From positions 1 to 36,377 of the forward strand of contig CAISJJ010000357.1 of assembly GCA_903885595.1 (NCBI GenBank): DNA of 36,377 nt, in the 5' to 3' direction. Position numbers and translations under genes: made by a program. Below, piece after piece: positions 1 through 36,377 of this stretch. Origin of the DNA: an uncultured Bacteroidales bacterium (GTDB taxonomy: Bacteria > Bacteroidota > Bacteroidia > Bacteroidales > FEN-979). A model generated the notes under the pieces. The model saw only the letters and a program-made list of their open reading frames with translations. It was not told the origin of the DNA and ran no database searches. Position 1 is the first letter of the stretch. Every line of letters begins with the position of its first letter.

Positions 1-3000
1 CCTTGAAATTGAGTCTGATGCCATTCCGGGGTTGATGACTCGAAAACCCTTTTCCCGACTGCAATTGCTGTTTTTTCTCTGCTTTTGTCTTTTCCCAGTT
101 TGCTGCCATGCCAACCACTCCCCACTGACCCCAGTTGATGGACATGGCTCCGTCGCCAACCAGTCGTTTCCTGTATTGTGCAAAGGAATCCATGAAGGAG
201 TTGCCCCCCGTGTAATCGATGCGGGCTGCTTCACCAAAAATGGCGGAAACCGAGGAAAAAAGGAAGAAGAAATCGAGTTTTCTCTCCCTGAAGATGTCGT
301 GGAGGATCAAGGTCCCGTGTAGTTTGGATTTGATGACCAGGTCGGCATGTTCCTTATCTTTCAGGGCAATGACCCCGGCGCCGGGCATCCCAGCCGAATG
401 CAGCACACCCCTCACAGGTCCGTGGACTTTTTCAACCTCGGCAACCAGGGCCCGGGTCCCTTCAAGGTCGGAGGCATCGAGGCAACCTGTGATGACTTTC
501 GAACCCAGCGATTCCAGCTCCAGAAGGTTGATGATCTTTAAAGTAGTCGTGTCTTCGGAACCGGATTCGGCGATCTTTTTCCACTCGCTGCGGGGTGGCA
601 GGGGCGAGCGGTGTGTAAGCACGAGGGTGCATTTCACCGTCTGTGCAATGTGCCTTGCCAGTTCCATGCCGAGTCCGCTGACACCACCGGTGACCAGGTA
701 AACGCCGTTTTCGGCCAGGATCATCGCGGAGCCCGCCGGTGAAGAAGGCGAAAACCGGGTGTAATCTTCGGTCCAGCGGAAGCCGTGACGGTAGGCGATG
801 ACTGTCTCGTCGGCAGGCAGTGTGCATTCTGCGATCACGGCTTTTGCTAGGCTTTCCGCAGTTTCGGCGCCGGATGCGGCAGGCATGTCGGCGAGCCTTG
901 ATATGATGCCGGGATGTTCCTGCCCGATGACCCTGGCAGGGCCGGCAGCAAGCGCCTTCTCCGGGGCAAGGACATCCTCGCCGGTGACATCGTACAAATG
1001 ACTGACCACAAACAGGAGGAAGACATCTTTGATAAATCCTTCGCTGATCAGCGCCTGCTCGAGGTACATGGGGCCGTAGAAATGGTCGCAGGCCAGCTGT
1101 TCTGCAAGCCGGGGATCCAGGTGATCCCGGTCGGGGGGCTGGCCGTAGTTCCATGCATGAACAACATGGGAAGGATCAAGCTTCTCCGATTTGAGTTGTG
1201 CGATTAGTTTGAGGTAATGTTCTTTTACTGCCGGATCAATGGTGAACCGGTTATCCTTTCTTTCAAAATCCCTGCCCGGGGTCACGAAAAAACAGCGCCT
1301 GCCTTCCGCGGTGAGCTGTTTCGCCACCTCTGCACACAATCCTTCATGATCCTCAAAAAGGAGCCAGCATGCGTTCTCCTCATCTTTTGCCGGATCAGCC
1401 ATGCCATTGGTAGGGATGAGCTGCGGCGGAGGGGTCCTCTTCCACCCGGGAATGTAGAACCATTGCCCCGGGTCGGGTTTTTTCTTGTTCTCGGCCTTGG
1501 ACTTGGCGCCCTCCTTACGGGTGAAATCGATCATGTATGGTTTTCGCTCGAAGGGATAGACCGGGTAGGAGACCAGGTTGCCTTTTCCCCCGTCGAACAG
1601 TTCCCAGCTTATGGGACCTCCCGAAGCCCAGACTTGTCCGATTGCACCATAATGGAAAAACAGGGCATCGGCTTTGGTGTCGATGGCCGGAATGGTGCTC
1701 ACCACCGCATGTTCAGTCTCTTTTGCCAGCTGGCGCTTGACGGCCGATTCCAACGACTGGCCGGGACCCGATTCAATGAATACGGCCGGAGGGCCATCCA
1801 TGCATAATTTTGCCGCATCTGCGAAGCGAACCGTTTTCCGCACATGTTTCACCCAGAAATCGGGGTCGGTCGACTGCTCCGGACCCATCCACTGCCCGGT
1901 TACGGTTGATGCGATCGGTATGGCAGGGGCAGAGAGTTTCACCTGGCTGAAGAAGGTGGCGAAAGCGGGCAGCGCCGGCTCCATCATGGCCGAGTGGAAT
2001 GCATGCGAGGTGGGGATCTTCTTGTTGAAGGTCTTGCTCTTGTTGAGTTCAGCGGCAAAATTGTCGATGAGGTCAGTCGGGCCTGACACAACGCAAAGAC
2101 CCGGGCTGTTCACCACGGCGACCTCCAGTCCCGCCGGGAGCATCGGGTTCAGCTGTTCTTCGGTGAGGAGCACTGCAAGCATCGCGCCGCCCGGAAGATC
2201 CTGGATCAGCCTTCCCCTCCTGGCAACGGCTTTCAGCGCATCATGAAGGGAAAAAACACCTGAAATGGTGGCGGCTACATATTCCCCCACACTGTGACCA
2301 ATGAGCATGTCGGGCTTTATGCCAAGCGACATGAGCAGTTTTGCCTGGGCATAGCTGACCATAAACAGGGCCGGCTGGGTGATCCAGGTCTCGTTGATTC
2401 GTATCGCGGCCTCCTCTTCACCGTGGGCCGACGGGAAAAGCACCGTGCGGATGTCAAAGCCGAGCTCGGGTTTGAGAATCTCAGCACACGTGTCGATGGT
2501 CTCTTTGAAAACCTGCTGCGACTCATAGAGCGGCAATCCCATCCGGATAAACTGGTTTCCCTGCCCTGGAAACATGAAAACAACAGGTTTACGGCTGTCG
2601 TTTTTAATGGCGGTGGATGTACGGTTGCCAATTTGGGATAACAGCTCTTCCCGGTTCCTGAACGGGATGGCGGCACGGTTCAGAAAATGACGCCGGCCGT
2701 AACGTGCGGTGAATGCAATGGAATGCAGATCGGCTGAAGGGTTTGATTCCAGGAACTCTTTCAACTCTTTTTGGGCTGAAGTGACGGCATTGGGGGTGCG
2801 TCCCGAGACCAGGAGCAGATCGCAGGGCAGGTTGCCTCTTAGCTCCTCTCTTGGCGGGGCCTCTTCAAGGATCACACAGGCGTTGGTTCCGCCCACACCG
2901 AAGGCGTTTACCAGGGCCCTAAGCGGAGTGCCGTTTACACGTTCCCATTCCCTAAGTTGTGTGTTAACGAAGAAGGGGCTGTTGGGAAAATCTATCTTGG

Positions 3001-4171
3001 GGTTCGGTTCATTGAAATGGAGGCTTGCCGGTAACTTGCGGTGTTTCAGGCAGAGGGCTGTCTTGATCAGGCTGGCGGCTCCCGAGGCGATGTCGGTGTG
3101 CCCGATGTTACTCTTTACCGAACCGATGGCGCAATATTGTTTCAAGTCAGTATGCTGCCGGAAGGTCTCCGACAGTGAAGCGACTTCAATGGGATCGCCG
3201 ATGGGCGTGGCGGTGCCGTGTGCTTCTACATAAGAGATCGTATCGGCAGAGATCTCCGATAGCGCCAGCGCCTCGGTAATGACCTCCACCTGCCCTTCAA
3301 CCGAGGGAGCGGTGAAGCCCACTTTCTTGTTGCCGTCATTGTTGATCGCCCCGCCAAGGATCACAGCATAGATGTTGTTGCGATCCCTCACGGCATCTTC
3401 CAGCCTCTTCAGGATCAACACGCCGCAGCCCCGCGAGAAAACGGTTCCGTTGGCTTCCTTGTCGAAGGTCCTGCAATGTCCATCGGCCGATTCCATCCCC
3501 CCGGCCTGGTAAAGATAGCCATGGCGCTCAGGTAGTTCAATGGTTGACCCACCGGCAATGATGAGATCGCTCTGGTAACTGACCAGACTGTTTATACCGG
3601 TAACGATGGCGACCAGTGAAGTGGAACAGGCGCATTGCACGTTCACGCTGGGACCGGTAAGATTCAGTTTGTACGACACCCGGGTAGTGACATAATCCTT
3701 GTCGTTGCTGGTTACGATTGAGGCCCCGCTGGCATTCTTCCTGACCCACGGGTTTTCCATGGTCTCCACGAGGTGGAGCGGGGTCCCGGTGCCCCCGAAA
3801 ACGCCGATTCTTTCCCTGGTTTTCTGAGGATCGACACCCGCATCCTCAAGGGCATGCCACGAACATTCAAGGAAAACCCGCTGCTGGGGATCCATAAGCT
3901 CGGCTTCGCGTGGTGTATATCCGAAAAATTCAGCATCGAAATACTCCGCTCCCCCGATGATTCCACGGTTTCTTATATAATTCGGCTGATGGAATACTTC
4001 AGGATCCACCCCGGAGGCAATGAGCTCTTCGTCTGAAAAGGTGTTCAGGGTCTCAAGTCCGTCAACAAGGTTTTGCCAGTATTCGCGTATGTTCTTTGCC
4101 CCGGGCAGGCGGCAGGCCATGCCTATAATGGCGACTTTGCCTTCCATATTCTGTGATCCGTTTGTGTTCAT
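1..4171 (-). CDS. Type I polyketide synthase, KS-AT-KR... (3' end beyond window)
   Basis: The frame is open from the ATG at 4171 to the left edge (1390 codons), so the C-terminus is missing. The KS domain (about residues 10-435) has the active-site Cys182 in CACSTS, His318 in EAHGTATPIGDP and His358 in NIGHTD, with normal spacing. The AT domain (about 530-830) has FPGQGNQ, the nucleophile Ser627 in GHSVGEY and an HAFHS motif, which in this family points to malonyl-CoA. The KR domain (about 1150 to the edge) has TGGVSGLG from residue 1161 and a catalytic Tyr1320 with the following Asn four residues on. It lacks the LDD motif of B-type KRs. An ACP and any release domain must lie off-window. It starts 11 bp after the NRPS stop, so it should extend the NRPS-bound chain by one ketide unit and reduce the beta-keto group. 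A second in-frame ATG lies at codon 9. KS/AT/KR identity is firm; the product is unknown. Confidence 0.95.
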   Translation of the reverse strand, partial: MNTNGSQNMEGKVAIIGMACRLPGAKNIREYWQNLVDGLETLNTFSDEELIASGVDPEVFHQPNYIRNRGIIGGAEYFDAEFFGYTPREAELMDPQQRVFLECSWHALEDAGVDPQKTRERIGVFGGTGTPLHLVETMENPWVRKNASGASIVTSNDKDYVTTRVSYKLNLTGPSVNVQCACSTSLVAIVTGINSLVSYQSDLIIAGGSTIELPERHGYLYQAGGMESADGHCRTFDKEANGTVFSRGCGVLILKRLEDAVRDRNNIYAVILGGAINNDGNKKVGFTAPSVEGQVEVITEALALSEISADTISYVEAHGTATPIGDPIEVASLSETFRQHTDLKQYCAIGSVKSNIGHTDIASGAASLIKTALCLKHRKLPASLHFNEPNPKIDFPNSPFFVNTQLREWERVNGTPLRALVNAFGVGGTNACVILEEAPPREELRGNLPCDLLLVSGRTPNAVTSAQKELKEFLESNPSADLHSIAFTARYGRRHFLNRAAIPFRNREELLSQIGNRTSTAIKNDSRKPVVFMFPGQGNQFIRMGLPLYESQQVFKETIDTCAEILKPELGFDIRTVLFPSAHGEEEAAIRINETWITQPALFMVSYAQAKLLMSLGIKPDMLIGHSVGEYVAATISGVFSLHDALKAVARRGRLIQDLPGGAMLAVLLTEEQLNPMLPAGLEVAVVNSPGLCVVSGPTDLIDNFAAELNKSKTFNKKIPTSHAFHSAMMEPALPAFATFFSQVKLSAPAIPIASTVTGQWMGPEQSTDPDFWVKHVRKTVRFADAAKLCMDGPPAVFIESGPGQSLESAVKRQLAKETEHAVVSTIPAIDTKADALFFHYGAIGQVWASGGPISWELFDGGKGNLVSYPVYPFERKPYMIDFTRKEGAKSKAENKKKPDPGQWFYIPGWKRTPPPQLIPTNGMADPAKDEENACWLLFEDHEGLCAEVAKQLTAEGRRCFFVTPGRDFERKDNRFTIDPAVKEHYLKLIAQLKSEKLDPSHVVHAWNYGQPPDRDHLDPRLAEQLACDHFYGPMYLEQALISEGFIKDVFLLFVVSHLYDVTGEDVLAPEKALAAGPARVIGQEHPGIISRLADMPAASGAETAESLAKAVIAECTLPADETVIAYRHGFRWTEDYTRFSPSSPAGSAMILAENGVYLVTGGVSGLGMELARHIAQTVKCTLVLTHRSPLPPRSEWKKIAESGSEDTTTLKIINLLELESLGSKVITGCLDASDLEGTRALVAEVEKVHGPVRGVLHSAGMPGAGVIALKDKEHADLVIKSKLHGTLILHDIFRERKLDFFFLFSSVSAIFGEAARIDYTGGNSFMDSFAQYRKRLVGDGAMSINWGQWGVVGMAANWEKTKAEKKQQLQSGKGFSSHQPRNGIRLNFK

Positions 4172-4182
4172 AGCTTACAAGT

Positions 4183-7100
4183 TTATGTCAGTTTATTACC
4201 AGGAAATATACGTTTGCTGATCTGCTGCCTGATGCTTTTGTTGCGCATGGCCGCACGCCTGGTAATGTCGTTGTGGTCGTGCACTGGCTTTTCTTTGCGT
4301 AGAAAGGCTGCGAGGCTGCGGATGGTGGGATATTGGAAGAGCTCCACGATGCTCAGGGCAGCGCCCATCTTTTCTGTGGCCAGGTCTTTCATCCTGACCA
4401 GCAGCAAGCTGTGCCCGCCAACTTCGAAAAAGTTGTCATCTATGGTGAAAGCCTCATGCCCGAGCAACTCTTTCCATATCGATTTGATTTGTAGTTCGGT
4501 TTCGTTGAGCTGCGATGACACGGGGGGTGGAATGGTATGCAGGGCGGGCCTGAGACTCATAAGGGCTTTGCGGTCGGTTTTGCCGTTTGGCAAGGTCGGA
4601 ATGGCCGGCGCTGTAAGGAAATGACCGGGTATCATGTACGAGGGCAGGTGCAGTCGCAGAAATTCCCTTAGTTCAGCCTCCCTGACCGATGCCCCTGGCT
4701 CCGGCACCATAAAGGCGGTCAGCCTGATGTCATCATCGCCGTGTTCATGGGCATCAACAATAACCCTCCTCACCCCCGGGAAGCGCAATATGGTCGCTTC
4801 TACCTCCCCCAGTTCGATCCTGAACCCCCTCACCTTGACCTGGTGGTCGGTTCGCCCCAGGAACTCAACCGAACCGTCGGACAGGAACCTGCATAGATCG
4901 CCTACCCTGTATATTCTCGCTCCCGGCTTAGCTGAGAAAGGATCGGGCAAAAACCTTGAGGCTGTCTGTGCCTCATCCCCGAAATAGCCTTCGGAGAGGA
5001 CCATGCCACCAACGTAGGCTTCCCCGGGCACACCGATGGGCACAGGCTTCATTCCTTCATCAAGTATGTAAAGGGCGGCGTTGAAAATGGGTCGGCCAAT
5101 GGGAACGGTTCTCATCGGGCTATTGCGCACGCATCTCCAGCCAGCCATGTAGACAGTGGCTTCAGTAGGCCCGTAAAGATTGATGAGATCTGCCCCCGAC
5201 TGGCTGAAGATCTGGTCCTGTAAAGTTTTAGAGAGCCTCTCTCCCCCTGAGATGATTGTTTTAAGTGATTTTATTCGTGAAGGCACCCCGGAGTCACAGA
5301 GGGCCTTCAGCCCTGAAGGAACGAATTGTATCGTGTTCACCTCCATTTCACGGATGATGGTTTCGACCTTTTCGGGTGCCTGCAACTCGCTCCGCTTCTC
5401 AAGTACCACGCTGGCCCCTCTCGTCAGCGGGGTGAAAAGCTCAAACAGGGATATGTCAAAATTGATGGAGGTGGTTGAAAGGAATGTGTCTGATACAGTT
5501 ACTGATAACTCCGAACCTATCCATACCAGGAAATTATGAAGGCTGTCGTGCCTGATCATAACACCCTTAGGATTGCCAGTCGATCCCGACGTAAATATGA
5601 TGTAGGCCAGATCGGCGGGGCCGGCGCCAAAAACGGCAGGGCCAGGGGAGGTTTCAGCGGCAAGGAGTTCGGCTGTGGTCATAACCATGCCCGGAAACTC
5701 CTCCTTCAGTGCCGGTTTGACTTCGTCTGAAACCAGGATGTTCACACCGGTTTTTTGAATGACATACCGCAGGCGTTCTTCAGGATAGTAAGGGTCAAGC
5801 GGAACATAGACACCCCCGGCGAGGAAAATGGCCAGAATGAAGATCACCATCTCCGGAGAATTTTCAAGATGGACCCCCACAGGATCCCCTTTCTGCAGAC
5901 CAAACTGCCTCAGCCTGCCGGCGATGGCGATGGCTCTTTCGCCCATTTCGGCATAGTTGTACGACGACCTTCGTGAAACAAGCGCTTTTGCCCCCGGTGT
6001 TTTCACAATCTGTGACCATACCAGTTCAGGAAGAGTCTTTTCAGGACCGGTTGGATGCAATGTGTCGTTCCAACCGTAAACCACCTTTTGGTATTCGACG
6101 GCCGGCATGAGGTTGATGGATGACAACTTGACCGATGGTTGAGATGCGGCGTGTTTGAGGATTTCAACAAAATGGCCGGCCAGCATCTCCATCGTTTCAT
6201 GGGAGTAAAGGCTCGCGGAATAGGTGAAAACGACCTCTGCTCCCGACAAGCTGCTGAAGATCTCGGTGTACAGGTCGAACTTCGAAAGTCCGGTAAATTC
6301 TTCCCTTCCTGATGCCAAGAGATCACTTCCCGCCTCAAAGGTCCAGTCCGCCTCGTGATAGGCAAACATGACCTGGAAAAAGGGATTGATGCCCGGGATC
6401 CGGTCGGCTTTCATGGCCACCCCCATGTGATTCAGCGGGAAACGTGCGTGAACAAGGCCATCCAGAATCTGTTCCCTCACGGAAGCCAGCCAACTTGAAA
6501 AGGCCATCGAAGGGTCAGGCCTGGCCCTGAAAAGCATGGTGTTCACGAAATAGCCAATGGCGCCTGAGAATTCCCGCCTGTTACGGTTGGCGACGGGCGT
6601 TCCGATGAGGAAGTCGGTTCGCCCTGAATGACGGTATAAAAGAACCGAAAAGGCAGCGAGACAGGTCATGTACATACTCGACCCGCATCGGTTGGCCAAC
6701 TGCTTCAGCCTTGCCCTGAGCATGGGATCCAGGTTCACCCGTACCTGCCCTCCCTCCTGCGAAAAGCCTACCGGTCGTGTAAAGTCGCACGGAATTTCGA
6801 AGAATGCAGGGACATCAGCGAGCCGGTGGTTCCAGTAGGCACGGTCGGCCAGGTAATCCTTTCCCGAAAGATAATCCGTTTCGTCATGGCAGAACAGTTG
6901 GTCGGAGGTATCTGGTTTCAGCAGGGGAGATGAACCCTCACAGGCCATGGCATAGAAATTTCTCAGGTCACCCATCAAAACCCCGAACGAAAGTCCGTCG
7001 AAGACAATGTGGTGAACAATCACCGCCAACAGGTGACGGTTGGTTCCCAGATTAAACAGGATGAACCTGCACAGGCGGTCGGTCGCGAGGTCGAACGGCT

Positions 7101-9528
7101 TTGAGGCTTCTGCCCTGGCCATCTTTAATGCATCCTCATCGTTGAGGGATGAGGGGATCGCACCGGGTCCCCGGGTCTCAAGCAATTCACCGGACTGTAC
7201 AAGGAATTTTTCGATAACGGAGGACTTTCCCAGGCGGAACCTTGCCATGATGCCAGGATGCTTCACTGAAAGCCATTGTAACGCATTTGAGAGGCATGCT
7301 ACATCCAGCGGCCCGTCAATGTGCAGGCTATAGAAAATATTGTAGGCTGACAGCCCTGGCTGGGCCTGGTGAAGAAACCAGAGGGATTTCTGGCTTTCCG
7401 AGAGGATGTTGGCGGGTTTTGTCAGGGCCGCATCAACCGGTGCAATCAGGCTTTCCGGGATAATGTTCGGGGGTTCTGTCCGGGTTGGGTGATCAGGAGC
7501 ATTCAGCCTTTCCAGGAAAATGTTGGCGGGCTCTGCAAGGACCGATTCAAACTGGTTCAGGTTGGGCAGGTTGGGTGCGACCGCCGGAGCTTGGAGCAGT
7601 GTGTGTTGGTTGTCCGACCTGAAACCCGGTAGGCCGGATACCCAGGACAGCAGGCTTGCCGGCGTGAGATTCTCAAAAACTGATTTCAGCGAAACGGCTA
7701 CCCCCATCTTCGACCCGATCCCGAGGGCCAGTGACCCCGCTTTCAGTGAGTTTCCCCCAAGGTCGAAGAAGTTGTCCTGCATGCCGATGCCCTCTGTGCC
7801 TAATACATCCTCCCATGCCCTGACCATGATTTTTTCAGCGGCAGTGACCGGCGCTACGGCCGGGTAACCCAGGTCCGGCCTTAAGGTTCCGGGCAGGGGC
7901 AGCGATTTGCGGTCGATCTTGCCGTTGGGAAGCATGGGAAAATGGTCGAGACGAACAAAGATCTCGGGAATCATGAAGTCGGGCAGGATGTTAACCAGCT
8001 TCGCACGCAACCCGTTCACAGGCATCGCTTCGTTGTCGTGGAATGTGACATATCCCACGAGCCTTTTCCCTGCACGGTGGTCTTCAACAGCCTTTACAAC
8101 GGCCAGTCTTATTTCTTTCAGTGTGAGAAGGGCGTGTTCGACTTCGGGAAGCTCGATACGGAAACCTCGGATCTTTACCTGCTGGTCCCGGCGCCCGACA
8201 TAACTGAAACACCCCGGGGCAATTTCCCGGGCGAGGTCGCCCGACCGGTAGAGCCTGAGGTTGTCCCCCCAGTCCACGGTGGCATTTATAAATGTTTTGG
8301 AGGTAAGTTCCGGGAGGTTTACATATCCCCGGGCGATTCCGTTACCGCATGCAAGCAGCTCGCCGGTATCTCCCGGCATCACAGGTTTCAGGTTTTCATC
8401 AACGATGAAGACCCTGGTGCCTTCAAGCGGATTGCCGATGTGCGGTTTCTCGCCGGGATGCAGACGACAGGCTGTAATGTTGGCGGTTGCTTCGGTTGGT
8501 CCGTAAAGGTTCCACAGCTGCAAGCCGGGAAGTCGTTCAAAAGTGGCTTGCAGGAGCTCACCGGTGACGGCTTCACCCGAAAGGCAGACTGCGGTTGGTG
8601 GCTCGACACCCGGCGCCCGTCCATCCGCCGAATTCAGGAAACGAAGGATCTCCGACCAGAGTGTCGGAACACAGTACAGGCCTGTGCCGGGATGCTCAGA
8701 ATACCAGCGCATGAGGGCGGCCGGTTGTCGGATCAGCATCGGATCGAGGATGTGGAGGGTCGTTCCCGCCAAGAGGGTTGAGTAAAACTGGGTGACAGCC
8801 GCGGCAAAGATGAATGAAGATGTGAGGGGCAGCGCAACCCCGGTCTGCGGCATGACCTTCCCGTAAAACCAGTGCACATAGTAACTAAGGTTCCGGTGTT
8901 CGATCATCACCCCTTTGGGGTTGCCGGTCGAACCGGATGTATACATTATGTAAGCGAGGTCTCCCGGTTCGATGGGCCTTGCAGCAGGGCGTGCCTTCGC
9001 CGACAGCCGCGCGGCTTCGGTCATGGCCGGATGTAAAGGTGGTGTGCCGTGTGGGCCGATTGAGGCTTCAGTACTGTCCTGATCCAAAAGTGCATTGCCG
9101 TGGGTGCACCTTGAGGCTTCAGTCCAGTCCGGATGGAAAAGCGCTGTGCCGGGTGGGCACATTGATGCTTCGGCTCCGGGTTCGGCAATAAGCAGGCTTG
9201 CACCTGCATCCTGAAGGATGTAACGAATCCTTTCGGCGGGAAATGCTGCAGAGAGCGGAATGTAGGCGGCGCCGGTCCTCAGGATGGCAAGTACCGTGAC
9301 CGCCATCCGGATGGATGGTTGCAGGTTCAGCCCCACGACCACACCGCGACAGGCTCCGGCCTCAATCAGTTGGGCCGCCAGGCCCGAGGTCCATCTTTCC
9401 AACCCGGAAAAATCGATTTGCTCTCCTCCGTGCACAATGGCAAGCTCATCCGGGCTATGGCCCGCATGTTGCAAAATCTCCTCGTGAATGGGTATGAACA
9501 TGCCTGTCGCGCTATAATCCTGCTTCAC
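4183..9528 (-). CDS. Nonribosomal peptide synthetase, A-T-C-A-T
   Basis: This 1781-residue enzyme has two adenylation domains. A1 spans about residues 10-545, with TSGSTGNPKG near 197 and NGKIDRK near 536. T1 is about 560-640, with the phosphopantetheine Ser594 in GGNSL. The condensation domain is about 700-1130, with HHIVFDG at 839-845. A2 is about 1155-1660, and T2 has Ser1707 in GGHSL. There is no N-terminal C domain, so A1-T1 is a loading module. A1 has Ala242 where amino-acid-activating domains carry the Asp that binds the alpha-amino group. Its other pocket residues match no code I know. The A2 pocket reads D-I-F-Q-I-G-L-V-Y-K, close to the glycine code. A basic tail of about 35 residues follows T2 and may dock to the PKS. 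No TE or MbtH-like protein is in the window. The chosen start is a GTG 15 bp after the TolC-like gene; ATG codon 10 is an alternative. Confidence 0.95.
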   Translation of the reverse strand: MKQDYSATGMFIPIHEEILQHAGHSPDELAIVHGGEQIDFSGLERWTSGLAAQLIEAGACRGVVVGLNLQPSIRMAVTVLAILRTGAAYIPLSAAFPAERIRYILQDAGASLLIAEPGAEASMCPPGTALFHPDWTEASRCTHGNALLDQDSTEASIGPHGTPPLHPAMTEAARLSAKARPAARPIEPGDLAYIMYTSGSTGNPKGVMIEHRNLSYYVHWFYGKVMPQTGVALPLTSSFIFAAAVTQFYSTLLAGTTLHILDPMLIRQPAALMRWYSEHPGTGLYCVPTLWSEILRFLNSADGRAPGVEPPTAVCLSGEAVTGELLQATFERLPGLQLWNLYGPTEATANITACRLHPGEKPHIGNPLEGTRVFIVDENLKPVMPGDTGELLACGNGIARGYVNLPELTSKTFINATVDWGDNLRLYRSGDLAREIAPGCFSYVGRRDQQVKIRGFRIELPEVEHALLTLKEIRLAVVKAVEDHRAGKRLVGYVTFHDNEAMPVNGLRAKLVNILPDFMIPEIFVRLDHFPMLPNGKIDRKSLPLPGTLRPDLGYPAVAPVTAAEKIMVRAWEDVLGTEGIGMQDNFFDLGGNSLKAGSLALGIGSKMGVAVSLKSVFENLTPASLLSWVSGLPGFRSDNQHTLLQAPAVAPNLPNLNQFESVLAEPANIFLERLNAPDHPTRTEPPNIIPESLIAPVDAALTKPANILSESQKSLWFLHQAQPGLSAYNIFYSLHIDGPLDVACLSNALQWLSVKHPGIMARFRLGKSSVIEKFLVQSGELLETRGPGAIPSSLNDEDALKMARAEASKPFDLATDRLCRFILFNLGTNRHLLAVIVHHIVFDGLSFGVLMGDLRNFYAMACEGSSPLLKPDTSDQLFCHDETDYLSGKDYLADRAYWNHRLADVPAFFEIPCDFTRPVGFSQEGGQVRVNLDPMLRARLKQLANRCGSSMYMTCLAAFSVLLYRHSGRTDFLIGTPVANRNRREFSGAIGYFVNTMLFRARPDPSMAFSSWLASVREQILDGLVHARFPLNHMGVAMKADRIPGINPFFQVMFAYHEADWTFEAGSDLLASGREEFTGLSKFDLYTEIFSSLSGAEVVFTYSASLYSHETMEMLAGHFVEILKHAASQPSVKLSSINLMPAVEYQKVVYGWNDTLHPTGPEKTLPELVWSQIVKTPGAKALVSRRSSYNYAEMGERAIAIAGRLRQFGLQKGDPVGVHLENSPEMVIFILAIFLAGGVYVPLDPYYPEERLRYVIQKTGVNILVSDEVKPALKEEFPGMVMTTAELLAAETSPGPAVFGAGPADLAYIIFTSGSTGNPKGVMIRHDSLHNFLVWIGSELSVTVSDTFLSTTSINFDISLFELFTPLTRGASVVLEKRSELQAPEKVETIIREMEVNTIQFVPSGLKALCDSGVPSRIKSLKTIISGGERLSKTLQDQIFSQSGADLINLYGPTEATVYMAGWRCVRNSPMRTVPIGRPIFNAALYILDEGMKPVPIGVPGEAYVGGMVLSEGYFGDEAQTASRFLPDPFSAKPGARIYRVGDLCRFLSDGSVEFLGRTDHQVKVRGFRIELGEVEATILRFPGVRRVIVDAHEHGDDDIRLTAFMVPEPGASVREAELREFLRLHLPSYMIPGHFLTAPAIPTLPNGKTDRKALMSLRPALHTIPPPVSSQLNETELQIKSIWKELLGHEAFTIDDNFFEVGGHSLLLVRMKDLATEKMGAALSIVELFQYPTIRSLAAFLRKEKPVHDHNDITRRAAMRNKSIRQQISKRIFPGNKLT
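7394..7540 (-). repeat. In-frame 57-bp tandem repeat in the T1-C linker
   Basis: The string CTTTCC followed by a related sequence recurs at 7394, 7451 and 7508, exactly 57 bp apart. On the minus strand this encodes 19-residue units beginning EPANIFLE, EPPNIIPE and KPANILSE. The last unit runs into the first conserved motif of the C domain (LSESQKSLWFLHQ). The linker therefore seems to have grown by duplicating the start of the C domain. Confidence 0.88.
9011..9173 (-). repeat. In-frame 51-bp tandem repeat inside NRPS A1
   Basis: Three full 51-bp units begin at 9011, 9062 and 9113 (plus-strand coordinates), and a partial fourth begins at 9164. Each starts with a version of GAGGCTTC. They encode about three 17-residue units on the minus strand, beginning with TEAS or AEAS and containing a Gly-Thr/Asn-x-Leu core. 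They cover residues 119-172, just before the A3 motif of A1. This stretch is about 25-30 residues longer than usual in A domains, so it looks like a local expansion. Confidence 0.9.
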
Positions 9529-9543
9529 CGTGGGTTCGTTTAT

Positions 9544-11073
9544 TTATTTGGCCGAGAAATCCCAGGGATTATATTTCAGGAGCTGTTCAGAGGTGCCGGG
9601 GAAATCCCCGATCAGGTATTTAAGCATGACGACCTTTGTAATGATCGTCTGGCGCGCATTTTCAATGTTCAGCAATGCGTTGTTGTAGTCCATGTAGGTG
9701 TTGATGACATTAATCTGGGTGGAGATACCCATCTTGAATTTCTGTACTTCGCTTTCCCAGGTCTTCTTCTCAAGGGCGGCCAGTTCGATCTGGTTCTTAT
9801 AAATCGTGATCAGGTTACCCAGGTCGGTTATGAGTTGGTAAACCTGCATTTTCGAATCAAATCTGATCTTTTCGAGCTGTATGTTGTTTGATTCATAGGC
9901 CGAAAGCTTGGTCAGATACTGTCCCCTCTGAACATCGTTCGCGATTGGAAGCTTATAGGTAAGGGTCAGGTTTACCGACGAGCCAGGACTATCGCTGCTG
10001 AAGCTTTGGGTAAAATCGGAAAAGGGCTGGTAGGCGGTTGAACCGAAATAATAATAACGAAGATCGAGGGTCATTTCGTTACGCTTGTTGAATTTGGCGC
10101 CTGTCATCTCGATCTGGCTTGCACCGGTGGCAAGTTTCTGACTTTTGAAATAATTGGACCTGGCAATGAGCGAATCAGCATTCCTGTAAACATAATCTGC
10201 ATAACTCTCCCACGGGAAAGTTGCCGGATCAGGCAGCGAGTCGAGGAACTTTGGATAGGCGTTCAAACTGATGTTCCCAACCCCGCCAACAGAAGTCACC
10301 AGGTCGTACAGGGATTTGTTGATCTCGTTTTTCGACTGTGAAAACTGCTGGTTGATGTTCGTTTCATAGGCCTTCGCCCTGAAAATTTCCGATTTGGGGA
10401 TCTGCTCGTCATCGATCATAGCCTGAATGGCGGCGAGATACTCTTTGGCGTCCTTTTCTGCGTTGCTGAGGATCCTGAACACCTTCAACCTCAGATATGA
10501 ATTGTAATATGACGAAAGTGTCGATTTTATGAAAACGCTGATCTCGTCGGAGAAGGAGATGTTCTGGGCCTGGTTCATCATCGTGGCAACCCGCAGGCTG
10601 ATGTTATTGCTGTTGTTTCTCCCGAAATCGCGCAACAGGGGCATGGTCACGCCTGCCCACATCCCCGATTCGTTGACGGGCATGTTGGTGCTGGGGTAAT
10701 AATTGGGAACGCCCGAAATGATCTCGGTCATAGTCGACAGTTTGAAGCCTGTGTAGAACTTGGCTCCGAAACGGGTCGGTACCACAAGCTGACCGCTAAC
10801 GTAATATGAATCGAAAAAGGTGACAGTCGGGTCGGTACCGTAATAGCCGTAGCCGGTAAATGAAAGACTCGGGTTAAAAGCCCCTTTGTTGGCCTGCACT
10901 TGTCCCTGGCTACCGCCGACGATCTGCCGCTTGATCCGGATGTTATAATTGGATTCAAGTCCATAAAGAAGGACCCGGAGTATCGACAGTGAGTCGTAGT
11001 TGAATGCCTGCTGCCCTTTCGCGGGCCCGAATCCTGCAGCCAAAAGTAGGATGATCAGTATGCTCTTTTTCAT
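9544..11073 (-). CDS. TolC-type outer membrane efflux protein
   Basis: The 509-residue protein has an N-terminal signal peptide (hydrophobic ILIILLLAAGFG, cleavage probably near AKG/QQ). Its composition is that of the outer membrane efflux protein family: long amphipathic helices rich in Asn, Gln and Ser, with two half-repeats. One contains the NISFSDEISVF region and the other the QKFKMGISTQINVINTY region, typical of the helical barrel near the C-terminal half. It would form the outer-membrane and periplasmic channel of a type-I-like export machine, with the adaptor and ABC proteins encoded just upstream. It sits between ABC1 (51-bp gap) and the NRPS (15-bp gap), in the same orientation. This links the exporter physically to the biosynthetic genes. 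Family assignment is confident; the cargo is inferred. Confidence 0.88.
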   Translation of the reverse strand: MKKSILIILLLAAGFGPAKGQQAFNYDSLSILRVLLYGLESNYNIRIKRQIVGGSQGQVQANKGAFNPSLSFTGYGYYGTDPTVTFFDSYYVSGQLVVPTRFGAKFYTGFKLSTMTEIISGVPNYYPSTNMPVNESGMWAGVTMPLLRDFGRNNSNNISLRVATMMNQAQNISFSDEISVFIKSTLSSYYNSYLRLKVFRILSNAEKDAKEYLAAIQAMIDDEQIPKSEIFRAKAYETNINQQFSQSKNEINKSLYDLVTSVGGVGNISLNAYPKFLDSLPDPATFPWESYADYVYRNADSLIARSNYFKSQKLATGASQIEMTGAKFNKRNEMTLDLRYYYFGSTAYQPFSDFTQSFSSDSPGSSVNLTLTYKLPIANDVQRGQYLTKLSAYESNNIQLEKIRFDSKMQVYQLITDLGNLITIYKNQIELAALEKKTWESEVQKFKMGISTQINVINTYMDYNNALLNIENARQTIITKVVMLKYLIGDFPGTSEQLLKYNPWDFSAK

Positions 11074-11124
11074 CGGATGTTACCTTGTTGTGGGTTTACC
11101 TCCTCATTGTGTGGGTCAATAATA

Positions 11125-14052
11125 TCATGCAAGCTGCCTGCGGGTCAGTTCGGCAAAGAAACCGTTCTTCTCGACCAGCTCCTTGTAGGTTCCCTGCTCG
11201 ATGAGTTCTCCTTTGTCGAGCACGAAAATCCGGTCGGCATTAATAATGGTGCTCAGGCGGTGGGCGATCACGATCCTGGTGGCGCTCATCTTGTCAATGC
11301 TGAGACTCACGATCTGCTGTGTTTCATTGTCAAGCGCCGAAGTGGCTTCGTCGAAGATCAGTATCTTCGGGTTGCGTATGAGAGCCCGGGCAATGATGAT
11401 CCGCTGCTGCTGGCCCCCGGAAAGAATGTCGCCTCCCGGCGGAAGGATGGTGTACATCTTGTTGGGCAAACTGTCGATCTCTTGCGCACACCCGGCCATT
11501 TCGGCAGCTTTCCATGCCTCCTCCTCGGTGTACATGGACGAGCCGGTGATATTATACAGTACCGTCCCCTGCATGATCTTGGAATTCTGCAGCACGACGC
11601 CTAACTGGTCCCTCACGCTCCTGATATCCAGGCTCTTCAACTCCTTGTTGTCGAACAGGATGCTGCCCACATTATAATACTCGAATCCCAGCAGCAGCCT
11701 TATCAGGGTCGATTTGCCCGATCCCGAACTGCCTGTGAATGCCACGAACTCACCGGGGCGAATGGTAAAGGTGAGATCCTTCAGGCTCCAGTCGGGCGAT
11801 TCGGCATATTTGAAACTCAGGTTCGTCACCTCGATTCCTCCGCTGAGTTCACCCGGATCGAGCTTTTCATTCGTATCTTCGGTCTCCGCCTCAAGAATGG
11901 GCTGGAATAGCTCGTAGGTAGGTTTGATGTTGAGCAGGGGCACCGTGACCATGAAGGTCTGTATGAGGGCTCCCTGGAAACTGAGGTAGGCGCTGTTGAA
12001 AGCGACGAAGTCACCGATGCCGAACCCGGGCACCCCGGAGGTGAAAATGCTGTAAACCCTGATAAAGATCAGCATGGAGGCAAGTACCGGAAAGGTGACG
12101 GTGAAAATGCTCGCCACCATGAGCAGTGTGCGTTTCTGCCGGTAATGGTCTTTCTGCTGCGCATAGCGGTCGGCCCACAGCGCGAAGACCTTCTCCTTGC
12201 TCCCTGTCACCCTGATCTTGTTGATCCCCCTGATGGCCATCAGCAGGAATCCCGAGATCATGGCATCCATCCTTCGCATGAACACGACGTGCTTGTAAGC
12301 CAGCAGGCTGATGGTAAGCGTGAAGCCGGCCACCACCAGGCCCAGCACGAGGGCAAGGAGCGCAAGCTTGAGATCGTAGAAGAACAGCAGCCCCAGGTAG
12401 AATACCGAGAAAATACCCGAAATGATGGCCCCGAGCACTGTCGTCGACAGGGTGTCGCGAATCCGTTCAATACCCATGCTGCGTTCGGCCAGGTTCCCCG
12501 GGCTGTAATTCCTGAAAAAATCGACCTTCAGGGAGAGGATTCTGTCCCAGAGGGCCGACTGTAGCTTGTAACCCGCCTTGCCGGCCATCCGCAGCACGGC
12601 GATCGATTTGGCAAAGTTCAGCAGACCGATGGTCATCACGCAGATCACCATGATCGCGCCAATCTGCCACAACTCCCTGGTGTTGCCTCCCGGAATGACG
12701 GTGTTGAAAATGTATCCTCCCACTACAGGGATGATCAGGGCAAGCAATGCGCCGATCACCCCGATAACGAGGAAACTGATGATGTCGCGGTAGGTGAACT
12801 GGAGGGCAAACCTGATCAGGTCCTTTCCTCCCAGCTTGCCTTTGGGAAAGGGTGTGAAAAAACTGTAGGCCTTGGGATCAAGCAATTCCGTCACCTGCTC
12901 GTTGACGATCTCCTTGCGTTTGTTCTTCAGGTCGATCATCCAATATGCAGTGTTTCCCTTGGCAATCAGGGCGACCGGAGTCTGGTCCGCCTTGAGGAAC
13001 CCGAGCATCGACCCGGCGTTGTTGGTCCACCAGTGCGGCTCAAGGGTGACCTGCCGTGACCTGATATTCGAAGCCCGCAGGATGTTCCATAGGAAATCAT
13101 GTTTCCCGCTGATGCGGTTGCCCGGATCGGTGAATTCAATCAGCTCGCTTTTACCCACAAGCTGTACGATTAGAAGCAGCAGGATGTTTGGGCTTAGCGC
13201 CGTTGTTACTCCTCCCTGCTCGTCACTTCTGCCTTCGAACAGGGTGTCGGTCGATTTCCCGGTGATGATCGACTTGAAGCGTGTGATGGAGTTGAGTATC
13301 GCATTGGTCCTGAAAGAATAGGTGTCTTTTACATGGGCAAGTTCAACCCGGTTCTGATCGGCATGGAGCCTTTTGAGCACCGGGATGATCAGGTGGTTGA
13401 ATCCATGCAGCGACGGCAGAAAGTCAGGTCTGGCAATGGCTTGCGCGGTTGTAAAAACCTTTTTGGATAGTGCAGCGCCGGGCTTCATCCAGAGGTTCGA
13501 AGTCATTGGAAGGAGTGGCGGGCATCCCGTGCCGGGATCCGCGAAATTGAAATAAAGGGGTTTAAGCCCTGTCGATTCGATCCAGATTACCTCCGATGGT
13601 CCTGCGGCGCTGTAGCATTTCGCTGGGTCGGGCATGAACTGCGGCATGGCCGAGATCCCATTGAGCAGGGGCAGGGTGCCGAAGTTGTTCAACCCGGCCG
13701 AAAGATTCAGCATCCATTGATCGGTAAGCCTGGCGGCATCGCCGGGATTTTCGGAGAAAAAGCGGGCAAGTCCTGGTTCATCGATCAGCCCGATGGTACA
13801 GGGGCTGAGCGCGCTGACGACCAGTGAGAATGCGTCGTTCGGGCTGAACGACGGAATAAGGAAAGGGGCTGTAAACCGTAACAGGAAAAGCCTGCGTCCG
13901 GGCCCGGAGGGAAGCTTCTCGACATAAAACAGATCGGCTTCACCCGATTCAAGATAGAATGCCCTCGGTTTGTCGCTCAAAAGGGGCAGGACCTTGTTGC
14001 CGGGCAACTGGATGGCCTGCTGGTAATACGATGAAATCGGCTGTTTGTCCAT
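11125..14052 (-). CDS. NHLM-type ABC exporter, long N-terminal extension, no peptidase
   Basis: In this 975-residue protein, the first 400 or so residues are a soluble extension. It begins with a cyclic-nucleotide-binding-like beta-rich segment (residues about 15-110) and later has a region shared with the ATP-binding subunit of NHLM bacteriocin export systems. A six-helix ABC exporter membrane domain lies at about 420-700. The ATPase domain follows, with Walker A GSSGSGKST near 770, signature LSGGQQQR near 875, Walker B ILIFDEATSALD and H-loop IVIAHRLSTI, all intact. The ATG follows the stop of the C39-like ABC gene by one base (TGACATG), which suggests translational coupling and a heterodimer or paired function. 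The family usually accompanies RiPP clusters with nitrile-hydratase-type leaders, but no such precursor is visible here. Exporter identity is firm; the NHLM assignment rests on the N-terminal layout and on gene pairing. Confidence 0.88.
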   Translation of the reverse strand: MDKQPISSYYQQAIQLPGNKVLPLLSDKPRAFYLESGEADLFYVEKLPSGPGRRLFLLRFTAPFLIPSFSPNDAFSLVVSALSPCTIGLIDEPGLARFFSENPGDAARLTDQWMLNLSAGLNNFGTLPLLNGISAMPQFMPDPAKCYSAAGPSEVIWIESTGLKPLYFNFADPGTGCPPLLPMTSNLWMKPGAALSKKVFTTAQAIARPDFLPSLHGFNHLIIPVLKRLHADQNRVELAHVKDTYSFRTNAILNSITRFKSIITGKSTDTLFEGRSDEQGGVTTALSPNILLLLIVQLVGKSELIEFTDPGNRISGKHDFLWNILRASNIRSRQVTLEPHWWTNNAGSMLGFLKADQTPVALIAKGNTAYWMIDLKNKRKEIVNEQVTELLDPKAYSFFTPFPKGKLGGKDLIRFALQFTYRDIISFLVIGVIGALLALIIPVVGGYIFNTVIPGGNTRELWQIGAIMVICVMTIGLLNFAKSIAVLRMAGKAGYKLQSALWDRILSLKVDFFRNYSPGNLAERSMGIERIRDTLSTTVLGAIISGIFSVFYLGLLFFYDLKLALLALVLGLVVAGFTLTISLLAYKHVVFMRRMDAMISGFLLMAIRGINKIRVTGSKEKVFALWADRYAQQKDHYRQKRTLLMVASIFTVTFPVLASMLIFIRVYSIFTSGVPGFGIGDFVAFNSAYLSFQGALIQTFMVTVPLLNIKPTYELFQPILEAETEDTNEKLDPGELSGGIEVTNLSFKYAESPDWSLKDLTFTIRPGEFVAFTGSSGSGKSTLIRLLLGFEYYNVGSILFDNKELKSLDIRSVRDQLGVVLQNSKIMQGTVLYNITGSSMYTEEEAWKAAEMAGCAQEIDSLPNKMYTILPPGGDILSGGQQQRIIIARALIRNPKILIFDEATSALDNETQQIVSLSIDKMSATRIVIAHRLSTIINADRIFVLDKGELIEQGTYKELVEKNGFFAELTRRQLA

Positions 14053-14053
14053 G

Positions 14054-16228
14054 TCAGTTGAGATTTACCAGTTTATAATAAATTCCCTGCTGATCCCGGA
14101 TCATCTCATCGTGTGTGCCGCGCTGGACGACTTTCCCCCGCTCTAAAACGATGATCTCGTCACAGTCCCTGATGGTACTCAGCCGGTGGGCAATGATCAG
14201 GGTAGTGCATCCCCTGCGCCGGATATTGTTGTCGATGGTTTTTTCCGTGTTCGCGTCGAGGGCGCTGGTGGCCTCATCCATGACCAGGATGGTCGGGTTG
14301 ACTACCAGGGCCCGGGCGATCTCGATGCGTTGCCGCTGACCGCCGCTGAGGTTGCTGCCGGCGTTGATGAGGAGACCGTTGTATCCTCCGGGTCGTGACG
14401 AGATGACGTCGTGTATGCAGGCATCCCGGGTGGACTGAATAATGTCGGGGGTCTGGATGGTGTTGTTCCACATGGTGATGTTTTCATTAACAGTGCCGCG
14501 GAAAAGGAAGATCTCCTGGTCGACCAGCGAGATGGAGTTCCTGATCACATCCTGCGCATAGGCGGTCCTCGGTTTCCCATCGAAAAGGATATCACCTTCC
14601 CAGGGGTGGTAAAGACCTGCAACAAGCTTGGCCAGGGTCGATTTGCCCGAACCCGAACCGCCCACCAGCGCGACCCGCTTTCCGGGCTCAACATGCAGGG
14701 AGAAATCCGAGATGAGGGGATCCGCGAAACGGTCGTATCCAAATGTCACATTTTTGAAGTCCAGGTACCCGTGAAGCTTTGAATCGTCCGGCAGCAGTAC
14801 AGTAGGATCATCGCTGACCTCACCTGAAAAATAGATGTCTTCGCGGGTCGAAAGGGCATCCTGGATGGTGTTGAGGTTGCTTTTCGCGACCTGGAGGTCG
14901 CTGCCCATCGACACCACCGACTTGACCGGGCCGGTGAAATTGGTCATCAGGCTCTGGAAGGCGATAAAGATACCGATGGTCATATCGCCATAGATGACCA
15001 GCAGGCCCCCCAGTGTGAGCAGGATGATGTTGTTGAGGTTCGACAGGAAATCGGGGAGGGCGTCAAGCAGGTTCGAGGTAACATTCAGTTTCTGGTCGTA
15101 GATGACCGCATTGGAGAGGCTTCCCGACCACAGGCCGTAAAAATCATTCTCGGAACCGGTCGCCTTGATGGTTTCAATCTGCTCAAGCCCGACGCCTGCG
15201 GTGCTGAAGGTACGCTGGTTCCGCTCGAAAAGCAGCTGGTTCAGCGTTGAACGCTTTTCCGAAATGATCCGCAGCACCAAAAGGTTCACCAGGATCACCG
15301 AGACCCCGATGACCGTCAGAAGCAGGTTGTACTGGATCATGACCACGGCGTAGAGGATCACTGTGATCATGTTTGAAATCGTCGAGGTAAGCTGGGTGGA
15401 AAGTAGCGATGCCAGGTCGTCGTTCAGCTGGACTCGTTTGAAGATCTCACCGGGCTGCCGGTTCATGAAGAACCTGATGGGCAGTTTCAGGATGTGAAGG
15501 AGCAGTTTCGATGATTCGACGATGGCCAGGCGTAACTCTATTTTGACAAGGATTTTCTGTTGCAGGAAGGTCAGTATGCCATTGAAGAGGAAAAGCCCGG
15601 CAATGAGCAGCAGCATGGGCCTGAAATACCGGGGCTGGTTAAGGTCGATAATGTCATCGAAGAAAAGTTTGTTCAATCCTGCCAGTATCACGGCCGGGAT
15701 GACGAGGATCGCTCCACAGATAAGCACATATATCAGGTCGAACCGGCTGTTGCTGATCCGGCCCCATATCTTGTCGAAAAAACCGAATTCATGCTTGTCG
15801 GGTTTGAAGGCGGCGCCGGGCTTAAGTGTCAGCAGCTTGCCGTCGAAAATCTGCTCCAGATCGGCTGCCCCCAGTTTTTTCTGCCCTTCATGGGTGTCGT
15901 TGAGCAGGTAAAATTCACCTGTGTAACCTGTCAGCACACCGAAGTATCCCCCCTGTATGCCGATGATGGCAGGCATGGGAACGGTCTTCAACGAATTGAC
16001 GTCGATAGTCTTGACATCAGCTTCGAAATCGTGAGCCCGGGCCACCTTCATCAGGCGTTCGGCAGGAATTTTGGAATTGTCGGAAACACCGCATTCCTGG
16101 TTGAGCCCGTCCTTCGCAGGCCAGCAATGGTAATAGGAGAATACCATGCTCAATGCCACCGGGCCGGATTCGTTTTCCCCGATCTGAAGCATGACCGGAA
16201 CCTTTTTTTTCACATGATCGTTGCCCAT
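14054..16228 (-). CDS. ABC exporter with degenerate C39-like peptidase domain
   Basis: The 724-residue protein has an N-terminal C39-peptidase-like domain (about 1-140), a membrane domain (about 160-440) and an ATPase domain. Walker A is GGSGSGKST near 520, the signature is LSGGQRQR near 625, and Walker B is ILVMDEATSALD. In active C39 domains the catalytic residue is the Cys of a Q-x4-E-C-G-type motif. Here the aligned segment is QIGENESGP, with Ser21 at that place. The usual catalytic His region (NHFVV) reads GYFGVL with no His, while the following LND is kept. The domain should therefore bind cargo or a leader rather than cut it, like the non-catalytic domains of some type I exporters. Its overall architecture fits the peptidase/ATP-binding subunit of NHLM bacteriocin systems. 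It lies 29 bp downstream of the HlyD gene and is coupled to the next ABC gene. Confidence 0.9.
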   Translation of the reverse strand: MGNDHVKKKVPVMLQIGENESGPVALSMVFSYYHCWPAKDGLNQECGVSDNSKIPAERLMKVARAHDFEADVKTIDVNSLKTVPMPAIIGIQGGYFGVLTGYTGEFYLLNDTHEGQKKLGAADLEQIFDGKLLTLKPGAAFKPDKHEFGFFDKIWGRISNSRFDLIYVLICGAILVIPAVILAGLNKLFFDDIIDLNQPRYFRPMLLLIAGLFLFNGILTFLQQKILVKIELRLAIVESSKLLLHILKLPIRFFMNRQPGEIFKRVQLNDDLASLLSTQLTSTISNMITVILYAVVMIQYNLLLTVIGVSVILVNLLVLRIISEKRSTLNQLLFERNQRTFSTAGVGLEQIETIKATGSENDFYGLWSGSLSNAVIYDQKLNVTSNLLDALPDFLSNLNNIILLTLGGLLVIYGDMTIGIFIAFQSLMTNFTGPVKSVVSMGSDLQVAKSNLNTIQDALSTREDIYFSGEVSDDPTVLLPDDSKLHGYLDFKNVTFGYDRFADPLISDFSLHVEPGKRVALVGGSGSGKSTLAKLVAGLYHPWEGDILFDGKPRTAYAQDVIRNSISLVDQEIFLFRGTVNENITMWNNTIQTPDIIQSTRDACIHDVISSRPGGYNGLLINAGSNLSGGQRQRIEIARALVVNPTILVMDEATSALDANTEKTIDNNIRRRGCTTLIIAHRLSTIRDCDEIIVLERGKVVQRGTHDEMIRDQQGIYYKLVNLN

Positions 16229-16257
16229 AACAAGATCTCGATTGGTTGTTCAGGTTA

Positions 16258-17508
16258 TTACTCGAAATAGGATTTCAGTACGGGGATGATATAGTCGATG
16301 GGCGGTTTCTGCCTTACAAGTACCGAGGCGTGGCAAAGCGTGCCCGTATTGATGGTGTAGGGAGGCCCCTTTTTGTTCGACCACATGAAGCCGCTTTTTG
16401 TGGAAGGGTCGGGGAGTAGGAAGATTTTAACCCGGTAAGTCGGGCCCTGCTGCTGGATAAGCGCCACCAGGTCGGGATTATTCAGCTCGTCGATGATTGA
16501 ATTGGTGTTGGAAACAAAATGGTTCACCTCCACCACCTCTCCCATTAGCCAGCCGTAGAGGTTATGGTTTACGGTGAAGGGCTCGATCATGACCTCCATC
16601 CCGGGCTCCACCACGGCATTTGAATTGAAGGGGATGAACAGGTCGAGGAGGTGGTTTTTCTGGTTGTCAATGTCTTCCACTACCATCATCCGGGTGCCGG
16701 CGTTCACAAAGTCGCCGCTGCTTACCGATTTGTCTACGATGATCCCGTTGACCGGGCTCCTGATGATGGTCTGCCGGTCATAGTCATCCTGCAGATCCTG
16801 GATTTTTTTCTTCAGGATCTGGATCTGCCCCCGGTAATCTTCCTGCTTGTATACGCGGTCGTAATCCCACGATTGCTGGTCGAGCTGGTTGGTCTTCACA
16901 GACTGCTCGGTCTGGGTGCGCTTGTTGCGGGTGTCGGCGAGCTGGTTTTTTGCATCCATGTAGTTTTCTCGTGTAGCAAGGCCTTTGTCCCACAGATCCT
17001 GCTGCTGGTTCATCTTCAGTTCGAGAAAGGCGATCTGGTCCTCCAGCTGGGCAAGTTCCTTTTTTAGCCTCACCTCTTCCAGGTTGTAAAACCTAATTTT
17101 GTTGGGAAAGTCGTTTTTGTCCCTGTACTGCAGCAATGAATCCTGCAACATAAGCACATCCAGCTGTGCATTCAGTTCGACCAACTGATGCCTGAGCTGA
17201 GGCTGAAGGAGATGAAGCATCACGTCCCCTGCCTTCACCTTATCGCCAAGTTCAAAATTGACCTGTTCCACCCCGCCCGGATAGAGGGCGATGATCCCGT
17301 GCAGACCCTTTCCGCTGATGATCTCCCCCAGCCCGTCGATGCGCTGCGGAATACTTCCGAAAATACCCCAGAAGATGGTGATAAGCGTCAGGAGCCCTAA
17401 TGCAGAAAGGGAAATCCAGTAACTAGGACGCGTGATCTTCAACATACGGTTCATCTCCTCGGGATTGCTTCCCGATGGCAACGATTTTGGTTTTTCCTGC
17501 TTATCCAT
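16258..17508 (-). CDS. HlyD-family membrane fusion protein (NHLM-type secretion adaptor)
   Basis: The 416-residue adaptor has a short cytoplasmic N-terminus and one transmembrane helix at about residues 31-53. A lipoyl/biotinyl-like half (GDKVKAGDVMLHL) follows, then a long coiled coil at about 125-240 rich in Lys, Gln and Glu. The second lipoyl half is the RSPVNGIIVDKSVSSGDFV segment. The N-terminal pattern, from EMNRMLKITRP through the helix to GIFGSIPQRIDGLGEI, resembles NHLM-system secretion proteins. It would bridge the two ABC proteins in the inner membrane to the TolC-type channel. The C-terminal beta-barrel region is somewhat extended. It sits in the operon between the small Pro/Thr-rich gene (77-bp gap) and the C39-like ABC gene (29-bp gap). 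Confidence 0.88.
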   Translation of the reverse strand: MDKQEKPKSLPSGSNPEEMNRMLKITRPSYWISLSALGLLTLITIFWGIFGSIPQRIDGLGEIISGKGLHGIIALYPGGVEQVNFELGDKVKAGDVMLHLLQPQLRHQLVELNAQLDVLMLQDSLLQYRDKNDFPNKIRFYNLEEVRLKKELAQLEDQIAFLELKMNQQQDLWDKGLATRENYMDAKNQLADTRNKRTQTEQSVKTNQLDQQSWDYDRVYKQEDYRGQIQILKKKIQDLQDDYDRQTIIRSPVNGIIVDKSVSSGDFVNAGTRMMVVEDIDNQKNHLLDLFIPFNSNAVVEPGMEVMIEPFTVNHNLYGWLMGEVVEVNHFVSNTNSIIDELNNPDLVALIQQQGPTYRVKIFLLPDPSTKSGFMWSNKKGPPYTINTGTLCHASVLVRQKPPIDYIIPVLKSYFE

Positions 17509-17585
17509 AATACATGATGCTGTTTAATTAAAAACCTGCAAGACGGGTCATGTGCATGACCTGACAAAATAAAAAGATGGAGGAT

Positions 17586-18059
17586 CTAACCCCTGTACTT
17601 CTTGTAGTATTTCCAGCCCTCTTCCTTAAGATGAGCCTTGCAGTCCCCGTTGGGTTCAAGGTGATGCGTGCGGTGATGTTCCATCTGCATCTCGAAAAAT
17701 TCGCTCATCATAAACTGGTCCATGCTCACATTGGGCATTTTTGTCGTTGCCTGGAAATTGGTGGTGTTCTGCATGTTGGTGGTGTTCTGCATCTTGGGGA
17801 AAGATGGCATGGGGGGCATTTTGCCTGCGGGGCCTCCTTCTCCTTTTCCTTCTCCTTCTCCTGTCGATGGCGATGAGTCGGAGGGCATTGCCGCCGATCC
17901 TCCCGGAGTTCCGGCGAGTATTGGAGTCCCGGGCGTGCTTGCAGTCGGAGGGGCGCCCGGAGTGCCGGTGAGCGACGGGGTGCCTGGTGTTGAAGCCACA
18001 ACCGGCGTTGAGGCAGTTTTGGGTGTCATCGGGGGTACTGAGTAATCTTTCTTTTCCAT
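17586..18059 (-). CDS. Small Pro/Thr/Gly-rich protein, candidate export cargo or accessory
   Basis: I do not recognise a family. From the ATG at 18059 it is 157 residues; a TTG three codons upstream (18068) is an alternative start. There is no signal peptide or membrane segment. Residues about 10-60 are a low-complexity run with two copies of an 18-residue unit starting ASTPGTP. An acidic and basic EGEGKGEGG segment follows, then Met- and Asn-rich short repeats (QNTTNMQNTTNFQATTK). The C-terminal 50 residues look folded: MDQFMMSEFFEMQMEHH, then a His-rich stretch with a single Cys, ending in a Lys/Tyr-rich GWKYYKKYRG. It lies 26 bp from the preceding membrane-protein gene and 77 bp before the HlyD adaptor. 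Its position and lack of a Sec signal make it a candidate substrate or scaffold of the exporter, which is inference only. Confidence 0.75.
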   Translation of the reverse strand: MEKKDYSVPPMTPKTASTPVVASTPGTPSLTGTPGAPPTASTPGTPILAGTPGGSAAMPSDSSPSTGEGEGKGEGGPAGKMPPMPSFPKMQNTTNMQNTTNFQATTKMPNVSMDQFMMSEFFEMQMEHHRTHHLEPNGDCKAHLKEEGWKYYKKYRG

Positions 18060-18086
18060 TTTAGTCAATTTTGAGGGTGAAACAGT

Positions 18087-18737
18087 TTATTGCGGTGATT
18101 TTTCTTCAGAAGATTTTTTTCCATGCTCCTGCAACTTCTTCACAATAAGAATGATGAAGTAAACAAAGAGCACGGTGGTCGAAGTGCCCCAGATTTGGGT
18201 GATCACTTTGATGGTATTGAAACCAGCAACGTCGTAAACTCCGATCAGCCAGATCCTGAGAATGACATCCGACAGGTCCTGGAGCGCTAAATAGGCTGTC
18301 AGCAGCATGAAATACCTGAAGAAAGGCATCTCACGGTAAAGTTTCTGTGTGTGTTCCTTCTGTACGCCGTGCAGGTAAGCGTAATCAATAAAGAAATACA
18401 TCGCCATCGGTCTTTTGATGATCATCGTGAAAAACCAGAAGAGGGTCAGGCCGATGTTGAGATAGACATTGTTCCACAGCATCTGGTGGGCTGTTTTCGA
18501 ATAGATATCCATGATGCTGCCGATGATCATGGTTGCGAGGATGAAGAGCCCGGTAACGCTGTACTGTTTCTCTCTGAAAAACGTGAAGAGCGTGTACAGG
18601 ATCCCCGGAACTGTTGAGATCAGCATGGCAGGGTAATCGCCAAGCCATTCGCGGCAGGTGTTCCAAATCAGCAGGGGTACCCCGAGGTATACGATCAGGT
18701 CGGTAGCGGTGCGGCCGTTGATTACTTTTTTAAACAT
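18087..18737 (-). CDS. VC0807-like polytopic membrane protein
   Basis: The 216-residue protein has about six hydrophobic segments. The pattern from DLIVYLGVPLLIWN, through the LISTVPGILYTLFTFFREK turn, to IIKRPMAMYFF resembles the VC0807 family of small membrane proteins, whose biochemical role is not established. It ends in a short charged tail (KKSSEEKSPQ) that is presumably cytoplasmic. It is 5 bp downstream of the delta-60 gene and 27 bp upstream of the chosen start of the small Pro/Thr-rich gene, so it is part of the same transcript. It could assist export, immunity or membrane integration of the product, but nothing in the sequence decides this. Family placement is from pattern memory and is moderately sure. 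Confidence 0.75.
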   Translation of the reverse strand: MFKKVINGRTATDLIVYLGVPLLIWNTCREWLGDYPAMLISTVPGILYTLFTFFREKQYSVTGLFILATMIIGSIMDIYSKTAHQMLWNNVYLNIGLTLFWFFTMIIKRPMAMYFFIDYAYLHGVQKEHTQKLYREMPFFRYFMLLTAYLALQDLSDVILRIWLIGVYDVAGFNTIKVITQIWGTSTTVLFVYFIILIVKKLQEHGKKSSEEKSPQ

Positions 18738-18742
18738 GGTTC

Positions 18743-20011
18743 TTACCTCCCGAAATCAGGATCCAGTGAGCCGTCGGGCATGTATCTGATGATGATGAAA
18801 TCATTGTTAAATCCGTTGTTTGAATTACCTGCAGCGACGATTTTCAGGTCTTTCTGCAGTGCGATGCAATAGGCATTCTCGTCGCCTTTCTGCACTGAGG
18901 TGATGACAAGGCCTTTTTTACCGAACGATTCATCTGCGGTCCCGCTGTTGCTGAACCTCATCAGTGCGATGTCGTTAGCGTCACCATTATCTGAACTGCC
19001 TGCCAAGATGATCTTTCCGTCGGGTTGCAGGGCCAGTGCGTATACTTTGTCATCGCCAGCCCCGACCGGGGTCAAAACGATGCCCTCTTTTCCGAAGGTC
19101 TTATCCAGCCTGCCTTCCGGAGTGAACCGTGCGACGGCAAAGTCGAAATCGTCGCCGTTGAATGAGCTTCCGGCCACGATGATCTTCCCGTCGGGCTGGA
19201 GGGCAACGCCTTTTGCCAGATCTTCGCCGTTTTGTAACGATTTGACCATAATGCCGTTAACTCCGAAGGACCGGTCAGGTTCCCCGTTGGGAAGGTACCT
19301 GGCCACCCCGAAATCTGTGTTTGCAGAACCTGCCGCAACGATCTTTCCGTCGCGTTGCAGGGTGACTGCGGCAATCCTGTCATCACCGCTGCTGATGTTG
19401 GAGATGACCATTCCGTTTTTTCCGAAAGTGCTGTCCATGGATCCGTTGTGGTTGAATCGCACCAGCGCGAAATCCTCATAGTTGCCATTGGTTGAACTCC
19501 CGGCCACGATGATCTTTCCGTCGGGCTGCAACGCCATCGAGGTGGCCACATCATCCCCTTCGCCGATGGACCTGACGATGAGACCCTTTTTACCGAAAGT
19601 GGTATCCCATTGACCATCAGACTGGTACCTGACCATCGCAAAGTAAATGGCGTTGTTGTGATACAGGCTGCCGGCCATCAGGATCTTGCCGTCGCCGAGT
19701 ACCAGCGTTGCCGAACTTCGGTCTTCTACGGTTTTATGGATGGTTTTAACAATGCCTCCGGTCCCGAATGATGTATCCAGCCTGCCTTCGGGGGTGTATT
19801 TTAACAAGGTAAAACTTGCATTACAAAAGCCGGAAACCACAATCTTCCCATCATATTGTAACGACATCGCGCTGGCGATATCGTCGGAGGTTGAAAGGGA
19901 TGTGATGACCACTCCCGGGGGAGGGACTACTGGGTCATCCGACCCGCCTGACTGGGCTGATGCGCATATCTGCAGGGTCATGAAAAAGAGCATCAATATT
20001 CCGGTTTTCAT
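18743..20011 (-). CDS. Secreted delta-60 repeat (seven-unit propeller-like) protein
   Basis: The 422-residue protein has a Sec signal peptide (MKTGILMLFFMTLQICASAQ). It then has seven repeats of about 55 residues with the delta-60 pattern LQPDGKIIVAGSS...DFALVRF...G..D.TFG..G. Seven units would fit a beta-propeller. It ends right after the seventh unit (DGSLDPDFGR) and has no T9SS sorting domain, so it is probably periplasmic or released. It is the first gene of the operon leading into the exporter and the NRPS-PKS genes. No enzymatic residues are evident. The link with the biosynthetic genes rests only on the 5-bp spacing and shared orientation. Repeat family identification is confident; function is unknown. 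Confidence 0.9.
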   Translation of the reverse strand: MKTGILMLFFMTLQICASAQSGGSDDPVVPPPGVVITSLSTSDDIASAMSLQYDGKIVVSGFCNASFTLLKYTPEGRLDTSFGTGGIVKTIHKTVEDRSSATLVLGDGKILMAGSLYHNNAIYFAMVRYQSDGQWDTTFGKKGLIVRSIGEGDDVATSMALQPDGKIIVAGSSTNGNYEDFALVRFNHNGSMDSTFGKNGMVISNISSGDDRIAAVTLQRDGKIVAAGSANTDFGVARYLPNGEPDRSFGVNGIMVKSLQNGEDLAKGVALQPDGKIIVAGSSFNGDDFDFAVARFTPEGRLDKTFGKEGIVLTPVGAGDDKVYALALQPDGKIILAGSSDNGDANDIALMRFSNSGTADESFGKKGLVITSVQKGDENAYCIALQKDLKIVAAGNSNNGFNNDFIIIRYMPDGSLDPDFGR

Positions 20012-20115
20012 CGATCGGATGTTTTAGGAGGAACCATACAGGGAAGAAAATCCTCTTTAGATTGATAACCATCTCATACCCGGTAGCAAGATCCTGCAGA
20101 CCATGAATTTTGTGG

Positions 20116-20145
20116 TAAATATAATGATAATTTGAATTATATCAA
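20116..20145 (-). promoter_or_regulatory. Candidate Bacteroidota promoter for the biosynthetic operon
   Basis: On the minus strand a TTG (20143-20145) is followed after 19 bases by TATATTTA (20116-20123). This is one base off the Bacteroidota -7 consensus TAnnTTTG with its -33 TTG. It would start transcription about 100 bases before the delta-60 ATG. The region is AT-rich, so chance matches are likely. Confidence 0.35.
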
Positions 20146-20244
20146 GTTTTGCACCAAAATGTTGGCGAGCCGATTGCAATTGCCTCACGATATACATTCT
20201 TGGCATTCGATGGAAAAAATCAACGATTATGCATCCTTTTAAAT

Positions 20245-20265
20245 TTTTGACATTTGAATTTTGAC
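20245..20265 (-). repeat. Left copy of 21-bp inverted repeat
   Basis: The reverse complement of these 21 bases is identical to 24852-24872. It lies 3 bases past the stop codon of the fucosidase gene. Its core is the TTCAAATGTCAAAA motif, which recurs in tandem at the right copy. Confidence 0.85.
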
Positions 20266-20268
20266 TTC

Positions 20269-22227
20269 TCATCTGGCCCCCACCTCATCTACGAATATCC
20301 ACGCTTTTTCTCCCGCCCCGGCGTGCCACGAAGGACAAACGCCCCGGTTGACGGCATGAATGCGGATGTAGCGGGCCTCTCGTTTCCCTGTTTTCGCTGA
20401 AAAATCGCGGATCATCGTACCCTCATTGCGTTCGTCAAGCCGGTTCTTCACCGATGCGACCCTGGTGAAATGCTGCCCATCAGCCGAAACAGAAAAATCA
20501 ACCCTGGCCGGCATGAATATCCAGCTTCCCTGCTGTTGGAGGAAACCGGCCCATACCGATGAAATTGGTGTTATTTTTCCGAGGTCGATGGTCGCCTCGA
20601 AATCCACCCCTTCGTATCCCTGCCACCGGCCATCCATGAATTCATAACTGCCTCGGAAGCCATCGATGATCGCGTCATTACCTCCGCCCGTGTACTTTTC
20701 GCTGCAGGCGGTTGCCATGGCAATGTTAGCGTCGAACTTCGGAACAGTTTTAACCTCCTCTTTCAGCTCAGGCCCGCGAAACAGACCGATGTTCATGATC
20801 GCAGGCTCGGCCCTGGCGCCAGCGATCACCAGCCGTACCCGTAGCGCGGTGATTTCGGGGAATCTCAACAATCGCTTGTGCCCCACAGTGGTCCCACCGG
20901 CAAAGGTTTTCCATTCCATGCCATCCAGGTAGTCGAAGTGGAATTTTTCGATCCGTTGGCCCACCTGGATATCTTCCTGGAGCATCGCCACATTGAAGGC
21001 CGCCGGCGCGGGAAGGGTGTATTCTATCGTGTTATGGTAAAGGCTGATGCCAGCGTGGTCAAGCAGGTTGGTACGGAAGGTCTCATTTAGGATCTTTCTC
21101 ATTCCCTGCAGGCTCCTGATGTCGTTTTCATGGATGAGTCCGCGCTTATCGGGAGGGATGTTAAGCAGCAAAACCGAGTTCATTCCCACCGAATGAAAGT
21201 AGATGTCGGCTAGTTTTTCAGGCGATTTTACCCTGTTGTCGTCGGCCGCTTTCCAGAACCATCCCGGCCGGATCGAGACGTCGGTCTCGGCAGGGTACCA
21301 GGTCAGCGTGCTGGCGCCGCTGAGCCTGTTGCGGCTTCCGAGATCTTCGCCGGTGAGGTCGCGCGGGATGAAACCGCCGTCGACAGGAATTTGCTGCGAT
21401 GCCGCCGATATTGCATCCGGGTACTGCACGATACCCGGCAGCACGCTCCATTCTGTGGTGCGCCCGTAACCCGATTCGGTGCCTACCCACCGCACGTCGG
21501 GACCCATTACCGCGATCACCGCGCCGGGCTGCAGTTCGCGGACCAGGGCATAATAAGAGTTCCAGTCATACACCTGCCTTTTCCCGTTGGCCCCTTCACC
21601 GCAGGCACCGTCGAACCAGACCTCCGACACCTCCCCGTAGCCGGTCAGCAGTTCGCGAAGCTGATTCCGGAAGAATTCGTTGTAATGGTCCGAATCGCCG
21701 TAGCTGGGCTCGTGCTTGTCCCAAGGCGAGAGGTAGAAGCCGAACTTCAGCCCGTACTCCCGGCAGGCAGCGGCCACATCTGCCACCACGTCGCCCTTGC
21801 CTTTTTTCCAGGGACTGGCCGCTACCGAATGTTTCGTGAATTCCGATGGCCACAGGCAGAACCCGTCGTGGTGTTTGGCGGTGATGATTGCCATTGTCAT
21901 TCCCGCTTCTTTGATCACCCGTGCCCACTGACGGGCATCGAGCTTCTTCGGATTGAAAAGCCCCGGATCGTAGGCCCCATCACCCCATTCCTTTCCAGTG
22001 AAACTGTTGATGCCGAAATGGATGAAGGCGTTGAACTCCAGCCGCTGCCAGTCCAGCTGCCGCGCCGAAGGGGTCACTTCTGCGGCCAGCTCTGCGATCT
22101 CTGCAGTCGTTGCGCCCAGCGGAACAATGACCATGTTGTTTCCCTGGTACACCGGACGGATAGGTTGGGAGAAAAGTGATAGGGATATGATTTGAAACAA
22201 AACCTGAAGGAAGAGGGGGAATTTCAT
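20269..22227 (-). CDS. Secreted GH29 alpha-L-fucosidase with C-terminal F5/8-like module
   Basis: The 652-residue enzyme has a signal peptide (LFLQVLFQIISLSLFSQ). The GH29 barrel lies at about residues 45-400, with FIHFGINSFTG, the conserved KHHDGFCLWPSEFT, FYLSPWDKHE and the nucleophile Asp206 in VWFDGACGEG. It should hydrolyse terminal alpha-L-fucose from glycans. The last 150 residues form a discoidin-like beta-sandwich (WQGYEGVDFEATIDLG to RYIRIHAVNRG) that closely resembles the C-terminus of the neighbouring esterase and may bind carbohydrate. It lies 319 bp downstream of that esterase on the same strand, so the two probably act on the same glycan in the periplasm or outside. The acid/base residue was not assigned. 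Confidence 0.93.
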   Translation of the reverse strand: MKFPLFLQVLFQIISLSLFSQPIRPVYQGNNMVIVPLGATTAEIAELAAEVTPSARQLDWQRLEFNAFIHFGINSFTGKEWGDGAYDPGLFNPKKLDARQWARVIKEAGMTMAIITAKHHDGFCLWPSEFTKHSVAASPWKKGKGDVVADVAAACREYGLKFGFYLSPWDKHEPSYGDSDHYNEFFRNQLRELLTGYGEVSEVWFDGACGEGANGKRQVYDWNSYYALVRELQPGAVIAVMGPDVRWVGTESGYGRTTEWSVLPGIVQYPDAISAASQQIPVDGGFIPRDLTGEDLGSRNRLSGASTLTWYPAETDVSIRPGWFWKAADDNRVKSPEKLADIYFHSVGMNSVLLLNIPPDKRGLIHENDIRSLQGMRKILNETFRTNLLDHAGISLYHNTIEYTLPAPAAFNVAMLQEDIQVGQRIEKFHFDYLDGMEWKTFAGGTTVGHKRLLRFPEITALRVRLVIAGARAEPAIMNIGLFRGPELKEEVKTVPKFDANIAMATACSEKYTGGGNDAIIDGFRGSYEFMDGRWQGYEGVDFEATIDLGKITPISSVWAGFLQQQGSWIFMPARVDFSVSADGQHFTRVASVKNRLDERNEGTMIRDFSAKTGKREARYIRIHAVNRGVCPSWHAGAGEKAWIFVDEVGAR

Positions 22228-22546
22228 GTGTTAATTATTTGATTTTTAATGGTCACATGGAATACCCATAAATTAACATTCACGGTTGGCGTGGATGATG
22301 TCCTTATGGGCATTTCATATTTTTATGAACGAATGGCTGATGGAATGAAGAACAATTAAACTGCTCACTTCTTCTTCACTCATCGTTTTTCATTTTACAT
22401 TAGTCGTTAACCCAATGATTAGCGTACAATTGATAATTGCCTGTGAAAAATGAATAAAGAATAATGAATAGTATGTTAAAATTTAAACAGTCTCTAAAAC
22501 TACAGAAATTTATCGAATTTTTGCATCCAGCCTTTTCCCCCGGCTC
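22228..22546. other. AT-rich intergenic region between fucosidase and esterase genes
   Basis: This is a 319-bp spacer with no convincing gene. Just after the esterase stop on the minus strand is a weak AGCC/GGCT hairpin, too short to call a terminator. No promoter could be assigned for the fucosidase gene. Confidence 0.6.
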
Positions 22547-24811
22547 TCACTCCACCACCGCCTCGTCGGCAAAAAGCCAGGCGTGGTGGCCCTTGCCAGG
22601 GTGCCAATTCGGACAAACGCCACGGTTCTTCGCCACGATCCGGATATAACGTGCGGTCATGCTTTCAGGTTTCGGGCTCCCGGAAACTTCGCGATTGCCG
22701 GCTTCATCCTGTTTCCCGGCGTTTTGATCCCGGCCGGTCAGGGCATCCCACAGGTACTCCTTCACAAAGGGCTCCCTCAGTTTGGGCGAATCGGTGGTAA
22801 TAATCTCCTTTACCACCGTGAAAGTCTTGCCATCGGCCGACACCGCGATCGTCATCGACTCCGGCAGGAAGATCCAGGACCGGGCATCGTGCAGGAATCC
22901 GATGCTTACCTTGCTGATGGTAGCCGGCGCTCCGAGATCGATGGTCCCTTCGAATCCGACTCCCTCGTAACCCTGCCACAAACCATCCCTGAAATCTACT
23001 GATCCCCTGATCCCGTCGAGCAGGACTTTGGGACCGCCGGGGTACCTTGGGGAAAAAGGATCCTTCGTCGTGATTTTTTTGCCTATGGCCCTGTGATGGT
23101 AGAAGGTCACGATTGCCAACAATGGCGAGGGGATCGCCCCTTTAAATGCCCTGGCCAGAATCGTGACCGATGAATCAAGGGGAATTGGAGTTCTGTAGAG
23201 AATGGAGGATGGGTCCGGGGCGTCACGGCTCATGCTGATCTTCTCCATGGCCCGGGCGGCAGGAATTCCCCGGGGCCGGGTAGTGTCGGGACTGTTCACG
23301 GTATACCGGATCAGGCAGCTGGTGTCGTCACAGGTGAGCGTCAGAGCGGGGTTGTGCCCTTGCTGGCCGGGTTTGAGTTTGACTTTTACATCGCGGATGA
23401 TAAGCGGGATCGAATCGGTACGGAATGGCGCAGCCGGTAACCCGGCCAGGTTGAACAGGTTGACCGCGGCGGTATCGGCAAAAGCGAACCGGATATGTAC
23501 CGGATCGGGTACCCGGGGACTGCGCAGCCTGACCCTGTTGCCTTCGATCCGCGCATCCGCTTCATGGAACACCCCGTCACTGCCGGCCATGGTAAACGAG
23601 CGTAGCCTGTCGCCTTTTACCATCAACCCCTCATCGGCATGGTCGAAACCGATCAGGGCATCGCTCCCTTCTGCCTTCCATCCATTGAAAATCGGGCCTG
23701 AACAGGCCTTCTCCTTCATCCCGTATGTATCATGAAGGGCCAGTAAGGCCAGCCGCAGGCCCACATCCTGCTTGTTTTTCGGATGGATGTCGCGAATATC
23801 GCCCATGTCCATGGTCACCGCCATCCCCGACCGGGGAACCGACAATGTCCTTTGTTGCGCTTCTCGGAGGTAAGCCGCCGCCGGGAAGAAGTCCTCCATG
23901 TATTTAAAAGGAGCGATCTGAACAAAATAGAACGGGAAGTCCCCCTGTTCCCATCGCCCGCGCCAGCACTTCACCATGGTGGCGATCAGCTGGTCGTAGA
24001 GATCGGCCTGGTAACGGTTCGATTCGCCCTGGTACCAGATGGCTCCCTTGATGCGGTAGTTGATCAGCGGATGGATCATCCCGTTGTAAAGCCATGATGC
24101 TTTGCTGCATTCCCAGCCATCGCTGTTGGGAGACTTTAAAAACCAGTTCAGGTTCTGCTCCGGTTGCAGGCATTCGCGCGCGGTCCATGCCTCAGCCGGG
24201 GTTCCGCCCACGGTGGTGGAGATCAGCCCGATGGGCACTTTCAACAGGTTGTAGAGCGTCCGTCCAAAGAAAAAGGCGGTGGCGCTGAAGCCGGCGACCG
24301 TTTCGACGGTGGCAGGCCTCCAGGTCGCCCTGCACGAGTCGGATGGCAGTGAATCGGGGGACCGGGCCACCTGGCAAAGCCTGATGGCAGAGTAATCGTG
24401 AACCCGGATGTCTCTCTTCTCATCCCTGTATTGCTTCCATCCGCCCAGCATCTTGATGGTGAACTCCATATTCGATTGCCCAGAACAGAGCCAGACTTCG
24501 CCGAACAGGATGTCGTTGAGCACGATCCTGTTTTTGCCGGTGATGATGATGGAATGAGGTCCTCCTGCCGGTCCGGTTGGGATCGCGGTGATCCATTTGC
24601 CCTCGGCGCCGGTGATGGCCACGGCCTTTTCGACCAGCCAGCCGGCTTCCACCTCCACCCTTTCACCGGGGCTGGCCCATCCCCAGATCTTTACCACGGT
24701 ATCGCGCTGCAGGACCATTCCCGGGGAAAGCAGCGAGGGTAGTCTGACCTGAGCGTTCAGGAAGGGGGAGGAGAGAAGGAGGAGGAGGAGAAGGGGGAGC
24801 GGATGTCGCAT
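22547..24811 (-). CDS. Secreted sialate O-acetylesterase-like (SASA/SGNH) enzyme
   Basis: The 754-residue protein has a strongly hydrophobic signal peptide (PLPLLLLLLLSSPFLNAQ). The SGNH-type esterase domain spans about residues 90-480, with the nucleophile Ser113 in LCSGQSNMEF and the conserved GGTPAEAWT and IKGAIWYQGESN motifs. The family removes acetyl groups from sialic acids or from plant polysaccharides; which substrate applies here is not decided by sequence. A chitobiase-C-like Fn3 fold follows (YTVNSPDTT to ILARAFKG). The C-terminus is a discoidin-like module (GLWQGYEGVGFEGTIDLG to RYIRIVAKNRGVCPNWHPG), homologous to the fucosidase C-terminus. It is the upstream gene of the pair. Confidence 0.92.
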   Translation of the reverse strand: MRHPLPLLLLLLLSSPFLNAQVRLPSLLSPGMVLQRDTVVKIWGWASPGERVEVEAGWLVEKAVAITGAEGKWITAIPTGPAGGPHSIIITGKNRIVLNDILFGEVWLCSGQSNMEFTIKMLGGWKQYRDEKRDIRVHDYSAIRLCQVARSPDSLPSDSCRATWRPATVETVAGFSATAFFFGRTLYNLLKVPIGLISTTVGGTPAEAWTARECLQPEQNLNWFLKSPNSDGWECSKASWLYNGMIHPLINYRIKGAIWYQGESNRYQADLYDQLIATMVKCWRGRWEQGDFPFYFVQIAPFKYMEDFFPAAAYLREAQQRTLSVPRSGMAVTMDMGDIRDIHPKNKQDVGLRLALLALHDTYGMKEKACSGPIFNGWKAEGSDALIGFDHADEGLMVKGDRLRSFTMAGSDGVFHEADARIEGNRVRLRSPRVPDPVHIRFAFADTAAVNLFNLAGLPAAPFRTDSIPLIIRDVKVKLKPGQQGHNPALTLTCDDTSCLIRYTVNSPDTTRPRGIPAARAMEKISMSRDAPDPSSILYRTPIPLDSSVTILARAFKGAIPSPLLAIVTFYHHRAIGKKITTKDPFSPRYPGGPKVLLDGIRGSVDFRDGLWQGYEGVGFEGTIDLGAPATISKVSIGFLHDARSWIFLPESMTIAVSADGKTFTVVKEIITTDSPKLREPFVKEYLWDALTGRDQNAGKQDEAGNREVSGSPKPESMTARYIRIVAKNRGVCPNWHPGKGHHAWLFADEAVVE

Positions 24812-24812
24812 G

Positions 24813-24875
24813 GGAATTCAAAGTTCAAAGTTCAAATGTCAAAATGCAAATGTCAAAATTCAAATGTCAAAATGT
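24813..24875 (+). repeat. Tandem TTCAAATGTCAAAA-type motif; right copy of inverted repeat
   Basis: Overlapping copies of AAGTTCAAA and CAAATGTCAAAA run for about 60 bases directly upstream of the esterase start codon. Bases 24852-24872 are the exact inverse of 20245-20265. The stretch gives a low-complexity translation and is not a gene. Confidence 0.85.
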
Positions 24876-25035
24876 TGAGAGTGGTATTGACATTATTATT
24901 CATGATCAACCCGAAGAAATTGAGTTTATCTGTTTTGCTGAGGAACATGAAAAAAAATAATCTGAAAGCTGATTTAGTTTCAAAAATGGAGTTAAGCTAA
25001 ATGACTTGAAACAATTTTAAAGGGCTCACATAAAA
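24876..25035. other. Gene-free AT-rich stretch
   Basis: With the flanking repeat and the T9SS remnant, this belongs to a 536-bp gap between the esterase start and the MFS start. Short open stretches are present, but none has a start site and length worth calling. Confidence 0.5.
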
Positions 25036-25250
25036 CTAAACAGACCCCAAAGTTACCCCAACCCCATACCCGGCACCTCCACCTCTGAGGGTCACAAAAT
25101 TAATTCTATTTTGATTGACAGAAGTTTCTTTTACAGGTAAAATTTTCCCCTGAAGTGTATATAACCCGATGTGCGGAGCTGTGGTCTGCCCCGGTGGAAG
25201 AACAACGGTAACCTGATGGAAATTGGGATTCGGATAACCGGAAGGGGATT
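25036..25250 (-). pseudogene. Decayed T9SS C-terminal sorting domain
   Basis: The minus-strand frame from about 25250 to a TAG at 25036-25038 reads like a complete type A sorting domain. It has GYPNPNFHQVTVVLPPG, then LYTLQGKI, an NRINFVTL strand and a Gly-rich GYGVGVTLGS end. YPNP start, LYxxxGK and a short terminal strand are the hallmarks of T9SS cargo C-termini. Upstream, the frame meets stop codons near 25350-25370 and there is no passenger protein. This is therefore the 3' relic of a gene lost next to the MFS transporter. Confidence 0.7.
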
Positions 25251-25347
25251 TTTTTATACGTGACCAGTTCAGTACATTGGATATGTGTCGTATTTTTATC
25301 CAATTATTTGGCTTTATTTCCAGGTTGGATTATTTTTTATTGTGATC

Positions 25348-26526
25348 ATGTCATTTTCGCTGAAACGGAACCTTTCCGCCTTATACCTGATCAAGGTCGC
25401 CAAGTGGATGAACCTGGTGATGCCGGTTATCGTTTTGTTTTACAAGTCGAATGGCCTTACCATGCAGGATATATTCACGCTGCAGGCCATCTATTCCGTA
25501 ACGCTCATGGTATTCGAAATTCCAACCGGCTATTTTGCCGACACCAGCGGTCGCCGCACCAGCATACTTGCCGGTTCTGTTCTTGGTTTTGCAGGGTTTC
25601 TGATCTACTGCACATCCACTGGCTTCTGGCAATTTGTTGTCGCTGAGACGATCCTTGGAATCGGGATGAGCCTCGTATCAGGCGCAGATTCAGCCATGCT
25701 CTACGACTCGCTTGTATCGGCAGGAGCCTCCGGAAAATATACCCGTTTTGAGGGGCGAATAACATCGATCGGAAATTTTGCCGAGGCGCTGGCCGGGATT
25801 CTCGGAGGAATACTGGCGGCAATCTCACTTCGCACTCCGTTTTTTTTCCAGGCGGGCATCGCCTTTCTTGCCATTCCCGCTGCATTGATCCTGCAGGAAC
25901 CACCCGTGCACGGCAACATCCGCAAACCCGGATTGCGCGATATTTCTTCCATCGTGGCCAGGGTTCTTCACGGCGACCGCAAACTGTTCTGGAATACCAT
26001 CTTCTCTGCGGTGACAGGCGTTTCAACCCTTACCATGGCCTGGCTTGCACAGCCGTACTTCATCCAGGCCGGACTGAAGGTCACCTTTTTCGGTGTTGTA
26101 TGGGCTGTTCTGAATCTTTCCGTTGGGCTGGCTGCTATATATGCCTGGCGCATTGAATCAAGACTTGGGCCAAAACGGACGGTGATCCTGTTTACATTGT
26201 TCCTGCTCCTGGGATATTTCGGGATGGCCCTGTTTGGAACCATCACCGGTTTTATTTTGCTGCTGATATTTTATATGGCCCGCGGCCTGGCGACGCCAAC
26301 ACTCCGGAATTATATCAATATCATCGCTTCATCCGACACACGCGCAACCATACTTTCGGTGCGCAATTTCATAATCCGCGGGCTTTTCGCTCTTATGGGA
26401 CCCTTCTACGGCTTTGTAACCGACCGTTTTGGCCTGTCAACGGCATTACTGCTGGCAGGAATGATCTTCGGGGTGCTTAGCAGTATTTCGTTGTTCTTCT
26501 TTCTGAAGTATAAAACTTACCGGTGA
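25348..26526 (+). CDS. MFS transporter, 12 predicted helices
   Basis: From the ATG at 25348 the protein has 392 residues (MSFSLKRNLS...); an upstream ATG at 25285 would add 21 residues but has no better ribosome site. About twelve hydrophobic helices alternate with short loops. The loop after helix 2 has the MFS signature (GYFADTSGRR), and the equivalent loop of the second half is IESRLGPKR. It is most likely a drug or small-molecule efflux carrier; substrate cannot be read from the sequence. It is the only plus-strand gene in the window. It is divergent from the esterase and convergent with the 1607-residue surface protein, and it is probably monocistronic with its own terminator at 26573-26605. 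Confidence 0.88.
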   Translation: MSFSLKRNLSALYLIKVAKWMNLVMPVIVLFYKSNGLTMQDIFTLQAIYSVTLMVFEIPTGYFADTSGRRTSILAGSVLGFAGFLIYCTSTGFWQFVVAETILGIGMSLVSGADSAMLYDSLVSAGASGKYTRFEGRITSIGNFAEALAGILGGILAAISLRTPFFFQAGIAFLAIPAALILQEPPVHGNIRKPGLRDISSIVARVLHGDRKLFWNTIFSAVTGVSTLTMAWLAQPYFIQAGLKVTFFGVVWAVLNLSVGLAAIYAWRIESRLGPKRTVILFTLFLLLGYFGMALFGTITGFILLLIFYMARGLATPTLRNYINIIASSDTRATILSVRNFIIRGLFALMGPFYGFVTDRFGLSTALLLAGMIFGVLSSISLFFFLKYKTYR

Positions 26527-26572
26527 ACTTTATTCGACTGGGATTGAATATGATCTTAGCTCATCGTAGTGC

Positions 26573-26605
26573 AAAATCCCCCGGGATAATTCTCCGGGGG
26601 ATTTT
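26573..26605. terminator. Strong bidirectional intrinsic terminator
   Basis: A perfect 12-bp stem (AAAATCCCCCGG at 26573-26584, CCGGGGGATTTT at 26594-26605) encloses a 9-base loop and is followed by another T. The A-run and T-run ends make it work both ways. It separates the MFS gene from the convergent T9SS gene ending at 26715. Confidence 0.85.
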
Positions 26606-26714
26606 TAAGGTCGCACTTTTCATTTTTAATTTTAATCATCCCGGGAAAACAGTATAAACCCGATAAAACCAGACTTGGGAAGCTTACCTGTTAATTACAT
26701 TTATAAAACTTCAT

Positions 26715-29700
26715 CTAACGGCAAATTACCAGTTTATGCGTTAGCATAGAATTATTTGTATGTAGTGTAACATTATAAATCCCATTACCTAACATATCTG
26801 TGCTGATGCGTTTCAGATTTTTCCCCGAAGGCAATTCATTATAATTAACCTGTATCAAACTTTTTCCATACATATCAATAATTTCAACCCAAACATGCTG
26901 GGCTGAGATAAGGTTAAAATCAAGCGCTACCTGACTGCTGGCAGGATTTGGATAAACCCGGAATTGAGAAACAAGGTTGTTCAAATCATTCATGCCAACT
27001 ATAATGGTTGTAACTGCTTCAGGCGTCAGTTTTTGTGCCTCGGTAAAACCAAGGCTGTCAGAAGCAAGGCTGAAAAATTTATAGTTGCTTCTTGTATGAC
27101 CGTTAAAAACAGCCGAGCCAGCGGTACCGGAGATTTTCCACAAATAATAGGCGCTGTCGTTTTCAGAAACGAAAATGTTAAAGTTCGCGATGCCACAACC
27201 TTCATCGCTTCCCTGCCAGCTAACGGTGAAATTGCTATCGGGTTGCCCGGGCTCCAATGGATTTACGAAACTCACGGGCACACGGTCATCAATTTTGTTT
27301 GAGTATGTATTTGTGCTGATCGGCGGGTTAAAGTCAAAAACGATGGTTGCCTTGTTGGAAATCATTTCATCGTGTGTGACCGTTTCTTTCAATTTACAGC
27401 TAAATGACACATTCCCTTCACCTTCGGGAGAGATCACATTGGGGGGAAGGAAGCCCAGATCGGGATCTTCGGTGAGTTCCAGCGTAATGCGGTCGAGCGA
27501 ATGGAAATCCCATGAAATGGCGCCGTTGAGCGTATCAATGGCCCCATGTACCTGTACAATGATATTCTTTTGGGGGTACATATCGACCAATATGGCAAAC
27601 TCCTTTGCATAATCCTGGATTTGCAGCGTGGTATCGCCAAAAGTGATGGTGTTGAAACTGAAGGTGTTTAAGTCAAACCGGGCCATATCCAGGGTGTCAA
27701 ATACAAATACCTCAAGGGCTGCTGCAGTGGCCGTATCCTTGTTCTCGAAATAAATGCGGTAATTCAGTTCTCCGGTTTTCGAAATATAGTTGTCGGGGGT
27801 AAATCCCTGGGTCCCTACAATTTCGTTGGGGTCTAATGAATTGACGCCATCGCTGTCCTTATTGCATTTCGATTTATTTCTGAATTTGCGCCAGCAGCCT
27901 TCCCTTTCAATACCTCCAACTTTTGCGTCCATCGCAATGTTGACAATTGCCCCACCAATTGCAACTGCCGTACCTAATACCGGCACAAAGGTAGTTGCAC
28001 ATGTCGCTATGCTGGTTCCCCAGGCCACCATATTCCAAAACGAATTTCTCCAGGATCTTGGTTTTTCGTCTTCAGGTTTCATATCCTCAGGAATAAATCC
28101 GTTAAAAGGCTCAACAGCTTTCTCCACCAGCCCAAATATACAACCAGCGCCCGGGATCGCTGAGATGGCTCCTACTACCACATCATTCAAGACAACTGCC
28201 GCAAGGCAGAGCTTCACCTCTGCTGGCATTGGTTCTGTTTCTTTTAAACCGTAATCAATGTTTTCCCAGTATGGATCTATCATCCAGGCGCTCATTTTAA
28301 GGGATCCTGTCCCGGTGAGTTTAACCTTTACCCTCACCTCTATGGAGGAACCTGCCGCTATGGACGGAATGTAAAAAGGATAAACGCGCATCTGTCGCCC
28401 GATAAATCCGGTTAATGTATCGGAAAGATAAAAAAGAGGAACTGAATCAGCAATTCTCGTATAATCAGGGCCAAGGTCCATTATTGCCTGGGGCAGCACG
28501 AAATAAACATCAGGAAATGCAACCTCTAGTCCGGGAAGATTATTTATAGCAAATACCAGATTTGTTCCGACTGCATCCGTATTGGAGGTATTGCCATAAT
28601 TCAGGGTAAACGTTTGCCAGCGGTTTACCAAAAACCTGTCGCGGCCCGATAGGACAACCCATGGGTTGCTTCGTTCACCCTGTTCAACCGTGAAACAAGC
28701 CGTTCTGATGATGGTGGTGTCGCCGGTTATTTCCAAAACCAGATCATACACGCCAACCGCTTTTCCATCAAGATTAAACATTGCCAGCATCGATTCGCCG
28801 GATATGCTGGTCAGGTAGGAGGTGTCGGCAACGATATCTTCCTGCCCGCTCAACCTGAGTTTGGCGATGCTTGGATTTTTGAACCCGGCTCCGAAAATAT
28901 ACAGGGTGGCAAGACCTGTGTTTCCACCGAATCCGGGTTCCACATTATCTACCATCGGATGGAAGGTGGTAATGCCAATCGGAGTGGACGACAGCAGGTA
29001 ATGTCCATAAGAGGGCGCATGTTGTATGGTAACCGAATGGTTTACCAGATCAATACTCACGCCTACACTGATGCGGGTCCAGGTAAGGCCTGCATTGGGC
29101 GAAAAGAATACCTTCAGTGAATCTTCCGGGTTCCCGTTTAAGGCATCGGTTTTATATTTCAATGTAAGCCATACCAGGGTGTCGTTGAAATTCTGGGGGT
29201 AGTTTCTTAACCGCCACCAGCAATTTACCGTTCCTGTTACGGTTGGATGTTGCTGATAACCATAATGGTCTATCGTCAATTTATTCATGAGCACGCCTGC
29301 ATTGCAACTCATCGATGATTCATAAAATGTAAGCGTATTTGGGACGGTATTATCAAATTCCCGCTCAAAAGATATCCTCCCGAAGTTCAGCATTTTTTCG
29401 GGACTGTTCAATGCTTTCAAATTGAGCGTAGCGCCGGTATCAACCACACACCATGCTTTCGGGTTGCCTGTAAAGGAGATATTCGATAACGTATTGTCAT
29501 CAACCAGTCGAATTGAATCATCGGCAGAGGTAGCCGCCTGAATTCCGAGACCTGAAATTGTTCTCGGGTTGGTTCCAATGAGATATACATTTGAATTGGT
29601 AAAAAAGCGATGATTTGTAATATTCCCTTTGACCCGCAAATTCAGCGCGTATCCGCTAAACCAATTATTCACAATATTCCCTTTATTCACCAAATCGCCA

Positions 29701-31538
29701 TTTATCAGAATCGTTGACGGGCCATTGTTTACGAGCGTGTCAAATACCGTGAGCGTATCGTTAAATACATTATAATCAGAAAGCGAAAATACATTCCCAC
29801 CCAGTTTGTAATTCCCAAAGAACCGCATGTTGTCAATCAGGGAGTTATTGATCACCAATGTGTCGTTTGAAATGATTTTTCCATTGGTCAGAATGTAGTC
29901 CTCCGACATCAATTTATGACCGTTTGTCCGGAGATTTGCATTATTCATAAACCATGTTTTGCCACCTTGAAAATCTGCGCTGGGTTTAAGCATCACATCG
30001 CTTTCAAGAATAATATCGCCAATGGTATCGGTAGTGTTAATGATGCTTTGAAAGTATTTGCCGGGCGCCTGTTGAATGGTTTGATCTGTAGCGCCTGTGA
30101 AATTGGTTTCTCTGGGCCTCCAGATACCTTCATTATCAGCGCTGCCGGCTATATTGAGTGTAAAAGGGTATCCGTTAAGCCAATTGTTAATGATGGCGCC
30201 TTTATTCACAATATGTCCGTTGACCAGAATTGTTGATACGTCAACGCCGGCGAGTGTGTCGAGCACGGTAAGGGTATCGTTGAATACATTATGATTGGGC
30301 AAAGAATTGTATTGCGAAAATACATTCCCATCCAATTTGTAATTACCATAAAACCGCATATTGTTGATAAAAGAATAATTCAGGACCAGCGTGTCATTAG
30401 AAATGATTTTCCCATCTTTAAAAATATAATCCTCCGACATCAGCTTATGTCCGTTGGTGCGGAGATTAGCATCATTCATATACCATGTTTTGCCAGCCTG
30501 AAAATCTGCGCTGGGTTCAAACTTCACATCGCTTTCAAGAATAATATCGCCAAGGGTATCGGTGGTGTTAATGATGCTTTTGAAACATTTACCGGGCGCC
30601 TGTTGAATGGTTTGATCGGCAGCGCCTACAAAATTGGTGACTTGTGGTCTCCAGATACCTTCATTACGAACATTGCCGGCTAAATTGAGATTAAATTCGT
30701 ATCCGGTAAAAATGATAGCGCCTTTATTTACAATATCTCCGTTAACCAGAATCGTTACACCCCAAAGATTGGCGAGTGTGTCAAGAACAGTGAGTGTACC
30801 GTTAAATACATTATCATAGGTTAAAGAATTTTGTTTCAAAAAAACATTTCCATCCAATTTGTAATTACCAAAGAACTGCATATTATCGAGGTACGAATTA
30901 TTGAGCGCCAGGGTGTCGTTTGATTCGATACACCCGCTTTTAAGCGTGTATGAATTGGCAATTAAACGATATCCGTTTGTTCTGATGGTAGATTTGTTCA
31001 ATTCCCATGTGTTGTTGATTATTTTTACATCGCTGCCAAGAACCACCGCGCCGATGGAGTCGGACATAACGATCGGCCCTTCGAAACTCATACCGGGCGC
31101 TTCTGAAATTATTTGATCAGCAGTTCCGGTCAGGGTCGTCGAGCTGACGTTCCAGACGCCATTATTCTCAATATTCCCCTGTATAAACAGAGGGAGAGGA
31201 TAACCAGCAGGGTTATTCAGAATTGAGCCATTATTGATGACAGAACCGGAAACTGATACACCTCCCCAATAAAGGTTATAAAGATAGGCTCCGGCATTTA
31301 ATGTAAGGTTGTTGCACGGCTTGGTATCGTTATCGGCAAATACGGTAGAATTAATGATTACATTGTCGATGGCCGTTGGGACTACTCCTCCAATCCAGGT
31401 TGATGGCGAACTCCAGTTTCCTCCTTCAGGTGTAGATGTGATGGTGGTTTGGGCATGGATAGCAGATGCCCATGCAGTCAGGAACGAAAAAAGAATAATC
31501 AACCTTGTGATTTTCTTTCTGATGATTGAATTTTTCAT
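26715..31538 (-). CDS. Giant repeat-containing T9SS-sorted surface protein
   Basis: The 1607-residue protein has a signal peptide (LIILFSFLTAWASAIHAQ). An adhesin-like N-terminal segment follows (EGGNWSSPSTWIGGVVP). Residues about 135-660 hold three clear repeats of 165-177 residues plus a diverged fourth, with recurring blocks such as QTIQQAPGK, TNGHKLMSEDYI, NYKLDGNVF and NDTLTVLDTL; these look like a beta-helix or stacked sandwich fold. Around residues 1170-1215 is an unusual hydrophobic Gly/Ala-rich stretch. From about 1234 comes a DPNEIVG...YRIYFENKDTATAAA domain seen in many large Bacteroidota surface proteins. The C-terminus is a type A sorting domain (FRVYPNPASSQVALDF to THKLVICR). 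It should be exported and anchored by T9SS; adhesion is a guess. Confidence 0.93.
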   Translation of the reverse strand: MKNSIIRKKITRLIILFSFLTAWASAIHAQTTITSTPEGGNWSSPSTWIGGVVPTAIDNVIINSTVFADNDTKPCNNLTLNAGAYLYNLYWGGVSVSGSVINNGSILNNPAGYPLPLFIQGNIENNGVWNVSSTTLTGTADQIISEAPGMSFEGPIVMSDSIGAVVLGSDVKIINNTWELNKSTIRTNGYRLIANSYTLKSGCIESNDTLALNNSYLDNMQFFGNYKLDGNVFLKQNSLTYDNVFNGTLTVLDTLANLWGVTILVNGDIVNKGAIIFTGYEFNLNLAGNVRNEGIWRPQVTNFVGAADQTIQQAPGKCFKSIINTTDTLGDIILESDVKFEPSADFQAGKTWYMNDANLRTNGHKLMSEDYIFKDGKIISNDTLVLNYSFINNMRFYGNYKLDGNVFSQYNSLPNHNVFNDTLTVLDTLAGVDVSTILVNGHIVNKGAIINNWLNGYPFTLNIAGSADNEGIWRPRETNFTGATDQTIQQAPGKYFQSIINTTDTIGDIILESDVMLKPSADFQGGKTWFMNNANLRTNGHKLMSEDYILTNGKIISNDTLVINNSLIDNMRFFGNYKLGGNVFSLSDYNVFNDTLTVFDTLVNNGPSTILINGDLVNKGNIVNNWFSGYALNLRVKGNITNHRFFTNSNVYLIGTNPRTISGLGIQAATSADDSIRLVDDNTLSNISFTGNPKAWCVVDTGATLNLKALNSPEKMLNFGRISFEREFDNTVPNTLTFYESSMSCNAGVLMNKLTIDHYGYQQHPTVTGTVNCWWRLRNYPQNFNDTLVWLTLKYKTDALNGNPEDSLKVFFSPNAGLTWTRISVGVSIDLVNHSVTIQHAPSYGHYLLSSTPIGITTFHPMVDNVEPGFGGNTGLATLYIFGAGFKNPSIAKLRLSGQEDIVADTSYLTSISGESMLAMFNLDGKAVGVYDLVLEITGDTTIIRTACFTVEQGERSNPWVVLSGRDRFLVNRWQTFTLNYGNTSNTDAVGTNLVFAINNLPGLEVAFPDVYFVLPQAIMDLGPDYTRIADSVPLFYLSDTLTGFIGRQMRVYPFYIPSIAAGSSIEVRVKVKLTGTGSLKMSAWMIDPYWENIDYGLKETEPMPAEVKLCLAAVVLNDVVVGAISAIPGAGCIFGLVEKAVEPFNGFIPEDMKPEDEKPRSWRNSFWNMVAWGTSIATCATTFVPVLGTAVAIGGAIVNIAMDAKVGGIEREGCWRKFRNKSKCNKDSDGVNSLDPNEIVGTQGFTPDNYISKTGELNYRIYFENKDTATAAALEVFVFDTLDMARFDLNTFSFNTITFGDTTLQIQDYAKEFAILVDMYPQKNIIVQVHGAIDTLNGAISWDFHSLDRITLELTEDPDLGFLPPNVISPEGEGNVSFSCKLKETVTHDEMISNKATIVFDFNPPISTNTYSNKIDDRVPVSFVNPLEPGQPDSNFTVSWQGSDEGCGIANFNIFVSENDSAYYLWKISGTAGSAVFNGHTRSNYKFFSLASDSLGFTEAQKLTPEAVTTIIVGMNDLNNLVSQFRVYPNPASSQVALDFNLISAQHVWVEIIDMYGKSLIQVNYNELPSGKNLKRISTDMLGNGIYNVTLHTNNSMLTHKLVICR
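29560..31130 (-). repeat. Tandem ~510-530 bp coding repeats in the giant surface protein
   Basis: The landmark TGTTGAATGGTTTGATC occurs at 30071 and 30602, and a diverged form lies near 31112, giving periods of about 531 and 510 bp. Other blocks, for example those around 29890 and 30430, repeat with few mismatches. This indicates recent internal duplication. Confidence 0.85.
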
Positions 31539-31888
31539 AGTTTTTTTTTAATTGTATAAGTATAAATGTATTTGGAAAAAAATCAAACCTTAATCAATTG
31601 AAAAGGCTATGATTATTTTTCATCCCACAGCGGAATTTGTTCATATTGAATAGTATCGGAAAGTGCATAAAGATGGTTATTCAAATAATTCGAATTTATT
31701 TGATTATTGTGCAAAGATGAATGGAGGAACAGAAATCTGCAATAGCCCGAACGGGTCATTTTTTTGACAATCAGATTTGGTTTTCATTGAACGACATAAC
31801 AACAACCTGCGCTCGCTAATGGACCTGCAGTTTCTGATAAATATTTTTACGTTGTTGTGTAAAGTACAGAAAATGATAATTCGTTAGT

Positions 31889-31923
31889 AATGTGAATCAG
31901 GGGTTCAATCCTTGATTCACATT
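31889..31923. other. Perfect 11-bp inverted repeat
   Basis: AATGTGAATCA (31889-31899) pairs with TGATTCACATT (31913-31923) across a 13-base loop. It directly follows the T9SS 3'-end remnant on the minus strand. No T-run follows, so it is at best a weak terminator left from a lost gene. Confidence 0.55.
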
Positions 31924-31966
31924 ATAAACTTCATCTAACGGAAAATCACCAGTTTATGCGTTAGTA
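31921..31966 (-). pseudogene. Short copy of a T9SS gene 3' end
   Basis: The 37 bases ending at 31966 match the 3' end of the 1607-residue gene (around 26708-26746) with two mismatches. The encoded tail is LLTHKLVIFR followed by TAG, against LTHKLVICR in the intact gene. The frame is closed by a stop a few codons upstream, so only the extreme C-terminus remains. Confidence 0.7.
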
Positions 31967-32103
31967 AATGTTGACAGGGTTGTTAACCAGGGGAGGAAAA
32001 CATGAGTTTTCTTTATCAGTCCGGCCCGTGGAAATATCGACAGTTCCTTTACGAACAAATATCCCCTGCAATGAAAACAGCAACTGCTCTTTGAATGTCC
32101 AAT

Positions 32104-33054
32104 TTACTTCCTGGCCCAGGTAGGTCCAAAATCAATGCCTGAATTGTGTGTGAGGTTCGTTTGATTTGAACCGTCGCTGTTCATCACATAGATTTCAAAA
32201 TTACCATCCCTGGATGATGAAAAAGCTATCTTCTTTCCGTCGGGAGACCAAACCGGGTATTTATTGAGACCGTTATTGCTCGTAAGCTGAAGGAGGTTGC
32301 TCCCGTTCGCATTCATAACGAAAATGTCCTGCCCGTTCCCAGTGACAATCTTACTCTTGTCCGGGGAATAACTTGGACACTCATTGTGGCCGATCCCGTC
32401 AAATAGAATGGAAACCTGACCATCGAATTTTATTAAAATAATCTTGCTCTCTGTACCGAATATCACACCGGAATCATCCATCAGACATGCGGATGGTGAA
32501 ACATACATGCTGCAACCATACATACTAAAACACCATTCCGCATCTATCCTGTTAATTCCTGTATTACCGCTGTAATAATAGAGCCCATCGGGATGACCTG
32601 CAACAAAGAACACATCTTCATATGATGTCCAGGTGGGTGCACTGATTTCATTTACCATTTGCAGGTCGGGGACTCCCGAACCAACCAACCTTTTATCAGA
32701 ACCATCAGAATTCACTTTCCCTATCCCATACTGCGCAGAACCAGTAGGATAAACAATGAATGCAATCTTTTTCCCGTCTCTGGAGAATGAGGGAAAAACG
32801 TATTGCTCTCCTTGTGTGTGAATAATAATATCATCGGTCACTTTTTTTAAATTTTGTCCGGTCTCATCCATGAGATATATACGTGGCTCGCCGTCACGGT
32901 CTGAAGAAAAAGCGATATTTCCATTGATGGATTCTTCAGGGGAAGGGTCTGTTGATGACTTGTCTTTACAACTGAACATGAACAATGAAAATAGGGAAAG
33001 GATAATAAAGCTTATCCTGATCTGAAAATACCCTGTTGAGATTACCATATTCAT
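32104..33054 (-). CDS. TolB-like beta-propeller lipoprotein
   Basis: The 316-residue protein has a hydrophobic N-terminus and a Cys29 after LFMFS, followed by KDKSSTDPSPEE. This is a plausible though atypical lipobox. The rest is a series of WD40-like/TolB-type blades, such as IAFSSDRDGEPRIYLMD, GKKIAFIVY, IVTGNGQDIFVMNANGSN and KIAFSSSRDGNFEIYVMN. Such proteins are membrane-anchored scaffolds or binding proteins; no partner is visible here. A second Met at codon 3 is an alternative start. It stands alone, with 264 bp upstream and 565 bp downstream. Confidence 0.85.
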   Translation of the reverse strand: MNMVISTGYFQIRISFIILSLFSLFMFSCKDKSSTDPSPEESINGNIAFSSDRDGEPRIYLMDETGQNLKKVTDDIIIHTQGEQYVFPSFSRDGKKIAFIVYPTGSAQYGIGKVNSDGSDKRLVGSGVPDLQMVNEISAPTWTSYEDVFFVAGHPDGLYYYSGNTGINRIDAEWCFSMYGCSMYVSPSACLMDDSGVIFGTESKIILIKFDGQVSILFDGIGHNECPSYSPDKSKIVTGNGQDIFVMNANGSNLLQLTSNNGLNKYPVWSPDGKKIAFSSSRDGNFEIYVMNSDGSNQTNLTHNSGIDFGPTWARK

Positions 33055-33318
33055 AGTTTTTATTATAGATGTAATTATTTGGTGTTAATAATTGTCTGCC
33101 GGTTCGGTATTATTCAAGATTACCGGTAGTAATATGCAATTTTCAACTTTCAGCAAGTTCTCCCCTGGCATCCCTGGACCATAATCAAAAATTGTCCGGA
33201 TAAAACGCGCAAAAAGGATAGTTTGTTCATGGTGCTTTGTATTGGATATGTTTTTTTTGTAAAAATATAAAAATTTAATGAAAAGTCAACTTTATCGTCT
33301 TTGCTGCGCATGGCAGTG

Positions 33319-34143
33319 TTAAAAAAATATTTTGATATTATACAAGGAGGTTTTATCAGAATAAACGATCGTAAATGATCCGGGGCTGAAGTTTGTTACC
33401 CTGAAAACTTCACGGTCAATACCCTTTACTGAGGCCTTCATCATGATCAATCCATTTTCATTGTACACTTTATTGATGGACACCGGTTTATTGATCTCCT
33501 TAAAATCCATATCTGATCCGCTGCTATATAATTCAACTAATTCAATGGCAGTCAGATTGGTTTTATCACCAAGGATTTTTACAAAATCATTGTATTTCGG
33601 TAACACATTTGTATATGCCACACCCGAAAAAGAGGCTTCGGCTGTTTCACCGGCAACATATTGGGTGCCTGCCTTATTTCCCTGTGTTCTTGCATCGGTC
33701 AGGTAAATGATATTGGCTCCCAGCATCGCTGCCTCGATTTTTAGTTTCCGGTACGCCCTGTCTTTTACCTTTTCCTGATTAGACATGGTTGTGGTGCCTT
33801 TCGCTTTAGAACTTACATCCCCTAATTTAAACAATCCTTTAACTTCACTTTCAACCTTTGTGATCGAAACATTTTCAAAATCCTTAGGTCCGGAAACTTT
33901 TTTATAGGATGTGTTTTCCGCAAAATTTTGAATCCGTCCCGATTTAAAGACAATTTTCTGGACTGTGTTTTTGTAAATAGAATTGATAATGTCTTCGTTG
34001 GGGTAGGTAAATTTTACCGCCTCCGGAGTAACTTCTTTAACACTGCAAATAATCTGTTCATTATTTGTAAAAATTGTATCGGACTGGCCTGATACGTTGC
34101 CGGTGATCAGGGCCAAACCAAAGAAAAAGATTATGCTTTTCAT
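33319..34143 (-). CDS. Secreted protein of unknown function
   Basis: The 274-residue protein begins with a clear signal peptide (MKSIIFFFGLALITGNVSGQ). The start of the mature part (DTIFTNNEQIICSVKEVTPEAVKF...) is of a type common in Bacteroidota secreted proteins, where a beta-rich domain describes a quantity or membrane response. The middle (KVKDRAYRKLKIEAAMLGANIIYLTDART) resembles the helical core of YbjQ/heavy-metal-binding-like or lipoprotein-associated domains, but I cannot assign a family. There is no sorting domain or lipobox, so it is probably periplasmic. The flanking gaps (264 and 163 bp) suggest its own transcript. Confidence 0.75.
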   Translation of the reverse strand: MKSIIFFFGLALITGNVSGQSDTIFTNNEQIICSVKEVTPEAVKFTYPNEDIINSIYKNTVQKIVFKSGRIQNFAENTSYKKVSGPKDFENVSITKVESEVKGLFKLGDVSSKAKGTTTMSNQEKVKDRAYRKLKIEAAMLGANIIYLTDARTQGNKAGTQYVAGETAEASFSGVAYTNVLPKYNDFVKILGDKTNLTAIELVELYSSGSDMDFKEINKPVSINKVYNENGLIMMKASVKGIDREVFRVTNFSPGSFTIVYSDKTSLYNIKIFF

Positions 34144-34261
34144 AATTTATAAATTAGATCAATAACAATGATTTTTATTTGGAATGATAAATCGGGTCGT
34201 TCCTAAATGAGACATTTAAGTTGTATCCAACTATATTGTTCACAGTGCCGTCAAATATGTT

Positions 34262-34282
34262 AACCGGAGATTACTTTCCGGT
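34262..34282 (-). terminator. Weak hairpin after the small lipoprotein gene
   Basis: ACCGGA (34263-34268) pairs with TCCGGT (34277-34282) around an 8-base loop, 25 bp past the stop of the 74-residue gene. There is no T-tract, so this is a tentative call. Confidence 0.3.
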
Positions 34283-34306
34283 CGTGTTGTGAGTGTTCGG
34301 GTGCAT

Positions 34307-34531
34307 TTAATTTTTTGTGCAGCTCCAACTTTGACCAACTTGAGATCCCTGATTTTTCAATTCGGTTATGTACGCATCCACTTCAGATTCAGGTCCGCAA
34401 TAATCCGCTGGTTTATAACCTGTTGTAGCTTCAATGCAAGATGCACAATAGTTTGTTTCTGCCTTTTTACAAGATGACAACACAATGGTCGATGCAAAAA
34501 CAATAAGGATAAAATACATTTTTGATTTCAT
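34307..34531 (-). CDS. Small Cys-rich lipoprotein
   Basis: The 74-residue protein has a typical lipoprotein signal (FILIVFASTIVLSSC), with Cys21 as the lipidation site followed by KKAE. The mature part has four further Cys (CASC, YCGPE, SWSCTKN), which could form disulphides. No family recognised. Its length, lipobox and isolated position support a genuine gene. The 184-bp gap before it carries no clear promoter. Confidence 0.75.
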   Translation of the reverse strand: MKSKMYFILIVFASTIVLSSCKKAETNYCASCIEATTGYKPADYCGPESEVDAYITELKNQGSQVGQSWSCTKN

Positions 34532-34715
34532 GGTCGAAATATTTTAAAGGTTATTAATAGTATTATTTGTGGGATATGGATATTTCTGTAAAAATAAACC
34601 AATGAACATGAATAGTCAATGGCACGTTTGTGTCATTTTGTTAGCATTGTAGGAACCCCCTTTATAAACCGGCCAAATGGCTTCAATGATTTTCAGAGGG
34701 GGTATTTCATACTCC

Positions 34716-36377
34716 TTACTTAACTGTAAACATTTTTACCGCTTTGCCTGAAGATGTTTCGACTAATAAAAAATAGGCTCCGCTTTTCAGCTTTCCGGTG
34801 TTTACTTTCAAGTTGGTTACCGAGGGGGTTATTTGATACATCTCGCGGCCTGAAATATCAGTAATGCATATGCTGTGCATCTTTTCGGGTGAATCAATCC
34901 ACAATTCACCTTCAACCGGAACCGGGTAGATGTTGATCTGCCGGGCAAGACTGGCTTCGCCTATACCGGGGTATCCAACCTGGATAAAGTCGGGTTTGGT
35001 CTCTGTTGATTGGGTTACACCGTCACCCACGGTTAACGAAACATCAAATATTCCTCCGGTCGCGTAGGTATGCGAAGGGTTTTGCTGAGCGCTGGTGGTT
35101 CCATCGCCAAAGTTCCACAGCCATGAAGTGATATTTTTACTGTTCAAAGTTCCATGGTTGGCTTTTTTCACCGGCATGGCATCCCTGAAACTACCTGGCG
35201 CCGACTCCTGGATCACATTCCGGATCGTAATTTGTTCATTGCTGCCATTCATATCGCAAACATACCAGTATCTTCCGCTCCCGGTGCCGGGAACCTGTAA
35301 GGTGTGCAGGAGACCGGTCTCATCGTAAATTTGCACCACCGCCTGCGACGCTGTAATCGGGGTACTGCCGCCGGTATAGTCAAATATGTAGTATTGATAA
35401 ATGCCATTGAACTCCTGGTAGATCGTCATAGTTTCGGGACCAAAACCCTGTGTTACGTCATAATCGAGCGCTGCATAGGGTGCGGATGTTGCATTCCCCT
35501 GGCTTTCATAATAAATATGATAGGCTTGTCCCTCTATAACAGGTGTATTAAGATGTGAGTCAAGATCAGGCGGATCAGCTCCCCAGTTAAGGACGAAGCG
35601 AATGGAGCCGGGAGTCAATGCGGGTGAAAGCGAAATGTTTAGCGTAAGGGTCCCCCCTTGCGGGATGATCACCTGGTTATTTGAATAGGTCGAGTAATTA
35701 GCTTTAGAGCATGTAACCGTGTTTGAATTCTCAGTAGACTGGTCAAAGAAATTTACGGCAAGAGGCGCTTCTCCCGAAGTATGGTTCGCGCTAAAGGCGG
35801 CTTTTAGCGCCCCGGCCGGGATATTGTTAATGGTATAGTTGCCATTGTCATCGGTCGTTGCTGATAAGCCGGCAACACTTACCAACGCGCCGGGGATCGG
35901 GTTGCCGTTCAGGGCATCGGTGACAAGTCCATTCAGCGTACCTGTGCCGCCTGAACCGGTTACCGAAATATAGTCATTTTTCACCTCAGTATTCGAATTT
36001 GTTCCATCGCTGATGGTGAGCGAAACATCGAATGTTCCTGTGCTGGTGTATGTATGCGAAGGATTTTGCTGAGCGCTTGTGGCTCCATCGCCAAAGTTCC
36101 ACAACCATGAGGTAATGTTTTTACTGTGTAAAATACCAGGGTTGTCCTCTTTTGGCGGCATGGCATCTCTGAAACTACCTGGCGCCGACTCCTGAATCAC
36201 GTTACGGATGGTAATCTGTCCATTGTCGCCATTCATATCGCAGACATACCAGTACCGCCCGCTCCCGATGCCAGGCGCCTGTAAGGTTTGCAGGAGTCCG
36301 TTCTCATCGTAAATCTGAACAACAGCCTGCGATGCCGTTATCGGAGTGGCTCCGCCGGTAAAGTCGTAGATGTAGTA
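34716..36377 (-). CDS. PKD/carboxypeptidase-regulatory repeat T9SS protein (5' end beyond window)
   Basis: The frame is open to the right edge; the first in-frame ATG at 36236 lies inside a repeated domain, so the true start is off-window. The 553 visible residues hold a DUF2135/YfaP-like tail, PKD domain (SWLWNFGDGATSAQQNPSHTY), carboxypeptidase-regulatory-like domain (LNGLVTDALNGNPIPGALVS), full YfaP-like domain (LNWGADPPDLDSHLNTP), second PKD domain and a T9SS type A sorting domain (INIYPVPVEGELWID to KAVKMFTVK). It should be exported and anchored at the surface. PKD folds usually mediate protein or glycan contacts. A fragment resembling the first half of a PKD domain is embedded in the regulatory-like domain. 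Confidence 0.9.
   Translation of the reverse strand, partial: YYIYDFTGGATPITASQAVVQIYDENGLLQTLQAPGIGSGRYWYVCDMNGDNGQITIRNVIQESAPGSFRDAMPPKEDNPGILHSKNITSWLWNFGDGATSAQQNPSHTYTSTGTFDVSLTISDGTNSNTEVKNDYISVTGSGGTGTLNGLVTDALNGNPIPGALVSVAGLSATTDDNGNYTINNIPAGALKAAFSANHTSGEAPLAVNFFDQSTENSNTVTCSKANYSTYSNNQVIIPQGGTLTLNISLSPALTPGSIRFVLNWGADPPDLDSHLNTPVIEGQAYHIYYESQGNATSAPYAALDYDVTQGFGPETMTIYQEFNGIYQYYIFDYTGGSTPITASQAVVQIYDETGLLHTLQVPGTGSGRYWYVCDMNGSNEQITIRNVIQESAPGSFRDAMPVKKANHGTLNSKNITSWLWNFGDGTTSAQQNPSHTYATGGIFDVSLTVGDGVTQSTETKPDFIQVGYPGIGEASLARQINIYPVPVEGELWIDSPEKMHSICITDISGREMYQITPSVTNLKVNTGKLKSGAYFLLVETSSGKAVKMFTVK
35040..36300 (-). repeat. 984-bp-period repeat (PKD/YfaP-like unit)
   Basis: TATGCGAAGG occurs at 35069 and 36053, 984 bp (328 codons) apart. 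The 240 or so bases after each are alike, covering the PKD domain and the end of the YfaP-like domain. The upstream copy continues past the right edge. Confidence 0.85.

Follow-up and report, generated by a model that had tools for sequence, protein, structure and literature searches.

An NHLM-type exporter with a degenerate C39 domain is linked to a hybrid NRPS-PKS cluster in uncultured Bacteroidales

The exporter encoded in the stretch of DNA analysed here (the window, 36377 bp, which is the whole of contig C357) is in our judgement likely to be an NHLM exporter that has lost leader cleavage and now serves as the dedicated exporter of one conserved hybrid NRP-PK metabolite. A 'dedicated exporter for a hybrid metabolite' was among the options raised by the first-pass annotation, and it is supported by the NRPS adjoining the exporter in 11/11 relatives, by TolC and PKS occurring in the same 12/43 family genomes, and by a peptidase that is dead in 12/12 copies, the last supplying a mechanistic reason that the annotation had lacked. 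Its run of nine same-strand genes from a delta-60 propeller protein to a PKS is confirmed by the ORF table, on the minus strand from 20011 down to 2 with gaps of 1-77 bp (5, 27, 77, 29, 1, 51, 15 and 11 bp in block order, presupposing the ATG at 18059 as the start of the small gene). The features are:

18743..20011, minus strand: delta-60 / DUF5122 beta-propeller protein, 422 aa (TIGR02608, 343.2 bits; PF17164), first gene of the run
18087..18737, minus strand: VC0807-family membrane protein, 216 aa (NF041646, 104.7 bits, cut-off 65)
17586..18059, minus strand: small Pro/Thr-rich protein, 157 aa from the ATG, core member with no family at default thresholds
17546..17561, minus strand: hairpin GGTCAT-GCAC-ATGACC between the small gene and hlyD, within the 17509-17585 gap
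16258..17508, minus strand: NHLM-type HlyD membrane-fusion protein, 416 aa (TIGR03794, 253.4 bits, above the cut-off of 156.2)
14054..16228, minus strand: ABC1, NHLM peptidase/permease/ATPase with a degenerate C39 domain, 724 aa (TIGR03796, 813.4 bits, below the cut-off of 853.3)
15809..16207, minus strand: C39-like domain of ABC1 (by alignment Cys -> Ser21, His -> Tyr95, Asp111 retained)
11125..14052, minus strand: ABC2, NHLM permease/ATPase without peptidase and with a long N-terminal extension, 975 aa (TIGR03797, 784.2 bits, above the cut-off of 709.4)
9544..11073, minus strand: TolC-family outer-membrane channel, 509 aa (PF02321, 60.7 bits)
4183..9528, minus strand: NRPS A-T-C-A-T, 1781 aa (domain scans)
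2..4171, minus strand: PKS KS-AT-KR, ended by the contig edge (domain scans)

Not all nine genes belong to the conserved block. The propeller gene, which the first-pass annotation had counted into the operon set, is not a core member, with a d60 match upstream in only 5 of 11 relatives (of the six without one, two end at a contig edge there). The gene for the VC0807 protein, predicted from its hydrophobic sequence to be an integral membrane protein, is core, being present in 10/11 relatives; in the eleventh (G021) the contig stops just before hlyD. Between hlyD and the PKS gene the gaps in relatives are at most 59 bp and hold no hairpins, and the tolC-NRPS gap, of 15 bp in the window and no more than 58 bp in relatives, contains no perfect inverted repeat of at least 6 pairs in any of these loci. 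The sequence gives no sign of the transcript end between these two genes that the first-pass annotation had named as contrary, and a single transcript is predicted to span hlyD to the PPTase gene. Consensus searches were uninformative, both for sigma-70 promoters (14 against 13.1 in shuffles) and for intrinsic terminators (23 against 22.2). A Bacteroidota promoter pattern has no match on the minus strand below 22500, and an Rfam scan of the window returned no family at gathering score.

The exporter had been described as having the NHLM layout, and this stands for HlyD and ABC2, which exceed their cut-offs in the NCBIfam models used for the trio (TIGR03794, TIGR03796 and TIGR03797), but only in part for ABC1, which falls below the cut-off even though TIGR03796 is its best family. 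The description of ABC1 as 'C39-like' likewise holds for the fold and not for the catalytic residues. Across the clade Cys is replaced by Ser in 12/12 copies and His by Tyr or Asn in 12/12, with Asp retained in 9/12. All three residues are intact at 7/7 other loci of NHLM type in the family, two of which belong to this genome, at 29/29 phylum NHLM loci examined, and at 3/3 further loci from an order search. An AF2 model of the domain (pLDDT 85.5) retrieves 6mpz as its best Foldseek match (TM 0.84-0.85), followed by PCAT1, and also the HlyB CLD 3zua; alignments, AF2 and Foldseek together thus give a C39 fold without the catalytic Cys, the mark of a CLD transporter. Since the domain has no Cys-His pair, leader cleavage has probably been lost. 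The dead-C39 exporters form one clade (100/100 support) that groups with NHLM sequences in the tree. Within it the C39 domain has diverged more rapidly than the remainder of the protein (mean identity 69.7%, against 87.5% for the TMD and 89.8% for the NBD), whereas at the 7 intact loci this domain is the best conserved of the three (C39 76.4%, TMD 69.1%, NBD 73.8%).

The PKS gene is incomplete because the window is the whole contig. The remaining assembly line lies on another contig of this genome, C268, whose start has 166/172 bases in common with the window end, and comprises DH-ACP, a separate ER, a C-A-T-TE NRPS and a PPTase. C-A-T and KS-AT-ACP modules and a release domain are present, the second half being read on C268 and in a relative (G005). 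A dehydratase-motif regular expression fitted only part of the copies, and a Pfam scan covered the G005 and C268 copies, so DH is claimed for those two alone. In the window NRPS the A1 pocket is without Asp235 in 12/12 copies and the A2 pocket is hydrophobic, with pocket positions following GrsA-PheA numbering and the tenth residue (Lys) added by the script rather than read; by the usual pocket rules, these would correspond to substrates with 'no alpha-amino contact' and 'hydrophobic'. The A3 pocket resembles Asp/Asn codes, but without the Lys at position 278.

The search for homologous operons proposed in the first-pass annotation was run, and the exporter adjoins an NRPS in the window and in every one of the 11 relatives with the exporter clade; homologous exporter operons consistently devoid of NRPS/PKS genes, the result that it had named as contrary, were not what we found. 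The PKS is on the exporter's contig in 10/11 relatives, and in G008 it is on contig C118; the cluster of G006, for one, lies complete on a single contig. The block as a whole occurs in 12/43 family genomes, and PKS, TolC (54-70% identity) and small protein are found in an identical set of 12, with 0/31 others at the presence thresholds used (1e-100, 1e-20 and 0.01, respectively). Nineteen places in the family exceed the TIGR03797 cut-off, 12 with and 7 without an NRPS. No NRPS or PKS was found near control NHLM loci in 25 neighbourhoods, 7 from the same family and 18 from other families (18 of the 29 phylum loci), nor was there an NRPS/PKS match at the one Hoeflea NHLM locus examined outside Bacteroidota. 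TolC is no hallmark of this system, as 12/18 control loci likewise have a TolC match. Distances among exporters follow those among synthases over 11 loci (r 0.62, 0/2000 shuffles), and HlyD distances track the synthase weakly (r 0.05-0.25). It is important to note that co-occurrence within one family can also arise from inheritance of a linked block.

In the mechanism we propose, a pump descended from exporters of leader-peptide RiPPs would have come to serve an A-T-C-A-T / KS-AT-KR-DH-ACP / separate ER / C-A-T-TE line primed by its own PPTase, whose product may be a short acyl-peptide with one malonyl-derived two-carbon unit, probably fully reduced. The NHLM trio, with its HlyD adaptor and pair of ABC half-transporters, would form with TolC a tripartite pump moving this metabolite out of the cell, and the C39 domain, keeping its fold and cleaving no leader, would persist in a non-catalytic role, as a gate or a surface for docking, comparable to the C39-like domain of HlyB. 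The VC0807 and small proteins are probably accessory, at the membrane.

The small protein ranges from 67 to 157 aa over 11 copies, shares a conserved C-terminal HHxxxHL...G region, and matches no family at default thresholds; a Pfam search of 10 small proteins with the E limit relaxed to 1 gave three families with one member each, which we take as chance. AF2 (pLDDT 58.6) places two C-terminal helices after a mostly low-confidence, probably disordered body, a model of insufficient quality to support a fold search. Downstream of its gene lies the hairpin, which over 11 loci has a 10-pair consensus helix with 90.9% of cells paired and 5 pairs changed on both sides; it is weak in G027, and for the window copy the fold energy reaches a z of only -1.5. 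We regard it as an attenuator-like candidate (attenuator, terminator or processing site) that may set the small gene apart from the remaining genes of the block.

These observations bear on a mixed system, in which the pump exports the uncleaved small protein and the metabolite is co-exported or leaves otherwise. Such a protein cargo would suit a protein tied to the cluster (12/12 genomes with PKS, 0/31 without), its small size and disordered body, a covarying hairpin just past its gene, an arrangement seen with precursor genes that are expressed in excess, and the handling of uncleaved protein cargo by C39-like domains in RTX systems (PMC8277102). We nevertheless consider it unlikely: ten aligned copies reveal no GG leader by eye, in one draft genome (G004) an in-frame fusion places the small protein at the end of VC0807, on its C-terminus, which is ill-suited to secreted cargo (if not an assembly error), and the correlation between small protein and C39 domain (partial r 0.49, 5/2000 shuffles) mostly disappears with a broader background, falling to a residual r of 0.27, against 0.45 for C39-VC0807 and 0.39 for small-VC0807. 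Because of this fall we do not claim co-evolution of the two. It is tempting to speculate that the dead C39 domain is instead a receptor for the small protein, which would escort the NRPS-PKS product through the NHLM pump or be joined to it, as in microcin E492; a ribosomal escort protein would then serve a nonribosomal metabolite, a scheme that we hold to be quite improbable.

It is harder still to credit that the exporter continues to serve a ribosomal peptide encoded elsewhere, its proximity to the NRPS-PKS being linkage only. The trio does match NHLM models, and the genome has 13 NHLP-leader matches, ten of them precursors above cut-off, all on contigs other than C357; a Nif11 (N11P) search gave a single sub-threshold match in the genome, none on C357. 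The earlier remark that no RiPP precursor is visible in the window thus agrees with the NHLP and Nif11 models, and short ORFs outside the window genes gave no GG-leader-like candidate by eye. Against such a cargo are the loss of catalytic Cys and His in all 12 copies, the presence of two intact NHLM exporters in the same genome, and an exporter TolC and PKS that are never apart among the 43 genomes. A pump acting mainly in self-protection or multidrug efflux, with the metabolite's main exit elsewhere, seems to us equally remote. TolC-ABC efflux in natural-product clusters often protects the producer, but protection by efflux is still export of the same product, and no second exporter gene was recognised in the conserved block by comparison with the window proteins.

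If the dedicated-exporter reading is correct, a class of exporters whose defining feature is the cleavage of leader peptides has switched to another class of cargo, and the switch is cleanly marked in the genes by a dead peptidase whose fold is retained. The ancestral type and RiPP precursors occur in the same genome, so that a single organism allows the two states to be set side by side; dead C39 domains in NHLM trios would offer a genome-mining test for non-RiPP cargo, and the locus also draws attention to an orphan small protein of these uncultured Bacteroidales and to a conserved NRP-PK metabolite that has yet to be characterised. In literature covering mostly non-subscription papers we found no work that connects exporters of the NHLM/NHLP type with NRPS or PKS. 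No such link appears in the accessible portions of PMC2887384, PMC3140520 and PMC4558948; in those of PMC8277102 the sole 'nonribosomal' passage concerns enterobactin and MacB-type export, and in those of PMC10233263 the word is confined to the title of a cited work on microcin E492.

Like the NHLM/NHLP trio of Haft et al. 2010 (PMC2887384), the exporter has adjoining HlyD, peptidase-ABC and non-peptidase ABC genes, each best matched by its own model, but it differs in an ABC1 under cut-off, the lost Cys and His, the absence of an NHLP/N11P precursor on the contig, and the NRPS-PKS linkage. It shares the C39 fold (TM 0.84-0.86) with PCAT/AMS bacteriocin transporters (PCAT1, 6v9z; leader-bound C39, 6mpz), whereas its ABC1 lacks their catalytic Cys-His pair. 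HlyB-type T1SS (3zua, 7sgr) also combine a C39 fold without nucleophile, in HlyB through replacement of Cys by Tyr (PMC8277102), with HlyD and TolC partners. HlyB, however, exports an RTX protein, and the clade described here is NHLM-like and NRPS-PKS-linked with two ABC half-transporters. The matches listed for the window genes scanned include no RTX family. With hybrid NRPS-PKS clusters the locus has in common A, C, T, KS, AT, KR, DH, ACP, TE and PPTase, and it departs from them in exporter type, a starter A domain without Asp235 (12/12), a DH that follows KR, and a separate ER. Microcin E492, in which a ribosomal peptide is coupled to a nonribosomal peptide and leaves the cell through a C39 transporter, is a precedent for ribosomal and nonribosomal parts in one exported product, and so bears on the receptor reading, although neither a gene for such attachment nor a GG leader nor an active C39 domain was recognised here.

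As the first-pass annotation had claimed, nine genes on one strand run from a delta-60 propeller to a PKS and are separated by 1 to 77 bp; open reading frames together with domain and family matches bear this out and give the minus-strand order as delta-60 propeller, VC0807-family membrane protein, small protein, HlyD, ABC1, ABC2, TolC, NRPS and PKS. The source genome is a 6.02-Mb draft, 94.5% complete and in 547 contigs, of which the window is one entire contig (C357), and the PKS is truncated by the contig end. The ends of C357 and C268, a contig of the same genome, have 166 of 172 bases in common, and the start of C268 reads as the PKS continuation. Gene order from C357 to C268, read across two separate contigs, matches that of relatives carrying these genes on a single contig. 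The continuation comprises:

C268, after the PKS junction: DH-ACP
C268: 383-aa zinc-type reductase, taken to be a separate enoyl reductase (ER)
C268: 1492-aa NRPS, C-A-T-TE
C268: ACPS-family PPTase

At the other side of the window, G+C drops from 0.50-0.56 to 0.40-0.45 over 26001-36377, a part that could be a boundary between DNAs of different origin and includes the gene for a 1607-aa DUF7619 protein ending in a T9SS sorting tail. This genome may also encode a second NRPS, as one of its contigs (L067, G000:C106; 3.9 kb) carries another partial condensation domain.

A search of 43 family genomes with TIGR03797, the ABC2 model, found 19 places above the model cut-off in 15 genomes. Twelve of these, the window and 11 relatives, share the layout VC0807, small protein, HlyD, ABC1, ABC2, TolC, NRPS, PKS, with two exceptions at contig ends: in G021 the contig starts at hlyD and the small gene sits on another contig, and in G008 it stops within the first NRPS, with the PKS on C118. 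Downstream, a 381-383-aa gene, a 1369-1414-aa NRPS and a 241-281-aa gene follow in 10 of the 11 relatives, in the stretch fetched; the Pfam scan of these last genes covered G005 and the window's own genome. The PKS (E up to 1e-100), TolC (E up to 1e-20) and small protein (E up to 0.01) are present in the identical 12 of 43 family genomes. G005 also holds a second cluster copy (L152, G005:C67), truncated at both contig ends. A pattern-led scan of an 84,980-species collection with an ABC1 alignment returned 43 loci, 11 of which, at 80-87% identity, are taken to be the same relatives; the next full-length match is Hoeflea poritis at 36%, and one partial match (L101) reaches 39%. Among 393 genomes of the order, scores above 1500 bits came only from the window's genome and G007, the next best being 694. 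Part of the co-occurrence is due to shared descent, because all relatives, draft genomes throughout, come from a single family; the case draws its strength from how these loci differ from intact NHLM ones, some of them within the same genomes.

Blastp at 1e-5 with the A, C, KS, AT and KR domains of the window finds no match in any of the seven intact family NHLM loci (16-34 kb each) or in the 18 from other families (11.5-20 kb; 18 neighbourhoods fetched of 29 sampled). In the window's genome, 13 matches to NHLP leaders, ten of them above cut-off, are spread over eleven contigs other than C357, and no Nif11-type leader exceeds its cut-off; ordinary RiPP precursors and two intact exporters are therefore present apart from the C357 exporter. 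The ten precursors lie on C210, C221, C288, C252, C51, C164, C436 and C247, and none on C27 or C152, the contigs of the two intact exporters.

The C39 domain of ABC1 marks the same contrast. ABC1 scores under its NHLM model cut-off, and in all 12 clade members the C39 motif ECG has become ESG; the catalytic His is Tyr in ten and Asn in two, and the Asp is retained in nine. Judged from these residues, the ABC1 peptidase appears dead. All three catalytic residues are intact in the seven other family NHLM loci (including those on C27 and C152), in all 29 loci examined among 395 genomes sampled from the phylum (other genomes gave 30 matches, of which the second in G428 was assigned no locus), in three of three order loci and in the Hoeflea locus. 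A further family locus, in G009, falls below the TIGR03797 cut-off with an intact motif; it looks like a different C39 transporter and was excluded from the counts. The predicted model of the window's C39 domain (pLDDT 85.5) resembles 6mpz, a leader-bound C39 peptidase (TM 0.84-0.85), and PCAT1 and, less well, the HlyB C39-like domain, so the fold is retained. Within the clade, mean pairwise identity is lowest for this domain (69.7%, versus 87.5% for the TMD and 89.8% for the NBD), and dN/dS, from pairs with TMDs >88% identical where computable, is 0.08-0.26 versus 0.02-0.09. In the seven intact loci the domain has the highest identity (76.4%, versus 69.1% and 73.8%), and in the sole pair close enough dN/dS is 0.036 versus 0.129 and 0.073. 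Constraint on the clade's C39 domain has thus weakened without disappearing. The 12 ABC1 form one clade (100/100 support) among NHLM sequences in a 57-sequence tree, in an exact position that is unsure because the stem is long.

The small protein (67-157 aa) is conserved at both ends, varies in a Pro/Thr-rich central part and matched no known family; in its predicted structure two C-terminal helices alone are modelled with confidence. In the 393-genome order sample it is confined to the two genomes carrying the cluster. Our best guess is a membrane-bound accessory, the main rival being a secreted partner that is left uncleaved. In G004 (L039:13534-14418) it is fused in frame to the VC0807 C-terminus as one 294-aa frame, and in G008, the nearest relative in the ABC1 tree, the two are separate genes. 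Co-evolution of the small protein with the C39-like domain was considered and failed against its control.

From hlyD to the PKS, gaps in the relatives are at most 59 bp (ORF-finder overlaps counted as 0) and contain no perfect inverted repeat with at least six pairs. Further upstream, covariation picks out one element in a gap that the first-pass annotation had also named:

17546-17561: hairpin, within the small-gene/hlyD gap (17509-17585)

The hairpin is present in most loci as a 10-pair helix, in which 90.9% of cells are paired (11 loci), against 42-53% when slid; five pairs are altered on both sides, matched in 3 of 500 shuffles. Single-sequence fold z-scores run from -4.7 to +0.1 in the ten loci folded (window, -1.5), and G027 is without a good stem. 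A TTGTTAAYCAGCAA-like conserved stretch follows the hairpin in many relatives. We do not claim a textbook terminator, because the T-run comes some 8-11 nt later, not directly adjacent, and the hairpin is not among the matches of a consensus terminator scan; attenuation would fit, as would RNA processing and stabilisation.

Pocket residues of the first NRPS are well conserved across its 12 copies (nine positions, placed by GrsA-PheA numbering). Its first adenylation domain reads AA(T/S)(C/S)(C/Y)SLAN, lacking the Asp that binds the alpha-amino group, and its second a hydrophobic DIxFI(G/T)(L/S)(V/I)Y; that of the second NRPS reads DLTI(V/M/I)GH(V/I)G in 10 of 11 copies and DLTIVASIS in G024. 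Both first-NRPS pockets of L152 are those of G028. All 13 copies have the KS Cys motif, the AT Ser motif and, also in the AT, HAFH, which we take to be a malonyl mark, and the two-carbon unit is probably fully reduced because KR, DH and a separate ER are present. The product scaffold looks conserved across copies, and would consist of an acid starter, a gamma-amino acid formed by extending a hydrophobic residue, and a third residue, with release by the TE. Between the propeller and VC0807 genes, G006 and G028 carry a PLP-dependent decarboxylase of the diaminopimelate/ornithine decarboxylase kind (L045:10353-11585, L051:17199-18434), which may supply a precursor; G007 has a gene of the same size.

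Over 11 loci, exporter distances are correlated with synthase distances (r 0.62; 0 of 2000 shuffles), but HlyD distances alone hardly are; HlyD and TolC, unlike HlyD and the synthases, diverge together strongly beyond background (residual r 0.80, 10 loci). We infer that the NHLM pump transports the metabolite. The literature searched yielded no paper linking NHLM exporters with NRPS-PKS clusters, and describes neither the combination, nor the NHLM clade with its apparently dead peptidase, nor the small protein; the parts are already known. NHLM exporters were defined through their link to NHLP precursors, the peptidase ABC being called 'Trans-Cleave' (PMC2887384), the same trio is described for bacteriocins in a survey of cyanobacteria (PMC3140520), and C39-like domains without the Cys are known in HlyB and other RTX exporters (PMC8277102).
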